Shown here: positions 1-64,000 of the stretch, in pieces | Layout of the letters: each line of letters opens with the position of its first letter | How positions within the stretch are numbered: position 1 is the stretch's first letter | Assembly: GCF_039908645.1 (NCBI RefSeq) | Contig: NZ_CP150917.1 | Coordinates: 4,661,501-4,725,500 of the forward strand | Reading direction: 5' to 3' | From: Pseudomonas helvetica | Lineage (GTDB): Bacteria; Pseudomonadota; Gammaproteobacteria; Pseudomonadales; Pseudomonadaceae | Length of the DNA: 64,000 bases | Notes under the pieces: model-generated | The model's database searches: none | What the model was told of the DNA's origin: nothing | What the model saw: the letters and a program-made list of their open reading frames with translations, nothing else | Position numbers and translations under genes: made by a program

Positions 1-67
1 AGGCCATATCACGCAAAGTGTGGTGCTTATGGCTAATGGGAATAAGCGCTGGTATTGACTCAGATCG

Positions 68-147
68 TTCCCACGCTCTGCGTGGGAATGCAGCCCGTGG
101 CGCTCTGCGCTACATGCGCCCAGATGCGGGATGCAGAGCGTCCCTAG
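68..147. repeat. REP-like palindromic repeat
   Basis: A 9-bp perfect stem (ttcccacgc/gcgtgggaa, 68-88, 3-nt loop) is followed by a second, looser inverted pair built on cgctctgcg and gcagagcgtcc up to about 147. This is the sequence style of intergenic REP elements in fluorescent pseudomonads. It sits downstream of the histidine kinase gene, which ends at 157, so it may act as a 3' mRNA stabiliser or terminator. Confidence 0.6.
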
Positions 148-156
148 AGGCATTCC

Positions 157-888
157 TTAATGAGCCAACAACCGCATATTCAGCCGCAACCCCTGCCCCG
201 TGTTCTCCGCCCACAAGCGCCCGCCCTGACGCTGCACCGCGTTGCGCGCGATGCTTAGGCCCAAGCCAAAGCCGCCATTGCCGGGGCGTGAGCCGTCGAG
301 TCGGGTGAACGGGTCGAACATACGCTCCAGATCGTCTTCGGCGACACCGCCGCCCTGATCTTCGAGCCACAGCAGCCAGTAATCGCCGTCGCGCTGCCCA
401 TCGAGGCGCACGCTGCCACCGACCGGAGAATGGCGGATGGCGTTGCGCAGGATGTTTTCCAGTGCCTGGGCCAAGGTATTCAGATGGCCGCGAACCCAGC
501 ATGAAGCCTCCACCGCGCAGTGCAATCGCTCGGCAGCCCAGTCGCTTTCATAGCAGGCGTTTTCCGTGAGCATTTCCCAAAGTGCCTGAATCTGGATCGC
601 CTCGTCCGGTAATGGCGAGTGCTCCGCGTCGAGCCAGGCCAGTTGCAGAGTGTCTTCTACCAACCGTTGCATGCCATCGACTTCGCGACCGATGCGCTCG
701 CGCAGTTGCAGCAGATCCTCTTCGCTTTCGCTGGCCACGCGCAGACGGCTCAATGGTGTGCGCAGTTCATGAGACAAGTCGCGCAGCAGTTGTTGCTGCC
801 GGGCCCTGGACATTTGATCGCAAGCCCGGGCCTGTTGATCCTGGTTGCTCAAAGGCACCGCCCGCTCAGACCACTTCATCAACGGCAC
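157..888 (-). CDS. Soluble sensor histidine kinase (C-terminal kinase core only)
   Basis: A 243-aa HisKA plus HATPase_c protein. The H-box LSHELRTPLSRLR puts the phospho-acceptor at His40. The N-box (ENILRNAIRH) lies near 144-153, the G1 box DQGGG at 177-181 and the G2 box GFGLGLS at 206-212. The first ~30 residues are polar, so there is no membrane segment or sensory domain. That is unusually short for a histidine kinase, and the input must come from a partner or from the cytoplasm. Its start overlaps the end of the response regulator gene by about 23 nt, which marks a two-gene operon (regulator first). The start could be a few codons later (MKWSE). The cognate signal cannot be read from sequence. 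Confidence 0.85.
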   Translation of the reverse strand: MPLMKWSERAVPLSNQDQQARACDQMSRARQQQLLRDLSHELRTPLSRLRVASESEEDLLQLRERIGREVDGMQRLVEDTLQLAWLDAEHSPLPDEAIQIQALWEMLTENACYESDWAAERLHCAVEASCWVRGHLNTLAQALENILRNAIRHSPVGGSVRLDGQRDGDYWLLWLEDQGGGVAEDDLERMFDPFTRLDGSRPGNGGFGLGLSIARNAVQRQGGRLWAENTGQGLRLNMRLLAH

Positions 889-1588
889 TCATTACATAAC
901 CCTTGCCCCAGACCGTGCGCACTTCGCGTTCGCCGTAGCCGATGGCCTTGAGTTTTCGGCGAATCTGGCTGATGTGCATGTCCAGGCTGCGGTCGTGGGG
1001 CGCGTAGCCGCGCTGCAACACCTGCTGATAAAGGAAGGCCTTGCCGAGCACTTCATCGCCATTGCGGTTCAGGGTTTCCAGCAGCCGGTATTCGCTGCGA
1101 GTCAGTCCGGCCCACTGCTCAGCATAATGAACATCACACTGTTCATCATCGAAACGCAGGTTGTGAACGTCGCCGTTGAACGCTGGCGACGTATGTCGCC
1201 GGTCCAGGGCCACCCGCCGCAGGATAGCTTCGATGCGTACCCGCAACTCGGCCATGCTGAAAGGCTTGGGCAGGTAGTCATCGGCCCCCAGACGAAAACC
1301 GCTGATGCGATCCGCTTCGGCGCCCAGTGCCGACATCAGCAGCACCGGGGTGGAATCGCGGGTCCGCAGGTCGGTCAATACCGCCAGGCCATCCATGCCT
1401 GGCAGCACAATATCCATCAGCACGATATCGAAGGTCTGCTTACGAGCAATCGCCAACCCGTCCTCGCCGTTCTGGCACCAGGTCACCTGAAAACCACAGC
1501 GCCCCAGATGTTCATGAACATGTGCCCCCACTACAAGGTCGTCTTCAATCGCCAGGACACGCGGGGGGACAACGGATACGGGAGTCAT
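866..1588 (-). CDS. OmpR-family response regulator
   Basis: A 240-aa two-domain regulator. The receiver domain has the acidic pair in LAIEDD, the phospho-acceptor Asp in VLMDIVLPGMDG and the conserved Lys in LPKPFS. A C-terminal winged helix (Trans_reg_C) contains RSEYRLLE and ends in VWGKGYVM. I chose the ATG at 1588 rather than the in-frame GTG at 1615, which lacks a clear ribosome site. It is transcribed away from gacS and overlaps the kinase gene downstream, so the pair is a complete but unassigned two-component system. Its location beside gacS is a chromosomal neighbour relation only; nothing shows cross-talk. Confidence 0.88.
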   Translation of the reverse strand: MTPVSVVPPRVLAIEDDLVVGAHVHEHLGRCGFQVTWCQNGEDGLAIARKQTFDIVLMDIVLPGMDGLAVLTDLRTRDSTPVLLMSALGAEADRISGFRLGADDYLPKPFSMAELRVRIEAILRRVALDRRHTSPAFNGDVHNLRFDDEQCDVHYAEQWAGLTRSEYRLLETLNRNGDEVLGKAFLYQQVLQRGYAPHDRSLDMHISQIRRKLKAIGYGEREVRTVWGKGYVMSAVDEVV

Positions 1589-1805
1589 TAGCTTCTGCAA
1601 GTCATTCTCAATCACTGATTATTCTAGATTGCCCGGCAGTGAGCAACCCGTGACTCTCGTCGCGGCTCCCGGTAACGTTCAAACCGTCACAAAGCTCTGG
1701 ATAATTTGCCGGGATTGCCTGCCAGCAAATCGCTACACTGCGCGGGTAGCGCGTGCCGGATGCACGCACGGTCATCTATAAACAGCGTGATAGCAGGAGA
1801 GTGAC

Positions 1806-4556
1806 GTGCTGAAGAAACTGGGGATCAAAGGTCGCGTATTGTTGTTGACCTTGTTGCCGACCAGCCTGATGGCCTTGGTTCTGGGTGGCTACTTCACCTG
1901 GATGCAACAGTCCGACCTGCAAACCCAACTTCTGCAACGCGGCGAAATGATCGCCGAACAGCTGGCACCTCTGGTCGCCCCGGCCATGGGCCACAAGAAT
2001 GACGACTTGCTGGAACGCATCGCGACCCAGTCGCTGGAGCAACCGGACGTGCGCGCCGTGTCGTTCCTGGCGCCGGACCGTACGCAACTGGCGCACGCCG
2101 GGCCGCTGATGCTCAACCAGCCGCCCACCGGCGAAAGCGCGCATATGCTGCAACGCACCGGCAACGACGCCACCCGTTACCTGCTGCCGGTGTTTGGCAG
2201 GCATCGCAACCTGGCCGGTGAGCTGATCCCCGATGAATCCGATCGCTTGCTGGGCTGGGTCGAGCTGGAACTCTCCCACAACGGCATGTTGCTGCGCGGT
2301 TACCGCAGCCTGTTCGCCAGCGTGCTGTTGATCGCCGCCGGCCTGGTCGGTACCGCGCTGCTGGCATTGCGTATGGGTCGCACCATCAATACACCGCTGA
2401 ACCTGATCAAGCAGGCCGTGGCACAACTCAAGGAGGGTCATCTCGAAACCCGCCTGCCCCCGCTTGGCAGCCAGGAGCTGGATGAACTGGCCTCGGGTAT
2501 CAACCGCATGGCCAGTACCCTGCAAAACGCCCGGGAAGAACTGCAGCACAGCATCGATCAGGCCACCGAAGACGTCCGGCAGAACCTCGAAACCATCGAG
2601 ATCCAGAACATCGAGCTGGATCTGGCGCGCAAGGAAGCCCTGGAAGCGAGCCGGATCAAGTCCGAGTTCCTCGCCAACATGAGCCACGAGATTCGTACGC
2701 CGCTCAACGGCATCCTCGGTTTCACCCACTTGCTGCAAAAAAGCGAACTGACGCCGCGTCAGCTCGACTACCTGGGCACGATCGAAAAGTCCGCCGACAG
2801 CCTGCTGGGAATCATCAACGAGATTCTCGACTTCTCGAAAATCGAGGCCGGCAAACTGGTACTCGACAGCATTCCGTTCAACCTGCGCGATCTGCTCCAG
2901 GACACCCTGACCATCCTCGCCCCGGCCGCCCACGCCAAACAGCTCGAACTGGTCAGCCTGGTGTACCGCGACACCCCGCTGTCGCTGGTCGGTGACCCGC
3001 TGCGGCTCAAGCAGATCCTTACCAACCTTGTGAGTAACGCGATCAAGTTCACCCGCGAAGGCACCATCGTCGCCCGCGCCATGCTTGAAGAAGAACACGA
3101 AGACAGCGTGCAACTGCGCATCAGCATTCAGGACACTGGCATCGGCCTGTCGAATCAGGACGTACGCGCGTTGTTTCAGGCCTTCAGCCAGGCCGACAAT
3201 TCATTGTCGCGGCAACCGGGCGGTACCGGTCTGGGGCTGGTGATTTCCAAGCGTCTGATCGAGCAGATGGGCGGCGAGATTGGGGTCGACAGCACGCCGG
3301 GCGAAGGCTCGGAATTCTGGGTCAGCCTGAGCCTGCCAAAAACCCGCGACGATGCCGAAGACCTGCCAGGACCACCGTTGCTCGGACGCCGCGTTGCAGT
3401 GCTGGAAAACCACGAACTGGCACGCCAGGCCTTGCAGCATCAGCTGGAAGACTGTGGCCTTGAAGTGACCCCGTTCAACACCCTCGAAAGCCTGACCAAT
3501 GGCGTCACCGGCGCGCACCAGACCGAGCAGGCGATTGACCTTGCCGTGCTCGGCATCACCTCCAACGACATGCCGCCGGAGCGGCTGAATCAGCATATCT
3601 GGGACCTCGAGCACCTGGGTTGCAAAGTGCTGGTGCTGTGCCCGACCACCGAACAGACGCTGTTCCATCTCTCGGTGCCCAACCCTCACAGCCAATTGCA
3701 GGCCAAACCGGCCTGCACCCGCAAGTTGCGACGTGCGCTGTCGGATCTGGTCAACCCGCGTCAGTTACGCAATGAACCGGGCGAACCAATTTCCAGCCGC
3801 GCGCCCAAAGTACTCTGCGTTGACGATAACCCGGCCAACCTGCTGCTGGTACAGACGCTGCTCGAAGACATGGGTGCCAAGGTACTGGCAGTCGAAAGCG
3901 GTTACGCAGCGGTCAAGGCCGTGCAGACCGAAGCCTTCGATCTGGTGCTGATGGACGTGCAGATGCCGGGTATGGATGGACGCCAAAGCACCGAGGCGAT
4001 TCGCCAATGGGAAAGCGAACGGCATTGCACGCCACTGCCGATTGTCGCCCTCACCGCACACGCGATGGCCAACGAAAAACGCGCCTTGCTGCAAAGCGGC
4101 ATGGACGATTACCTGACCAAACCGATCAGCGAACGCCAACTGGCGCAGGTGGTGTTGAAGTGGACCGGGCTGGCCCTGCGTAACCACGGTCCGGAGCGGG
4201 CCGACGTTTATGGCAACAACAGCGACCTGCTGGTACTCGATCCCGATGAAGGCCTGCGCCTGGCGGCCGGCAAAGCCGATCTGGCGGCCGACATGCTGGC
4301 GATGTTGCTGGCCTCACTGGAAGCCGATCGCGAGGCGATTCGCGTCGCTCGTGAAAGCAATGACCAGAATGCCCTGATCGAACGGGTCCACCGCCTGCAC
4401 GGGGCGACACGCTATTGCGGCGTTCCGCAGTTGCGTGCGGCCTGTCAGCGCAGTGAAACCCTGCTCAAGCAACAAGACCCCAAAGCGGTCGTGGCGCTGG
4501 AAGAGCTTGAGCGGGCGATCAACCGCCTGGCCTCGCAAGCGCGTATCGGCGCTTGA
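1806..4556 (+). CDS. gacS: Hybrid sensor kinase GacS (BarA family)
   Basis: A 916-aa tripartite sensor of the Gac/Rsm global regulatory system, which phosphorylates GacA and so switches on Rsm small RNAs and secondary metabolism. The GTG start at 1806 is preceded by AGGAGA at 1796-1801. Two membrane segments (about 12-32 and 168-188) flank a periplasmic loop. HAMP follows at about 190-245, then a coiled stretch, HisKA with His294 in [10 protein letters not shown], HATPase_c (G2 box [10 protein letters not shown]), a degenerate receiver-like region, a true receiver with Asp717 in [11 protein letters not shown], and a C-terminal Hpt domain ([11 protein letters not shown]). His294 and Asp717 match the numbering established for Pseudomonas GacS. 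ORF intact; no sign of the frequent gacS loss-of-function mutations. Confidence 0.96.
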
Positions 4557-4622
4557 CCCAGCGCAATGGCGCGGCGGGTGTTGAGGGGTAAACTCAGCGC
4601 ACTCGAGCACAAGGATGACGCC

Positions 4623-5612
4623 ATGCGTACGATTCTCTTCAGCAGCCAGACATACGACCGCGAGAGTTTTCTCGCAGCCAAAGTGCCCGCCGGTATCGAG
4701 TTGCACTTCCAGCCTGCACGCCTGAGTCTGGATACGGCGGCGCTGGCCGAGCGGCATGAAGTGGTCTGCGCCTTTATCAATGACGACCTGAGTGCGCCGG
4801 TACTTGAACGACTGGCCGCAGGCGGTACGCGCCTGATAGCCCTGCGCTCGGCCGGTTACAACCACGTTGACCTGGCGTGCGCGAAACGCCTGGGTTTGAG
4901 CATCGTCCGCGTGCCGGCCTACTCGCCCCACGCCGTGGCCGAGCACGCGGTGGCGTTGATCCTGGCCCTGAACCGACGCCTTTACCGCGCCTACAACCGG
5001 ACCCGCGAAGGCGATTTCAGCCTGCACGGGCTGACCGGATTCGACCTGTTCGGCAAGACCGTCGGCGTGGTCGGCACCGGCCAGATCGGCGCCACCTTCG
5101 CGAAAATCATGACCGGGTTTGGCTGCAAGCTGCTGGCTTACGACCCCTTCCCCAATCCGCAAGTCCAGGCGCTCGGTGTCCGTTACCTGCCGTTACCTGA
5201 GCTGTTGGCCGAAGCGCAGATCATCAGCCTGCACTGCCCGCTGACCGCCGATAGCAAACACCTGATCAACAGCCAGTCGCTGGCACATCTGCAGCCCGGC
5301 GCCATGCTGATCAACACCGGGCGTGGCGGACTGGTGGACACACCCGCGCTGGTCGACGCACTGAAAAGCGGTCAATTGGGGTATCTGGGGCTGGACGTCT
5401 ATGAAGAAGAAGCCCAACTGTTCTTCGAGGACCGCTCCGACCGGCCGCTGCAAGACGACGTGTTGGCGCGGCTATTGACCTTCCCTAACGTGATCATCAC
5501 CGCACACCAGGCCTTCCTGACCCACGAAGCATTGGCCGCAATTGCCATGACCACCTTGCAGAACATCACCGATTGGGCCGCTGGCACACCTCACAATCAG
5601 GTCGAAAGCTGA
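4623..5612 (+). CDS. ldhA: D-lactate dehydrogenase (2-hydroxyacid dehydrogenase)
   Basis: A 329-aa NAD-dependent D-2-hydroxyacid dehydrogenase that reduces pyruvate to D-lactate in the fermentative branch. The Rossmann glycine motif is VVGTGQIGATF. The substrate/NAD Arg lies in NTGRGGLVD, and the catalytic His is in TAHQAFLT near the C-terminus. I chose the ATG at 4623, preceded by AAGGATGA; the upstream in-frame ATG at 4566 adds 19 atypical residues and sits only 9 nt after the gacS stop. The gacS-ldhA neighbourhood is typical of Pseudomonas. Confidence 0.93.
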   Translation: MRTILFSSQTYDRESFLAAKVPAGIELHFQPARLSLDTAALAERHEVVCAFINDDLSAPVLERLAAGGTRLIALRSAGYNHVDLACAKRLGLSIVRVPAYSPHAVAEHAVALILALNRRLYRAYNRTREGDFSLHGLTGFDLFGKTVGVVGTGQIGATFAKIMTGFGCKLLAYDPFPNPQVQALGVRYLPLPELLAEAQIISLHCPLTADSKHLINSQSLAHLQPGAMLINTGRGGLVDTPALVDALKSGQLGYLGLDVYEEEAQLFFEDRSDRPLQDDVLARLLTFPNVIITAHQAFLTHEALAAIAMTTLQNITDWAAGTPHNQVES

Positions 5613-5693
5613 TTTGGTCTGATCGAAGGTCGCAACCATGGGCCATGCCCGATTCTTTCGCGTGCTAGCATACCGCGCATATTTGGAGGACCC

Positions 5694-6128
5694 ATGGTCG
5701 AACACGATTTCCGCTACAGCCTGATGAACCCGCAACACACCCTGACCGAATGCCGCGCGCTGACGCCGGGGCGTTATCAAGTCACCGGCAACGGCGGCTC
5801 GATACGCGCCGATGACGTGTTGTTGGTCACCCTCAAAGGCAGCAAGGACTTGTCCATGCGCCTGACCGTTGAAAACGTTCGTCACCTGCTCAAACCCATG
5901 GGCCAGTGGGTTGCCGTGGCCAGTGGTCCGGTGTTTGGTGAACTGGCGATCCACAACTGGCAAGTGAACTGCGACAGCTGCGCCAAAGAACTGAAATTCG
6001 AGTTCGCGGTCGACGCCAAGCTGGGCAACAAGGCCGAAAAACCGGCCGCCACCGCACGGATTGCCGAACTGGGCTGGACCACCGCCAGCGAGAAGCACCT
6101 GTGCCCGAAATGCCAGGAGCCCGTGTAA
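5694..6128 (+). CDS. Conserved hypothetical protein with Cys-pair motif
   Basis: A 144-aa soluble protein with no signal peptide. It carries two CxxC pairs, NCDSCAKE in the middle and LCPKCQEP at the C-terminus, which could form a small zinc ribbon. The stop codon overlaps the ATG of hslJ by one base, so the two are co-transcribed. The start ATG at 5694 follows TTTGGAGGACCC (GGAGG at 5685-5689). I do not recognise a function. The position between ldhA and hslJ is shared with other Pseudomonas genomes as far as I recall. Confidence 0.8.
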   Translation: MVEHDFRYSLMNPQHTLTECRALTPGRYQVTGNGGSIRADDVLLVTLKGSKDLSMRLTVENVRHLLKPMGQWVAVASGPVFGELAIHNWQVNCDSCAKELKFEFAVDAKLGNKAEKPAATARIAELGWTTASEKHLCPKCQEPV

Positions 6129-6532
6129 TGAAACACCTCGTTCTGGCCGCCATGGCAGGTGCCAGCCTGCTGGGTTGCGCCGCTGAGCCGGTGCAACTGC
6201 AGCAGGATCGCAGCTATGTGCTGGAGTGGATCGGCGAACGCCCGCTGATCGACTACAGCCACCTGACCATCACCCTGGGTGAAGACGGTCGCGCTTATGG
6301 CAATGGTGGCTGCAACCACTGGTTCGCGCCCTACACGCTGGACGGTGACAAACTGAGCTTCGGCAAAGTCGGCAGCACTCGCAAAATGTGCGCCCCGGCC
6401 TTGATGGAACAGGAAAAACGCTTCCTGCAAGCGCTGGAATCCGTGCAGCGCTGGGACATCTCGCCGATCGAGCAAATGCGCTTCTGGCCCGCCGAAGGCA
6501 AGCCGCTGCGCTGGTGGCTTGAAGAAGGCTAA
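6128..6532 (+). CDS. META-domain lipoprotein (HslJ-like)
   Basis: A 134-aa lipoprotein. The N-terminus has a short signal with lipobox LLGC (cleavage before about Cys17), then a META domain with GNGGCNHWFAPY and a downstream MCAPALM segment. The spacing of the GGCN and MC motifs is that of META/HslJ proteins, heat-inducible envelope proteins linked to novobiocin resistance in E. coli. The ATG at 6128 overlaps the preceding stop. Some databases would start earlier at 6101, but that start would lie within the preceding gene and give no lipobox at the N-terminus. Exact role unknown. Confidence 0.85.
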   Translation: MKHLVLAAMAGASLLGCAAEPVQLQQDRSYVLEWIGERPLIDYSHLTITLGEDGRAYGNGGCNHWFAPYTLDGDKLSFGKVGSTRKMCAPALMEQEKRFLQALESVQRWDISPIEQMRFWPAEGKPLRWWLEEG

Positions 6533-6548
6533 ACCCCTCGATTGCTCC

Positions 6549-6669
6549 TGTGGCGAGGGGGCTTGCCCCCGTTGGGCTGCGAAGCAGCCCCTAATCCTGC
6601 AACTGCGATACCGCATCGCAGTTTCTGCGACTGCTCCGCACTCGAACGGGGGCAAGCCCCCTCGCCACA
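6549..6669. repeat. REPIN (inverted pair of REP sequences)
   Basis: The 24-nt outer arm at 6549-6572 (tgtggcgagggggcttgccc...) is repeated in inverse at 6646-6669. The inner part holds smaller inverted repeats around gctgcgaagcagc and gcgataccgcatcgc. It lies between two convergent genes (hslJ and the thioredoxin-like lipoprotein) and may serve as a bidirectional terminator. The GTGGCGAGGG/CCCTCGCCAC end is the classic P. fluorescens REP core. Confidence 0.9.
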
Positions 6670-6677
6670 AGTAGTCG

Positions 6678-7142
6678 TCACATCGCCTGCAACACCTTGA
6701 GCTTCGCCATCACCCCCGCCGCCGTCTGCTCTCCCATCAACTGCTCACGCACCTTGCCCTTGTCATCGATGATGTAAGTCACCGGCAGCGCCTCGCTGCG
6801 TGGCAATTCGAAGCGATCGGCCGGATCCTGGGCCAGCACGGTGAACGTAATCCCGAGCTTTTCACTGGCGCTCTTGAGTTCTTCGCCCTGCACATTGTCG
6901 AAATTGACCCCGAACACACTGATCTTCTGACCTTTGAGCTGTTCAGCCAACACGTTCAATTGCGGAATTTCGGTACGGCACGGGCTACACCACTCGGCCC
7001 AGTAATTAAGTACAAACCATCGGCCATCCAACCGCTCGGACGCTACTTTCTGTCCCAACTGATCGGTGCCGTAGTCATAGCCGCAGCCGCCAAGCAGCAA
7101 GGTTGCGAAGAGGGCCAATGCTGCTGTCAGTCGCCTTGTCAT
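6678..7142 (-). CDS. TlpA-family thioredoxin-like lipoprotein
   Basis: A 154-aa periplasmic thioredoxin-fold protein anchored as a lipoprotein. The start MTRRLTAALAL leads to a lipobox LLGGC. The redox-active site WCSPC sits in NYWAEWCSPCRTEIPQL, and the cis-Pro loop is ALPVTYI. The family reduces periplasmic disulfides or serves cytochrome c maturation and antioxidant roles. I chose the ATG at 7142 because the longer frame to 7196 would bury the signal peptide. It is a single gene transcribed toward the REPIN. Confidence 0.88.
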   Translation of the reverse strand: MTRRLTAALALFATLLLGGCGYDYGTDQLGQKVASERLDGRWFVLNYWAEWCSPCRTEIPQLNVLAEQLKGQKISVFGVNFDNVQGEELKSASEKLGITFTVLAQDPADRFELPRSEALPVTYIIDDKGKVREQLMGEQTAAGVMAKLKVLQAM

Positions 7143-7259
7143 GGGATCATCCTTACTCAAAAAAAACAGGTTCTGCTGCGACCCATCGCCTCCCAAGGTT
7201 CAGGACTGCTCGCTGCACAGGTAGAATAGCCGCCACCTTACGCAAGATGCGAACCGCAC

Positions 7260-8206
<947 letters not shown>

Positions 8207-8207
8207 C

Positions 8208-8633
8208 GTGGCCAAAAAGCCGAAGGTTCTGCCCTCCATCGATTGGCTCGAACCGCGAGTTCGGGCGATGCGCGTCATCAGCCTGCTGTGCTACTTCGGC
8301 CTGGCGGGATTGCTCTGCGCCTATTACCTGCTGATCGCCGACCTGCATGGTGCACGGCCGTGGGTCATCCTGCTGATTGAACTGGTGCCCTTGTTGGTGC
8401 TGGCACCAGGCATGCTCAGCGGCAGCGCGCGCGGGCATTCATGGATGTGTTTTGTGGTGAACCTGTATTTCATCAAGGGCGCGACCGCCGCGTTCGACCC
8501 GAATCGACAGGTGTTTGGTCTGCTGGAAATGGCCGCGAGCCTGGCAGTGTTCTGCTCGGCACTGCTGTATGTGCGCTGGCGGTTCCAGTTGAACCGTAAG
8601 CTGGCCGGCGAAGGCGAGATCTCCGTCGCCTGA
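8208..8633 (+). CDS. DUF2069 inner-membrane protein
   Basis: A 141-aa integral membrane protein with about four hydrophobic segments (roughly 22-42, 49-70, 80-95 and 102-122) and a basic N-terminus (MAKKPKV). Size, topology and position directly after wrbA match the DUF2069 family, whose function is unknown. It starts with GTG one base after the wrbA stop. Confidence 0.8.
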   Translation: MAKKPKVLPSIDWLEPRVRAMRVISLLCYFGLAGLLCAYYLLIADLHGARPWVILLIELVPLLVLAPGMLSGSARGHSWMCFVVNLYFIKGATAAFDPNRQVFGLLEMAASLAVFCSALLYVRWRFQLNRKLAGEGEISVA

Positions 8634-8642
8634 CAGGACGCC

Positions 8643-8740
8643 ATCGCGGGCAAGAGCTAGGCGCCCCCCTGCTCCTACGGTTTTGTGTCGTACCCACTAA
8701 AACCGTAGGAGCAGGGGGGCGCCTAGCTCTTGCTCGCGAT
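8643..8740. repeat. Very long near-perfect hairpin (REPIN-type)
   Basis: Arms 8643-8683 and 8700-8740 are inverse complements over about 41 nt with a single mismatch (gcggg versus gcgag) and a 16-nt loop. The outer part (atcgcgggcaag, gctcctac) is a REP-like sequence. It lies between the convergent DUF2069 and DNA glycosylase genes and can terminate both transcripts. Longer and more perfect than the other REPINs in the window. Confidence 0.9.
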
Positions 8741-8755
8741 GAAGGCGACACGGCC

Positions 8756-9427
8756 TCAATGATTGACGGTGTAAGCCAGCATCATCGATATCTGACACAT
8801 TGGCCGGCCGCTCTCGGCGTGCCATTGGTTGAAGGCGTTCTGCACCGTCGCCAGATCGCGCAGGCTGGTCGGCACCTTGTCGATGATCTGTTGCGCATTC
8901 AACGCCGCGACCACGTCATAGCTCGGCACGAAGGTGTCCTTGCCGATCATCCGCAAAAACCGTGGTGCCGATAACCCGCCCAATTGATGCCCGTGTTTGG
9001 CCAGGTACTTCCACAGGCCAACGATGTCGGTCACCGGCCATTCGGCGATCAACTCGCCGAAGCTGCCCTTCTCTTTCGCCACGTCCAGGATGAACTGCGC
9101 ATTGCGCGGCACGCTCTTGAGCTTGCCCAGGTGGCGGATGATCCGTGCGTCCTGCATCAGTCGCTCAAGGTGTTCGGCGCCCATCAGCACGACCTTTTCC
9201 GGATCGAACCCGAAGAATACTTCTTCGAATGCCGGCCACTTGGCGTCCACCAGGCTGTGCTTGAGGCCTGCGCGAAACACCCGCAACGCCAAGGTCGACA
9301 GGTAGCGATCATCGCTGATCTGGCGCAGCTGTGCCGGGGTCTTGGGCACGGGCAGATGGGCTTCCAGTTCGGCTGCCGAACCAAAACGGTTCAGACAGTA
9401 TTCGTGCAGCCACTTGTAATCGCGCAT
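8756..9427 (-). CDS. DNA-3-methyladenine glycosylase I family protein
   Basis: A 223-aa all-helical protein of the adenine_glyco (Tag-like) family, which removes alkylated adenine in base excision repair. Supporting features are the N-terminal DYKWLHEYCLNRFG, the WPAFEEVFFGFDPEKV block in the position where Tag carries its catalytic segment, and ARIIRHLGKL. It is more divergent than classical Tag, and the C-terminal zinc ligands of E. coli Tag are not evident. The ATG at 9427 was chosen. It follows ttcA on the same strand, which is the standard Pseudomonas order. Confidence 0.75.
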   Translation of the reverse strand: MRDYKWLHEYCLNRFGSAAELEAHLPVPKTPAQLRQISDDRYLSTLALRVFRAGLKHSLVDAKWPAFEEVFFGFDPEKVVLMGAEHLERLMQDARIIRHLGKLKSVPRNAQFILDVAKEKGSFGELIAEWPVTDIVGLWKYLAKHGHQLGGLSAPRFLRMIGKDTFVPSYDVVAALNAQQIIDKVPTSLRDLATVQNAFNQWHAESGRPMCQISMMLAYTVNH

Positions 9428-9445
9428 GCCCTCTCCTGAGCAATG

Positions 9446-9474
9446 AAATAAAAACGGCGCCCGCGAGCGCCGTT
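9446..9474 (-). terminator. Rho-independent terminator after ttcA
   Basis: Stem aacggcgc/gcgccgtt (9453-9460 with 9467-9474), 6-nt loop. On the minus strand it is followed by a run of T (A tract 9448-9454 on plus). It lies just past the end of the ttcA 3' fragment and before the glycosylase gene. Confidence 0.8.
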
Positions 9475-9494
9475 AAGTCAGAACAGTCCAGCAA

Positions 9495-10196
9495 TCAGAG
9501 ATTCACCACGTTCACAAAACGCGACGCAGCGGTTTCGTCGATACGCAGGTTGGTGAAGTCGAACAGGTTACGGTCCGCCAACTGCGACGGAATGACGTTC
9601 TGCAAACCACGGAAAATGCTTTCGGTACGGCCCGGCGTCTTGCGCTCCCACTCCTGAAGCATTTCCTTGACCACCTGACGCTGCAGGTTTTCCTGGGAGC
9701 CGCAGAGGTTGCACGGGATGATCGGGAACTGCTTGAAGTCCGAGTAAGCCTGAATGTCTTTCTCGTTACAGTAGGCCAATGGGCGGATCACTACGTTACG
9801 GCCGTCGTCGGCACGCAACTTCGGCGGCATGGCCTTGAGCGAGCCGTTGTAGAACATGTTCAGGAAAAACGTCTCGACGATGTCGTCGCGGTGATGACCG
9901 AGGGCCATTTTGGTCGCGCCGATTTCGTCGGCGAAGGTGTAGAGCGTGCCGCGACGCAGGCGCGAGCACAACGAGCAAGTGGTCTTGCCTTCTGGCACCA
10001 GTTCCTTGACCACCGAGTAGGTGTCCTTTTCGACGATGTGGTATTCCACACCCAGCTCTTTCAGATAAGCCGGCAGCACATGCTCAGGGAAACCCGGCTG
10101 CTTCTGGTCCATGTTCACCGCGACGATCTCGAACTTGATCGGCGCCACCTTCTGCAGGTGCATCAGCACGTCGAGCATGGTGTAGCTGTCTTTTCC
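9495..10196 (-). pseudogene. ttcA: ttcA 3' fragment (codons from the PP-loop to the end), split by the island
   Basis: This is the C-terminal ~84% of the native tRNA 2-thiocytidine synthetase. The frame reads [13 protein letters not shown] from 10196 downward and ends at 9495. It keeps the two Cys pairs that bind the Fe-S cluster ([10 protein letters not shown] and [12 protein letters not shown]). The codon directly before it is TAA, contributed by the island, and the first half of the ATP-binding motif is gone, so this piece cannot be active alone even if translated from the internal ATG at 10178. The missing 44 codons are at 55286-55420. Joining the two at the AAA (Lys) codon restores a complete SGGKDS motif and frame. 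Confidence 0.96.
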
Positions 10197-10200
10197 TTAT
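10187..10200. other. Left island junction (attL-like)
   Basis: On the minus strand the island reads TATAAGG and then AAAAGACAGC of ttcA. The AAA at 10191-10193 is the Lys codon of the SGGKDS motif and is also present at the right junction (55292-55294). The GG before it (10195-10196) is shared too, at matching offset, so the common core is GGNAAA. No longer direct repeat was seen. Confidence 0.85.
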
Positions 10201-10360
10201 AGCTCAAGGATATCCTAGAAAACAGTACACTCATGCTCGTAACCCTATAATTTTACTATGTTTTACGAATAAGATTATTTACAAAAAAAATCGATAATGT
10301 AAATTTCATGGTTTCGCAAGTTCCAGAACCTCCCTTTCCTCAAAAAAAGACGTTGAACCT

Positions 10361-11254
10361 TTACAAAACCTGGACGACATCTATCCAGTTTTCAACGCGG
10401 GAAGAAGAAACCGTTGCGTCATCAAACTTATAGGGTGGCCGGTCTTCCGATCTGTCAATAGACAGATTTACGAAGTCGAACAGACTGCGATCGGCCATCT
10501 GGGAAGGGTTTACGCTTTGTAAGCTGTGAAAAATATTTTCCACGCACCCGGGATTTACCGAGTCCCACTCCGCAATCATCGATTTAATTTTTTTCCTTTG
10601 GAGATTCTCTTGTGAGCCGCAGAGATTACATGGAATGATCGGATACGCACTATCAGCAGCGACCTTCGCTACATCTTTTTCTCGGCAATAGGCGAGCGGC
10701 CGAATAACGATATTCCTCTTATCGTCACTGAGAAGTTTAGGCGGCATCCCTTTCATCTGCGCTTGGAAAAACATGTTGAGAAATAAGGTCTCAACCATAT
10801 CATCCATATGATGTCCAAGCGCCAATTTAGTAGCCCCTATTCCCTCGGCAAAACTATAAAGCGTACCCCTTCTGAGTCTTGAACAAAGAGAGCAGGTTGT
10901 TTTACCCTCAGGAATCTTTTGCTTGACGACTGAATAAGTATCTTTGTCAATTATATAATAATCAATCCCTTTACTCTCAAAAAACTCAGGCAAAATATGC
11001 TCAGGAAACCCAGGTTGCTTCTGATCAAGATTTACGGCTACAACGCTAAATTTTATGTGCGCAACGCGCTGGAGGTGTAGCAGCGCATCCAGCATTACAA
11101 ATGAATCTTTGCCACCACTTACGCACACCATAACTTTATCGCCGTCGTCGATCATTGCGTAATCTACAACAGCCTTTCCGACATTACCACGCAGCTTTTT
11201 ACGACGAAGCTCTGCCGCCTTATTTAATTGAGCTGTACTTTCATCTATCATCAT
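10361..11254 (-). CDS. ttcA: Complete island-borne TtcA (second tRNA 2-thiocytidine synthetase)
   Basis: A 297-aa full-length TtcA homologue that would thiolate C32 of certain tRNAs. The PP-loop VSGGKDSF is at about residues 45-52. Both CxxC motifs ([22 protein letters not shown]) are intact, as are the [10 protein letters not shown] and VIRPLAYC blocks. It is clearly divergent from the interrupted copy (for example [13 protein letters not shown] against [14 protein letters not shown]) and AT-richer, and has a ~20-residue C-terminal extension ending in [11 protein letters not shown]. It therefore looks like an imported orthologue rather than a duplicate of the local gene. It lies in the same orientation as ttcA and starts about 1 kb inside the junction. 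I infer that it compensates for the insertional loss. Confidence 0.93.
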
Positions 11255-11710
11255 AGCTTTAAGCTCCTACCAATAACTTAGAAGTTTAGAAATAACCCCA
11301 ATGAAAAAAACACGCCACCTAAAACATCCACATTCTTGCAACGAGTTCAGATAGCTAATTAACGCAAAAACAAAGAACAGAAAGCCCATAACAAATAACA
11401 TACATTAACACAGACACTTCACATCTTATCTAGACGCTTAAAACTCGAAAATGAGATAAAGCGAACGATATCTGACTTGGCTGCATCATAACAAGATTGT
11501 GTCTACGTTTTAAGTGCACCCTGACCAACGATCGTTTTCAGCTTCGCTAGGGCGCCTCAGTGATTGACTACATCGCGGAGTACTGCTGGTGACCAGGGTT
11601 GATTGGCCTCAAAGACACTCATGGCGACAGATCATCCTCTACCATTTGGGACGGCAGCAGACGCCATCAGTGCAGCTGGGATCATCAAGCGCACGTAACG
11701 TCGTTGGTGA
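11255..11710. other. AT-rich intergenic region upstream of the island ttcA
   Basis: About 450 bp without a convincing gene. It should contain the promoter of the island ttcA (reading left). I see no clear inverted repeat, RNA gene or mobile-element end before the IS3 remnant begins near 11711. Confidence 0.5.
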
Positions 11711-11811
11711 TTGCAGCGTTATCGGGACTGTGATTGGGCGCTGTCGAACAAGCCGGATGCGGATCTGGTCATCAAGGCGTTGGACATGGCTTACGAACAG
11801 TGTGGCAAGCC
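11711..11811 (+). pseudogene. Remnant of an IS3-family transposase (OrfB)
   Basis: The frame reads RDCDWALSNKPDADLVIKAL followed by a DMAYEQCGKP-like tail. This is the catalytic-core style of IS3-family OrfB, where it is normally followed by a HSDQGSQY block. Here the homology stops at GKP and joins unrelated sequence, so only about 30 codons survive. Confidence 0.7.
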
Positions 11812-12150
11812 TCATCTGCCGAGAAAAGGATTAGTCCATATCGTCAATGAGCTCGCGTGTCGCGGCTTGTGTGATCCGCTTTTACCGGGTACGGACGATA
11901 GCGATGACCTGATCCGTGCCTTTCGGCTGAAAATAGGCCAAGCAGCGGATACTGTCCGTCGAGTAACGACTGATCGACAACTGATCATCTTGCTCGACGC
12001 GATCGATAACGCCGGCGAACAGGCGAAAGACCGAGGCGAACCGTCTTTTCCAGAACTGCTGCTTGCAAGCATAAGTCACGGCGGTGCGCTCACGGGAGTA
12101 CAACTAGTCGTTAGTTCGCGCACTCATCGACGCGTAGCTGCGACCGGGGG
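11812..12150 (+). pseudogene. Fragment of a STAND/NACHT-like NTPase
   Basis: In frame with the IS3 scrap follows about 110 residues with LLDAIDNAGEQA and GVQLVVSSRTHRR. The first looks like a Walker B strand (hydrophobic strand ending in D) and the second like the sensor-1/Arg strand of STAND ATPases such as NACHT or Avs-type proteins. No Walker A segment or sensor repeats remain; sequence after about 12150 becomes transposase-like. It is a relic, probably of an antiphage or signalling NTPase. The family call is by motif only. Confidence 0.45.
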
Positions 12151-12179
12151 GAGCTGCATGCGAAAAGTTCGAGTAAAAG

Positions 12180-12306
12180 CCGTTCACTATCCAAGAAACT
12201 GGCGAGTTTCTGCGCCAGCGTCTCGATGGGCACACTGAAGCCAGGACTCACGTGTACAGCCCCGATCACGAGGTAATCATCGGCTACAACGTGCAGAGCC
12301 ATCAGC
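12180..12306 (+). pseudogene. Possible transposase scrap (IS1182-like)
   Basis: One frame reads TIQETGEFLRQRL and then VIIGYNVQSA, which resembles the YNVQ motif region of IS1182-type transposases. It is short, bounded by frame changes, and directly joined to the IS66 remnant. Weak evidence. Confidence 0.35.
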
Positions 12307-12600
12307 AGAGCCTTGGACTACAGCCTGAAACGCTGGACTGCGCTGTCGCGCTATCTCGAAGACGGGGCCTTGCCCAATGATTGGGCCGAGAACCAGATCC
12401 GGTCGTGGGCCGTGGGTCGTAAGAACTAGTTTTTGCAGGTTCGCTGCGCAGCGATAAACGGGCGGCGGCGATCATGAATTTGATCCAGTCAGCGCGACTC
12501 AACAGGCATGATCCGTATGCTTATTTGAAGGACGTCCTCACGCGCCTGCCGATGCAGCGGGCCAGTAATATGGCGCAGTAGCTGGCGCATAACTGGTAAC
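12306..12600 (+). pseudogene. IS66-family transposase (TnpC) C-terminal remnant
   Basis: The sequence reads YSLKRWTALSRYLEDGALP, NQIRSWAVGRKN, then after a TAG/frame shift FAGSLRSDKRAAAIMNLIQS and DPYAYLKDVLTRLP. These are the signature C-terminal blocks of IS66 TnpC in order. A stop at 12427, a frame change and loss of the N-terminal ~400 residues show that it is dead. Confidence 0.85.
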
Positions 12601-12913
12601 CGATTTAGTCGCGCAAGACGGGGCGGCGCCAACAGCTGTCGCAGTATAAAAAATAGCCCGCGTAAAAAGGGTTGTATAAACCTTTCTGGATCTATCTATC
12701 TTCATAGCCGTTCAATATCCGGAGAAATAAATGAAGAAGATGACAGCTGAATTATCCGGTTGATATAAGAAGATTCTTAAAATCAGAAGCGTCGAGCTGA
12801 CAGGGTTTAGTGCGCACTCGTAAAAGCGTCCGTCGCTGCAAGATACTGTAACAACTTAAATTTGGCATGGAATGCAATTGCAAGTCCAATAGCCCCTTTA
12901 CAGGGAGACAGCC
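12601..12913. other. Intergenic region, nothing recognised
   Basis: About 310 bp after the IS66 remnant. Scattered short frames only, with no clear RNA gene. The last bases include CAGGGAG, which serves as the ribosome site for the next small ORF. Confidence 0.4.
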
Positions 12914-13045
12914 ATGCTTACCACTCAACTGATTTTGTTGGTCGTTTTTGGAGTCGTCGTCACCGCTTGGGGTGCCAGACTAGATATAAATAATCACAGG
13001 AAGGAAAAAGAAGCTCAGCGAGCACAGAACAACGATCAGCACTAA
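12914..13045 (+). CDS. Small single-pass membrane protein
   Basis: A 43-codon ORF starting MLTTQLILLVVFGVVVTAW, with a hydrophobic helix at about residues 5-20 and a charged tail (NNHRKEKEAQRAQNNDQH). CAGGGAG lies about 6-8 nt before the ATG. Composition and start signal make it a plausible small membrane protein of the kind often found in metal-response cassettes. No family recognised. Confidence 0.45.
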   Translation: MLTTQLILLVVFGVVVTAWGARLDINNHRKEKEAQRAQNNDQH

Positions 13046-13122
13046 TCCCGCGTCATAAGCAACTAATAAAAGATCAGCGCTAGTTGAGTTCCCCTTTTTT
13101 AGCCTCGGCTGTTGGTGCCAGC

Positions 13123-13311
13123 TCATCCCGCAACCCAAGTAATAATGCCATCGGCACACGGTGCGCCCTTGTTGCTGACTACGCGCTGAAACGCACGCTT
13201 AAGGTTGACGGGTGCAACCACCCGCGCCATAAGCGTGTCCGACTCCGCGATCGTCCACGTCACGGACGCCGTCGATGCTTGACCCGTGTCAGAGTCTTCC
13301 TCGGATACCAT
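13123..13311 (-). pseudogene. Remnant of group II intron reverse transcriptase (N-terminus)
   Basis: The frame contains LMARVVAPVNLKRAFQRV and NKGAPCADGI. This is close to the N-terminal block of group II intron maturases (LM.RV....NL..A..RV..NKGA.GVDGM). Only about 60 codons remain, with no YADD block nearby, so it is a fossil. The flanking bases 13046-13122 and 13312-13580 show no other gene. Confidence 0.65.
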
Positions 13312-13580
13312 CCGGGACTCGGAGTAACAGTTTTCTTTTGGAATATAATCTGCGTTTCACATGCTTCCTTCAGATTCGCAGTCACCCGCGACACCCGTAC
13401 CTCTGGCTTCTTCCCCTTGCCGGGAGTACAGAGAGTTTCTCCACCAAGTCACCAGCGGGGCCACCACAGCCAAGCTGGTTGCGCTAACGAGCAACGCCCG
13501 TATTATCGCGCGCTAAATTAAACACCAAATCCAAGTTAGCCGAGTGTAAAAGAAGTGAATGTCGGGAACGGCTCGAATGA

Positions 13581-13805
13581 TCAGATATCGGGCTGTTGCT
13601 TCTGTTCAATAGTGTCTGCTGCAGAAGAATCGTTGTATTTGGTCTGGGCTGCCAAGGCCTTTTGCGCGGCGTCAGTGTGGGCCTCCACCTGGCTGGCCTG
13701 GAACGCCTCCCAACGGGCGCGGGCCCGGTCAGAACCGTCTTCGGCAAAGGCAGCGGCAGAGATGACGGACAATAGGCCGGCCATGACAAGGGTGGACAGT
13801 TTCAT
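13581..13805 (-). CDS. Small secreted protein, PtrA-like
   Basis: A 74-aa protein with signal peptide MKLSTLVMAGLLSVISAAAF (cleavage after AFA) and a short polar mature region starting EDGSDRARARWEAFQ. Size, signal and the GSDR-A-R segment resemble the small copper-responsive PtrA-type periplasmic proteins of Pseudomonas. The upstream extension to 13955 is out of keeping with the signal peptide. It is transcribed downstream of a DUF2790 gene with a gap of about 100 bp. Function inferred only from family and context. Confidence 0.6.
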   Translation of the reverse strand: MKLSTLVMAGLLSVISAAAFAEDGSDRARARWEAFQASQVEAHTDAAQKALAAQTKYNDSSAADTIEQKQQPDI

Positions 13806-13908
13806 AGAATTAATTTCCTGAGGTAATAACGGAGGGTGTCGCTTGGGCGATATGAAATTTATAAATGGCACTTTAGGAAGTGTCGTTATTAATTGACCGC
13901 AGTGATCA

Positions 13909-14163
13909 TCAGTTTTCGTTCGGGCAACCTCCTTGAACCAGATAGTCCAAAACATGCTCCCGCCCCTGATGGTCCAGGTAATCGAGACGTGCGGGAATCA
14001 CACCGCACTGGCCCGATGTATCAGTAACTGATATGACTTTTGCGATATCCATAGAAACATAGAAGCCAGTCTTATCGTGAATCACCGGTGAATTCTCAGT
14101 AGTATCGGCAAAAACTAAACCGCTGGTGAGCAAGGTAGCAAATCCAAGCATAAACAACTTCAT
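13909..14163 (-). CDS. DUF2790-type small periplasmic protein
   Basis: An 84-aa protein with an N-terminal signal (MKLFMLGFATLLTSGLVFA). The mature part has MDIAKVISVTDTSGQCGVIP, then YLDHQGREHVLDYLVQGGC. The two conserved Cys and the DIAKVISVTDTS block match the DUF2790 family, small Pseudomonas proteins often induced by copper. It is paired with the PtrA-like gene and sits next to the RiPP copper operon, which supports a metal-stress role. Confidence 0.75.
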   Translation of the reverse strand: MKLFMLGFATLLTSGLVFADTTENSPVIHDKTGFYVSMDIAKVISVTDTSGQCGVIPARLDYLDHQGREHVLDYLVQGGCPNEN

Positions 14164-14774
14164 TTAATTACCTCTATATTTTTGTAGTTTCTTGTTAGCT
14201 GATAATGAGCCTACAGCAACTAACCCGACAGAAATAATCTACGAACAGAACAATGACAAAGTTATAGTTCAATCTCGCCCCATCTTAAGATTCATGAGCT
14301 GTAACTGCATGAGATGTGTATAGGGCTAATGAGCCGAACACTCACAATTGAGATACCGCCTAGAAAAGTCTGATTCCCCATCGGGATGAAAGGAAGGAAC
14401 GACCTCCTGAGACAAGTTCAGCGCGAAAAAAGGGACGACAAATGACCATGGTATTTCCATTAGCAAGTAATGCGGGATGAGTCGGTGATTAATTCGAATT
14501 TATTCTTCCACTTTCACCCGACATGCACGATGACATTTTTCGCATGTGCGCCATGCCCTATCGGCATGGCTTGCGTCCCCCTGCCCAACGAGAGTTTGAA
14601 ATCTACCTATGCGGCAACATCGCCTTAATGCATACCAAAAAGGCATGCGACCTATCAAAAACAAGCAATGGTGCATATGTCAGCTATCGATAACGATGTG
14701 TCACACCTCATTGGTGCTGCTCGGCACCACTCGGTGACCCGCACATTCCACTTCAGTCCGCTTGGAGCTTCACT
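14164..14774. other. 610-bp divergent promoter region
   Basis: It lies between the DUF2790 gene (leftward) and the bufferin-type operon (rightward) and should hold both promoters. I see no gene, and no operator I can name with confidence. A small inverted repeat, gccatgccctatcggcatggc, is at 14549-14569 (gccatgcc/ggcatggc), about 205 bp before the MBL start. Confidence 0.5.
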
Positions 14775-15710
14775 GTGAAAACAATCTTGCGAATCGCCAC
14801 CGCTCTTAGTTTGGCGGCACTCTCCTGCGGTGCATCCGCCGCTACAACTAGCTGTGACACATCGCATTCCATGAGCATTCAACTGCTCGGTTCTGGTGGC
14901 CCAATCTCTGACGACGCTCGTGCATCATCGGGGGAGATAGTCTGGATTGATGGAAAGTCGCGACTGCTCATTGACGCTGGCGGTGGTACGTACCTGCGCT
15001 TTGGCCAGGCGCATGCCCGATTGGAAGACCTGAACTTCATCGGCATTTCGCATTTCCACACAGACCATAGCGTCGACTTACCCGCCATCTTGAAGGGCGC
15101 GTATTTTATGGCCTCGGGTCACACAACCGCACTGGTCGGTCCGGATGGATCTGACTCATTCCCGAGCATGACGGAATTCTTCCATGACACGTTTGCTGCC
15201 AAAACGGGCTCGTTTGCCTATCTCGAGGGTCTGCATGATGGTAGTGATGGGCTGAATCTAAAGATCAGCCCGATTATCAACGTGGATCGCCACGCCGAGA
15301 AAGCCTCCCTCGTCTATCAAGACGCCGAGGTTAAGGTTTATGCGTACGGCATTCCGCACGGTGATGTGCCGACCTTGGCATTTCGCATCGAAGGCAAGTG
15401 CGGCACGATCGTGATCTCCGCGGATCAGAACGGCAGCCGTGCCGGGTTCGTCGACTTTGCCAAGGGCGCTGACATTTTGGTTATGCCAGCTGCCATCGAT
15501 GACGATGCCGACGACACCTCTAAATTCCTCCATGCAACACCCACGGTCGTTGGCAAGATTGCCGCAGCCGTCAATCCCAAAATGCTCATCCTCAATCACT
15601 TCATGGGTAAGTCTTTGAAGAATAAGGATAGCAACGTCGAAATTATCAAACGCTACTACCACGGCCCGGTTTACGCAGGTCGTGATCTGTCGCGCTTCGA
15701 AATGCCATGA
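14775..15710 (+). CDS. Secreted MBL-fold metallohydrolase, first gene of the RiPP operon
   Basis: A 311-aa protein. Signal peptide residues 1-22 (MKTILRIATALSLAALSCGA...), then a metallo-beta-lactamase fold with the metal motif HFHTDH at 93-98, a later His in GIPHGDVP, Asp in VISADQNG, and His in LILNHFMGK. These supply a full dinuclear site. The gene ends 14 nt before the precursor peptide gene and leads the operon. Such a periplasmic MBL protein is not among the usual BufABCD/HvfABC set, so its role (processing, thiol or metal handling) is unknown. Start ATG 14775 is preceded only by a weak ribosome site. Confidence 0.85.
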   Translation: MKTILRIATALSLAALSCGASAATTSCDTSHSMSIQLLGSGGPISDDARASSGEIVWIDGKSRLLIDAGGGTYLRFGQAHARLEDLNFIGISHFHTDHSVDLPAILKGAYFMASGHTTALVGPDGSDSFPSMTEFFHDTFAAKTGSFAYLEGLHDGSDGLNLKISPIINVDRHAEKASLVYQDAEVKVYAYGIPHGDVPTLAFRIEGKCGTIVISADQNGSRAGFVDFAKGADILVMPAAIDDDADDTSKFLHATPTVVGKIAAAVNPKMLILNHFMGKSLKNKDSNVEIIKRYYHGPVYAGRDLSRFEMP

Positions 15711-15724
15711 CTCAGGAGCATCCA

Positions 15725-16027
15725 ATGAAACACACCTTCGCACTATCCATCGCCGTAGCTTCGCTCGCCTCGCTCGCCGTCATCAGCCAGCCGGCTCACG
15801 CCGGTGAAACCCCACCACCGGCCACTGCCAAGACCACCACGGGTGGTGGCAAGTGTGCCAGCGGTAAGTGCGGCACCGAGAAGATCTACGGCCAGGCCAA
15901 ACTCAGTCAGGACCCACAGGGTCGCTTGGTCCGCACACGTGACGGTAAATGTGGCCTGACCGCTGAGGGTTACGACATCGCCGAAACGACCCAGAAGAAG
16001 CTCTCCGAAGGGGTTTGTGGCCAATGA
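15725..16027 (+). CDS. Bufferin/HvfA-type RiPP precursor
   Basis: A 100-aa secreted peptide. Signal residues 1-26 end in SQPAHA, then a Thr/Pro/Gly linker. Four Cys lie in the contexts GGKCAS, SGKCGT, DGKCGLT and EGVCGQ. These EGKCG-like motifs are those modified by MNIO (DUF692) enzymes in the bufferin and HvfA families to copper-binding heterocycles. It overlaps the MNIO gene through ATGA. Known family role: periplasmic copper sequestration. Which Cys are modified here cannot be told from sequence. Confidence 0.82.
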   Translation: MKHTFALSIAVASLASLAVISQPAHAGETPPPATAKTTTGGGKCASGKCGTEKIYGQAKLSQDPQGRLVRTRDGKCGLTAEGYDIAETTQKKLSEGVCGQ

Positions 16028-16857
16028 TCATCCAAGGACGAGGGCTTGGGCTCCGACGTGAGTTTGCCTCGTCTCTCGCCAACGGCCCCATCCGGAATGA
16101 CTTCGACTTTTTGGAAGTCGTACCCGACAACTGGATGGGGTTGGGTGGAGAGAGCATGGAACAACTCGACGCCATCGCGGATAAATATCCAATGGTTGCA
16201 CACAGCTTGAGCCTGTCCATCGGCGACGCACAACCGCTGGATATGAATTACTTGAGCGCAGTGAAGACCTTCCTGGACAACTACGACATTGCGATCTATA
16301 GCGATCACGTCAGCATGTCACGCGATAGCCGCGGCTACCTTTACGAGCTGATTCCGGTAAGTCGCACGCAGGCCAGCCTGCAGCTGATGGTCGATAAGAT
16401 CAAGGCAGTGCAGGATTACCTGTCCCGGCGTATCGCGCTGGAGAACATCTCCTACTACTACGATGAGGAGGGGCAGATGGCCGAGACCGAATTCATCGCT
16501 CGGCTGATCGACGCCTCAAGCTGCGGACTGCTATTGGATGTCAACAATGCGTATGTGAACTCGCGCAATCACGGATTCGATCCGCACGCATTCATAGATG
16601 CATTACCAACGGATGCGGTGACTTACTTTCACGTTGCCGGCCATCTGGATAATGGTCCTCAAGAGCGGGTCCTGGATACCCATGGAACCGACGTTTCGGT
16701 CGCCGTGCTTAATCTGGGTGCCTATGCGGTTCATCGGTTCGGTGAGCAGCCCATTGTGCTGGAGCGCGACAACAATATACCCAGCCTTGACGAGCTATGT
16801 GAGGAACTGCGCGGCATCCATGAGGCCATGACCGGCTCGACCGGGAAACTGCAATGA
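16024..16857 (+). CDS. MNIO (DUF692) RiPP-modifying enzyme, BufB/HvfB-like
   Basis: A 277-aa TIM-barrel multinuclear non-haem iron oxidative enzyme. Motifs: GLGLRREF at the N-terminus, PDNWMG, ALENISYYY, LLLDVNNAYVNSRNHGFDP, FHVAGH and DTHGTDVS, which carry the His/Asp/Glu/Asn iron ligands of DUF692. It oxidises Cys residues of the adjacent precursor. The start ATG 16024 overlaps the precursor stop, and its end overlaps the DUF2063 gene by 4 nt, so the three are coupled. Confidence 0.9.
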   Translation: MIIQGRGLGLRREFASSLANGPIRNDFDFLEVVPDNWMGLGGESMEQLDAIADKYPMVAHSLSLSIGDAQPLDMNYLSAVKTFLDNYDIAIYSDHVSMSRDSRGYLYELIPVSRTQASLQLMVDKIKAVQDYLSRRIALENISYYYDEEGQMAETEFIARLIDASSCGLLLDVNNAYVNSRNHGFDPHAFIDALPTDAVTYFHVAGHLDNGPQERVLDTHGTDVSVAVLNLGAYAVHRFGEQPIVLERDNNIPSLDELCEELRGIHEAMTGSTGKLQ

Positions 16858-17513
16858 ACGTTCGCATCGCACCAGAGGTCACCAGCGAAGCAGAGCGTCG
16901 GTGTCAGGCCGTTCGCCGCGGTGATCTCGGCCCGTATGGAGAGTTGGTCCGGGTGAACGCGCAAGAGCTAGTCACCACGATGTTCCCACGGTTTACCCAA
17001 CATCGCGGTGCCGAGCGCCTGCGCCAGGATATCGACGCATTTTACAAATGCTTTGGCGCAACGCGGGCCGAATTCATTCACCTTGCGACCGAGTTTGTCC
17101 GCTTCATGCAGCCGCGCCTGCCGCCAGGTATCGGGCGGCCCCTTATCGAGTACGAATGGATGCTGTTTGACGTAGAGGTCGATAAGACCCCAGTCCCCTA
17201 TCCCGATGGACAGGAGGCGCGTCGCCCAACCCATGTTTACCTCAACCCCACCGTGCGATGGCTGGCCACTCCCTTTGATCTGCATACGGACGACCAACAT
17301 GCGGCGCAGGCACTGCTAAACCACGATGCGCCTTATGCCTATGCCATCTTTCGCACATTCGACCATAGGGTCATGACGCGAAGGCTTTCAAATCACGACA
17401 TCGCAGAACTGTCCTCCTTCACAGACGGCGAGCGGCTCATATCGCCACAAGAGTCAGCACACTGGTTCACCCACGCGCTTGCGCACGAACTCATTACTTC
17501 ACACCACGAATAG
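16854..17513 (+). CDS. DUF2063-type RiPP partner protein, BufC/HvfC-like
   Basis: A 219-aa soluble protein that partners the MNIO enzyme. It is not membrane-bound and has no signal. Its position (ATGA overlap with the MNIO gene) and length fit the DUF2063 partner that binds the precursor and helps present it. Its own sequence is divergent: the usual N-terminal DUF2063 block is only weakly apparent, and the C-terminal half (DHRVMTRRLSNHDIAELSSF) resembles an HTH-like fold seen in HvfC. Assigned mainly by context. Confidence 0.75.
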   Translation: MNVRIAPEVTSEAERRCQAVRRGDLGPYGELVRVNAQELVTTMFPRFTQHRGAERLRQDIDAFYKCFGATRAEFIHLATEFVRFMQPRLPPGIGRPLIEYEWMLFDVEVDKTPVPYPDGQEARRPTHVYLNPTVRWLATPFDLHTDDQHAAQALLNHDAPYAYAIFRTFDHRVMTRRLSNHDIAELSSFTDGERLISPQESAHWFTHALAHELITSHHE

Positions 17514-17525
17514 TAAGGCATCACC

Positions 17526-18116
17526 ATGGCTAAACTGATCGCACTTCTGAATCGCGGCCTCGAAAAGTCCAAAAAGTTGGATTTCGTAGCGCTCCTTTCC
17601 ATCCGTTTGTATCTGCTGCCGACCCTCTACGAGGGCGCCCACGCCAAAGTTACCGGCTTCAGTGGACTGGTCGAGTGGTTCGCCACTCCAGCGGCTCAAG
17701 GCGGTCTCGGCATGCCTTTGCCCACGCTGATGGCCACGCTTGCTACGGGAACCGAAGTAGCAGGACTGATCTGCATTGCCCTGGGTCTGTTCACCCGCAT
17801 CGTCACTATCCCATTGGCGATATTGATGACCGTCGCCGGTCTGGCTGTCCATTGGTCCCACGGCTGGGCCGCGATTGCCGACAAATCCACCGAAGCCAGT
17901 ATGCGGCTCAGTGGTCTCATGACTTGGCTGCAACAATCCTTTCCGGGCCGCTTCAACTATGTAACGGAATTGGGTGACCCAATAATCCTCAACAACGGCA
18001 TCGAATTCACGGTGACCTACGCCATCATGATTATGGTGCTGTTCTTCTATGGCGCAGGTCGCTATGTCAGCGCAGACCATTGGCTGGCCAAGATCTTCCC
18101 GCGCTGGCCGAAGTGA
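17526..18116 (+). CDS. DoxX-family membrane protein, BufD/HvfX-like
   Basis: A 196-aa protein with four hydrophobic helices. RLYLLPTLYEGAHAK (DoxX helix 1 with the family Arg) is at about 27-41, then helices around GTEVAGLICIALGLF, IVTIPLAILMTVAGLAVHW and TYAIMIMVLFFYGAG. DoxX proteins are the usual last gene of bufferin/Hvf operons. Predicted role: membrane redox partner for the copper peptide pathway. It lies 12 nt after the DUF2063 gene and is followed by a terminator at 18257. Confidence 0.85.
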   Translation: MAKLIALLNRGLEKSKKLDFVALLSIRLYLLPTLYEGAHAKVTGFSGLVEWFATPAAQGGLGMPLPTLMATLATGTEVAGLICIALGLFTRIVTIPLAILMTVAGLAVHWSHGWAAIADKSTEASMRLSGLMTWLQQSFPGRFNYVTELGDPIILNNGIEFTVTYAIMIMVLFFYGAGRYVSADHWLAKIFPRWPK

Positions 18117-18256
18117 CCATATAGCTAGCGTGGCGGTTCGATTCAGGACGCGCCAGGTAGCCCCTTGGTCAATGTCACCAGGCATTTTCATCAACGGCCG
18201 GCGACGGGTAACAGCTAAACCCAAGCCGGGCCCGTGGGTTCCGTTTAATTAGCTTT

Positions 18257-18286
18257 GGGCTGAGTTCGCTACTCAGCCCTTTTTTT
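18257..18286 (+). terminator. Rho-independent terminator of the RiPP operon
   Basis: Stem gggctgag (18257-18264) and ctcagccc (18272-18279), 7-nt loop, followed by a run of T (18280-18286). Strong signal. Confidence 0.92.
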
Positions 18287-18385
18287 GCCTCTTCACAAAG
18301 TTCCAAAAGACACAGAAACGAGAACGCCATTTGATTGATGATATTCGCGCGAGCACATACATCTGATAAGGCGCTCTCATCCGGC

Positions 18386-19258
18386 TCACCCGAGCAAGGA
18401 GAGTAATTCGCGCTCGGCCGGCCCATCAGGGACAGCCGCGCGACGCACAATACTCAACGTTCGGCGTAGCGTGAGCTGCGCGCAGGGTAGAGGGATGAGT
18501 ACGTCATTGGCCACTTCATCGGTGATACTGATGGAGGGCAGCCAAGCGATACCGCCACCATGAATGGCAGCCTGTTTGATGGCCTCGGTGTTGCCAAACT
18601 CCATGATTGATCCTTGCTGCACACCCAGGTCTTCGAGTACTGCCGCCACCAATTCGCGGGTGCCCGATCCCACCTCGCGCATCAGCAATGGCTCGTCATC
18701 GATATCCCCGGGTTTAATGGCGGTAGCATCGGCCAACCGGTGCCACGCGGCGACCACTGGCAGCAAGTCGTCCTCGCGAAAACGGGTAGCGGTCAATCCT
18801 TTTATATGCAAAGGACCTTCAATAAAGCCCAGCGAATAGCGCATATCTGCAACGGCTTCAGAAACCTGTTCCGTGTTATTCACGAAAAGACTGACCTTTA
18901 CACCTGGGTTGTTATTGCGAAAACGTGCAAGAACGCGCGGCAAGACATAGGTGCCGATAGTGCTGCTCGCCGCTATGGATAAGTGCCCAATCTTGGCGCT
19001 TTCGAGTTCCTTCATTGCTAGGTCAGCCGTTCTGGCAATATCAAAGAGCCGATCGGCATATCCGGCAAGAACGTCGCCGGCATGCGTCAAACGCATACCA
19101 CGCGGTTGGCGTTCAAAAAGTGTTAGACCGAAGCGCTCCTCAAGTTTTCGCAATTCGCGAGACAACGCTGGTTGCGAAATGTGCAACGCCTTTGCACAGG
19201 CCGTGATGCTGCCGGTCTTGGTAATCGTATGAAAGATTAAGAGATGATGAAGGTTCAT
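18386..19258 (-). CDS. LysR-type transcriptional regulator
   Basis: A 290-aa regulator. The winged HTH at 1-60 contains TGSITACAKALHISQPALSREL, followed by a two-lobed substrate-binding domain (IGTYVLPRVLARF, LGFIEGPL, MREVGSGTRELV). The last block is CbbR/CysB-like, the group that senses metabolites of carbon or sulfur metabolism. It lies downstream of and in line with the TDT exporter gene (about 200 bp gap). It could regulate the exporter, which in other bacteria is often a sulfite/C4 exporter; ligand unknown. Confidence 0.88.
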   Translation of the reverse strand: MNLHHLLIFHTITKTGSITACAKALHISQPALSRELRKLEERFGLTLFERQPRGMRLTHAGDVLAGYADRLFDIARTADLAMKELESAKIGHLSIAASSTIGTYVLPRVLARFRNNNPGVKVSLFVNNTEQVSEAVADMRYSLGFIEGPLHIKGLTATRFREDDLLPVVAAWHRLADATAIKPGDIDDEPLLMREVGSGTRELVAAVLEDLGVQQGSIMEFGNTEAIKQAAIHGGGIAWLPSISITDEVANDVLIPLPCAQLTLRRTLSIVRRAAVPDGPAERELLSLLG

Positions 19259-19454
19259 TTAAGGGAAATAATCATGGCTATAAGCGAATGCTGGCGGGTA
19301 CTCAGACGTTCCAGGATCTGGACGATGCAGTCAGCGCTAATGAAACAGCACTCACTTGGCACCCAGGCTGAGTAAATAAAGAGAGGTCATGCAGGAGGTC
19401 AGGTTGGCCGCTGACCTCAGGCTCGCAAGCCTGAGGCCGCTATTGATGAGTTGA

Positions 19455-20612
19455 CTATTTAGCCAAAGACGCCAGGCATGGCGAGACGAAAAGATGTCCT
19501 CGATACGCGCCAGCAATCGTCCTGGAAACCACGATCAACCACAGGACCGCCAACACCAACACCAAGCATCCGCCAAAAACATTGAAAAAGATGGAATGCA
19601 GAATAGCGCCCAACTTGAGAGTCGTGAGGGCATAGACGCCGATAGGAAAAGTAAACCCCCACCACCCCAGATTAAAAGGAACACCCGCCTTAAAGTAACG
19701 GACCGTGATGAGGGTGGCCATTGCCATCCACCACAACCCTAGGCCCCAGAAAAGAATGCCGGAAATCAGGCCAATGCCTTGAGCAACCTCGCCAATCCCT
19801 TGCAATCCCTGCACCGAAAAGATCGCGGGAGCGTCACTGCCTATGACCAGCATGCCCAACGCACCCGTACCGATAGGCCCCAGGGATAACCAGCTGGATG
19901 CAGCCATGCTTTCGTGGGGAAGTTTGTGCAACGCCATGCGCAACAGCAGGATGACCAGAATGCTCAGCGCGACAGGAACCGAATAGGCCCACAGTACATA
20001 GCTGGTAATCAACATAACAAATTGCGCGCCGGTATCGAGCAGGTGCGGAGCCAGCGCCCCACCACTTGCAGCCGCGACTTCCGCAGCGACAACTGGCAGC
20101 AACCAGACGGCCGTCATTTGATCGATGCTGTGCTCTTGACGGGTGAACATCATGTAAGGAATCAGCACACCGCAAGCGAGCGCCATGACCACATCAATCC
20201 ACCATAGGGCCTCAGCCAACGGTATGACCGCTGAGCCCCAACGAGCACCGCCGAACACTATAAGACCATTGATAAGGGTCGCAAGCCCCATCGGAATAGT
20301 GCCGAAGAACATCGAGACCGTGGAGTGCCCGAAGATCTGCTTGGCCTCGTCAAAAAACATGATCCACCGAGCCATGTACATCGCACTGAAGGTACAGAAC
20401 AGAAGGATATTGAACATCCAGAGCCCTTCAGCAATGGACCTCAAGCCAGGGATGGCTAGAGGAAACTGAGCCAGGGCCAAGGCAAGAATGCCGGTGCCCA
20501 TGGTCGCTGCAAACCAGTTCGGCGTGAATTGGCGTATCGCATCGCGAGGTCGACTCAAATGGCTAAGGGGTTTGGCTCCCGCATTGATAGTTGCGAGATC
20601 TTTAAGCGACAT
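19455..20612 (-). CDS. TDT/SLAC1-family transporter (tellurite/dicarboxylate or sulfite exporter)
   Basis: A 385-aa, ten-helix membrane protein of the TDT family. Evidence: FTPNWFAATMGTGILALAL near the N-terminus (family signature PxWFxxxMGTG), VFGGARWG, and a C-terminal FNLGWWGFTFPIGVYALTT, which is the second TDT signature. The family includes TehA, malate permease Mae1 and sulfite exporter Ssu1. Because the island also carries a sulfite dehydrogenase, sulfite is a reasonable guess for the substrate, but the sequence does not decide between anions. Confidence 0.85.
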   Translation of the reverse strand: MSLKDLATINAGAKPLSHLSRPRDAIRQFTPNWFAATMGTGILALALAQFPLAIPGLRSIAEGLWMFNILLFCTFSAMYMARWIMFFDEAKQIFGHSTVSMFFGTIPMGLATLINGLIVFGGARWGSAVIPLAEALWWIDVVMALACGVLIPYMMFTRQEHSIDQMTAVWLLPVVAAEVAAASGGALAPHLLDTGAQFVMLITSYVLWAYSVPVALSILVILLLRMALHKLPHESMAASSWLSLGPIGTGALGMLVIGSDAPAIFSVQGLQGIGEVAQGIGLISGILFWGLGLWWMAMATLITVRYFKAGVPFNLGWWGFTFPIGVYALTTLKLGAILHSIFFNVFGGCLVLVLAVLWLIVVSRTIAGAYRGHLFVSPCLASLAK

Positions 20613-20697
20613 GACAATCTTCCTGATGTATGTGTGGCTGAGCGTGCGCTCATTTTTTGGGTGAGTTGCTTATCGCAATTTCGCGGTTCGGCAAAGA

Positions 20698-20738
20698 ACA
20701 GCCTCTTCGGGCAACTCTCGACTTTTTGAAGAGGCTGT
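20698..20738 (-). terminator. Stem-loop downstream of the bd oxidase operon
   Basis: Inverted repeat acagcctcttc (20698-20708) with gaagaggctgt (20728-20738), 19-nt loop containing actttttg. It begins about 20 bp after the last oxidase gene and before the TDT gene. Probably a terminator or transcript end, though it lacks a clean trailing T run. Confidence 0.6.
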
Positions 20739-20758
20739 ATCCAGTATCAGAATGTTGG

Positions 20759-20920
20759 TCAGTGCGACTTCATCCCCGCCGCCTGCATGAACAGTCGGAT
20801 CAGCATGGCAAACACACCTAGTGCCGCCACGCTGCCCACATAAATCACCAGCATCCAGCCCAACTTCTGCCGCAGTAGTGGCTTATGCTCGGCCGGTTCA
20901 ACAATTGTCTTACTGTCCAT
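20759..20920 (-). CDS. Small bd-oxidase subunit (DUF2474/CydX-like)
   Basis: A 53-aa peptide, MDSKTIVEPAEHKPLLRQ followed by one transmembrane helix (WMLVIYVGSVAALGVFAML). DUF2474 peptides are the single-helix accessory subunit of CIO-type bd oxidases. It follows cydB after 15 nt in the same orientation. Missed by size-limited gene callers. Confidence 0.85.
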   Translation of the reverse strand: MDSKTIVEPAEHKPLLRQKLGWMLVIYVGSVAALGVFAMLIRLFMQAAGMKSH

Positions 20921-20935
20921 TGGAGCAGCCCTCTG

Positions 20936-21943
20936 CTAGTGGTAACCGTCTTCGTGGGTAACCTTGCCGCGGAACACGTAGTAGCTCCAGAAGCTGTAAC
21001 CCAGGATGAACGGGATAGTGAACAAGGTACCCAGCAGGAGAAAGCCCTGGCTTTGCGGTGGGGCAGCAGCCTCCCAAATTGAAATGGACGGAGGCACGAT
21101 GTTCGGCCACAGACTGATGCCCAAACCGCTGTAGCCGAGGAATACCAGCAGCAGGGTCAGCAGGAACGGCGTGTAGTGCGCGTTGCGCGCCACCGCCTTG
21201 AGCAGGCACCAGGTTGTGATCAGCACCAGAATCGGCACCGGCAGGAACCAGAACAGGTTCGGCAGGATGAACCAGCGAGCGGCAATCTCGGGATGGGTGA
21301 GTGGCGTCCAGATACTGACGATAGCGATTACCGCCAGCAGCACGAGAACCAGCGGCCGAGCCAGGTTATGCATCCGTTCTTGCAACTTGCCTTCGGTTTT
21401 CATGATCAGCCAGGTACAACCCAGCAAGGCATACGCGACGATCAGGGCCAGGCCACAAAACAGGCTGAAGGGTGTCAACCAGTCCAGCTCACCACCAGCG
21501 AACTGCCGATTGACCACCGGTATACCATCGATGAACGCCCCCAGCGCCACGCCCTGGAAGAATGTGGCGACCAGCGAACCACCGATGAAGGCTTTGTCCC
21601 AGATATGACGCTTGTGTTCTTTGGCCTTGAAGCGGAACTCAAAGGCCACGCCCCGGAATATGAGCCCGAACAGCATCAGAATCAGCGGCAGATATAATGC
21701 CGATAATACCACCGAGTAAGCCAGCGGGAAGGCACCGAGCAGCGCCGCGCCACCCAGTACGAGCCAGGTCTCGTTACCGTCCCAGATGGGGGCGACGGTG
21801 TTCATCATCACGTCACGATCGGTCTTGCCCGGAATGAACGGAAAGAGAATGCCAATCCCCAGGTCGAAGCCGTCCATGATCACGTACATCATGATGCCGA
21901 AAATGATGACCACGGCCCAAATCAATGGAAGATCAATACCCAT
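20936..21943 (-). CDS. cydB: Cytochrome bd-type (cyanide-insensitive) oxidase subunit II
   Basis: A 335-aa, eight-helix subunit II. The N-terminal MYVIMDGFDLGIGILFPF and the WDGNETWLVLGGAALLGAFP block are diagnostic for CydB/CioB. It pairs with subunit I to oxidise quinol directly with O2 using haem only, no copper. It starts 3 nt after the cydA stop. Confidence 0.95.
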   Translation of the reverse strand: MGIDLPLIWAVVIIFGIMMYVIMDGFDLGIGILFPFIPGKTDRDVMMNTVAPIWDGNETWLVLGGAALLGAFPLAYSVVLSALYLPLILMLFGLIFRGVAFEFRFKAKEHKRHIWDKAFIGGSLVATFFQGVALGAFIDGIPVVNRQFAGGELDWLTPFSLFCGLALIVAYALLGCTWLIMKTEGKLQERMHNLARPLVLVLLAVIAIVSIWTPLTHPEIAARWFILPNLFWFLPVPILVLITTWCLLKAVARNAHYTPFLLTLLLVFLGYSGLGISLWPNIVPPSISIWEAAAPPQSQGFLLLGTLFTIPFILGYSFWSYYVFRGKVTHEDGYH

Positions 21944-21946
21944 AAC

Positions 21947-23365
21947 TCAGTTCCCCTTCTTGTTCGGGCTAAGGCGGTGATCGCCTTCAACGGTGTCGTC
22001 GGTAGCGGAAAGACCAGAACCTGCGTGTCTGATTTCTGCGCCTTCGTTGGTCTTCGGACCTTTGCGCACCAGGCGCATCATGTAGCCGAAACCGGTACCG
22101 AACAGCGCGAAATACACCACCACAAACAGCACCAGGGTAAGGCTCATCTGTGCCACGCTGTGGTTTGAGGAAGCATCGGCAGTACGCAACAGGCCATACA
22201 CCACCCACGGTTGACGACCGATTTCGGTGGTGAGCCAACCGGCGAGAATCGCGATCAAACCGGACGGCCCCATGAACATCGCCAAGTACAGAAAGGGGCG
22301 GCACTGGTAAAGCGTTCCGCGTTTGCGCAACCACAAGCTCCACAATCCGGTGAAGAGCATCAACATGCCGAGGCCGGCCATCACCCGGAACGACCAGAAC
22401 ACGATGGTCGAGTTCGGGCGATCTTCAGGGGCAAACGATTTCAGGGCGGGAACCTGTTTCTCCAGGCTATGGGTCAGTATCAGACTGCCCAGGTATGGAA
22501 TTTCGACGGTGAATCTAGTCTTCTCGGCTTTCATGTCCGGCCAGCCGAACAGAATCAGCGGTGTCGGTTCGTTACCACGGTTTTGCCAATGCCCTTCAAT
22601 CGCAGCGATTTTTGCCGGCTGATGTTCCAGCGTATTCAGGCCGTGCATATCACCGACCATGATCTGAATGGGCATGACGATCAACGCCATCCACATGGCC
22701 ATCGACAGCATGGTGCGGATCGCCGGGTTATCACGGCCGCGCAACAGATGCCAGGCAGCCGATGAACCGACAAAGAAGGCGGTGGCAACAAACGCAGCGA
22801 TCGACATGTGTGCGAGGCGGTAGGGTAACGATGGGTTGAAAATGACCGCCAGCCAATCCGTCGGAATCACCTGCCCGTTAACGACTTCGAAGCCATTGGG
22901 GGTTTGCATCCAGCTATTGGACGCCAAAATCCAGAAGGTCGATATCAGCGTTCCAAGAGACACCATTACGGTCGAGAAAAAATGCAGTCCGCGCCCGACG
23001 CGGCCCCAGCCGAACAACATCACACCCAGAAAGCCCGCCTCAAGAAAGAAGGCGGTGAGCACCTCATAGGTAAGCAGCGTTCCGGTGACGGGACCGGCGA
23101 AGTCCGAAAAGCGACTCCAGTTGGTACCGAACTGATAGGCCATCACAATGCCGGACACCACGCCCATGCCGAAGTTGACCGCAAAAATCTTCGACCAGAA
23201 GTGGTACAGATCACGGTAGGTGTCGTTACGGGTCTTGAGCCACAACCCCTCAAGAACGGCCAGGTAACCCGCCAAACCGACGGTGATGGCCGGGAACAGG
23301 ATATGGAACGACACCGTAAATGCAAACTGCATTCGCGCCAAGTCTAATGCCTGTAGGTTGAACAT
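21947..23365 (-). CDS. cydA: Cytochrome bd-type (cyanide-insensitive) oxidase subunit I
   Basis: A 472-aa quinol oxidase subunit I. The N-terminal LARMQFAFTVSFHILFPAI carries the high-spin haem His. The Q-loop is short, as in CIO rather than E. coli CydA. GRQPWVVYGLLRTADASS is the conserved C-terminal quinol-site block. The oxidase is cyanide- and sulfide-tolerant and copper-free, which fits an island that also handles copper. No FNR/ANR box could be found upstream. Confidence 0.95.
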   Translation of the reverse strand: MFNLQALDLARMQFAFTVSFHILFPAITVGLAGYLAVLEGLWLKTRNDTYRDLYHFWSKIFAVNFGMGVVSGIVMAYQFGTNWSRFSDFAGPVTGTLLTYEVLTAFFLEAGFLGVMLFGWGRVGRGLHFFSTVMVSLGTLISTFWILASNSWMQTPNGFEVVNGQVIPTDWLAVIFNPSLPYRLAHMSIAAFVATAFFVGSSAAWHLLRGRDNPAIRTMLSMAMWMALIVMPIQIMVGDMHGLNTLEHQPAKIAAIEGHWQNRGNEPTPLILFGWPDMKAEKTRFTVEIPYLGSLILTHSLEKQVPALKSFAPEDRPNSTIVFWSFRVMAGLGMLMLFTGLWSLWLRKRGTLYQCRPFLYLAMFMGPSGLIAILAGWLTTEIGRQPWVVYGLLRTADASSNHSVAQMSLTLVLFVVVYFALFGTGFGYMMRLVRKGPKTNEGAEIRHAGSGLSATDDTVEGDHRLSPNKKGN

Positions 23366-23823
23366 AACTGCCCTCTTATATGCAGATAAAGCATGACTGC
23401 AACAGTACTTTGAAGTAAGTGACTGCGCTCTACATTACCGATGTACTTTCTCTGCCGAGATGGCACGCGGAACCACGAAAGATAAGCCGGCTCAAGTCTT
23501 TTAAATCAGCAAAAGATCATAAACCAAACTTCAACCACCAGAATTGAATACAAAACGCAATTCATTGGAACACAGTGAGTCTTGACTTAAAGACTCCGTC
23601 TTTGAATGAGTGTTAAACCACGCGAAACTGACCCTCCATAAAACCCCACAGTTCGCTTTTTCCAGGAACTATAGAAATGGAGCTCAGCAAAGCCATTAAG
23701 AACAGCTACGACCTGTACGATGCTCATACTTCTTATGCGTGATAACGCGCTTTAGTAATCCTTCTGATGTGAAGCTGTGTAGTTTAAGTCATTTTCTTAT
23801 CGGCTTTTTACCGTATTATCGGC
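23366..23823. other. Promoter region of the bd oxidase operon
   Basis: About 460 bp between cydA (leftward) and a hairpin at 23824. AT-rich, with no gene. I looked for TTGAT-N4-ATCAA (ANR) and found none. Confidence 0.5.
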
Positions 23824-23854
23824 AAGCCTTATCGATTTTTCCGATAAGGCTTTT
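23824..23854. terminator. Hairpin with T tail
   Basis: Stem aagccttatcg (23824-23834) with cgataaggctt (23842-23852), loop attttt c, then TTTT. Two further TTATCGGC copies lie just upstream (around 23796-23823), so the TTATCG word is repeated three times here. Either a terminator or part of a binding region. Confidence 0.5.
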
Positions 23855-23871
23855 AACGGGGCATCTCTGTC

Positions 23872-24033
23872 GTGAACATGACGCTTAACTCAACATTTAA
23901 TCAAGGCGATGCTACAAGGCACAAACAGCTGTCGACAATCATGACCCATGAGGTGATTGAGGCTCGATTAACTCAGCAGTATGGCGAACGGAGTGCGTAT
24001 AAAAAATCGAGGTTAAATCGCCGACAAGCGTAG
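23872..24033 (+). CDS. Short ORF of unknown function
   Basis: A 53-aa frame from GTG 23872 (or ATG 23878), MNMTLNSTFNQGDATRHKQ... ending RLNRRQA. Polar, no recognised motif. It stands alone, directly after the hairpin, and its only support is a continuous reading frame. Could be the N-terminus of a truncated regulator. Confidence 0.3.
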   Translation: MNMTLNSTFNQGDATRHKQLSTIMTHEVIEARLTQQYGERSAYKKSRLNRRQA

Positions 24034-24166
24034 ACGCCCGAAACTATGACAAAGTTCAGGACATTTTTTCTTTCGTGTACGCCGGCATTAGGGTTCTTTA
24101 ACGGAGGGAAGAGGTGCAGTTTCTCGGAAAAAACGACCTACCGATTTCATAAATTAAAGCCTGGCG

Positions 24167-24688
24167 CTACAGGTAAACGATCTCCATCATCAGGGTTGCG
24201 TTATAACTGCCAACCGCAGGTAACTCCTGTACGCCGAGTACCGGCTTGACCGAAAGCTTGAGATTCAGCGCTGTCGCCTCGACCAAGAACGTCAGTGGCT
24301 CGCCAAAATTGAGATCCACTTCGCGGACAGTGCCTGTCACGTCGCTCAGACGGGTTTTCAATCCCAGTTTGTCCAACGTGGTACGCAACGTAGAGGCGTC
24401 GTAGGCGCCGTTGCCGGCAGTGAAGCGCAATTGCACCTTACTGCCCTGCGTACATTGGAAACCCAGGGCAACGTCTGTCCACTCGTTAAGCCCCATTTTC
24501 AATGAGTTGAGACTCACGCTGGGAAGATCAACGCTTTGCGTCGCCCCAAAATTGGCGGTACAGGGCGGCTTGATAAGGCTGCCGCTGATGTCGAGACGAG
24601 TGGTATCGGCGGCTATGGTCTTGGTGGAGCAAAGCATGACCGCAGACAATAACGTCCCCCACAGCATCACCCTGATGACCGTTGACAT
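24167..24688 (-). CDS. Minor fimbrial subunit
   Basis: A 173-aa secreted protein, last gene of the fimbrial operon. Signal peptide 1-27 (VMLWGTLLSAVMLC...), then the pilin fold with two Cys (PPCTANFG and LGFQCTQG) and the terminal donor strand region ending NATLMMEIVYL. The penultimate Tyr and alternating hydrophobics allow chaperone-assisted donor-strand exchange. Similar to its upstream neighbour (24690) over the RPPC/KPPC block. Confidence 0.82.
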   Translation of the reverse strand: MSTVIRVMLWGTLLSAVMLCSTKTIAADTTRLDISGSLIKPPCTANFGATQSVDLPSVSLNSLKMGLNEWTDVALGFQCTQGSKVQLRFTAGNGAYDASTLRTTLDKLGLKTRLSDVTGTVREVDLNFGEPLTFLVEATALNLKLSVKPVLGVQELPAVGSYNATLMMEIVYL

Positions 24689-24689
24689 A

Positions 24690-25181
24690 TCACAGGTACT
24701 CGATATTGATCATCGTCGAAGCACTGAAATTACCTTCGGTAAGCGCACCCGTCGCAACGAGCTTTGCCTTCATGCTCAAGTCTACGGTGCCGCTTTGCTT
24801 GGTCAGCGTACGTTTTGCCCCTGTGATATCAACTTCCGAGCTGTCGCTGTTCAGCGTCAGCGTATACGCCAGATTGGCCTTGTCTGTTGCCGCCTGGGTG
24901 GTCGAGCCAGCCATGACGCCCGATGCCTTGACGCTGACACTCAAAGAAGAGTTCGCCGGGCAAGTCAGCGTAACGGGCACTGGGATCACCGGCGCGGAGG
25001 AAACCTGGTCATAACGCAGGCTGCCGAAATTCACACTCAACGTCTTGCTGCTGGTCACCGTGCAAGGCGGCCTGGTGAGCGTGCCAGATACATTAATGGT
25101 GACAGTATCGGTAATCGCGAGTGCAGACCGGCAGGTCAGCATCACGACAACTGCAGCGGTCAGCGAGAAAGGCAATTTCAT
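24690..25181 (-). CDS. Minor fimbrial subunit
   Basis: A 163-aa pilin-like protein with signal MKLPFSLTAAVVVMLTCRSA. The mature part has GTLTRPPCTVTSSKTLSVNFG and VTLTCPANSS (disulfide Cys pair) and ends STMINIEYL, the typical chaperone-recognition C-terminus. It is one base from the following subunit gene and about 20 bp after the adhesin gene. Confidence 0.85.
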   Translation of the reverse strand: MKLPFSLTAAVVVMLTCRSALAITDTVTINVSGTLTRPPCTVTSSKTLSVNFGSLRYDQVSSAPVIPVPVTLTCPANSSLSVSVKASGVMAGSTTQAATDKANLAYTLTLNSDSSEVDITGAKRTLTKQSGTVDLSMKAKLVATGALTEGNFSASTMINIEYL

Positions 25182-25201
25182 GATCGAGTTCCTTTAGAAG
25201 A

Positions 25202-26119
25202 TCAGGGATAGACAATGTTCAGTGTGTACTGGCTGGAAAAATCCCCGACAGGGGAACTGCCAGCATTGAGCTTGGGACGGAATCCAAGTTGGATGAGGTT
25301 GCTACCCTTGTTCATTGCAAAATTGCGCGGTGTGTTAAAGACAACGGCAGAGGTGCTGTCGACCCATGTGGCGGCCATGGATAAACCGTCAAGGGTAGTT
25401 GCGGATACACCAGGGGAACCATTGACCGCGCTTTGAGTCGGTACAAGCGTGACATTGACCTGCGTGGCTGCGCTGCAGCTCAAGCTGATTTCAGCCACCT
25501 GCTGCGACGAGGCGAAGTCGTTGCTCGTAAGCGCACCGAACCCAAGGGCAAGATGGGACGCTGAGCTGATGGAGCAAGTAGGTTGAACAACCGTGTAGGC
25601 GAAATTCACCACCCCGATGGCGACTTTACTCGCGAAAGCCACATCGGTTCCATATAAGGTCACCCCTCCAAAATAAAATCCTGGCGTGGTCCTAGTGGTC
25701 CCAGAGATGATGAAATCGTATGAAAGAGTATCACCGACGTCTAGGTACCCGTCACAATTGCCCGGTTCAAAACAAGCAGTATTTGCTGGAGCACTCTCAT
25801 AGGGCACGTCATAACCAGTTGCCGCCGCCACTACCGTTAAGTCTCGCCCCGTGTTGGACTGCCCATGCTGGGCTTGGGTGTAGTATCCACCTAGCGCAAT
25901 GATTGAGTTGACTTTGCAAGTTCCTGCAAAGCGGGTCTGGAAAGGACTAAGTGGAATGACCTCTTTTAGATTCACGGTCATCTCGGTGTTGCTGCAAGTT
26001 AAACTAAGCACCGGGTCCGCAGACATAGCGTATCGACTGGCCAGACTGCAAAAAACAATTAAAAAGCAGCACCGGATTTTTCTTATCCAGATAAATTTTC
26101 CCATTGTCAGATCACGCAT
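25202..26119 (-). CDS. Fimbrial adhesin (two-domain tip subunit)
   Basis: A 305-aa subunit, longer than the others, with an N-terminal signal (start at 26119, or MGKFIWIR at 26104). An N-terminal domain of ~150 residues carries four Cys (LTCSNTE, GTCKVN, ACFEPGNCDGY) and lacks pilin features. A C-terminal pilin domain begins near PTCSISSASHLALGFG and ends SQYTLNIVYP. A lectin-like domain plus pilin domain is the architecture of tip adhesins. The receptor is unknown. Confidence 0.78.
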   Translation of the reverse strand: MRDLTMGKFIWIRKIRCCFLIVFCSLASRYAMSADPVLSLTCSNTEMTVNLKEVIPLSPFQTRFAGTCKVNSIIALGGYYTQAQHGQSNTGRDLTVVAAATGYDVPYESAPANTACFEPGNCDGYLDVGDTLSYDFIISGTTRTTPGFYFGGVTLYGTDVAFASKVAIGVVNFAYTVVQPTCSISSASHLALGFGALTSNDFASSQQVAEISLSCSAATQVNVTLVPTQSAVNGSPGVSATTLDGLSMAATWVDSTSAVVFNTPRNFAMNKGSNLIQLGFRPKLNAGSSPVGDFSSQYTLNIVYP

Positions 26120-26128
26120 AGGACCACC

Positions 26129-28747
26129 TCATTCGTTATGGTCAGCCATTATTTTTTTGGAGGGAGTGCAAGTGACCTTGAACTGACCAATACCCGTTGC
26201 CGGCAGGCTGTATTGTTTTAAGTCCAGGTCCTCGCTACACCAAAGTTTTTCGTTAACCTTGATGACCAGTCGGAATTTGTCCGGCACGCCGGTCAGGAAC
26301 ACCCTGCCCTTGTCTGCAATCATCGCGTCGCTGAGCAAGTTGTCTTCCAGATCGAATACTTGGGCTTGTGCTGCAAACGGCGCGGGCGTGCCCTGCTGTG
26401 TGGTGACACTGACCAGCAGGCGACGACCGTTATGGGTCTGAAAATTGGCCAACACGAAAGCGCCGCGGTTAGGCGTGACTTCCTGGACCAGTGCAGGAAT
26501 ATCGACATCATCGGATAACGAGTCAGTGTTGAGCGACACTCGGTTATTACGATAAGGTTGGGCCGACGAAATAATCGTGTAGCCACTGCTGTTGGTCTTG
26601 ACGCCGCTTCGGGTCAACACGCCGACATCGGCGGCACCGGGTGTGGCCACGATAATGTTCGTTTCCCCCAGCGGCTGAGAAAACATCACTGTATCCCGCG
26701 TGGCGACGACAGCCCCTTCTACGCCAAAGTCCAATTGCCGATTGTTTTTATCGCTGTTGTACGAACCGTGCCAAATTCCATTGGCACCGTTGTAACGTGC
26801 GGCAACCGAACCTCCCACGACCCGTTCATCATTACTGACCTGCTGGTTGACGCCCAAGGTGTAGGACAGCGCATCGTCCTGGAACTTGGAGCCGCTGAAA
26901 GTGGCTGAGCGAGTGGCTCCGCCGTTGGAATCCTGGGTGCTGCTCAAACCAATACGGCTGCTGTTGCCAGGCTGTCCCAGAGGAATGCTCACACTCAAGG
27001 ACAGGCTGCGAGTGTCATCACCGCTGCTGTTGTTCTGCGCCAGCCCCAGGTTGTAAGAGGCATAGCCCACGCTGAAACTGTAACCCAGCTGCAACGACGT
27101 GTTGCTCTGGGCCATATTCCAGTAATCGGTCTTGGTAAGGCTGGCGAACATGCCACCGTAATCGCCTAATTGCTGCGATACGCTGGCTGTAAAGCTGCTT
27201 TTCATATGGCCTTGCAGGTACGGCGAAAATGCCCGGCTGCTGTCCAGGGCATCATCGACATAGGGGGTTAACGAACGATTACTGCGCGCATTGACCGCCT
27301 CATTGAAGCTGTAATAACCGCTCGTGGAATAGCGATAGCCAATCAGGCTGAAGTTGGTATTAGTCAGGTCTAACGTCTTGGAATAGCGAAAACGATAGGA
27401 CTGACCCGAAAGCGTTTTAGCCTCAGCCCCCATGTCATCGCTGACCGCATGGGTCACGTCGATGGAAATCGCACCGACGCCGGCAAAATCATAAGCAAAA
27501 CCCAATAGCGATGATTTGTATTGATCACTGACTATGGCGCCGCCAAACAGCGTCGTGCCGTCGCTCAATCCGCGGCGCAACGTGCCCAGCACAAAGGCTG
27601 GTTTTTCCTGGCTGATCGCCCCATCAGCCGGTCGATACTGCCCTGCCGTCAACGAGTAGCTTTGCTGGCCTTCACGCATCATGTAGGGCACCGAAGAAAA
27701 TGACTGGGTGTAGACCTGACGCTCGCCATTGGGGCCTTCAACACTCACCTCGATATCGCCATTACTGGAAGTTGAATAAAGATCCTTTAAGGCGAACGGA
27801 CCGGAAGGCACCCATTGTTCACTGATCACGTAACCGCGCTGGCGTAACGTGACCAATGATCGACCGTTTGCCACGCCACGCACGACGGGCGCGAAGTTGC
27901 GCGAGTCTTCAGGCAGCATGTCCAGGTCCGACTCAATGCCGACACCGCGAAAGGAAATGGAGTCGAATAATTCGCTATCGGTAGAGCTCTCGCCGATTGT
28001 GGCAATGGCCATCATGTCGCCCAGATCGCGCTGGGCATAGGAATCTACCGATTTCCAATTGCCCTCGACGTTGGTGCTTTTCTGCCAGGTCGAAAAATTA
28101 CGCAAGCGCCAGGCACCAGTATTGATACCGCTGCGCAAACTACCGAACTGTGACTGACGATTGCCGTACGGCGCTTCGTAATGGCTACCGGAAAAATTAT
28201 AGTTGGAGAAGGCTACTTGCTCCCCGTCACTCCAGCTTTTACGCCTGACTGCAAACGGAACGCTGCCGATGTACGCCTGCGGAATCTGCAGATCCAGATG
28301 CTGCTTATGAAAGTCGTAGCTATAGGTGATATCAGCCAAATCACTGTTGAAGTAGACACATTGGTCGGCACTGATATCGGCCTGAGCAAGCCGACTCGAT
28401 TCAACCCCCAACGCTGCCAGGTCATCAACACTGAAACAGGGGAACAATCCCGTGGGAGTCGGTTTCTGATTCGCTGCTTCCTGAACGAATCGTACGTCAC
28501 GTTGCTCTACCTTCCGATTATCGACGGTCACATTGACACGGTACACGCCCGGCAATTGCCCCTTGCTCATGGTCTTGACTTGCTCAGCAACTTCGGTCGA
28601 AGTGCTACCTCCGCCAATTTCCAGAAATGAAGCATCGAAGCTGTAATCCGCGTAAACCACAGGGGTTGTCAATCCTGAAGTAATCAGGGCAAAGCAACTC
28701 CAATACTTGGGTAGGCGCGCATAGGCACACATGCGCAAACGAGGCAT
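26129..28747 (-). CDS. Outer-membrane fimbrial usher
   Basis: An 872-aa FimD/CupA3-type usher that threads the fimbrial polymer through the outer membrane. Signal peptide about 1-33, then an N-terminal chaperone-binding domain (FDASFLEIGGG), a 24-strand barrel with plug, and a C-terminal domain ending SLPATGIGQFKVTC. The ATG at 28747 follows AAAGGAC. It is 37 bp downstream of the chaperone gene and 10 bp upstream of the adhesin gene. Confidence 0.93.
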   Translation of the reverse strand: MPRLRMCAYARLPKYWSCFALITSGLTTPVVYADYSFDASFLEIGGGSTSTEVAEQVKTMSKGQLPGVYRVNVTVDNRKVEQRDVRFVQEAANQKPTPTGLFPCFSVDDLAALGVESSRLAQADISADQCVYFNSDLADITYSYDFHKQHLDLQIPQAYIGSVPFAVRRKSWSDGEQVAFSNYNFSGSHYEAPYGNRQSQFGSLRSGINTGAWRLRNFSTWQKSTNVEGNWKSVDSYAQRDLGDMMAIATIGESSTDSELFDSISFRGVGIESDLDMLPEDSRNFAPVVRGVANGRSLVTLRQRGYVISEQWVPSGPFALKDLYSTSSNGDIEVSVEGPNGERQVYTQSFSSVPYMMREGQQSYSLTAGQYRPADGAISQEKPAFVLGTLRRGLSDGTTLFGGAIVSDQYKSSLLGFAYDFAGVGAISIDVTHAVSDDMGAEAKTLSGQSYRFRYSKTLDLTNTNFSLIGYRYSTSGYYSFNEAVNARSNRSLTPYVDDALDSSRAFSPYLQGHMKSSFTASVSQQLGDYGGMFASLTKTDYWNMAQSNTSLQLGYSFSVGYASYNLGLAQNNSSGDDTRSLSLSVSIPLGQPGNSSRIGLSSTQDSNGGATRSATFSGSKFQDDALSYTLGVNQQVSNDERVVGGSVAARYNGANGIWHGSYNSDKNNRQLDFGVEGAVVATRDTVMFSQPLGETNIIVATPGAADVGVLTRSGVKTNSSGYTIISSAQPYRNNRVSLNTDSLSDDVDIPALVQEVTPNRGAFVLANFQTHNGRRLLVSVTTQQGTPAPFAAQAQVFDLEDNLLSDAMIADKGRVFLTGVPDKFRLVIKVNEKLWCSEDLDLKQYSLPATGIGQFKVTCTPSKKIMADHNE

Positions 28748-28784
28748 GAGAGAGTCCTTTCTTTAAGATTTAGAACCTTAATGC

Positions 28785-29480
28785 TCAGTGAACTGTGACG
28801 GGATCTACCTTGACGGTGCTGCCGTATTCATTTATGTAACTTAGTACAATTTTATCGCCCGATTTAAGTGCTTGTGCGGACTGCAGCGTACTAGCGGGCT
28901 TAATGACTTCAGGAAAATCTTTGTTAATGGTGTTATTAACCAATACCTCACTCACCACTACATTAAAACCTGAGCGATTACTAACACTCAGTTTGCCATC
29001 GTCAACGTTCCACTGCAGTTGATCGACAGCCTCCTTCAATGATCCCTTCAAGTGTTCCGGACGATAAAAAAGTTTGATCGTCGTTTTCAATGCAATCTGC
29101 AGTACGTTCTGACTGTGCTGCTCGGGGCCCACCGCCGGGATAGCCTTGACATTGATAAAGAACAAACTCTCCCTATCGTCGGGCAAGTGCTGTACGTTGG
29201 TTGCGATTATTCGCAGAATATTCTGACTTTTCGCATCGAGTCTAAACAACGGCGGAGTAATAATAAATTCATCGGCACTGGTGTCGCGATTATCATAAGG
29301 ACTTACCCAAGACTGAACCAAATAAGGCGAATCATCATCGGTATTGGCCAGAGAGAGATTCGCCTCTTTGTCTTTACCTTGATAAACCACGCGTGTGGTG
29401 CCCACGTTGACGCCCGCCTGAAGCTGGGGCAACCAAAAACACGCCGCCAGAGCCGTAATGGCCGCAACTTTTAAGCGCAT
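28785..29480 (-). CDS. Periplasmic fimbrial chaperone
   Basis: A 231-aa PapD-like chaperone. The signal is MRLKVAAITALAACFWLPQL. The N-terminal Ig domain contains GTTRVVYQGKDKEANLSLAN and the family block RIIATNVQHLPDDRESLFFI. Alternating hydrophobics LQIALKTTIKLFYRP form the G1 strand that donates to subunits. Only one chaperone is present, whereas P. aeruginosa Cup clusters have one or two. Confidence 0.94.
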   Translation of the reverse strand: MRLKVAAITALAACFWLPQLQAGVNVGTTRVVYQGKDKEANLSLANTDDDSPYLVQSWVSPYDNRDTSADEFIITPPLFRLDAKSQNILRIIATNVQHLPDDRESLFFINVKAIPAVGPEQHSQNVLQIALKTTIKLFYRPEHLKGSLKEAVDQLQWNVDDGKLSVSNRSGFNVVVSEVLVNNTINKDFPEVIKPASTLQSAQALKSGDKIVLSYINEYGSTVKVDPVTVH

Positions 29481-29500
29481 GATAAATAGTCCTCGGTTAA

Positions 29501-29534
29501 CACCAGGGCTCGCTGCTGAATGCGACCCCTGGCG
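29501..29534 (-). promoter_or_regulatory. Stem-loop between major pilin and chaperone genes
   Basis: Inverted repeat ccagggctcgc (29503-29513) with gcgacccctgg (29522-29532), one mismatch, 8-nt loop. In chaperone-usher operons such a structure often allows partial termination or protects the pilin mRNA so that major pilin exceeds assembly proteins. Confidence 0.6.
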
Positions 29535-29546
29535 TTAATATCATGA

Positions 29547-30122
29547 TTACTTGTAGGTCACATCGAAACTGGCCAGTGCATTCACCTGACCGGTGCCGAT
29601 ACCGCGAACACCAGGCTTGCCATCAGCACCCTCTGTGTCTGCAACCAGACGCACATAGGATGCGGTGAAATCAAAGGTATTGGACTGCGGGCGCAACACG
29701 TAATCCGTGCTGGCGGTGTTGAGGGATAGCTTGGCTCCGGTGCGGGCATCGTTGATTTGAATACCGACCCCCGCTACCTGATTGGCACCGGTCATGCCCA
29801 GGATCGTTGGATCGGAAGACGATTGCTGTCCGCGGAAGGTGATCGCCGCATTTTTCAACGTCGCACTGCTGCAGTTTTCCAGCGAGATGGAAAACGGAAC
29901 GGATCCAGCGGTGGCGCCGACCGTGTTGGCAAAGTCACCCACGCGGACCTGCCCCAAATCGACCGACTTCTTCACGTTTTCGGTACTGATGGTACAAGCG
30001 TTGTCGTTGATCGAACCCGTGAATTCAACTTGGCCGTCCGATGCCTGCGCGCTGACGGCGGCCATCAGGATCAACAATGAGGAACCACACAGAGCGGTGC
30101 ATTTACAGATACTCTTAACCAT
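29547..30122 (-). CDS. Major fimbrial subunit
   Basis: A 191-aa pilin, first gene of the operon. ATG 30122 with AAGGGTAA about 8 nt before; longer frame to 30221 rejected because it precedes the signal peptide. The signal is followed by GQVEFTGSINDNACTISTEN (donor strand plus first Cys), ISLENCSSATLKN (second Cys) and the C-terminal VNALASFDVTYK, a typical major pilin end. Operon order pilin, chaperone, usher, adhesin, two minor pilins. Confidence 0.92.
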   Translation of the reverse strand: MVKSICKCTALCGSSLLILMAAVSAQASDGQVEFTGSINDNACTISTENVKKSVDLGQVRVGDFANTVGATAGSVPFSISLENCSSATLKNAAITFRGQQSSSDPTILGMTGANQVAGVGIQINDARTGAKLSLNTASTDYVLRPQSNTFDFTASYVRLVADTEGADGKPGVRGIGTGQVNALASFDVTYK

Positions 30123-30233
30123 GAAAGTTACCCTTAGCTGTAGTAGATGTGCCATTACATCATTTAACGTCCCTGTTCCACGGCTTGCCGTAGCAGGTGA
30201 TTCAATGATGTACTGGCACATGCACCCAGCCCA

Positions 30234-30247
30234 TAAGACGATTCTTA
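30234..30247. promoter_or_regulatory. RcsB-box-like site upstream of the fimbrial operon
   Basis: TAAGACGATTCTTA, whose complement TAAGAATCGTCTTA matches the enterobacterial RcsAB box TAAGAATATTCCTA at 11 of 14 positions. It lies 112 bp before the major pilin ATG. The same 14-mer type recurs at 31380, 31461, 31516, 31649 and 44874. An island RcsB-type regulator is encoded at 39032. Confidence 0.65.
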
Positions 30248-30361
30248 AACGTCACTAATCTGCACGAATAAAAATGCGCGGCAAGGCAACAATGCTGTTC
30301 ACTTACTTACTACCGGTAGTCGCATGCGCTCATGCACGCTCTCGTTTGTTCCCTAAGAAGA

Positions 30362-31267
30362 TCAGGCAATCCACTTTCGATCTCCGGTAAAGCAGATGGT
30401 CAACCATCGTGTCGCGTCCGGCTTGCCAAGCTTGGCGGAAATCTGTTCCCTGAGTGCATCTAGCTTTCCCACATCCTGCAATTGATAGTCCATCGGCAAC
30501 ACTACATGAATTTCGATAAACCGCGCGCGTCCATGTTTCTGAACATACGAGACGTATTCGGAAAAACCCTGATTAGCTTTAACCTCGTCCATCACTCGGC
30601 GAACTTTTTCATCTAGCTGATCTGGGACGATCCCAAGTACATCGCGTAACGCTGGCCTTAAGATCTTATGCGCCGGTGCGAGCATGCTCAGCCCCAACAG
30701 GATCAGGATAGATGGATCGACGTAAGCGGCCCATGCGCCATAGCCTTGCGACTTGAGCACCAACGCGGTGAGAAAGCTAACCAGCAAGCCGATCGAAAGC
30801 ATTGCATCCACCAGCCAACTGATATTGTCGAACTGGATCAGCGAAGATTTCAACGTACGATTGCGATAGCGGACGTAGAAGAAATAGCCCAAACAGACGA
30901 TGCTAAGCAGTGCAGCAAAAGGGATCACTATGCTCAATTCGACTTCGCGACCACCATTGATTATGCCGAACATACCGCTGAGGAAGGCGTAAATTGCAAT
31001 CAATAACAGAAAGCTGCCCTCGATGAGCAGTACCATCGGTTCCAGGTGCCAGAAGCCAAACTGGAAGCGCTGGTTGCTTTCCTTGGCAATCAACTTGGCG
31101 GTGATCAGCATTAGAACTTTGATGAAGGTTGCGACCAACGAAAAAAACCCATCGAACAAAATCGATTGGGAGCCAGAAAAAAAACCCGTGATGATAGCGG
31201 CAATTGCCACAGCAAACATCAGAGCGGTCGATTGTTTGAGCATTGCCTGCTCAACACGGTTACTCAC
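30362..31267 (-). CDS. Atypical cation diffusion facilitator (CDF) transporter
   Basis: A 301-aa, six-helix CDF-like protein with a C-terminal cytoplasmic ferredoxin-like domain (RARFIEIHVVLPMDYQL, typical). I chose the GTG at 31267 because GGAGG lies at 31272-31276. The helix-2 and helix-5 metal motifs, normally D-x3-D and H/D-x3-D, read FDGFFSLV and DNISWLVD, so two of the four usual ligands are Ser. Metal specificity cannot be assumed. It sits between fimbriae and the pvr/rcs genes, transcribed like the fimbriae, with RcsB-like sites upstream. Confidence 0.85.
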   Translation of the reverse strand: MSNRVEQAMLKQSTALMFAVAIAAIITGFFSGSQSILFDGFFSLVATFIKVLMLITAKLIAKESNQRFQFGFWHLEPMVLLIEGSFLLLIAIYAFLSGMFGIINGGREVELSIVIPFAALLSIVCLGYFFYVRYRNRTLKSSLIQFDNISWLVDAMLSIGLLVSFLTALVLKSQGYGAWAAYVDPSILILLGLSMLAPAHKILRPALRDVLGIVPDQLDEKVRRVMDEVKANQGFSEYVSYVQKHGRARFIEIHVVLPMDYQLQDVGKLDALREQISAKLGKPDATRWLTICFTGDRKWIA

Positions 31268-31379
31268 ATAGCCTCCTACGACATAATTCAACTCGCCGCA
31301 TAGCGCAGCTAGTCTTGCGAAGCTTAGTCTACACCACAGCCTTTTACGCAGCCCCGAGAAATATACTAGCAAATGTATA

Positions 31380-31393
31380 TAAGAATCGTCCTA
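31380..31393. promoter_or_regulatory. RcsB-box-like site 1
   Basis: TAAGAATCGTCCTA differs from the enterobacterial RcsAB box consensus TAAGAATATTCCTA only at the central positions 8 and 9. It is inside the CDF/pvrS divergent region, 113 bp before the CDF start and 305 bp before pvrS. Confidence 0.7.
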
Positions 31394-31460
31394 TATACGA
31401 ACACACAATCCTTGTCCCGGAAAGCTGCCATAGGGCTACAAAGAAATAATTATTGATATT

Positions 31461-31474
31461 TAGGAATCGTCTTA
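31461..31474. promoter_or_regulatory. RcsB-box-like site 2
   Basis: TAGGAATCGTCTTA. Same core GAATCGTC as site 1, and 81 bp from it (roughly eight helical turns). Confidence 0.6.
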
Positions 31475-31515
31475 TGTTCCTATCGTTATAGCTGTGTAGT
31501 AGCGTGATCAATCAA

Positions 31516-31529
31516 TGAAAATCGTCATA
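31516..31529. promoter_or_regulatory. RcsB-box-like site 3 (weaker)
   Basis: TGAAAATCGTCATA. Retains AATCGTC but loses the outer G. It is 55 bp from site 2. Confidence 0.4.
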
Positions 31530-31648
31530 TGAAAATACCAAAAGCCTGACCGAGCCAGACAGTCCTCTGCGGCTTATAAATTCTTACGACACTAAACTAA
31601 AGCGATGCGACCTCTACGTCAGCGAATAAACACAAAGAACGCCAGTTT

Positions 31649-31662
31649 TAGGAATCGCCTGA
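31649..31662. promoter_or_regulatory. RcsB-box-like site 4 (weaker)
   Basis: TAGGAATCGCCTGA. Close to the pvrS start (36 bp before the ATG), so a bound regulator there would be placed to repress or autoregulate. Confidence 0.45.
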
Positions 31663-31674
31663 TACCCGCTCAAA

Positions 31675-31692
31675 TACCCTATCGATAGGGTA
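31675..31692. promoter_or_regulatory. Perfect 18-bp palindrome before pvrS
   Basis: TACCCTATCGATAGGGTA is its own complement over all 18 bases and ends 5 nt before the pvrS ATG (31698), so the second arm overlaps the ribosome-binding region. Could be an operator or an RNA hairpin that masks the start. Confidence 0.65.
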
Positions 31693-31697
31693 GTCAG

Positions 31698-34520
31698 ATG
31701 AAACTGAAGAACTACCTTTACCAGATCAATCCCCTCCTCTCTACGCCAAATGCCGCAAGACGTTTGTTGCGTATTTTTGGCGTGGTTTTGCTCGTTGGCA
31801 TACTAAGCGGCGTCTACAGTTTTCTGCTGCTGACGTTCAACGCCGAAGTGTCGCGCAGACGCAGCCACATGAGCAGTGCAATTGCTGAAGCCCATACCTT
31901 TTTCACCACCCGCGAAGCGCTGCTCGAAAGCCTTAGCCTGTCGGCGATTCGCAAGCCCGATGGCGTAAAGCCGCAAGTATCACCGGAAGAAATCCATTTA
32001 CTACTGGGCAATACGCGCGGCAAGCAATGGAGCATTTGGCTGAGCGAGCGGATTCGGCAATATCTGAGGAGCAAGCAGGTCAACTTGCTGTACGTCAGCA
32101 GTGGCAACAATCTTCAGGTGAAAAGACTTTATACGGCGACACCGATCGTGGCCGACTTTCCCCAGGCAATGCTCGAACGCTTGCAAGCGTTGAAAGGTGA
32201 GAATTCCAGTGCGATGGACGAGTTGTGGCTGACCAATCAATCGTCCAGTCATTCTCAGTTATACATATTCATTCGCCTTGATGCGCACGACCTCGATTCC
32301 GGGTGGTTGGGACTTGAGATGGACGGCCGCGAAGTATCCCATGCGTTGGATGATCAAAGCGCTGGGCAGTTCATGATGTTCAACCCCGACGGCATGCTGG
32401 TGTTCAGCAACAGTCAACCTGCACAGATCTGTAAAAATCTCATGCAAATGCAGCGTCAGAATTTCTTTGGCTTTGTTGGAAAACATTTCCTGCCCGATAA
32501 TCTGGTGATGCGCAAACAATTGAAGTCATCCGACTGGCAGTTGGTCTACTCCATCGATTTGCGTGATGTGCTCATCGCACTATGGCCACGACTTGGCGGC
32601 GCCCTACTGTTCTGCCTGTTCAGCATCAGCCTTGTGTGGATTGTGATTCGACGCCTCGAAGATCGGTTTATCATGCCCACCATCAGTCGGATCCAGGCAC
32701 TGGTCGAAAGCGAACTATTCAGTAGCGACGTGATTCAGACCGCACCCGTTGCGCTGTGTGTACTGCGGCGCGCCAACGGCCAGGTGGTGCTGGAAAACAC
32801 CTTGTCACAGCAATGGCTGGGCCAGAGTGGTGAGCGTGAACGGCTCAGTCCGCGCTGGATCTACCAGGCATTCGATGAGATGAACCCGCAAGTCACTGAC
32901 TACTTCGAAGCCGCCGACGGCCGTCACCTGTACCTGAGTTGCGCGCCCACCCGTTACAAGGGCGAAGACGTCTTGCTCTGCGCCTTCAGTGACATCAGCA
33001 CCCGCACTCAGATTGAAGATGCGCTGGATCAGGCGCGGCAACTGGCCGATGCAGCGAACGAAGCAAAAACCCTGTTCCTGGCCACCATGAGTCATGAAAT
33101 CCGCACGCCTTTATATGGCGTGTTGGGCACCTTGGAATTGCTGGCCCGAACCGAATTGGATGCGCAACAAACCAACTATCTGCGCACCATCGAAGGATCA
33201 TCTGCGACGCTGTTGCAATTGATCTGCGATGTACTCGATGTATCGAAGATCGAAGCCGGGCAACTGGCACTCGAACTCACAGAGTTCAGCGTACTCGAAC
33301 TGATTCACGAAGTGATCCAGGGATACGCAGCAGCAGCCCACGGCAAGGGCCTTGATCTATACGCGGTGATTGATCCGAAATTGCCGGAACGGATGATCGG
33401 CGATGTGTCGCGCATCCGCCAAATTCTCTACAACCTGCTGAGCAACGCCGTCAAATTCACCGACGCGGGTCATATCGTCCTACGCGTGAGTCTGATTGGC
33501 CGCGACGGCGAGCGCGCCAACTTGTTCTGGCAAGTCTCGGACACTGGAAAAGGCATCACTCAGGAGGACCAGACACGAATTTTTGAGCCCTTCTACCAAA
33601 CTCGCGGCCACGCCAACGTGATCGCCGGTACTGGCCTCGGTCTGCCCATCTGCCAGCGCCTCACTCACTTGATGAATGGCAGTATCCGCGTGGTCAGCGA
33701 ACCCGGACTAGGTAGCAGTTTTTCGCTGACTCTCTCTTTGGAACAGCCCTCAAGCCCCGCGTTGAATGACAGTTTCACGCCGCTGTTGCCAAAAGTGGTG
33801 TTTGTGCTTTCACCCGTTCGCGAACTCGCGGAAGCCATGAGCGGCTGGTTGCGTCGATGGGGCGCACGCCCGCAACTCGATCGCCCTTCGCGCGGCGCCG
33901 ATACGCCAGACAGCGTGCTGCTTGAGTTGCATCCCGGTTGCTACGAAGCGCGCGTGGCCCCTGAATGGACGGGGCAGCTGGTGATGGCCACCGGCGAGGG
34001 CTACAACGAACCCCAAGCAGGTTCCGGCGGCTGGGTCGTCAACATCAACTATCTGGAGGCCATTCATCAGGCCGTCAGCCGGGCCCAAGGGCTTTCGGCA
34101 ATCAAACCGGAAAATGACAACCTGCAATGGCAGCTGAAAAAGTTGCATTTGCACATACTGGTGGCTGAAGACAACGTCATCAACCGGTTGATCCTGCATG
34201 ACCAATTACAGGAACTAGGGTGTACGGCAGAACTGGCCGGCAATGGTGAGGAGGCACTGACGATGTGGCGCAGAGGTCGCTTCGACATGATTCTGAGCGA
34301 CGTCAACATGCCGCGCAAAAATGGCTACGAACTTGCGCGAGAGTTGCGCCGCATGGGTTGCAACGTGCCGATCATCGGCGCAACCGCCAACGCCATGCGC
34401 GGCGAAGAAGCCCTGTGTCTGGCTGCTGGAATGAACCATTGTCTGGTCAAACCTTTCACGTTGCAGGCCTTACACAACCAACTGGCGCCTTACGAAAGAA
34501 CTTCCAATGAAACCACTTAG
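31698..34520 (+). CDS. pvrS: PvrS-like hybrid sensor kinase (no Hpt)
   Basis: A 940-aa hybrid kinase. Membrane helix at about 28-48, periplasmic domain, second helix near 300-318, then a PAS-like segment, HisKA with His466 in [16 protein letters not shown], HATPase (GTGLGLPICQ), a divergent receiver, and a true receiver with Asp868 in ILSDVNMPRKNG. It ends without an Hpt domain, so it needs another Hpt, probably that of rcsC downstream. It overlaps pvrR by 14 nt. Order pvrS-pvrR-rcsC-rcsB is that of the CupD locus on P. aeruginosa PAPI-1; name given by synteny and architecture. Confidence 0.85.
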   Translation: MKLKNYLYQINPLLSTPNAARRLLRIFGVVLLVGILSGVYSFLLLTFNAEVSRRRSHMSSAIAEAHTFFTTREALLESLSLSAIRKPDGVKPQVSPEEIHLLLGNTRGKQWSIWLSERIRQYLRSKQVNLLYVSSGNNLQVKRLYTATPIVADFPQAMLERLQALKGENSSAMDELWLTNQSSSHSQLYIFIRLDAHDLDSGWLGLEMDGREVSHALDDQSAGQFMMFNPDGMLVFSNSQPAQICKNLMQMQRQNFFGFVGKHFLPDNLVMRKQLKSSDWQLVYSIDLRDVLIALWPRLGGALLFCLFSISLVWIVIRRLEDRFIMPTISRIQALVESELFSSDVIQTAPVALCVLRRANGQVVLENTLSQQWLGQSGERERLSPRWIYQAFDEMNPQVTDYFEAADGRHLYLSCAPTRYKGEDVLLCAFSDISTRTQIEDALDQARQLADAANEAKTLFLATMSHEIRTPLYGVLGTLELLARTELDAQQTNYLRTIEGSSATLLQLICDVLDVSKIEAGQLALELTEFSVLELIHEVIQGYAAAAHGKGLDLYAVIDPKLPERMIGDVSRIRQILYNLLSNAVKFTDAGHIVLRVSLIGRDGERANLFWQVSDTGKGITQEDQTRIFEPFYQTRGHANVIAGTGLGLPICQRLTHLMNGSIRVVSEPGLGSSFSLTLSLEQPSSPALNDSFTPLLPKVVFVLSPVRELAEAMSGWLRRWGARPQLDRPSRGADTPDSVLLELHPGCYEARVAPEWTGQLVMATGEGYNEPQAGSGGWVVNINYLEAIHQAVSRAQGLSAIKPENDNLQWQLKKLHLHILVAEDNVINRLILHDQLQELGCTAELAGNGEEALTMWRRGRFDMILSDVNMPRKNGYELARELRRMGCNVPIIGATANAMRGEEALCLAAGMNHCLVKPFTLQALHNQLAPYERTSNETT

Positions 34521-35694
34521 TATCCTGATCGTTGAAGATCACCCGTTCCAGCAACTGTATTTACGGAATCTGTTCAGCGAGCTGGGAGACTTTGAGCTGA
34601 AGTTCGCTCAAGAAGGCAGCGTAGCGCTGGACTGCCTGAAAAGGCGCGACTTCGATCTGGTGCTGACTGATTTGCTGATGCCGGGGATGGACGGCGTCCA
34701 GTTCATTCAGGGTTTGGCAGAATCAGGTTCGAGGCCCGCGCTGGCGATCATGAGCGTCGCCTCCCGACGCATGCTGACCAGCGCCAGCCTCGCAGCGCGC
34801 AATCTAGGCGTCAGCGTCATCGGCCTGATTTCTAAACCGGTCAAGAGCGGTGCATTGCGTAAGCTAACCGAGCAGTTGAGAAAAACGCATCAAGCCACCC
34901 AGCCTCCGCCCGGCCCGAAAATTGATCACCTGGCGATACTCGCGGGTCTGGACAACGGTGAATTGCAAGCCTGGTTCCAGCCAAAAAAGTCGCTGACCAA
35001 CGGCCGTATCGTCGCAGCAGAGGCGCTGGCACGCTGGATCCATCCCGAGCATGGGGTGCTTTTGCCGGGTATGTTTCTGCCCGCCTTCAAGGCGTTTGGC
35101 CTGGAGGAAAGCCTGCTCTGGTGTATTCTCGAGCAAGCGATGAAGGCACAGAAACTATGGGACGTTCAAGGCTACGCGATTCCCGTGTCAATCAACTTGC
35201 CCACCCACTTGCTTAACAGTCCAGACCTGCCGGACCGGATTCTGCAATTTGTCCTCAAGCACCATGGCGTCCCGGCGATGATCTGTTTTGAACTGATGGA
35301 GTGTTCGATGCCCGACGATATCAGCAACTTCTACGCTGGTGCGTGCCGATTGCGCATGAAGGGATTCGGGCTTTCGCAGGATGATTTCGGTCAGGGCTAC
35401 AGTTCGTACATGAATCTGGTGTCGACGCCGTTCACCGAACTGAAGATTGACCGGGCGCTGGTGCACGGCTGCGGCGAAAATGAAGAGTTGACTCTGGCCC
35501 TGACCAGCATCGTCGCACTTGGACGTCAGTTGGGTCTCACGGTGGTGGCCGAAGGCGTGGAAACAGCACAGGAGCTGGCGCTATTGCGTAGAATCAACTG
35601 CACTCAGGTTCAGGGTTTTCTCATTTCCCATGCGGTGTCATCATCCGAATTTCAGCAACTGCTGACCCAGGACGGCCCGGCTGTAGTGGATTGA
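34507..35694 (+). CDS. pvrR: PvrR-like response regulator with EAL phosphodiesterase domain
   Basis: A 395-aa protein, receiver domain 1-125 (Asp55 in VLTDLLMPGMDG; Lys in SKPVKSG), then EAL domain. Catalytic motifs look complete: AEALARW (EAL), SINLP, CFELMECS, DDFGQGYSS, KIDRALV, VVAEGVET and QGF. Known homologues PvrR and RocR cleave cyclic di-GMP and oppose fimbrial or biofilm expression. Overlaps pvrS by 14 nt; the next frame begins with an overlapping TTG. Confidence 0.9.
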   Translation: MKPLSILIVEDHPFQQLYLRNLFSELGDFELKFAQEGSVALDCLKRRDFDLVLTDLLMPGMDGVQFIQGLAESGSRPALAIMSVASRRMLTSASLAARNLGVSVIGLISKPVKSGALRKLTEQLRKTHQATQPPPGPKIDHLAILAGLDNGELQAWFQPKKSLTNGRIVAAEALARWIHPEHGVLLPGMFLPAFKAFGLEESLLWCILEQAMKAQKLWDVQGYAIPVSINLPTHLLNSPDLPDRILQFVLKHHGVPAMICFELMECSMPDDISNFYAGACRLRMKGFGLSQDDFGQGYSSYMNLVSTPFTELKIDRALVHGCGENEELTLALTSIVALGRQLGLTVVAEGVETAQELALLRRINCTQVQGFLISHAVSSSEFQQLLTQDGPAVVD

Positions 35695-35774
35695 ATCCCT
35701 GGCGCACAGATTCTGTTTGCATCAGAGGTAGCGGTGTCCAAGGCTTATACAAGCGTCTCCAACAGGCTGGTCCA

Positions 35775-38700
35775 ATGACTCATCCCAATGTGCGATTGCA
35801 CAAACTGGCCAGTAGCTCGCTGCGCATGAATAAAGGTGTCGTGGTGCTGTGCGGTCTGGCATCAGTGTTGGTTGGTCTCAGCGTCTGGGGCCTGAATCGT
35901 ATGGTCGCCGAACAGCGTGATGCGGTGCGTTATCACTTCGCACGACTGATGGAGAACATTGGCGAACAAGACACTTTCCTCAGCGCTATCGCCAAGCAAA
36001 GTGCCAAGGGACTCACGCTGAATACGCAGCGGATGAGCATGTCTGTGCAAGAACCTATGCCCGAGCAAGGCAGCGGGATTTACCGGGCTCAAGAGCTGTC
36101 TTTTTCCCTGCCCTTCAGCGTCAAGATCAACCCGGCAGCGATTGAAACGGCTGAGCGCGCCAAGGTGTTCGCGTTGGGCGCGCACCTAGCCAGTTACTAC
36201 AGCGCATTCTGGTCGGCCTCGCACTATCAGTCGCCCCAGGTGTTTCTATTCAACGTCCCGGACAACTTTGATATCGCCGTGCCCGCCGCCGGGCAATTAC
36301 GCGGCGCCAGGCAGATCCAGGGGGTCAGCTTCCAGCAAGTACTGACGCACGTATTGCAGCGTCTGCAGGAGAAGAATCCGCAACCATTGGACAGCCGGGT
36401 TCACTGGGTTCGCTATGGTGCTGAAGTGGATAAAGACGTCGCTCCGAGGGTACTGGCTTACATCAATGTCGACCTGCCGGCAAGCCAACTGGACATTGGC
36501 GGTGCCAGTCCGTGGGTAGTCGTGGCATCGCTGTTGAACCTGAGCCAGATCAACGATATCGAGCGCATCATGAAATGGTCGATCTACGACCGCTTCAGTC
36601 TCACCGCGCCCAACGGCAATCTGTTGGTCGGCACCGAGCCGCCCGACCGGACGTTGAGCGAAGGGCTGAATGTTCGCCTCGACGGTCTGGTGTTCAAGAT
36701 TTCCAATGAAGGCCCGCAACGCTGGACAGCGGTTTACGTAGTCGGCTTCAAGAGCTTTATCGATTACGCGTGGTGGCCACTGCTCGGCGTTTTGACGTTA
36801 ATGATTGCCACCATTGGTGGTGGCCGGGCCTTCAACCGGTGGTACAAAACCCGCGTGGTGCTCCCCGCGCATCAAGCGCATCAGAGCATTGCCGAAAGCG
36901 AGGCATTCAGCCGCGCAGTCATCGACGCTGCGCCCACCGGGCTGTGTGTGGTGCATTGCAGTGATCATCAAGTATTGCTGGAAAACCAGCATATTCAAGA
37001 GTGGCATCAAAGCGACCGACTGATCGCGGTCCTCAACCAGAAGCGCCCGCTGACCAGCCCCGGGCAGACCGACCTCGAAATCGATGGGCGCCATCTGCAC
37101 GCGGGGGTGGTAGGCGCTCGCTACCATGGCGAGGATGTCTGGATCTGCGCATTCCATGACGTGACCCGGCATATAAATGATGCCGCGGCACTGGAGCAGG
37201 CATTGCGTGCGGCCGATTCGGCGAACGAGGCGAAAACGCGCTTTCTGGCGACCATGAGTCATGAAATCCGCACGCCGTTGTACGGCGTTCTAGGCACGCT
37301 CGAACTGTTGGGCCTGACCGATCTCAAGCCGCGTCAACAGGAATACTTGCGCACCATTCATCGTTCGTCGGCCACCCTGTTTCAGCTGATCAGCGACGTA
37401 CTCGATGTATCGAAAATCGAATCCGGGCAGATGACCATTGAAGCTCAGGACTTCTGCCCGCTGGAGCTTACCGAAGATACTTTGCGCGCCTACAGTGCGT
37501 GCGCCGAGGCCAAAGGCCTGCAGCTTTATGCGTGCATTGATTCGTCGGTCCCGGACCGGGTGCAAGGCGATCCGCTGCGCATCCGGCAGATTCTCAATAA
37601 TCTGCTGAGCAATGCGATCAAGTTCACCGACAACGGCCGCGTGGTATTGCGACTACGGCTGCTGGATCAAAACACCGGTGGCGCCAACCTGCAATGGCAG
37701 GTCAGCGACTCCGGAATCGGCATTTCCCAAGCGCAGCAAACGCAGCTGTTCGACCCGTTCTATCAAGTGCGCGATACGTCCAGCGAAGCCGGCGCCGGCC
37801 TCGGCCTGGCGATCTGCTGGTGGCTGTGTGAACTGATGGCCGGACAATTGAAAGTGGTCAGCGAACCCGGACTGGGCAGTAGTTTCTCTCTGCATTTGCA
37901 TGTCGCTTGCGCAGAAGGCCAACTGAGCGACTGCCCTGAGTTCGCCCCTGATGCGCCGCCGATTTACGTACAGGCACCGGCGCCCGAACTGGCACAGCAT
38001 GTCTGCAACTGGTTCAACCGACTGGGCCAAGAAACCCGCATCCTCGGGCCGGACGCGAAACACTTGCCCGGCTCTTCAGCGCTGCTGCTCGATGTGCTGC
38101 CGTCCTCGCAACCTGCCTGGGCCGGCCCGCGCGTCATCGCCACGACCGCGGGGGCAAACCCGGCGGAATACACCGCCGAAGGTTGGTCGGTCGATGCGCA
38201 TGACATCCGGGCGATGGCTTGGGCGGTCAGTTTCGCGCAACAAGGTGCGGGTAAACGAAGCCGAACGGCGCTCACGGAGCAGGTCCGACGCCTGGATCTG
38301 AACATTCTGATTGCCGAAGACAACCCGATCAATCGGGCGATCATCAAAGAGCAACTGGAGGCGCTGGGCTGCACAGTGGTCGCCACGGCCGACGGCGAAC
38401 AAGCGCTGCACCAATGGCTGCCAGGCTTGTTCGACATGGTGCTGACCGACGTCAACATGCCCGTCATGAATGGCTATGAACTGGCCAGGGCACTGCGCAG
38501 GAACGATGCTGATTTGCCGATCATCGGCGTCACAGCCAATGCCTTGCGCGATGAAGGCGAACATTGTGCGGCGGTGGGCATGAACGCTTGGCTCGTCAAG
38601 CCGTTGAACCTGCACATGCTGCGCACGCAATTGCTCAAACATTGCAAAGTCGCCGATCCATTGCTTGCCGTTGATCCCGACCAGCGTGCACCTGATGTTC

Positions 38701-38993
38701 CTCGCCCTGATCAGCCGCAGTTTTCGCCGAAAATGCGTGCGTTGTTCTTCAGCACCATGCAACAGGACATTGACAAGGTCACCGCCTCACTTCAAGACAA
38801 CGACGCGGCTGCACTTGGTCGTCATCTGCACAGCATGGCCGGAGCTTTGGGCGCCGTGCGGGCCGACAGTTTGGCGGACGCTTGTGTCAGCCTCGAGAGT
38901 CGCCTGGATGGTCGGCCTCTCACTCCGGCTTTGGCCACCGAGATCGGCGCTATGCTGGGGCGACTGGAAGCAATGCTCGACGCGCTGGCGTAA
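35775..38993 (+). CDS. rcsC: RcsC-like hybrid sensor kinase with Hpt domain
   Basis: A 1072-aa tripartite sensor. Helix about 23-43, long periplasmic region, second helix near 330-352, PAS-like linker, HisKA His496 in [16 protein letters not shown], HATPase (GAGLGLAICW), divergent receiver, receiver with Asp892 in LTDVNMPVMNG, and an Hpt domain with His1019 in LHSMAGALGA. Start is uncertain: TTG 35691 overlaps the pvrR stop, but ATG 35775 gives a normal N-terminus. Strongly similar to PvrS over the kinase core. It should supply the only Hpt of the cluster. Confidence 0.87.
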   Translation: MTHPNVRLHKLASSSLRMNKGVVVLCGLASVLVGLSVWGLNRMVAEQRDAVRYHFARLMENIGEQDTFLSAIAKQSAKGLTLNTQRMSMSVQEPMPEQGSGIYRAQELSFSLPFSVKINPAAIETAERAKVFALGAHLASYYSAFWSASHYQSPQVFLFNVPDNFDIAVPAAGQLRGARQIQGVSFQQVLTHVLQRLQEKNPQPLDSRVHWVRYGAEVDKDVAPRVLAYINVDLPASQLDIGGASPWVVVASLLNLSQINDIERIMKWSIYDRFSLTAPNGNLLVGTEPPDRTLSEGLNVRLDGLVFKISNEGPQRWTAVYVVGFKSFIDYAWWPLLGVLTLMIATIGGGRAFNRWYKTRVVLPAHQAHQSIAESEAFSRAVIDAAPTGLCVVHCSDHQVLLENQHIQEWHQSDRLIAVLNQKRPLTSPGQTDLEIDGRHLHAGVVGARYHGEDVWICAFHDVTRHINDAAALEQALRAADSANEAKTRFLATMSHEIRTPLYGVLGTLELLGLTDLKPRQQEYLRTIHRSSATLFQLISDVLDVSKIESGQMTIEAQDFCPLELTEDTLRAYSACAEAKGLQLYACIDSSVPDRVQGDPLRIRQILNNLLSNAIKFTDNGRVVLRLRLLDQNTGGANLQWQVSDSGIGISQAQQTQLFDPFYQVRDTSSEAGAGLGLAICWWLCELMAGQLKVVSEPGLGSSFSLHLHVACAEGQLSDCPEFAPDAPPIYVQAPAPELAQHVCNWFNRLGQETRILGPDAKHLPGSSALLLDVLPSSQPAWAGPRVIATTAGANPAEYTAEGWSVDAHDIRAMAWAVSFAQQGAGKRSRTALTEQVRRLDLNILIAEDNPINRAIIKEQLEALGCTVVATADGEQALHQWLPGLFDMVLTDVNMPVMNGYELARALRRNDADLPIIGVTANALRDEGEHCAAVGMNAWLVKPLNLHMLRTQLLKHCKVADPLLAVDPDQRAPDVPRPDQPQFSPKMRALFFSTMQQDIDKVTASLQDNDAAALGRHLHSMAGALGAVRADSLADACVSLESRLDGRPLTPALATEIGAMLGRLEAMLDALA

Positions 38994-39031
38994 TCAGTAT
39001 GCATTCAACAATAAGTCAGGGAAAGCCGAAC

Positions 39032-39679
39032 ATGGCAAAACTCAACGTCGTGATCGCCGATGATCACCCCATCGTGTTATTGGGTGTACGTGAGCTGATA
39101 GAGCGCGATGACCGCTATCGCGTCGTGGGTGAGGCTGTGTGCTCGAACGAACTGATCGAGCTGCTCAAGCGTGAATCCGTCGATCTTGTGATCACCGACT
39201 TCAACATGCCCGCTGATTCACCTTACGGAGATGGCCTGAAGCTGGTGGAATACCTGCTCAGGCATTTTGCCGATGTGAAAGTCCTGGTACTGACCATGAT
39301 CTCCAGCCCGTTGATCCTGACGCGACTACATGAATTGGGCGTCGTCGGGGTCATTCAGAAAAGCCAGCTGCATGAGGAGATTCAATTGGCATTGATGGCC
39401 GTGGCGCAAGGTCGCTCGTTCAACAGCGCCAAGCCGGCGCCGACGTGCGTAAAGGAGCCCAATGTAGCGCTGGATGAAAGGATCTCTCGGCTGTCGCCCA
39501 AGGAGTTCGAAATCTTGCGCATGTTTGTCGCCGGGCAGAGCGTAACCACGATTGCCCGCAACCTTTCCCGTAGTGCAAAAACCATCAGCACGCAAAAGAT
39601 TGCGGCCATGCGCAAGCTGGAGGTTTCCAGTGATCAGGATCTGCTAACGTATTGCCTGGAAAGTAACGTGTTTAACTAA
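39032..39679 (+). CDS. rcsB: RcsB/RocA-like NarL-family response regulator
   Basis: A 215-aa regulator. Receiver Asp56 in VITDFNMPAD, then a LuxR-type HTH (RLSPKEFEILRMF, SVTTIARNLSRSAKTISTQK). The long D-FNMPAD-S-YGDG loop is shared with E. coli RcsB. AGGGAAAG precedes the ATG. It is expected to bind RcsB-like boxes such as those at 30234 and 31380. It is the end of the four-gene cluster; a bidirectional terminator follows. Confidence 0.9.
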   Translation: MAKLNVVIADDHPIVLLGVRELIERDDRYRVVGEAVCSNELIELLKRESVDLVITDFNMPADSPYGDGLKLVEYLLRHFADVKVLVLTMISSPLILTRLHELGVVGVIQKSQLHEEIQLALMAVAQGRSFNSAKPAPTCVKEPNVALDERISRLSPKEFEILRMFVAGQSVTTIARNLSRSAKTISTQKIAAMRKLEVSSDQDLLTYCLESNVFN

Positions 39680-39706
39680 GGCTGATCTGTCAGCCGAATT
39701 CTATCG

Positions 39707-39741
39707 AAAAAAAAAGCGTTCACCTGGATAAGCGTGAACGC
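39707..39741. terminator. Terminator between rcsB and the oxidase operon
   Basis: Stem gcgttcac (39716-39723) with gtgaacgc (39734-39741), 10-nt loop. The A run 39707-39715 makes it a strong terminator for the leftward oxidase operon, and it also lies after rcsB. Confidence 0.85.
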
Positions 39742-39774
39742 CGACATCGGACTATCAGATCGCAATCAATCTAT

Positions 39775-39975
39775 TCAAACAGTCGCTTTCTTCGCAGCGC
39801 TTTCGCAACCGAGTAAGGCGACGTCACGCCGTTGCGCCCGTTCGTACGTCTGCTCTCGCTTGAGCATCTGGTATTTGGACCCCTCCGACCAATTCCTCAT
39901 TGCCTTGCTGGACAGCCAGGCGATTGTGCAGGCAAAGACGATCAACGTCATGGTGATGACCATAAAAGCGAACAT
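39775..39975 (-). CDS. Small single-helix protein of the oxidase operon (CcoQ-like)
   Basis: A 66-aa protein, MFAFMVITMTLIVFACTIAW as membrane helix, then a basic polar tail. Position after the cytochrome subunit (4 nt gap) and size match CcoQ-type accessory subunits. No sequence signature; assigned by place. Confidence 0.6.
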   Translation of the reverse strand: MFAFMVITMTLIVFACTIAWLSSKAMRNWSEGSKYQMLKREQTYERAQRRDVALLGCESAAKKATV

Positions 39976-39978
39976 GGG

Positions 39979-41241
39979 TTATTCCTGAGCAGAAGGTTGA
40001 TAAAGAGAACGCAAGTAACGCACCAGACTGTGGCGTTGTTGATCGGTCAAGACTTCCTCCCACGGTGGCATGGCGGTGCCGGGGATGCCGTTGCGCAGGA
40101 CCATTTCCAGATAGTCAGGGTTGCCTTGCTTGAGCTGAAAGTTAGCCGGGCGCGGAGCCAGGCTGCGAGCTGCCGGGCCATCGCCCTGCCCAGTTGCGCC
40201 GTGACAGCTGCTGCAGTTTTTCTCGAAGAGTGCGGTGGTCTGCACAGTGCTTTCGCCGGTAGCGGTCTCTGGCAAAGCTTGCAAGGTGTGCAGGCTCTGA
40301 ACGTACACCGTCAACGCGGCGAGCGTTGAGTTGTCGAGATCGCGCCACGCCGGCATGGAACTGCCATAGCGACCATTCCACAGTGCATCTGCTATGCGCC
40401 CCGAGGTGAAGCTGGCGGCGCGCAAATCTGCCGGTCGCGGAAGAAGCGATGCGGCTCCTGGTCCGTCACCGGCCCCCGTCGCACCGTGACACGCCGTACA
40501 ATTTTGCTCAAAGGCAGTTTTCCCGGCGGCCAGAGCGACTGAGTAATCTTCCGGATTGTCTGGCAGAGAGAATTGCGGCACCGCTGCGTCTAGCCGTGCT
40601 TGTGCCGAGATCGCCTGGCGCCGCGCCGCGAGCGTGGATGTGTCCATGCTGTCGGCATGTCCCGCGGCCATTGGCGAAGGCGCTGGCGCTGTTTCATCGT
40701 CGTAACCGGAGACAATCCGTGGCCGCCCCAACGCTTGTAGATAAGCCACCAGACTCACCGCATCGGCTGTGGGTTTTGCAGCATCGCCGTCAAACAACCA
40801 TGGATACCCCGGCATCACCGAGTCGCCTACGACGAAGCGCGGGTTGAACAAGTGGGTAAGCTGCCAATCGTTACTGCGCACACCCGACTCGCGCGCCAGA
40901 TCCGGGCCGATGCGCCGCGTACCCCACAGCTGCGGATAATCAAAACGGGTTTCCCAGGCCTGCGTTGGCGCGCCCCAACGGGCAACGTCTTCAGCAACAA
41001 AACGGACCTGTTGAGTATGGCAATAACCGCAACCCTCACGGCCATATATAGTTCTACCCCGCTCTTCCTGTGCCGTGTAATCGGCCATGTCAGCGGGTGC
41101 GCGCGCGTCAATTTCCTTTTGCAGTTCCTGACCGGGCAAGATCCCCAGTAAGTAGAACGACAACGCAAAAAAACCAATGCCGGCAACAAAAATGATCAGG
41201 TAAACGCTGTTGAAAACACGGTGTCTATTAGCCGTTTTCAT
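39979..41241 (-). CDS. Fused CcoO-CcoP tri-haem cytochrome c subunit
   Basis: A 420-aa membrane-anchored protein with three haem c sites: EGCGYCHTQQVR near 70 (CcoO signature), NCTACHGATG near 250 and NCSSCHGATG near 335. The N-terminal helix (VYLIIFVAGIGFFALSFYLL) anchors it. In ordinary cbb3 oxidases CcoO has one haem and CcoP two, on separate chains; here the haem count equals both. Axial Met candidates include SSMPAW and TAMPPW. It follows the CcoN-like gene by 3 nt. Confidence 0.88.
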   Translation of the reverse strand: MKTANRHRVFNSVYLIIFVAGIGFFALSFYLLGILPGQELQKEIDARAPADMADYTAQEERGRTIYGREGCGYCHTQQVRFVAEDVARWGAPTQAWETRFDYPQLWGTRRIGPDLARESGVRSNDWQLTHLFNPRFVVGDSVMPGYPWLFDGDAAKPTADAVSLVAYLQALGRPRIVSGYDDETAPAPSPMAAGHADSMDTSTLAARRQAISAQARLDAAVPQFSLPDNPEDYSVALAAGKTAFEQNCTACHGATGAGDGPGAASLLPRPADLRAASFTSGRIADALWNGRYGSSMPAWRDLDNSTLAALTVYVQSLHTLQALPETATGESTVQTTALFEKNCSSCHGATGQGDGPAARSLAPRPANFQLKQGNPDYLEMVLRNGIPGTAMPPWEEVLTDQQRHSLVRYLRSLYQPSAQE

Positions 41242-41244
41242 GGA

Positions 41245-42693
41245 TCAGGCTCCTGCCATTGCACTGTGGAAGCGAGGGGCTGCGACGTTGCACGAAGCCG
41301 ATCGCGGCCCCGTGGTCAGCCCGAAGAAAAACAATACAAAACCTGCCAGCAGCGGTACTGCCGATATGTCTCGCAGCCACCAGTAGGCAAGTGATGCGCG
41401 AACCGAATCCATCCACGGCGCGGGGCTCGCCCAAAGGTGCGCCTGTACCAGCCCTCCGGCCGTCAACGTGACGAACATCAGCAACAGGCCAACGGTAATC
41501 AGCCAGAAGGCCCAGTTCATGGCGGCGTCGTTGTAGCGCGCATGCGGTATCCGCTGCCACGCATGGGCAATGCCGCCGGCAGCGATGAAGGTAGCGAAAC
41601 CGAGCATCGCAAGATGCGAGTGGCCGATGACCCAATCCGAGAAATGCGTCAAGCGATTGACTGGCATCAAAGCCTGGAATGCGCCTTGCAGGCTGACCAG
41701 CAGGTAGAAAATGATGCCGGTCCAGACGAACCGCAACGGCACGTCACTGGCGACTTTCGCCGCCTGCCCACGCAGCGACATCAACAGATTGAATACCACA
41801 AGGATTACGTCCATCCCCAGGTACACCGAGGCAATGATCGCCGCCTTCTGCGCATCCATCGGCACTGCCGAATAGACGTAATGGTGGGTGCCATTCAAGG
41901 GATAGAAGAAAAACAGAAACCAGAATCCGATCATCGACAGAAAATGGCTGTAGATCGGCCGCTGGGTGGTCGCCGGGATAATGTAATAGGCAATCGCCAA
42001 CACGAATGGCGTGACAAACAGCCCGACCGCATCGTGAATCCACAGTCCGCTGAAGGCCGCTCCCTGCGCCCCCGGTATAAAAGCCGGGACGAAGTTGCCG
42101 ACTGGATAGGCCAGCAAACTGAAGACTGCGCCGCCCACCAGGTACCAAACGGAAATATACACCCCCCCGGACTGACGCTTGAGCACAAAAGGTCCGGCGA
42201 ACTGCACGCAGATCAGCAGCAAGCCGAGCACCGCGAGCAGATCGATGAGCATCGGGAACTCTGCCCATTCCAGCGACTGCACCGCGAGCCACTGGTTATC
42301 CAGGCCCAGCGAAATCAACGCCCATCCCGGCAAGAGCACACCGAAGTTCCAGAGCAGGAAAATTCCCCAGCCGAGCTTGCGGCTGTACACCGGACGATCA
42401 GCCAGACGAGGCACCATGTGGTAGCAGAACGCGAAAAACGCATTACCCAACCAGCCGAAGAAGATGCCTTGGGTGTGATCGAATCGCAGTCTGCCCCACG
42501 ATAATGCCGCGTGGTTACCCAGCAACTCCGGCAGGGTCAGTTTGAGCGCGACCAGCAGGCCGGCTATGGCGGACAGAAATAGCGTGATGACCGCCGCGTA
42601 ACTGTGCGCCTTGATCAGGTCGTAGTCGGTGCGCGGTAGATATTCCAGCTGTCGTTGAGCAATTCCGGTCGATGCCGAATCAAGGCTTCTCAT
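41245..42693 (-). CDS. cbb3-type haem-copper oxidase subunit I (CcoN-like)
   Basis: A 482-aa, 12-helix catalytic subunit. Haem/Cu ligands: FDHTQGIFFGWLGNAFFAF (low-spin haem His), WIHDAVGLFVTPF (CuB His), GTHHYVYS (two CuB His) and VIGHSHLAMLG (haem ligand pair). This is the cbb3 pattern, with the YSHF segment in place of the helix-VI Tyr. It is reading-frame coupled (4-nt overlap) to a cytochrome c gene. It should take electrons from the adjacent cytochromes. Divergent from housekeeping Pseudomonas CcoN. Confidence 0.88.
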   Translation of the reverse strand: MRSLDSASTGIAQRQLEYLPRTDYDLIKAHSYAAVITLFLSAIAGLLVALKLTLPELLGNHAALSWGRLRFDHTQGIFFGWLGNAFFAFCYHMVPRLADRPVYSRKLGWGIFLLWNFGVLLPGWALISLGLDNQWLAVQSLEWAEFPMLIDLLAVLGLLLICVQFAGPFVLKRQSGGVYISVWYLVGGAVFSLLAYPVGNFVPAFIPGAQGAAFSGLWIHDAVGLFVTPFVLAIAYYIIPATTQRPIYSHFLSMIGFWFLFFFYPLNGTHHYVYSAVPMDAQKAAIIASVYLGMDVILVVFNLLMSLRGQAAKVASDVPLRFVWTGIIFYLLVSLQGAFQALMPVNRLTHFSDWVIGHSHLAMLGFATFIAAGGIAHAWQRIPHARYNDAAMNWAFWLITVGLLLMFVTLTAGGLVQAHLWASPAPWMDSVRASLAYWWLRDISAVPLLAGFVLFFFGLTTGPRSASCNVAAPRFHSAMAGA

Positions 42694-43181
42694 TTAATTT
42701 CTTCTCGTGCATGACTCAATATCCAGGCGGCCACGCCCAGTTGTGCATCGGGTGTCAGAGCAATGGCTGAAGGTCCCGGGGTGTATCCGTCCCATCCCGG
42801 ACGCGGGTGGCTAATGGCGGTATTCATCAGCGCCAAGGCATCGGCACCCATGGGATCTGCGCCAACATGTTGCTGGTAGCGCGCCACAATCGCTTGCCAG
42901 GACGGCCCTTCCAGACGTTGCTGCGCGTCATGACAACCGGCACAACGCTGGCGAACCACCACTTTGCCGGTTTGGATCAGGGCAGACGCTCGGCCCTGGT
43001 CGAACGTCGTCCCTTGGGGCACGCCGGGCAAGTTGTCGCCACGCGGGCTAATGGTCGAACTCGCGGGCATGCGCACCACGCTCCAGGCAATAACGGTACC
43101 CAGACTCAACACGCCGACCAGCATGACCAGCGCCGCGCGTGAGATGCTCGAATGTCTGGCGTTTGTTTCAACATCACTCAT
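42690..43181 (-). CDS. Membrane-anchored mono-haem cytochrome c
   Basis: A 163-aa protein with an N-terminal helix (AALVMLVGVLSLGTVIAWSV), a haem c motif RCAGCHDAQQ near residue 78-82 and a C-terminal helix-rich segment (LGVAAWILSH). Sits between the sulfite dehydrogenase cytochrome and the oxidase and overlaps both by 4 nt, so a shuttle between the two is likely. Confidence 0.83.
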   Translation of the reverse strand: MSDVETNARHSSISRAALVMLVGVLSLGTVIAWSVVRMPASSTISPRGDNLPGVPQGTTFDQGRASALIQTGKVVVRQRCAGCHDAQQRLEGPSWQAIVARYQQHVGADPMGADALALMNTAISHPRPGWDGYTPGPSAIALTPDAQLGVAAWILSHAREEIK

Positions 43182-43519
43182 GGCGCGGGCTTACCTTGCA
43201 GGAACATCAGGTAATCGAGGATCGGCTCAACCGCCGCATCGGGAATCGGCGCGCCGTACTCGTCGCGCATCTTCGCCACTTCGGCCGCCCAGGTTTTGCG
43301 GGGGTAGGTAGGCTGAATGACGACGTAGCGTGGCGAATGACAAATCACGCATTGCTGAAGAAATTCTGCACGTCCCGGCCCGTCCAGCAGGTACGGCTCG
43401 TTGTGCGGCACGGTGATGCTGTGTACCGCCTGGCCGAAATTCACATCCGGCGACTCTTGCGCGTGGAGCGTCGGACTGAGTGCGCATGCCAATAGGCACG
43501 GCAGATAATCGCGGGCCAT
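43178..43519 (-). CDS. SorB-like cytochrome c subunit of sulfite dehydrogenase
   Basis: A 113-aa secreted protein, signal to about residue 20 (ACALSPTLHA), then the haem c site QCVICHSPRYV and a PTYPRKTWAAEVAKM block typical of SorB. It starts 1 nt after the SorA stop. Takes electrons from the molybdenum subunit. Confidence 0.85.
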   Translation of the reverse strand: MARDYLPCLLACALSPTLHAQESPDVNFGQAVHSITVPHNEPYLLDGPGRAEFLQQCVICHSPRYVVIQPTYPRKTWAAEVAKMRDEYGAPIPDAAVEPILDYLMFLQGKPAP

Positions 43520-43520
43520 G

Positions 43521-44747
43521 TCAGACCACCATTCCGCTGGTGCTCTCGATCATGCGACGCGCAAAGCCGCCACGATTCCACTGCGTGACCGGTTGCCCCT
43601 CGCCTGCGCGATTGGTCGCGCGAACCAGAAAGGTGTAACGACCCTTCTCGCGTGGCGTCCAAAGGTAACGCCAGCGCCGCCAGGAAAAGCGCCCGATCTC
43701 AGGATCCAGTAGTGCGTCGACCCAAGTGCGGCCGTTGTCCAACGACACCTCGACGCGGGCTATGCCGTCGCCGCCGTCATTGGCCAATCCTTCGAGCATC
43801 ATCGGATGATTGAGCAACAACTGCTCTTCTGGCTCGGGACGCACGAAAATCGAATGGGTAGCAAAGCGATTGATCGGAACGGTTTTCTTCGCCAGATTGC
43901 CCGGCTCTTCGTTGATTTCCGGGTTATCGGGAATGCGGTAGGCCACATCCATCCAGATATTGCTCAAAGGCTTTTCGAGCACCTCGATGTGTGCCAGCGA
44001 TTTGATCCAGTACGTCGCGTACCAGCCCGGCACCACTAGGCGTAGCGGGAAGCCGTTGAGCATAGGTAACGGCTCACCATTCATGGCGTAAGCGATCATC
44101 ACGTCACCGTCGACGGAATGATCGAACTTCAACGATTTGACTACTTTGGGCAGCCCTGGCATGGGCGACTCGTCCAGCCCGGAAAACGCCACTTCCACTG
44201 CCCCGGATTTGACCCCGGCACGCGCCAGCACATCTTTGAGCCGTACGCCTGTCCATTGCGCATTACCCATCGCGCCGAATTGCCATTGGCTGCCAGGCGG
44301 TTGCGGACTGAACAAACTACGTGCGTTACCGGAGCATTGATTCATCGCCACCAACGTGACCGGATCGAAACCCTTGACCAGTTCTTCGAGAGTGAACGAT
44401 TGCGGTTTGTCGACAAGGCCGTCGAGACGTAAACGGAAGGTTCGCGTATCTACTTCAGTCGGGTAACCAGACAAGTGCCAGCGCACAAAATGTGCCGAAT
44501 TTGGCGTCAGATCCTGACGAAAGAAATGCAGCGGGGTTTCCAGTTGCGGCGGTCGATCGGTGATCAGAATCATCCCGGTCTTTTCCGGGTAGCGCACCTG
44601 TTCCCTCGATGCAGTCTGGCCTGCAATGGCCGAGTCCGGCGAGCCCGAAAGCGCCTGCCTGGGCAGAAGGCCAACCAAACCGGCTCCGGTTGCAAGTCCG
44701 AGCAAGCGCCTGCGGTTGATTTTCAAAAAAGTGTCGTCTGTATTCAT
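43521..44747 (-). CDS. SorA-like sulfite dehydrogenase, molybdenum subunit
   Basis: A 408-aa periplasmic molybdoenzyme of the sulfite oxidase family. Tat-like signal with NRRRLLGLATGAGL. The Mo-ligand Cys is in MNQCSGNARSLF. PMLNGFPLRLVVPGWYATYWIK is the substrate/cofactor block, and a C-terminal dimerisation domain follows (LDNGRTW, VTQWNRGG). Known reaction: sulfite to sulfate, with electrons to cytochrome c. First gene of the operon sorA-sorB-cytc-ccoN-ccoOP-small. Confidence 0.92.
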   Translation of the reverse strand: MNTDDTFLKINRRRLLGLATGAGLVGLLPRQALSGSPDSAIAGQTASREQVRYPEKTGMILITDRPPQLETPLHFFRQDLTPNSAHFVRWHLSGYPTEVDTRTFRLRLDGLVDKPQSFTLEELVKGFDPVTLVAMNQCSGNARSLFSPQPPGSQWQFGAMGNAQWTGVRLKDVLARAGVKSGAVEVAFSGLDESPMPGLPKVVKSLKFDHSVDGDVMIAYAMNGEPLPMLNGFPLRLVVPGWYATYWIKSLAHIEVLEKPLSNIWMDVAYRIPDNPEINEEPGNLAKKTVPINRFATHSIFVRPEPEEQLLLNHPMMLEGLANDGGDGIARVEVSLDNGRTWVDALLDPEIGRFSWRRWRYLWTPREKGRYTFLVRATNRAGEGQPVTQWNRGGFARRMIESTSGMVV

Positions 44748-44873
44748 GTTTACTCACTGTGGCCGGCAGAGTGCCCACAGGGGGGTTCGCATTTAAAATA
44801 AAATAGCGCTTACCATTAAAACGGAACCTTCCCTCCACTAAATAGTTTAAGTTGACACTCCGGCCAGCCACCA

Positions 44874-44887
44874 TCAGACGATTCTGA
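44874..44887. promoter_or_regulatory. RcsB-box-like site upstream of sulfite/cbb3 operon
   Basis: TCAGACGATTCTGA, complement TCAGAATCGTCTGA, shares the ten-base core AGAATCGTCT with the site upstream of the fimbrial operon (30234). It lies 127 bp before the sorA ATG, close to the 112 bp seen for fimbriae. Confidence 0.5.
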
Positions 44888-45408
44888 AATAACTTCACAC
44901 ATGAGAAACAACATCAAACGCAACTTTTATCTTGTTTCGCGCTCACCCCGCTACGCCGATCAATAAGATTCGTCCATCCCCATCCCCGTCCCTCTTTACA
45001 TTTTAACTCGTGCATCACGACACAACTTACTTCGATCATGGATACATAAATAAATGCTTTCGAAGCATTGTTGACACTTTCGACGGCGACTCGTTAGCAG
45101 CACATCGCTAATATCTAAGGGTACTCATTATTTCCTCGACCACCGGCTTCGTGTATTTCTCACTGGGGGTCATTCTCCGGTGGGTCGTTACTGCGGAACC
45201 ATTCACCTTGATCGAATGCCTGGTAAAGCGAGAAAGCGGGCTGAGGCATGTCGTTAGTCATGCCTACTTCAACCACGGCTCTGCAGTGCAACGCCGAACC
45301 TTTCGCAAATAGGGACAAGATTATTCAGCGTTAACCTCTGCTTCCGCTTTCACCGACAGCTCATTGAGTTCGATCTTCAGTAACACCATGATCATGAGCT
45401 TCATCCGG
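44888..45408. other. Intergenic region, nothing recognised
   Basis: About 520 bp between the sulfite operon promoter region and the DUF4238 relic. No gene, hairpin or mobile-element end that I can support. Confidence 0.5.
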
Positions 45409-46673
45409 TTACCGATAAATTTGCGTGACGTGCTCATCGTTGAGTTCTGCTCGCACGTCGCCCCAGCTTTTGCCGCTGTCCAATCCAAGGACGTTTTTCA
45501 CCTTACCGACGAACATTAGGTTCCGCTCTCGAATGCTTGCAACAGACCAGGCAGGCCGATGCGCTTCAGTAATATCCTTACAACACGCTGTAAACGAATA
45601 CCCGCTACCGCAACCGCATTCGGCTTCACCATCAATGAAATCCGAGGGCGGCGATTTCTTCAGATACTCATTACTGCCTGAAGTACGCCCGTACGGGTCC
45701 TGGTAGAGGGTCGAGCCATCCTCGTAACCAACGAACATTTCCCCGCCGAAATGCCAAAGCTCGTCAGCTGGCGGGAGAAGCACTTCCCCAATCTGGCCCC
45801 AATCACCGGCGTATTCTCGTTCCGGGTAGAGCCAATCCTCTACAGGCGCCGCCACATGTTTGCAGGCGCGAGATTTTAGAAGGTAATTGATTGCCAGCAC
45901 TTGGTCTCGGGACAGTGCCCTGGAACGGATCCATGCATCCGTTCGAGCCAAGCTTTTTCCGAAGTTGCGGGCATTCTGTCTCTCGGCTAACAGGTCGACA
46001 CCCTCTGTCTGCTTCGCGTAATCGAGGTGGCTAAGGATTAGGCAATGCTCGGCATCTAGAGGGAAAATCGTTTGCGTCCCGTTCCATTGCACGGACGGTT
46101 CATTTGGGTAGCGACACGTCGGCACCTCTGGAGGGCAGGCCGCATTGTAGAGGGTGACAGAATTGTCAGTAATGATGAATTTAACGTCCGACTTTTTCGC
46201 GGAGACGATCTCACGACCCCCTTCACTCCAGATGGTCAAGTTCAGTGTCAATAGGTGCTGCATTTCTCTCATTAGCCCGGACTGATCAAGCTACGAGTAG
46301 TGCGCGTTGATCCAATCTAGACCTTTTGGTGTGCGTAACTTCTGTGCGCCGAGGTACTTGAAAAAAGGCGTAAACGCTTCATGAACTTCCTCTGGCTGAC
46401 CACCGGCCGGTTGACGAATCGCAACAGCCCCAAAATTGTCGATTTCTCCAAAAATCAAGCGCTCTATTTCATCATTGGGCTGTCAGCCAGGCTAGGTAGT
46501 GTAGAGATCAGTTTTTTTGAAGCTGCTCTTGGGGACACGTTTGGAGAGCGATTTTCCTTCCGATAGATGGTGGGTGACAGGTCAAGATAGAAAAACTGGG
46601 CACCAGCCGCAGGAAGGAAACGCTTCTGGTACCAGATTGGTACGTAGTGGTTTTCGTGGGTCTGTAGGTCCAT
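45409..46673 (-). pseudogene. Broken DUF4238/SEC-C domain gene
   Basis: The N-terminal frame (46673 down) reads ENHYVPIWYQKRFLP, the DUF4238 signature. A frame change occurs near 46500. The continuing frame reads DLYTT, two stops, then NDEIERLIFGEIDNFGAV and GLDWINAHYS, a stop, and runs on into the 287-codon frame at 45409-46272. That frame holds DUF4238-like SLARTDAWIRSRAL text and a C-terminal SEC-C zinc motif (ECGCGSGYSFTACC). At least three stops and one frameshift make it inactive as a whole; the 287-aa part might still be expressed. Confidence 0.78.
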
Positions 46674-47171
46674 TGATAGAGGTTTCCAGAGGCTAGGGTT
46701 GATACATGACCAGCTTCACATCGTCAGGTGGGCGCTAAACATCACGGCGCCTTACGGGCAGCCTCCTTTAAAATGAATGATAACTATCGACGATAGCTAG
46801 CCCCCATACTCCCATCCACGGTTGAACACTCACGCATGTATTTTCCCTGTGCTTCGCAGCCATCGGACTCTGAGTTATCTCCGACGATCGATATCCCATT
46901 CAGAAATCGACTCGCGCGAGCTGAACGCCTTTCAAGCAATTGACGTGCTTCTTGATTGATTTTGATGGCCATCAACGCTTTGATGAATTGCACTTTCTTA
47001 CGTCTGTTTTTCTGTTTTCGCACAAAGAGGTTTCTCGCATTGGCACCAACGCAGTGCTGCCACTACCAAAATTAACTTTGGGGAACCGGCATTTTGTGTC
47101 CGCTGGGTCGGTGAACTGTGAAGCCGAAGCTGAACCTTTCCAACCACAGTCATGCTAATGAGTTCATGCTC
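46674..47171. other. Intergenic region, no supported gene
   Basis: About 500 bp between the DUF4238 relic and the helicase. One 79-codon frame (46784-47023, minus) exists, but its composition is unconvincing. No repeat or RNA gene seen. Confidence 0.4.
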
Positions 47172-48572
47172 TCAATACACGCTCAGAAGCTGAGTTCGGT
47201 AGTGCTGTGAAAAGTTGAGTTCATACAATGCAGGCTCAGATGAGCCGAGAATCGAAATTGCGTGATCGCTCCCCATTCGGGAAAAGGCTCCGCCCATTGA
47301 ACCTCCTAAAATGGAGATCTCAATGCCGCTAGGATCTTCTGGATGGTCGTTAATCTGGTCGTCGCACTCAAACTGCGAAGCTCGTACGACACTCAATACG
47401 GCATGATCATCGGGCAAATCATCGGCCAAACGCTCCGAGTACTGCTGGAGCGCTGGTTCCGCGAGAACATATAGCCAAGCTTTTCCATCCGCATCACTTG
47501 AGCGCCTAAGAATTCTGCCCAAGACCTGGCGATAGTGCAGTTCGGTACGTATACGACTTAGATGACAGCAAACCTGCAGCCTCGGTATGTCCGTCCCCTC
47601 GCTGATCATGCCAACCGCAATAATCCAAGTGCAGCCACCATGTCGATAATCATTGATGACCTGCTGCGCGTTTGGCGTCTTATTGGTCACGACCTGACAA
47701 ACCTCCCCCTGAGCACGCATAAGGTCAGCTATGCGGTGAGCGTGCTCAATGTTTGTCGCAACCACCAGCCCCCCGGCTTCCGGATGTCGTTCACGGATTT
47801 CGCGAAGCTTTGTGCACCCTAAAAACAGAATCTGCCGCAGGATATCGTCATGAAAAAGCAGATCTTCATAAGACACGGGTGACTCAGAAAGTAGCCTGGC
47901 AATACTCGGATACGTCGTGACGGTGCCTTCTGTGGATAGCGTTTCAGTTAATCTCACCATGTTGTTATCCAATACGACGATACGCGGTGACCGACATACG
48001 CCGTCAGCGATTGCCTCCTGCAGGCCATATCGGTAATCACAGATCAGCACCCCGTCTGGTTGAGAATATCGAGCAAGCGCTATTGCCTTCTGGTCAGACC
48101 TCCAGGGTGTCCCCGAGAGCGCAAGAGTGAAGGTGGCGCGATCTTGAATCCTTTGCACAATCTGCTGACCCCATGCATTGCTTAACAGCAAGTCATGGCC
48201 GGCGCAGTGATGGATTTCATCGAAAACTGCGAACACCCTATAGTCGTCGAACAGCTTCCAGAACGCTGCGTCTCGATATTCCATCCCTTGATACGTGCAA
48301 ACAGCTCCGACGGCACCTATCAATCCATCCAGGCGCTTCCCTAGAGCGGCGGAGAATGTTCTCTGAAATCCATCCATTGTTTGCCGTGACGGAGCAAAGC
48401 AGAGAATCAGATCTATCTTATCTTGCTGAAGCAATTGCCTGGCCAACTCCGCTGCCATTTTCGTCTTGCCAGCACCGGGAGTTGCTTGGCAAAAAAAATG
48501 AGGTTGCTGGGTGAAGTGCTGCATAGCCAACGTAATGCAGTCGTGCTGCCATACCCTGAGAGTGGAGTTCAT
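47172..48572 (-). CDS. DEAD/DEAH-type superfamily 2 helicase
   Basis: A 466-aa SF2 helicase/translocase. Motif I is QATPGAGKT, motif II FDEIHH, motif III SGTPWR, and motif VI RQVLGRILRRS. Motif V-like GMISEGTDIPRL precedes it. No nuclease, methylase or zinc domain is fused. Its ATG overlaps the stop of the 195-aa partner by 4 nt, so both are produced together. Location by a recombinase operon with an XRE regulator suggests a defence or element-maintenance role. Such helicases act on DNA or RNA; the target is unknown. Confidence 0.88.
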   Translation of the reverse strand: MNSTLRVWQHDCITLAMQHFTQQPHFFCQATPGAGKTKMAAELARQLLQQDKIDLILCFAPSRQTMDGFQRTFSAALGKRLDGLIGAVGAVCTYQGMEYRDAAFWKLFDDYRVFAVFDEIHHCAGHDLLLSNAWGQQIVQRIQDRATFTLALSGTPWRSDQKAIALARYSQPDGVLICDYRYGLQEAIADGVCRSPRIVVLDNNMVRLTETLSTEGTVTTYPSIARLLSESPVSYEDLLFHDDILRQILFLGCTKLREIRERHPEAGGLVVATNIEHAHRIADLMRAQGEVCQVVTNKTPNAQQVINDYRHGGCTWIIAVGMISEGTDIPRLQVCCHLSRIRTELHYRQVLGRILRRSSDADGKAWLYVLAEPALQQYSERLADDLPDDHAVLSVVRASQFECDDQINDHPEDPSGIEISILGGSMGGAFSRMGSDHAISILGSSEPALYELNFSQHYRTQLLSVY

Positions 48573-49156
48573 GTGGCAGAAATCGCCTTAAGCGTATTCT
48601 CGATTGCACGAACGTGACCAAGTAGCTTTGAACTCCTGTCACGGACTTCTATATATACCCCTTCAAGACGCCCCTTCAGATGTGGGATCTCCTCAAACAA
48701 CTGCTTGTAGCGCTCGGTCTCGCCCAAGGATGAGAGCAGATCAAGCCGGGTCTCCTTCAGCATCACTTGAAGGCGGGCTTGGTCGTCTTGCTCTTCCCTT
48801 GGGTTAGACGAAGGGCATGGTCTTTCTCTTCCCTCATCTGCGAGAACATCCAGCGAATCGACGCTCTTGGAGAAGTTCCCATCTACCAGTACGAGCTGCA
48901 GCCGTTGCGGCATATCCAACAAACGAAACACTTGCCCCCGCTTCTGGCGCTGCTCTGCCGTCTCCGCCCAGCCAACGCGAACTAGCCTGCGGATTTGTTC
49001 ATAAACATAGACGCGCACATCCGCGAGCCGAAAGCTTGAGGGAGGAAGGAGAGCTGCATACGCGTCTCTCAACTGGCGGGTCGTGAATTCCTCAGAAAAA
49101 TGCTCGCAAAGCAGAGAATGGAGCTGCCTGTCGAATTCGAATAAATCTTGTTTCAT
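48569..49156 (-). CDS. Helicase-partner protein (winged-helix plus coiled coil)
   Basis: A 195-aa protein. The N-terminal ~80 residues (EFTTRQLRDAYAALLPPSS, VYVYEQIRRLVRVGW) resemble a winged-helix fold with a basic second half. After a Pro/Asp/Glu-rich linker, residues 125-190 are a charged helix (RLQVMLKETRLDLLSSLGE, LEGVYIEVRDRSSKLLG) likely to form a coiled coil. No enzymatic motif. Coupled 4-nt overlap with the helicase. No family recognised. Confidence 0.7.
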   Translation of the reverse strand: MKQDLFEFDRQLHSLLCEHFSEEFTTRQLRDAYAALLPPSSFRLADVRVYVYEQIRRLVRVGWAETAEQRQKRGQVFRLLDMPQRLQLVLVDGNFSKSVDSLDVLADEGRERPCPSSNPREEQDDQARLQVMLKETRLDLLSSLGETERYKQLFEEIPHLKGRLEGVYIEVRDRSSKLLGHVRAIENTLKAISAT

Positions 49157-49257
49157 GCAGGCGCCTCAATGATCTTTAACAAAAATACGGATTATAGTCC
49201 GTGGCCGATTCGTCCGCAAACGCTCGATAGTCTTTCCTCATGTGTGTCGAGGCGGCT

Positions 49258-49464
49258 ATGGGGAATCTGGCGAAAGAATTGGGGAAAAAGATCAGGCAAG
49301 CGAGAAAAGCAAAAGGTCTATCGCAAGACGTCTTCGCTCTGATTTGCCAAGTTGACCGAAGCTACATGGGCCGAATTGAGCGGGGCGAAGTCAATATTAC
49401 GGTCGAAAAGTTATACCAAATTGCCGAAAGCCTGGAATGTGGCCCAGCAGACCTATTACCGTAG
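49258..49464 (+). CDS. XRE-family HTH regulator
   Basis: A 68-aa single-domain regulator. KIRQARKAKGLSQDVFALIC and DRSYMGRIERGEVNITVEKL form the HTH_3 fold. GAGG lies before the ATG at 49258 (a GTG at 49240 is less likely). Divergent from the helicase pair, with about 100 bp between, so it probably represses that operon or itself. Similar control is common in restriction and defence cassettes. Confidence 0.87.
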   Translation: MGNLAKELGKKIRQARKAKGLSQDVFALICQVDRSYMGRIERGEVNITVEKLYQIAESLECGPADLLP

Positions 49465-49535
49465 AAAATATTTAAAAGATCATATTAGACAACACAACAC
49501 TTAACCGCTGCATAAAATTGAATCACCCTGGTTGT

Positions 49536-49955
49536 CTAGGACTTCTTAAACACTTGTATTTCCTCAGGCCTCTTCTTAACTAAAGCATAGAGATCTAGAT
49601 TTGGAATATCATTCGCGTTCAAAAGCATTCTTTCAATCATTCGTAATTGCTCCGCATTATTTTTTTTCAGCACCTCAACCTCAGCCTTTAAGTGCTCTAT
49701 CTGTTTATCCAACTTCACATCAGAAGCCGTAATTTTTGTATAGAGCGAAGGTGATACACCTCGAAGTTGCGCTTTTTTGTTTTTGTACGATGTACTTATA
49801 CCCACATAAGTGCATAGAGTTTGTCTTGTAGTTTTTATTGCGAGTTCAAGCTCAACCTTTGTCACTAGCGCATCCCAAGTAAGCTTACCTTTCCACTTGA
49901 TCAGCATAATCTCTATCTTACGTTGCGCCTGGGCAGATATTTTTGGTTCCACCAC
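49536..49955 (-). CDS. Small HTH/coiled-coil protein of the recombinase operon (TnpC/GmtX-like)
   Basis: A 139-aa protein, last gene of the recombinase operon. The GTG start at 49955 follows a strong AAGGAGGT (49961-49968) that lies inside the upstream gene. N-terminal helical region (LTWDALVTKVELELAIKTTR, then TLCTYVGISTSYKNKKAQL) looks like a DNA-binding HTH; the C-terminal region (DKQIEHLKAEVEVLKKNN) is a coiled coil. Tn554 TnpC (about 125 aa) and GmtX have comparable size and position. It probably orients or stimulates integration. Confidence 0.72.
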   Translation of the reverse strand: MVEPKISAQAQRKIEIMLIKWKGKLTWDALVTKVELELAIKTTRQTLCTYVGISTSYKNKKAQLRGVSPSLYTKITASDVKLDKQIEHLKAEVEVLKKNNAEQLRMIERMLLNANDIPNLDLYALVKKRPEEIQVFKKS

Positions 49956-49956
49956 G

Positions 49957-52278
49957 TCATACCTCCTTATCAGACAGTCCGAAAGACGAAAAAAGAGAGC
50001 GTAGCTGAGGATTGGTATCTGCCGTAGCGTTCATACCTTCATCTTCAATCAAACTTTTCAGGCGTGCCTCAAAATTTGGGAGGGCACACGCAACCCTTTT
50101 TATGGCCATCGTATCTAAATCGATCAATTTGAATTCAGAGTCTTTGTTCGAGTAACGAATTGTCGTACCTGCGGAACAACTTCTCATCAAATCAATCAAC
50201 ATTGAAAGGACATGAACATTTCGAGAATGTATAACATACCATTTTTTCATTGCTTGAGATGAGGATAGACGAAGATCCTCTGCCACGGACTCTAGCCTCA
50301 CAACTTGAAACGATAGATCTTTCTCAAACAACTCTATAGCATTTACATCGCCGGCAATGTGACAAGTCTCTGGACATAGAAAGCACTGGGAGACGAAATC
50401 ATTCAAATAATTGCATGGAGTCACATTTAGATTTTGAGTACAAAGCCCCGTGGAAGTAAGCGACGCCGGTAGGTTTGTAGCTTTAGTAAGCTGCTCTTGA
50501 GAGACCACCCTAATATAACGATTGTCGATATCGGGCGGATTCATTATCGCACTCACCCGGCCTGCCTTCTCGTCGTCGCCCGTATGGATATAAGTATGAG
50601 TTTGCTCAGAATTTTTTCTACCAGACCAAGCAGTTATTATTTCTACCGGGATACGACTTAAATCCGCAAGGGTATTGGATAAGTGTCGCAAACTATGCGG
50701 GGACAGCGTTAAATCTGAGGAAAATCCGTAACTTTGAAAAATTGACCTTATGTTTCGATTAAGGCCAATTCGAGATGACACCGAGCTCCCTAGAGATGCG
50801 AGAGGTACTACTGAATACTTCGACTTTTGAAATATTTTCCCACCGGTGCCTCCTTTCGATGATTTCCCATAAAGCCAGCTTCCCAAGCAGCAAAACATTG
50901 CATTTTTTATATTGATACTTGACTCGCCGCTAGAAAATGAAAGTGGAAACTCTGGAAGAATATTTTCCTTGTAAAAAGAAATCCACCAATTTTGAACCTC
51001 TCCTACTGTGACAGTGATTTTATCGATAAATACCCTAGGCATATTAGAGTATCCGAATAATAGCGGTAGCGCGGACAAAGAGGCAGAATCAGTATATGAT
51101 ACAGATAACCGATCATCAGGTCGCAAAGACCAAATTTGTTTCATTTCAAAGCACTGACTTCTTTTAGTCCGGTTAATGGAAGTCAGATCAACACCTTCTT
51201 TCAGCACCGGAACGCATTGATTAATTCCATAAAATCCTAACGCATAACCCAACGTGAAAAGATTGGGTTGCTGGGTCAAAGACAAATTGTGCTTTAGTTC
51301 TGGCGCAACTTCGAACTCTCCGAGCAGTCGGCTCAAGCTTTGGTTAGGCTTTTCGTAATACCTACATAACACTCTTGCCGGTTCACATGCCTTAAAAAAG
51401 TAATTCGTAGCTTTCGTGATTGGTTCAGCTAGCGCCGAAAGCACATGATTTTTATTGTTCCTATATCCTTTGCTTCCAATCCAATCGAGATAGTAGACTG
51501 GTACCCCATCTCCTTCGGAGTGGCAGTTAAGCTTTTGTTTAGGAAGGAGCGGTATTTCCGCAGAAGTGCGATTAGGTGACGCCAGAGATAAGGTGGTAAA
51601 CGTAACAACCAAGGCATCATGCATTTTAATGCTCTCACCAGGGAGAAGCGATCCACATTCACCCACATGTTCAAACACACATGAGAATATATTGCCCAGA
51701 GCGAGAACTGTCGTGATATCCGGTAATTTCTCCAACGCGTGATCTAAAGAAGCATGCCCAGTTCTATCTCTATTATCACTTCCCTTTAAGTCAATTTTTC
51801 GCATTACTCCCTTCCTAGTGCAAAAATCAAAAAACGGGCGTAGACGGTCGGCAGATCTTATTCCTAAATTAAGTTCTCGAATTGTAGACTCTGATTGGGT
51901 ATAGAGATCCCCCACCATAAATGACAATAGCTTTCTAGCTGCGGACGTTTGAGCTTTTTTTTCGCTGGCAGATAAATGCGTATTTGCCACTTCGATTATC
52001 CACACTTTTATCAGATGACTATAGGGGTAAGGAAGCGCATCTGTGGGTAGGTTACCGGCGTTACCCTTTCCCTTACGCCCATGTACTCCGCAAAGATACC
52101 TAGTTCGGCGTCCGGTATTAGGGTCAATGTGGTACCAAATCAGATCATCAAATATTGCATTACCACCAGGCCCTTCAAATTGTTTTAGTTCGGTGTCACG
52201 ATATGAATCGATTAACGACTCTAATCGATCAAAGTACTTGTTAATCTTCAATTGCGCTCTGCCTTGGAAGGTTTTCAT
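49957..52278 (-). CDS. Large tyrosine recombinase (third of three)
   Basis: A 773-aa integrase-like protein. Possible first Arg is in ASPNRTSAEIPLL. The second block is PHSLRHLSNTLADLSR (H-x-L-R-H), then WSGRKNSEQTHTYIHT with Trp and the nucleophile Tyr in THTYIHT. A C-terminal Cys cluster (QCFLCPETCHIAGD) may bind zinc. Long N-terminal region (1-350) with no known fold. The frame start at 52278 overlaps the upstream gene by 38 nt. Architecture similar to Gamma-Mobile-Trio GmtZ or Tn554 TnpB; which one cannot be decided without profiles. Confidence 0.83.
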   Translation of the reverse strand: MKTFQGRAQLKINKYFDRLESLIDSYRDTELKQFEGPGGNAIFDDLIWYHIDPNTGRRTRYLCGVHGRKGKGNAGNLPTDALPYPYSHLIKVWIIEVANTHLSASEKKAQTSAARKLLSFMVGDLYTQSESTIRELNLGIRSADRLRPFFDFCTRKGVMRKIDLKGSDNRDRTGHASLDHALEKLPDITTVLALGNIFSCVFEHVGECGSLLPGESIKMHDALVVTFTTLSLASPNRTSAEIPLLPKQKLNCHSEGDGVPVYYLDWIGSKGYRNNKNHVLSALAEPITKATNYFFKACEPARVLCRYYEKPNQSLSRLLGEFEVAPELKHNLSLTQQPNLFTLGYALGFYGINQCVPVLKEGVDLTSINRTKRSQCFEMKQIWSLRPDDRLSVSYTDSASLSALPLLFGYSNMPRVFIDKITVTVGEVQNWWISFYKENILPEFPLSFSSGESSINIKNAMFCCLGSWLYGKSSKGGTGGKIFQKSKYSVVPLASLGSSVSSRIGLNRNIRSIFQSYGFSSDLTLSPHSLRHLSNTLADLSRIPVEIITAWSGRKNSEQTHTYIHTGDDEKAGRVSAIMNPPDIDNRYIRVVSQEQLTKATNLPASLTSTGLCTQNLNVTPCNYLNDFVSQCFLCPETCHIAGDVNAIELFEKDLSFQVVRLESVAEDLRLSSSQAMKKWYVIHSRNVHVLSMLIDLMRSCSAGTTIRYSNKDSEFKLIDLDTMAIKRVACALPNFEARLKSLIEDEGMNATADTNPQLRSLFSSFGLSDKEV

Positions 52279-53893
52279 CGCAAACGGCTATTGTCAGTTT
52301 AACCCAAGCAATTTGTCGCTCCAATTTTTCAATGCTTCGGGCGTGAAGAGGATTGATTAAGGAACTGAGATTTACCGCAAGCTTATTCTCCGCGAGCTCT
52401 AACACCGACCTGTGATCAGCCTCAAGTATTGGGCGAAAATTTGGGCACCCATAGCACCCCAATGGTCTCCCCATTATTGTTGAGCAAGTAGTACATGAAC
52501 GCTTGTTTCTAGGGTTGCCAATAGGATTGAATTGATTGTCAAATATAGTTTCGTCATCTGCCGAACCTACCGTTACATTACTGCTGAATGCCTTCTTCAG
52601 AAACTCATTGCCGATATATTTGGAGTCAATTTCCCGCCTGGATTTGTAGTCCAAGTCTATATAGTGCCTTGCAGCTGGCACAGTAACACCGGTTATTTTT
52701 GCCAACTGAGCAGCGGACAAACCATCTTGAGCGCCACGAGTTAATACGGTATGACGAATCCTATTGGAAGTGACCATGCAATCTGCAGTTCGATCAGAGG
52801 TTACCGATACCCATCTCATTGCGTTCGTCACAGCCCCCTCCGAAACGTGGTAGGCCGTAGAACGTGATGTGAAAAGACTTTTCAAAAAATCGATAGACTT
52901 AAAACGTATTTCAAAAAGGCTAGTATGAGGAAACATAGGCATATCAGTCATTAAATTCAATAGCTCGGACTTGTCCACTTTGACTTCCAATGACTGCATT
53001 AACATCACGAGCCCTTCCAACATTACTCTCTTATATTCTATAAGCATTTTTGAAAGATCATCAGAAACATAGATAGGATAGCGCTCGGGACACTCCCTCG
53101 AGAAGCTCATTCCTGTAGACTTTGCAATGAATACTCTTAACTGCAATGCTTGTCCGCCCATAGCACCAATTTCATCCGCAGCACGAATCCCTGCATCATT
53201 AAAACTTGCACCTAAGGGAATCAAGTCGGACCATTTCAAAAGAGCAATTTGAATCGGCCTCCGTACAATCGAAAGCAATAATTTGTTAGTCACTAAATTT
53301 CTAAGGCGACCATAGAGCCTTGATGACTGATAAAAGAGAAGTTCTCGATCATCGTCCCATTTAAACTCTTGAAGGCCAAGATTAATTTCCTTAGCCAACG
53401 AATCAAACTCACTATCACTTAACGCCCCACTGGAAGAATCGAGTGCATTTACACGCAGTTTATCCAAGTGCGTGGAAGTAAACGAATGAAATCCCTTAAA
53501 CCTCTTATAGCCTTGTTTGGAGAGTGTTCCAAAAAATTGATTAAGCCCTTTCTTTTGGTTTGTTTTAAGCCCACTCCAAAGTGCCTTTATTCTGTCTAAC
53601 GAAGGAATTCCACCTGACATAAATGGCTTCACATTAGTATTTATGCCGGACGCTGTGCTGGCAGCCTTGGTTCGGACGTAATATACAAAAACATCCAAAA
53701 TCAAATTTTTTTCATCATCTGGCATACCCGATGAGTGTACCCATCCTACGTAAAGGTTATGTCCTTTTCCATTATTTGGGAGTATTACCCATACGTCATC
53801 TGCTGTATTTACCACCAGGCCAGATTTAGCCGTAACCAAACAAGCTTTTTGTTTGCTAGCTTTTGCTCCTTCCTGTTTTTTGTATCGAATCAT
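52241..53893 (-). CDS. Tyrosine recombinase with C-terminal Cys cluster (second of three)
   Basis: A 550-aa protein. Box I RRPIQIALLKWSDL, box II NRIRHTVLTRGAQ, HTH-like QLAKITGVTVPAARHYIDLD with the probable nucleophile Tyr in RHYIDLD. After this comes a Cys-rich knuckle (RSCTTCSTIMGRPLGCYGC) and a helical tail. Starts with ATG in a 4-nt overlap with the first recombinase stop. The catalytic triad looks complete, so all three recombinases may be active. Confidence 0.85.
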   Translation of the reverse strand: MIRYKKQEGAKASKQKACLVTAKSGLVVNTADDVWVILPNNGKGHNLYVGWVHSSGMPDDEKNLILDVFVYYVRTKAASTASGINTNVKPFMSGGIPSLDRIKALWSGLKTNQKKGLNQFFGTLSKQGYKRFKGFHSFTSTHLDKLRVNALDSSSGALSDSEFDSLAKEINLGLQEFKWDDDRELLFYQSSRLYGRLRNLVTNKLLLSIVRRPIQIALLKWSDLIPLGASFNDAGIRAADEIGAMGGQALQLRVFIAKSTGMSFSRECPERYPIYVSDDLSKMLIEYKRVMLEGLVMLMQSLEVKVDKSELLNLMTDMPMFPHTSLFEIRFKSIDFLKSLFTSRSTAYHVSEGAVTNAMRWVSVTSDRTADCMVTSNRIRHTVLTRGAQDGLSAAQLAKITGVTVPAARHYIDLDYKSRREIDSKYIGNEFLKKAFSSNVTVGSADDETIFDNQFNPIGNPRNKRSCTTCSTIMGRPLGCYGCPNFRPILEADHRSVLELAENKLAVNLSSLINPLHARSIEKLERQIAWVKLTIAVCDENLPRQSAIED

Positions 53894-55137
53894 TTTTTTT
53901 GATCTACTTTATGCTGGTGTGCTAGTGATAACTCCCTCGCTTTCAATGCAAGTCGCTTGTCATTATAAACATTATTCATGGTTGTATTTTGCGACCAACC
54001 CATAGCATATTTTCTAATATCCTCAAGAAGAACTGGATTGATGCCACGCCGCTCTCCCTTTTCATCGAATATTTCATTCCACTTGTGACGCAACATATGA
54101 GGATGCACACGAACCCCCAATGCTGTAGAAATTTTCTGAAAGATTGAATTGATTGATTTCAGAGAAAGCGGTTGACCCGCGGTACCTTTTGAATCATTTT
54201 CGCTGATAAGCAAAAAGTCATGATATTTAGCGCGAGGAAATATTGTACGAATGTGATTAATATAAAACTCAACTTCATGCATTACATTTTTTTTAACCGT
54301 AGCCAAGTGCGCTTTTGTTTTTTGATTGGGTTTTTCAGCGCGTGGATCTGTTGAATCGTTTCCAGACCTATAGATAGATATCTGATCGTAAGTACCATAG
54401 AAATTGAAATCTGAAATTTTTAACTTTCCCAACGCGCCTCTTCTGATGCCGCTTTGTACTAGCAAATTGACGATCAGATAATTTCTGACCCTTGATGCTT
54501 TGAATGGATTATTAGGAGAAGAAGGCATTATCAATTCGAGCAACTTCAGGAAAATCTCATCCGGAAGGACCGACTCCTCAGCACCACTTACTTGTTGGCT
54601 TCCATTTCTTCGAAGCCCTTCTTCATCCAGTTTAATTTTAGTAATCAGCTTAGCAAATTGTTCGCTTATTACTTCGTCAACCTCATGCACTTCGTGAAAC
54701 TGTTCAAATAGCCAGTCAAGAAAACACCTAAGACGCCTGACGCGACCTTGCAAAGTCTCGCTAGATACCTTTGCCATACCTTTCTGATTGGCGACTATGA
54801 TATTTCTCAGGTGCTTATCATTTACTCTAAAGTGCTTCACATTTGAAGCTGCATCAAATGCGCCTTTGTGCAAACAACAACTATCATAAAACTGCATATA
54901 CTCTTTCAGCGAAATAAACTTTCCCGATGCAACCCGTGCTGGCAAGTCGATATTCTTTTCTGAAAAGTACTGCAGCACGAACAACAGTTCATTTGCGTAT
55001 CTAAATCTCGTATTAGCCGACTTAGAAGACAACGGACCATTGAGATAACACGAAACATATGGATCGATAGGGCAATCCGCGTCATCCACTAGGGTCACGA
55101 ATGGCAACGAGTTGAATTGGTATCGCCTGAGCTTCAT
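53890..55137 (-). CDS. Tyrosine recombinase (first of three, nearest the right end)
   Basis: A 415-aa protein from ATG 55137 (MKLRRYQF); the longer frame starts with a TTG at 55203. A SAM-like N-terminal core-binding domain (FRYANELLFVLQYF) is followed by the catalytic domain: QSGIRRGALGKL (Arg I), KTKAHLATVKK (Lys strand), HPHMLRHKW (H-x-L-R), MGWSQNTTM and NNVYND (Tyr). It is a canonical integrase. It is about 150 bp from the right junction and reads inward. Confidence 0.9.
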   Translation of the reverse strand: MKLRRYQFNSLPFVTLVDDADCPIDPYVSCYLNGPLSSKSANTRFRYANELLFVLQYFSEKNIDLPARVASGKFISLKEYMQFYDSCCLHKGAFDAASNVKHFRVNDKHLRNIIVANQKGMAKVSSETLQGRVRRLRCFLDWLFEQFHEVHEVDEVISEQFAKLITKIKLDEEGLRRNGSQQVSGAEESVLPDEIFLKLLELIMPSSPNNPFKASRVRNYLIVNLLVQSGIRRGALGKLKISDFNFYGTYDQISIYRSGNDSTDPRAEKPNQKTKAHLATVKKNVMHEVEFYINHIRTIFPRAKYHDFLLISENDSKGTAGQPLSLKSINSIFQKISTALGVRVHPHMLRHKWNEIFDEKGERRGINPVLLEDIRKYAMGWSQNTTMNNVYNDKRLALKARELSLAHQHKVDQKK

Positions 55138-55285
55138 GATTGACAAAATAGTTAGTCCAATAACTAGTTCAGAAAAGACTAGTCTGGAAACGAGCTTTGT
55201 CAAACGAAAAGGATATATGAGTGTTACACAGCGGGGCTTAAAGAGACGGCTTCCAGCTTTCTTTGCTTTACAAAATATTTGTCGC

Positions 55286-55299
55286 TTATATTTTGCCGC
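55286..55299. other. Right island junction (attR-like)
   Basis: On the minus strand ttcA reads GGCGGCAAA and then the island ATATAAGCGAC. The AAA (55292-55294) is the same Lys codon found at the left end (10191-10193). The ATA-TAA that follows gives an immediate stop. Confidence 0.85.
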
Positions 55300-55420
55300 C
55301 GGACAGGCAGACCATGACCTTGTCGCCGTCTTCGATCATGTTGTAATCGGCGACGGCTTCACCGGCCTGTCGACGTAGACGTTTCTGCAGTTTGTTCTGG
55401 TTGACCGAAAGAGTGCCCAT
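55286..55420 (-). pseudogene. ttcA: ttcA 5' fragment (first 43 codons), split by the island
   Basis: [18 protein letters not shown]... to CLSGGK, then Ile and stop from the island. It is the natural TtcA N-terminus up to the second Gly and Lys of the PP-loop. The remaining 3' part is at 9495-10196. The peptide cannot function. ttcA promoter and start are intact, so transcription probably still enters the island's right end. Confidence 0.96.
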
Positions 55421-55522
55421 GGCGCTTGAAATCCGCGAGGTGTGACGAAAGGCCGACATTTTACGCAAAAACCCTTCGGGGGCGAAGAGCCTGGAGTCCG
55501 CGCTTTGTCTGACTTGAGCATA

Positions 55523-55663
55523 CCCCTGTGGCGAGGGAGCTTGCTCCCGTTCGACTGCGCAGCAGTCGTAAAACCTGCTGCTACGGTTGCGCTGAAAAAA
55601 ACGAAGTGTCTGTATTGGGGCCGCTTCGCGCCCCAGCGGGAGCAAGCTCCCTCGCCACAGGGG
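55523..55663. repeat. REPIN (inverted pair of REP sequences)
   Basis: The outer arm cccctgtggcgagggagctt... (55523-55549) has its inverse at 55637-55663. Same REP core as at 6549 (gtggcgaggg). It lies between ttcA and the Yip1-family gene, in core sequence. Confidence 0.9.
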
Positions 55664-55856
55664 CGATACCCAGATCGAGCAGCAATTAACCCCGGCTTTT
55701 ACAGCGCGATTTGCTCTAAAGCCCCCCACCTGTGACAGCCAGTACTTTCTATACTGCGTCATAAGGTCGCGCGCATTTCAGACCTCTACTTACTTGGCCG
55801 CTGGCCCGTAGGCGCTCCGCTGGGGGGCGATAGCAATCACGAAGGAGTGACTGACT

Positions 55857-56459
55857 ATGATCCATCACGTCGTGGGGCTTTTCACCCACCCTGATCAAGA
55901 ATGGAAAGAAATCCGTGGCGACCAAGAGGAAAGTATCAGCCACATGTACCTCACCCACACGCTGATTCTGGCGGCAATACCGGCTATTTCGGCGTTTATC
56001 GGTACCACCAAGGTCGGCTGGGTCATCGGTAGCCGCGCGCCGGTCATGCTGACCCAGGAAAGCGCGCTCTGGATGACCATCATGTCGTACCTGGCGATGC
56101 TCGGCGGGGTTGCGGTGATGGGTGCGTTCATTCACTGGATGGCTCGCACCTATGACGCCAGCCCGAGCCTGGCGCGCTGTGTCGCGTTTGCCACCTACAC
56201 CGCCACGCCACTGTTCATCGGCGGTCTGGCGGCGCTGTATCCGCACATGTGGCTGGGCATGGTCGTTGGCACTGCAGCCATCTGCTACACCGTGTACCTG
56301 CTGTACGTGGGGCTACCGACCTTCATGAACATTCCGTCGGACGAAGGTTTTCTGTTCTCAAGTTCAGTGCTTGCCGTAGGGTTGGTGGTGCTGGTGGCGA
56401 TCATGGCATTCACCGTGATTGTCTGGGGCCTGGGCGTTGGCCCGGTCTATACCAACTAG
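55857..56459 (+). CDS. YIP1-family membrane protein
   Basis: A 200-aa protein. Cytoplasmic N-terminus FTHPDQEWKEIRGD, a Yip1 signature. Five hydrophobic helices (for example LTHTLILAAIPAISAFIG, LAMLGGVAVMGAFIHW, LAVGLVVLVAIMAFTVIVWG). Function in bacteria is not established. Typical ttcA neighbour in Pseudomonas. Confidence 0.88.
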   Translation: MIHHVVGLFTHPDQEWKEIRGDQEESISHMYLTHTLILAAIPAISAFIGTTKVGWVIGSRAPVMLTQESALWMTIMSYLAMLGGVAVMGAFIHWMARTYDASPSLARCVAFATYTATPLFIGGLAALYPHMWLGMVVGTAAICYTVYLLYVGLPTFMNIPSDEGFLFSSSVLAVGLVVLVAIMAFTVIVWGLGVGPVYTN

Positions 56460-56643
56460 AATCGGCAACTTAAACGGGCAAATGAAGCGGGCGAAGGACG
56501 CTGCCTATAAAACAAACAGGGATCTGCCAACACAGGCCGCCGCAAGGCGGCCTTCTCTATTGCGCGACGACCATTCGGCGCCTGGGCGATTCGCAATGAG
56601 CACGGTTTGCAGCATACTCGACGCCTCTGGAGATCCGCCAAGC

Positions 56644-57138
56644 ATGCCCGAGCAACTCAATTCCCGCGTCGAAGACTGTTTCCAACAAGCCGAATCTTTT
56701 TTCAAGCGACCTTTCAAACGCCCGGTGGTCAGCCTCAAGTTGCGTGGCCAGAAGGCCGGCGTAGCGCACCTGCATGAAAACCTGCTGCGTTTTAATCCGC
56801 AGCTGTACCGGGAAAACGCCGAAGACTTCCTCAAACAGACCGTGGCTCACGAAGTCGCGCACCTGATCGCCCATCAACTGTTCGGTGACTGCATACAACC
56901 GCATGGCGAAGAATGGCAATTGATCATGCGCGGGGTGTACGAACTGCCACCCAACCGCTGCCACACCTACGCCATCAAACGCCGCAGCGTGACCCGCTAC
57001 ATCTACCGCTGCCCCTGCGCCAACAGCGATTTCCCGTTCTCGGCCCAGCGCCATAGCCTGGTGCGACAAGGGCGGCGATATTTGTGCCGACGTTGCCGGC
57101 AGACGCTGGTATTTACCGGTGAGTCGCGGGTCGAATGA
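56644..57138 (+). CDS. sprT: SprT-family zinc protease-like protein
   Basis: A 164-aa protein. Zinc site HEVAHLIAHQ (HExxH) at about 78-87, third ligand His in QPHGEEW, and a C-terminal Cys4 zinc ribbon (YRCPCAN and YLCRRCRQT). Family is SprT-like, related to Spartan proteases. Start ATG 56644; the longer frame to 56419 overlaps the Yip1 gene and is not supported. Confidence 0.9.
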   Translation: MPEQLNSRVEDCFQQAESFFKRPFKRPVVSLKLRGQKAGVAHLHENLLRFNPQLYRENAEDFLKQTVAHEVAHLIAHQLFGDCIQPHGEEWQLIMRGVYELPPNRCHTYAIKRRSVTRYIYRCPCANSDFPFSAQRHSLVRQGRRYLCRRCRQTLVFTGESRVE

Positions 57139-57152
57139 CCGCGTGGGAACGA

Positions 57153-58334
57153 TCACAGCACTACCTTCGCTGTACGCAATTCTTTGATTTGTTCAGCGCT
57201 ATACCCCAACTCACCCAACACCTGATCGGTATGCTCGCCCAATGCCGCGCCGATATGTCGAGGCTCGGGTAACCCGCCTGAAAACTTCAACGGACAAGCC
57301 ATCTGCGCCTGCGCGGTGCCGTCGTTGCGTGGCACCTGGGTGACCAGATCCCGAGCCTTCAACTGCGGGTGCTCGACCGCCTCAGCCAGGCTCAGCACCG
57401 GCTCAACGCAAGCATCGAGCCCGGCAAACAGCGTGCAGAGTTCGGCAAAGTCATGTTTTTCGAATTCGATCTGAAACGCCAGCTTGAGCGTCTTCTGCTG
57501 CTCGGGGACGGGCGACAAACCCAGTACCGCCAGATCCGGCTGCCCCAGCGCCGTGCACAGCTGCTGCATGAAATCCGGTTCCAGGCTGCCGACAGACATC
57601 CAGCGACCATCGCGAGTGCGGTAATAGTCGTAGAAGCTGCCGCCATTGAGCATCTGATCTTCACGCCCCGGTGTGACACCACAGGCCAGATACCCCGCGC
57701 CCGCCATGGCGTTCAGACTGAATGCGCAATCGGTCATGCTCACGTCCAGGTGTTGCCCCAGGCCACTGTGCTGACGGGCAATCACCGCCGCCAGCAGGCC
57801 GATCACCCCATGCAGCGAACCACCGGCAATGTCCGCGACCTGAACGCCCAACGGCAACGGCCCACTATCCTCGTGCCCCGTATAGCTGGACACGCCGGCC
57901 AGTGACAGATAGTTGATGTCGTGACCGGCGCGGTCCTTGTAGGGGCCCGTCTGGCCGTAACCGCTGATCGAGACGTAAATCAGCCGCGGATTGATCGCCT
58001 TCAAAGCCTCGTACCCCAACCCCAAACGCTCCATCACCCCGGGTCGAAACTGCTCGAGGAGGATGTCGTGGTCTTGCAGCAGTTGCTTGACCACCTCCAG
58101 CGCTGCGGGCTGCTTGAGGTCCAGCGCCAGGCTGCGCTTGTTGCGATTGAGGTAGGCGTGGCTGGCAGAAGTGCCTTGGTCGTGGGGCGGTAAAACCCGC
58201 AACAGGTCCATCCGGGTCGGTGATTCGATCCGCAGCACTTCGGCGCCCATGTCCGCCAGCAACAACGAGGCGAATGGCCCCGGCAACAGCGTCGAAAAAT
58301 CCAGAACCTTGAGTGATGCCAGTGGCCCGTGCAT
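57153..58334 (-). CDS. CaiB/BaiF family CoA transferase
   Basis: A 393-aa class III CoA-transferase/racemase. Signatures: VLDFSTLLPGPFASLLLADMGAEV at the N-terminus (conserved family block), RNKRSLALDL, and the catalytic Asp in GHDINYL. Substrate unknown (alpha-methylacyl-CoA racemase or formyl-CoA transferase-like). ATG 58334 with GGAGAAC before. Confidence 0.9.
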   Translation of the reverse strand: MHGPLASLKVLDFSTLLPGPFASLLLADMGAEVLRIESPTRMDLLRVLPPHDQGTSASHAYLNRNKRSLALDLKQPAALEVVKQLLQDHDILLEQFRPGVMERLGLGYEALKAINPRLIYVSISGYGQTGPYKDRAGHDINYLSLAGVSSYTGHEDSGPLPLGVQVADIAGGSLHGVIGLLAAVIARQHSGLGQHLDVSMTDCAFSLNAMAGAGYLACGVTPGREDQMLNGGSFYDYYRTRDGRWMSVGSLEPDFMQQLCTALGQPDLAVLGLSPVPEQQKTLKLAFQIEFEKHDFAELCTLFAGLDACVEPVLSLAEAVEHPQLKARDLVTQVPRNDGTAQAQMACPLKFSGGLPEPRHIGAALGEHTDQVLGELGYSAEQIKELRTAKVVL

Positions 58335-58438
58335 GTGCGTTCTCCTAAGCGATACCTCAAGCCTAGGCAGCCGATGACCTGGCAGCAATCACCTTAACCA
58401 TCACCCGGGCTGACCTTTGCGCTCAAACCTGCGGCAAT

Positions 58439-58464
58439 AAAAAACCCGCCGAAGCGGGTTTTTC
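58439..58464 (-). terminator. Terminator of dctA
   Basis: Stem aaaacccgc (58441-58449) and gcgggtttt (58454-58462), 4-nt loop, with A/T tails on both sides. It is after the end of dctA (leftward) and can also stop rightward transcripts. Confidence 0.9.
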
Positions 58465-58478
58465 ATCAACTCAATGAA

Positions 58479-59813
58479 TTACTTCACCGAAGTCGGGGCT
58501 GGGCTTTCAGCCACATGCGCATCGTCTTCGCCATGCGTATTGGTGATTGCGCGACCACCGGAAGCCAGTTCCTCATGCATCTGGTCGACATCCAGCTCTT
58601 TGACCCACTTGGCCACGACCAGGGTAGCAACCGCGTTACCCACCAGGTTAGTCAGGGCGCGGGCTTCGGACATGAAGCGGTCGATCCCGAGGATCAGCGC
58701 CAGGCCGGCAACCGGCAGGTGACCGACCGCCGACAGGGTGGCGGCCAGCACGATGAAGCCGCTACCGGTCACACCGGCGGCGCCTTTGGAGGACAGCAGC
58801 AACACAACCAGCAAGGTGATCTGGTGAGTGATGTCCATGTGGGTGTCGGTCGCCTGAGCGATGAACACCGCGGCCATGGTCAGGTAGATGGCAGTCCCGT
58901 CGAGGTTGAACGAGTAACCGGTCGGGATCACCAGACCCACGACGGATTTCTTCGCGCCCAGGCGCTCCATCTTGATCAGCATGCGTGGCAGTACCGATTC
59001 CGAAGAGGAAGTACCCAGTACGATCAGCAGCTCTTCACGGATGTAGCGAATCACTTTCAGCACGCTGAAACCGTGAGCGCGCGCGATGCCGCCGAGCACG
59101 ACCAGAATGAACAACAGGCAGGTGATGTAGAAGCACGCCATCAACTGACCCAGTTGCACCAGCGAGCCGACGCCATAAGCACCAATGGTGAAGGCCATGG
59201 CGCCTAGGGCACCGATTGGCGCGAGCTTCATGATCATGTTGATGATGTTGAACATCACGTGGGCGAAGCGATCGATGAAGTCCAGGATCGGCTTGCCGTA
59301 GGCACCCAGGCGATGCAGGGCGAAACCGAAGATCACCGAGAACATCAGCACTTGCAGGATGTCGCCGTTGGCGAACGCGCCGACGATGGTGGCCGGGATG
59401 ATGTTCAGGATGAAGCCAACGACGCTTTGATCCGCACCGGCAGCGACATAAGCAGCCACTTTGGAAGCATCCAGGGTGCTGACATCGATGTGCATGCCGT
59501 TACCTGGCTGCACGATGTTGACCACTACCAGACCCACCAGCAATGCGATGGTCGAAACGATTTCGAAGTACAGCAGCGCGTAACCGCCGGTCTTGCCGAC
59601 CGATTTCATGTTCTGCATGCCCGCGATACCGCTGACCACGGTGCAGAAGATGATCGGAGCGATGACCATTTTGATCAGTTTGATGAACCCGTCACCCAGT
59701 GGCTTGAGTGCCACGGCGGTTTGCGGGTAGTAGTGACCGAGCGCGATGCCGATAGCGATGGCAATGATCACCTGGAAATACAGGGATTTGTACAGTGGCT
59801 GACGAGTCGTCAT
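58479..59813 (-). CDS. dctA: C4-dicarboxylate transporter DctA
   Basis: A 444-aa Na+/H+-coupled symporter of the DAACS family for succinate, fumarate and malate. Hairpin motif [36 protein letters not shown] (conserved NLDGT) and [19 protein letters not shown] are diagnostic. ATG 59813 with GAGGAAC before; the longer frame adds 41 atypical residues. Confidence 0.95.
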
Positions 59814-60036
59814 TACAAAGTTCCTCAAGAGCACCGCGCTGCAATCAATCATCTGAGGCAGGCGACACCTAAAGTGCGAACCCTCCTGCACCGGAGGGAT
59901 TTGTTTTGTCGAGCTGCGCGCTGGCAGACCTCTCACCCTTATCGCAAAGCCCGTGCCACCTTGCCAAAATCGTCCAAAAGCCTTTTGCCATCAGGGTTGC
60001 CGGGGTTCCTTCATCCCTTGACCACCCGACCGGGGT

Positions 60037-60050
60037 GGCGGATTTCCGCC
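60037..60050. promoter_or_regulatory. 14-bp palindrome upstream of the AraC-type gene, copy 1
   Basis: GGCGGATTTCCGCC, one base from a perfect palindrome. It lies in the divergent dctA/araC promoter region. Confidence 0.65.
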
Positions 60051-60077
60051 CACCAACCGGCTCTCGTCCTACAATTT

Positions 60078-60091
60078 GGCGGATATCCGCC
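60078..60091. promoter_or_regulatory. 14-bp palindrome upstream of the AraC-type gene, copy 2
   Basis: GGCGGATATCCGCC, a perfect palindrome 41 bp from copy 1 (about four helical turns). A third pair of half-sites (gatccgcc ... ggacggatc) follows at 60119-60142. Placed to bind a dimeric regulator, possibly controlling the AraC gene or dctA. Confidence 0.7.
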
Positions 60092-60149
60092 TTGTCCCGC
60101 CACCAGGCCGTGGCTAAGATCCGCCACTCAATGGACGGATCAGACCCCA

Positions 60150-61148
60150 ATGCGCGAACGTACCATCGCCAGTCATTTTGCTCGTGCGGCCCTCGGTGGC
60201 GCGCGCCGACGCGGCTATGACTATTCGGGTCTGTTGCAACAGCTGGGGATCAGCGTCGAATTGCTCGACGAACCTCGCGCCAGGATCGCGCCCGAACAGT
60301 TCACCAGCCTGCTGCAAGGGCTCTGGCAAGCGCTGGATGACGAATACCTGGGCTTTGCCCGCGGCCCAAGCAAACGTGGCACCTTCGCCATGATGTGCCA
60401 TGCCTTGATTCACTGCCGCACGCTCGAGAAAGCACTCAGTCGCGGCTTATTATTTTATAGCCTATTCCCCGACGCTCCGCGCCTGACCCTGACCCGCGAA
60501 GGTGAAATGGTGCGTTTGAGCCTGGATGATTCTCAGCTGTGGGACCCGGATCACTTTTTCAGCGAATGTCAGCTGGTGATCTGGCATCGACTGGGCAGTT
60601 GGCTGATCGGTCAGCGCATTCGCCTGGAACAGGCCTGTTTCAGCTACCCGAAACCCGAGCACGCTGCCGAGTACGACCTGTTGTTCCCCTGCCCGATGGT
60701 GTTTTCGGCCGAGCAAAGCAGCCTGTTGTTCCACAGCCGTTACCTGCAGATGCCGTTGTTGCAGGACGAACGTACCCTCAAGCATTTCCTCGAACGCTCG
60801 CCCGCCGATCTGCTATCGCGCCCGGATGACGGCGATAGCCTCAGCAGCCAGTTACGCCGCCTGCTCAGCCGCGACAGTGCGCGCTGGCCAGACCTGGAAG
60901 CGGTTGCCGCACACCTGCACATCAGCCCGCAGACCTTGCGTCGGCACTTGCGTGAAGAGGGTACGAGTTTTCAGGAATTGAAAGACCAACTGCGCCGCGA
61001 CATCGCGATTTATCACCTCAGCCGTGCCGACCTGTCGTTGCAACAGATTGCCGAACAGCTGGGATTCTCCGAGCCGTCGGCGTTTCACCGGGCGTTCAAG
61101 AAGTGGACCGGGTTGACGCCTGGCGCTTATCGCGCACAAGAGAATTAA
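60150..61148 (+). CDS. AraC-family transcriptional regulator
   Basis: A 332-aa regulator, N-terminal arabinose-binding-like domain of the Arabinose_bd/OruR type (GLLQQLGISVELLDEPRARI), C-terminal HTH_18 (VAAHLHISPQTLRRHLREEG and QIAEQLGFSEPSAFHRAFKK). ATG 60150 chosen. The much longer frame from 59259 is antisense to dctA upstream. Ligand unknown. Confidence 0.92.
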   Translation: MRERTIASHFARAALGGARRRGYDYSGLLQQLGISVELLDEPRARIAPEQFTSLLQGLWQALDDEYLGFARGPSKRGTFAMMCHALIHCRTLEKALSRGLLFYSLFPDAPRLTLTREGEMVRLSLDDSQLWDPDHFFSECQLVIWHRLGSWLIGQRIRLEQACFSYPKPEHAAEYDLLFPCPMVFSAEQSSLLFHSRYLQMPLLQDERTLKHFLERSPADLLSRPDDGDSLSSQLRRLLSRDSARWPDLEAVAAHLHISPQTLRRHLREEGTSFQELKDQLRRDIAIYHLSRADLSLQQIAEQLGFSEPSAFHRAFKKWTGLTPGAYRAQEN

Positions 61149-61178
61149 GATCAAAAGATCGCAGCCACACCGCCATTT

Positions 61179-62525
61179 TCACACCACCGGAAAATGAATC
61201 CGGAATGCCGCGCCGCCCAAAGCTGAATCCCCCAGGGTCAACTGTGCGCCGTAGCTCTCGATGATGTCCTTGACCACCGCAAGGCCGATACCCTGCCCCG
61301 GGTGCTGGCGGTCCAGCCGTTCGCCGCGCTGAAGAATCCGCGCACGTTGATCCGGCGGTACGCCCGGGCCGTCATCTTCGATGCACAACTCCACACCATT
61401 CATGGTTTGCCGCAGGCTGACGCGCACTTCGCCCAGGCACAGGCGATAGGCGTTTTCCAGCAGGTTACCGAGCATTTCCAGCAAGGCGCCCTGCTCGATC
61501 GGCACGTAGCACGGGTTCGGCAGGTCGAACGAGGTCCGTACCTGCTTGTCGCGATAGACCTTGTCCAGAGTGTCGCAAAGGCTTTGCAGTACCGGCCGCA
61601 ACCGCACCTGGTGACGCACCAGACCGCTTTTACGCAAGCTCGCGCGCTGCAACTGATAGCTGATCTGTTGGCTCATGCGCTCGATCTGCGATTGCAGCAC
61701 CCACGCCTGCTCCCGATCTTCCGGCCGCTGGGCCATGTCTTCACTGACCCCTTGCAACACCGCCAACGGGGTTTTCAGGCTGTGGGCCAGATCATCCAGA
61801 GAGTCGCGGTAGCGACTGCGCTGCTCACGCTCGCTGCGCAGCAAACGGTTCAGCGAGCCGGTCAGGCGCAACAATTCGCGGGGGTGTTCTTCGCTGAGGC
61901 TTTCAAGGGCACCGTTCTCGATCTGGTCGAGTTCCTGGCTCAAGCGTTTCAAGGCCTGCAAGCCCCAGGTCAGGCCGATCCACAGTAGCGACAGCAACAC
62001 CAGCAACGCGGCGCCAAACCCCAGGTAGAGATTTTCCCGCAGGCCGTCGAGCGTCTGCTCGTACTCACGCACCGGCTGCAGCGCGACGATACTGAACGCT
62101 GCGCTTTTACCGCCGAGCAACTTGACCTCGACGTCATAGACGAAGAATTCCTGGCCGTTGGCCTCACGAATCCGCGCGAATTGATCGCCGTGTCCGTCGT
62201 AACGCGGTCGGTAACTGATGCCCTCATCATGAGTCGCCCGCGAGCGCCAGACCAGATGACCGTCGCGATCATAGATGTAGCCCAACAGGCGACTGTCGGT
62301 GAGGTTGAGGAGCTCATCCGGCAACTGCGTGGGCATCACCAATCGGTTGTTTTCAACCCGCGCAGCAGATATCAGTGTGGTGACATCCGAGGCCAGGCGC
62401 TGCTTGATCGAATCTTGCAGCGCCAGGCTGAACGCGCCCTGCATGGCCGGCAACAAGGCCAGCATGAACAGCACCGCCAGTGTCGTGGCGGCCAGCATCA
62501 AGCGCAGACGCAGCGATCGAATCAC
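61179..62525 (-). CDS. phoQ: Sensor histidine kinase PhoQ
   Basis: A 448-aa kinase, helices 10-32 and 168-190 with a periplasmic domain between, HAMP, HisKA His in LDDLAHSLKTPLAVL, HATPase (GIGLAVVKDI). It pairs with PhoP, which it overlaps by 4 nt. Known role: response to low Mg2+ and cationic peptides. Confidence 0.92.
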   Translation of the reverse strand: MIRSLRLRLMLAATTLAVLFMLALLPAMQGAFSLALQDSIKQRLASDVTTLISAARVENNRLVMPTQLPDELLNLTDSRLLGYIYDRDGHLVWRSRATHDEGISYRPRYDGHGDQFARIREANGQEFFVYDVEVKLLGGKSAAFSIVALQPVREYEQTLDGLRENLYLGFGAALLVLLSLLWIGLTWGLQALKRLSQELDQIENGALESLSEEHPRELLRLTGSLNRLLRSEREQRSRYRDSLDDLAHSLKTPLAVLQGVSEDMAQRPEDREQAWVLQSQIERMSQQISYQLQRASLRKSGLVRHQVRLRPVLQSLCDTLDKVYRDKQVRTSFDLPNPCYVPIEQGALLEMLGNLLENAYRLCLGEVRVSLRQTMNGVELCIEDDGPGVPPDQRARILQRGERLDRQHPGQGIGLAVVKDIIESYGAQLTLGDSALGGAAFRIHFPVV

Positions 62526-63199
62526 CGGCAGCGCTCGTTGAACAGGTAGCCCAGGCCACGCACGGTATCGATCGGCTTGAAGCCGGTCGGCCCTTCCAGC
62601 TTGCGCCGCAGACGGCCGACCAGCACTTCGATCACGTTTGGATCACGCTCGTCGTCGTCCGGATAGAGCTGTTCCATCAAACGGTCCTTGGCGACCACCT
62701 GCTGGTGATGACGCATCAGGTATTCGAGAATCCGGTACTCGTAGGCGGTCAATGCCAACGGCTGCTCGTCGAGGGTCGCCTGCTTGCGATTGAGGTCCAG
62801 CACCAGCGGCCCGGCAATGATGGTTGACTGGGTAAAACCGCTGGAGCGGCGCAGCAAGGCGTTCAGGCGCGCGTCCAGCTCTTCGAACTGGAACGGCTTG
62901 ACCACGTAATCGTCGGCACCGGCGGCCAGGCCTTCGACCTTGTCCTGCCAGTTGCCGCGCGCGGTCAGGATCAGGATCGGAAAGGTCTTGCCTTGTGCAC
63001 GCAGTTGGCGAATCAGGTCCAGCCCGCCCATGCCCGGCAAACCGAGGTCGATCACCGCCAGGTCATGGTTGAATTGCCCGGTCTGGTACAAGGCCTCTTC
63101 GGCATTGGCCACGGACTCGACCACGTGGCCATTGTCGGTCAGGCGGGTTTGCAGGTGATGACGCAACAGCGCTTCGTCTTCGACGACCAGCAGTTTCAT
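62522..63199 (-). CDS. phoP: Response regulator PhoP
   Basis: A 225-aa OmpR-family regulator. MKLLVVEDEALLRHHL, Asp51 in AVIDLGLPGMGG, KPFQFEELDARL, and winged helix RVYE-type TAYEYRILEYL with TVRGLGYLF at the end. ATG 63199. Confidence 0.93.
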   Translation of the reverse strand: MKLLVVEDEALLRHHLQTRLTDNGHVVESVANAEEALYQTGQFNHDLAVIDLGLPGMGGLDLIRQLRAQGKTFPILILTARGNWQDKVEGLAAGADDYVVKPFQFEELDARLNALLRRSSGFTQSTIIAGPLVLDLNRKQATLDEQPLALTAYEYRILEYLMRHHQQVVAKDRLMEQLYPDDDERDPNVIEVLVGRLRRKLEGPTGFKPIDTVRGLGYLFNERCR

Positions 63200-63438
63200 A
63201 ACGCTCTCCCAGGCAAAATCAACATCTCCACAGGTACCTCGCACCTCGATTGCTAATACGCCAGTAACGGTAACCTGATTCAACCAAGGTGTTTGGCAAA
63301 ACCTGCTGCATCATCCCGGACAACCCTGACGAAGTAACCGATACCACAGTTGTGACTGTAGGTTAACCACAACCCGCTGAACTCGGACTGAACAGGATCG
63401 ACTAGGCTGTCTGGACGTCTTTTAAAGGAGCATCAACC

Positions 63439-64000
63439 ATGCGCGTATTGATCGCACTCGTTTTATTCGCCCTGAGCAGCCTCAGCCAAGCGGCAATCAA
63501 GACTCAGGAGATTCCTTACAAGAGTGCCGACGGGACTGAAATGATCGGCTATTACGCCTACGACGACAGCATTCAGGGGGCTCGCCCGGGCGTGGTGGTG
63601 GTCCATGAGTTCTGGGGGCTCAACGACTACGCCAAGCGCCGGGCCCGCGACCTCGCCGGGCTGGGCTACAGCGCGCTGGCGATCGATATGTATGGCAAAG
63701 GCAAAAACACCGAGCACCCGAATGACGCCATGGCATTCATGAATGAAGCGCTGAAAAACAGCGCAACGGCCAGTGCCCGCTTCAATGCCGGGCTTGATCT
63801 GCTGAAAAAACAACCGCAGACCGACCCGAAAAAACTCGCGGCGATCGGTTACTGCTTCGGCGGCGGGATTGTCCTCGATGCCGCCCGCCAAGGGGCTCCG
63901 CTGGCGGGTGTGGTGAGTTTCCACGGCGTATTGGCGACCAACACCCCGGCGACGCCTGGCAGCATCAAGGCCAAGCTACTGGTAGAGCACGGTGCTCTGG
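63439..64000 (+). CDS. Dienelactone hydrolase family protein (partial, runs off the window)
   Basis: The ORF starts at ATG 63439 with AAAGGAG at 63425-63431 and is still open at 64000 (187 codons seen). Signal peptide MRVLIALVLFALSSLSQA, then a DLH-type alpha/beta hydrolase, with HEFWGLNDY and the nucleophile Cys in GYCFGGG. The catalytic Asp and His should lie beyond the window. Exported DLH family members act on unknown lactone or ester substrates. Confidence 0.9.
   Translation, partial: MRVLIALVLFALSSLSQAAIKTQEIPYKSADGTEMIGYYAYDDSIQGARPGVVVVHEFWGLNDYAKRRARDLAGLGYSALAIDMYGKGKNTEHPNDAMAFMNEALKNSATASARFNAGLDLLKKQPQTDPKKLAAIGYCFGGGIVLDAARQGAPLAGVVSFHGVLATNTPATPGSIKAKLLVEHGAL

Follow-up and report, generated by a model that had tools for sequence, protein, structure and literature searches.

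A GInt that splits ttcA within its ATP-binding motif and carries a complete, differently spelled ttcA

Results

The host ttcA in the analysed window (a 64-kb stretch of the Pseudomonas helvetica genome, in whose positions all coordinates are given) was split between the SGGK and DS codons of the ATP-binding motif by a mobile island of 45,095 bp (10197-55291), and a second, complete ttcA, overlooked in an earlier sequence-only reading of this DNA, lay 164 nt inside the far end of the island. The best explanation, to which we give a probability of roughly 0.78, appears to be that a GInt makes up for its insertion by carrying a recoded replacement ttcA. The features of the locus are as follows.

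9495-10193, minus strand: host ttcA 3' part, KDSYT to stop (reading frame)
10191-10196, minus strand: attR core hexamer GGAAAA, Gly-Lys (end comparison)
10197-10360, minus strand: AT-rich element end, 32% G+C, between spare ttcA and attR (composition)
10361-11254, minus strand: complete element ttcA, 297 aa (NCBIfam TtcA equivalog, 438.6 bits, cut-off 272)
11255-47171, no strand: cargo region (Pfam scans of 20 chosen ORFs)
47172-48572, minus strand: accessory DEAD-type helicase, 466 aa (Pfam ResIII and Helicase_C; same loci as its 195-aa partner)
48569-49156, minus strand: accessory ORF, 195 aa, helicase partner (whole pair in L009, L011, L017, L018 and plasmid locus L071)
49536-49955, minus strand: ginD, small protein (position conserved)
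49957-52278, minus strand: ginC (clade conservation; its profile retrieves other gin operons)
52241-53893, minus strand: ginB (NCBIfam NF041502 site-specific integrase, 81.4 bits, under the cut-off of 350; alignment)
53890-55203, minus strand: ginA, tyrosine recombinase (Pfam Phage_integrase, 45.4 bits, cut-off 27.1; alignment)
55292-55297, minus strand: attL core hexamer GGCAAA, Gly-Lys (end comparison)
55292-55420, minus strand: host ttcA 5' part, 43 codons, ending CLSGGK (reading frame)

The host frame ran on the minus strand from the ATG at 55420 to CLSGGK (K codon, 55294-55292), followed by Ile and a stop, and resumed with GKDSYT from 10196 to its end at 9495, confirming the sequence-only reading of an island of ~45 kb in the PP-loop codons of ttcA; the span quoted there, 9495-55420, takes in both host ttcA parts and exceeds the element proper. 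The AAA and GG reported there as shared by the two ends were also recovered, as GGCAAA at one end and GGAAAA at the other (5/6 identical), and comparison of both ends revealed no match in the base triplets flanking this core hexamer. The scarless excision proposed in the sequence-only reading is a prediction: a clean exit would leave the protein unchanged, since either hexamer encodes Gly-Lys. For some GInts, a passage of PMC5385486 describes circles detected without an empty site.

The island carried ginABCD (49536-55203), in this order, at one of its ends. The listed ORF of ginA starts with TTG at 55203, and an ATG at 55137 (MKLRRYQF) agrees with the consensus of its relatives. No match to ginC was found in Pfam and NCBIfam, and no family in these databases exceeded its cut-off for ginD. 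In GInts, GinA and GinB are tyrosine recombinases (RHRHY motifs), GinC is divergent, GinD is small, and excision as a circle requires all four genes. The alignments contained rows for GinB (14/18), GinA (12), GinC (9) and GinD (11); GinC of L021, L023 and L024 was excluded because its frame was not cleanly called. Two features of GInts were present, namely variable cargo with a short AT-rich 3' end and site-specific integration (19/19 left ends), whereas the imperfect flanking direct repeats of 10-17 nt were absent, the ends sharing only the hexamer GGNAAR (6 bp). Judged by its operon, the element is a GInt, with its flanking repeats as a variant feature, and the hexamer found here agrees with the 6-nt exchange that published work places within the repeats. 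A phage origin was rejected: a search of phage records with GinB was negative, and viral contigs yielded no confirmed relative.

The cargo included an MBL-fold protein, an MbnB/TglH/ChrH-DUF2063-DoxX cluster, a LysR regulator and a SLAC1 channel; a cytochrome bd oxidase, chaperone-usher fimbriae, cation efflux, sensor kinases and an EAL protein; and COX1 and cytochrome c proteins with a molybdopterin oxidoreductase. The cargo between the gin genes and ttcA in G000 was unlike that in G062.

The search of other genomes for breaks at the same codon, proposed in the sequence-only reading, revealed 18 with an identical left junction, so that the junction followed SGGK in 19/19 genomes including this one (in G405, the contig retains just 10 element bases beside it). 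These left ends bear out the earlier claim that the recombinase uses conserved PP-loop coding DNA and no tRNA gene; the 64-kb window contained 0 tRNA genes, and a tRNA gene as target was rejected. The far end was found in 15 of the 19 genomes (none for G408, G409, G410 and G414), and the crossover hexamer GGNAAR, encoding Gly-Lys, was present at all 34 ends (19 left, 15 far). In the 12 Pseudomonas/Stutzerimonas elements, attL was invariably GGC AAR, as was the site in 24/24 intact ttcA copies of the same genus, whereas the Gly wobble base of attR deviated in 4/12.

The named hosts were Pseudomonas, Stutzerimonas, Vreelandella/Halomonas, Halothiobacillus, Marinobacter and Pseudohongiella. The broad host range that had been predicted was partly supported: all were Gammaproteobacteria, and the element was rare, being present in 5/398 same-genus genomes, while the GinB profile retrieved 1/369 genomes class-wide, namely the present one. 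Other genes were targeted within the same clade, a TtcA relative in Halothiobacillus and, on two Pseudomonas megaplasmids, a gene resembling PAPS reductase. Because these other PP-loop genes are struck by the same clade, the target, as judged from the insertions, is the DNA of the PP-loop motif and not ttcA alone.

Analysis of the site sequence revealed a single occurrence of TCNGGNGGNAARGAYAGY, in ttcA, in 12/12 related Pseudomonas genomes and none in this genome; the reversed control pattern gave 0 occurrences in 19 genomes. The TCNGGNGGNAARGAYAGY site was present in 24/24 intact Pseudomonas ttcA loci vs 0/15 element copies, and the element copy of G411 retained TCT and the shorter site. Both motif serines of the element copies were switched from TCN to AGY, whereas the five remaining shared serines were not (the codon test covered 12 of the 15 element copies, without G411-G413, and L103 was omitted from the other ttcA). 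The second motif serine was TCN in just 19/31 other gammaproteobacterial ttcA, and therefore only the switch of the first, TCN in 24/24 Pseudomonas and 31/31 other ttcA, was unusual. As the element copies form one clade, the switches may represent one or few events. We infer that the recoded motif could serve as self-protection.

Alternatively, the spare ttcA may be a replacement whose odd motif codons came from AT-rich drift or from the donor, with no selection against self-insertion; we regard this as a serious possibility, somewhat short of an even chance. It is favored by the composition of the element copy (44% G+C vs ~60% in the host flanks), by the single clade, by the TCT retained in G411, and by the rank of the motif: of 26 windows, each comprising six invariant codons, it was the second most changed, behind an Arg-rich stretch. 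However, one silent step cannot convert TCN to AGY, and neither the restriction of the switches to the two motif serines nor the constancy of TCN at the first serine in the 24 Pseudomonas and 31 other ttcA agrees with it.

A complete ttcA was located at the far end in 15/15 genomes for which this end was found, and these 15 genomes yielded no further complete ttcA. The far-end ttcA lay 164-168 nt from the hexamer in 11 Pseudomonas/Stutzerimonas elements; in 3 further elements the distance was 202-240 nt. Catalytic motifs were retained in all 15 copies, and dN/dS was 0.045-0.086 in seven hand-chosen pairs, with dS above or near 1 in four of them. The sequences show purifying selection on the element ttcA, and recent transfer between species. 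A promoter scan of the spare ttcA was near chance (4 found vs 2.8 expected) and was dropped as evidence for expression. Since the island brings its own complete ttcA, the host probably keeps TtcA function despite the split gene; the spare ttcA would presumably be expressed and rescue tRNA thiolation. TtcA has a role in stress.

It seems unlikely that the element copy is just ordinary cargo, or a paralogue with a different function, instead of a replacement. Its identity to host genes was only ~61-68%, and varied cargo is described for GInts in a passage of PMC5385486, both as this explanation would have it; yet the copy scored as a TtcA equivalog, occupied a near-constant position at every far end found while the cargo between it and the gin genes varied, and was the sole complete ttcA found in the 15 genomes.

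In the tree, which like the codon counts was built without L117 and L125, the element copies formed one clade (support 100/100, the bootstrap being not settled), and the broken host ttcA genes grouped with their own lineages, which forced at least 10 changes. A free-standing ttcA, L103, with no gin genes on 12 kb, nested within the element clade. G452, whose free-standing ttcA may be native or left behind, was the only genome of its order compared. The tree placed the second ttcA outside the host lineage and thereby rejected host duplication as its origin; with the assembly being one contig (6,437,446 bases), the identical junction in 18 other genomes and ttcA uninterrupted in 37/37 others searched (24 of the same genus, 13 from other families of the order), and with no point found in support, an assembly error, inversion or duplication as the source of the split gene and second copy deserves practically no credence.

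Among distant Pseudomonas GInts, of which 20 from the 35 genomes carrying them were examined, all four gin genes were present in the same order in 19/20, and a ttcA match was found in 0/20. Of these 20, found with the GinC profile, seven were located at ssb, where published GInts also insert. In L168, the ginA-dnaQ distance is approximate, the start of ginA being guessed.

Discussion

We propose that GinABCD recombine the joined element ends, in which arms near CTATAA and TTATA would flank the GGNAAR hexamer, with a GGNAAR within TCNGGNGGNAARGAY of a PP-loop gene, usually ttcA, which would thereby be split. Insertion should abolish the host TtcA, and the complete far-end ttcA of the element would take over. 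The spare ttcA would offer no target because its motif is spelled differently, and the genome would keep no full site after insertion. The six-base exchange would fall on Gly-Lys codons with variation at wobble positions only, and thus the protein would be unchanged whichever hexamer stays. New cells could be reached via a PP-loop gene of conjugative megaplasmids, the chromosomal ttcA being broken on arrival. The combined scheme, in which motif DNA serves as the address, a megaplasmid PP-loop gene as the docking place, and the recoded ttcA both restores thiolation and bars a second copy, could as easily fail as hold.

Integrating elements often limit harm by inserting at the ends of genes or in tRNA genes. 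The present clade interrupts a catalytic motif in the middle of a gene and seemingly compensates with a complete, site-less substitute. This makes testable the exploitation of very conserved coding DNA by an element, the avoidance of self-targeting via synonymous change, and the replacement, across scattered hosts, of a tRNA-modification gene by a lineage carried on an element. The far-end hexamer may record the previous host.

As in the GInts described in the consulted sections of PMC10121019, ginABCD lie at one end, followed by cargo and a short AT-rich other end, with strict site specificity and a 6-nt staggered exchange. Whereas the published sites in these sections lie where genes end or begin (ABC transporter, ssb, ribonucleotide reductase), the site here is a mid-gene catalytic motif, and the element carries a complete copy of the broken gene; the available text of that paper contained 0 occurrences of ttcA. 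No publication on a GInt in ttcA was found in a literature search restricted to open-licence PMC papers, in which the "ttca" of the matching passages of PMC12150760 and PMC7145413 was primer letters, not the gene.

The strand-biased circularizing integrative element (SE), for which sections of PMC10214605 give a copy-out model, retains the target hexamer at attL and receives the donor hexamer at attR, as may also be the case here. Its core genes are intA-tfp-intB-srap; that paper separates SE and GInt by sequence and gives them different core proteins, and ttcA was absent from its available text. Another similar system is Tn552-II of Staphylococcus aureus, a recombinase element which, according to passages of PMC12486829, carries a target-gene-like gene for which the authors suggested rescue, and imports att from the donor. 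It differs in its recombinases, in its yolD-like target, and in being, in those passages, a single element rather than a clade-wide habit; att copies also persist in its target-like gene, unlike in the element ttcA. The Rac prophage of Escherichia coli also integrates in ttcA, but near the N-terminus, where four residues are changed and a TtcA variant is left, and the excerpt of PMC4632033 describes no second complete ttcA. In P. putida S12, a different element, an insertion sequence, is located in a TtcA gene, as reported in a passage of PMC5658596.

Structure of the island and its insertion site

Analysis of the single-contig P. helvetica genome revealed that ttcA is split into two parts, which are separated by 45,095 bp and meet at the Gly-Lys codons of SGGKDS, as the sequence-only reading had placed them.

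Window 55420–55292, minus strand: 5′ part of the host ttcA
Window 10196–9495, minus strand: 3′ part of the host ttcA
Window 10361–11254: complete ttcA carried by the island, 297 aa, scoring as a TtcA equivalog

Both island ends share a hexamer, GGNAAR (GGCAAA and GGAAAA in the window). ttcA was uninterrupted in all 37 other genomes searched, and the 24 intact same-genus copies all have GGC AAR at the insertion site. Adjoining the 5′ part are four genes in a row, encoding a tyrosine recombinase (437 aa) and proteins of 550, 773 and 139 aa. GInts share this arrangement of genes, as described in the available text of PMC5385486. A search of 298 Pseudomonas genomes with the GinC profile of the island's clade detected relatives in 40, of which five are close. 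Among 20 distant GInts fetched, 19 contained all four gin genes in the island's order, and the remaining one had ginA, a short ginB match and ginC. Seven of the 20 are located at ssb, a published GInt site; dnaQ lies within about 0.5 kb of six and about 2 kb from a seventh, and is not mentioned as a GInt site in the available text of PMC5385486. It is the 5′ end of dnaQ that six of these distant GInts (L163, L165–L168, L170) lie near. None of the 20 had a ttcA match. A GInt that targets the DNA of a catalytic motif in mid-gene and carries a putative replacement gene is a new GInt variant; this combination was not found in the open-licence literature searched, though each part has precedents. 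From the text available, Tn552-II of Staphylococcus aureus likewise carries a target-like gene, with rescue suggested (PMC12486829), and ttcA is likewise the insertion site of the Rac prophage (PMC4632033).

Recombination site

A GinB scan of named genomes yielded 17 loci, giving 19 genomes together with P. helvetica and the genome G062. Left ends were recovered in all 19, every one broken after SGGK (in G405, only 10 element bases lie beside the junction on its contig), which upholds the proposal that the conserved motif coding sequence is the target and answers the suggested search for same-codon breakage. The hexamer encodes Gly-Lys at 19/19 left and 15/15 far ends. All 12 Pseudomonas or Stutzerimonas elements have GGC AAR as the left hexamer, matching the 24 intact genes, and in four of them the far hexamer differs at the Gly wobble base. 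This pattern seems to fit the rule reported for SE elements in the accessible part of PMC10214605, where attL holds the target hexamer and attR the donor hexamer. Flanking the hexamer, the two element arms are nearly inverted copies of each other, matching at a mean of 4.7 of 6 positions across 15 elements. The 18-base site TCNGGNGGNAARGAYAGY, which contains the hexamer, occurs once per genome and always inside ttcA in 12/12 other Pseudomonas genomes, is absent from the P. helvetica genome, and has one match each in two of six genomes of other families; its reversed control pattern had no match in the 19 genomes. In one genome the single site (L190; G788:C16:234937-234954) is on a different contig from ttcA, and another gene may provide a target there.

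A complete ttcA at the far end

The complete ttcA, overlooked by the sequence-only reading, lies 164 nt inside the far end. Far ends were recovered in 15 genomes, all with a complete ttcA; searches of the same genomes at E up to 1e-4 revealed no additional complete copy. The stop codon is 164–168 nt from the hexamer in 11 Pseudomonas or Stutzerimonas elements and 202–240 nt in three others; the fifteenth far end (G405) has its pieces on different contigs. The element ttcA is selected as a protein: the PP-loop and two cysteine motifs are kept in 15/15 copies and dN/dS is 0.045–0.086 in seven chosen pairs. It is predicted to be expressed and to thiolate tRNA.

Codons of 12 Pseudomonas-type element copies were compared with those of 24 Pseudomonas and 31 other ttcA genes. 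Both motif serines of the element copies belong to the opposite codon class to intact Pseudomonas ttcA: the first is AGY in 12/12, versus TCN in 24/24 Pseudomonas and 31/31 others, and the second is TCN in 12/12, versus AGY in 24/24 Pseudomonas, with TCN also in 19/31 others. The five remaining shared serines show no such switch of codon class. All 24 intact Pseudomonas loci contain the 18-base site, versus 0/15 element copies; it is also absent from two plasmid copies of element-type ttcA, and its shorter form TCNGGNGGNAARGAY is kept in one of 15 (G411). This pattern fits protection against self-insertion. Common descent or AT drift are alternative sources of the recoding; the element copies form one clade, and the motif ranks only second most changed among 26 windows of six invariant codons, which counts against self-protection.

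Origin and transfer

The element copies form their clade with support of 100/100 across Pseudomonas, Stutzerimonas, Halothiobacillus and Vreelandella/Halomonas, a spread that bears out in part the broad host range predicted earlier. The broken host genes group with the ttcA of their own lineages, forcing at least 10 changes on the tree (rough bootstrap); therefore, the complete ttcA belongs to the element. One outsider falls inside the clade, the L103 ttcA of G452 (locus L132, 3433-4311), with no gin genes on 12 kb of its contig; it is perhaps a donor lineage, or a left-behind or domesticated copy. Its neighbours include tilS- and accA-like genes.

The P. helvetica element is 99.4% identical to the G062 element in two long blocks, and nearby host DNA is 79–82% identical, indicating recent transfer between species. 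Part of the cargo differs: window 39793–44384 is the main stretch without a long match in the G062 element, where roughly 7 kb of different DNA takes its place, pointing to a recent cargo swap.

Other PP-loop targets and megaplasmids

The target is not ttcA alone; other PP-loop genes are also broken. In the Halothiobacillus genome the insertion has split a divergent TtcA relative, whose 3′ part shares 31% identity with the element ttcA and scores 164.6 bits for TtcA (cut-off 272, set for the whole protein). On P. aeruginosa megaplasmid NZ_CP129201.1 (L071, L186), a PAPS-reductase-like gene is interrupted after its SGGK codons by a same-clade element. The ginA and ginB matches of this element are fragmentary, and its other end has an element-type ttcA (90% identical). 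Megaplasmid NZ_OR283034.1 of P. aeruginosa (L187), typed conjugative, has the same far-end junction at this PP-loop gene and an element-type ttcA (89% identical), with no GinB match found. The 5′ and 3′ parts of the plasmid gene were found in 112 and 113 plasmid records, respectively, and in P. putida S12 pTTS12, also typed conjugative, the gene is uninterrupted and has the 18-base site. Because no conjugation gene was seen among 28 island ORFs searched with Pfam, a plasmid docking site would offer the element passage between cells.

Cargo genes

Next to ginD, window 47172–49156 contains a 195-aa ORF and a helicase, paired in several clade elements and on a plasmid, possibly an accessory or defence pair. 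Window 14775–18116 encodes an MBL-fold protein, a small, Cys-containing, secreted-looking peptide, an MbnB/TglH/ChrH enzyme, a DUF2063 protein and DoxX (Pfam), and looks like a metal-binding peptide operon.
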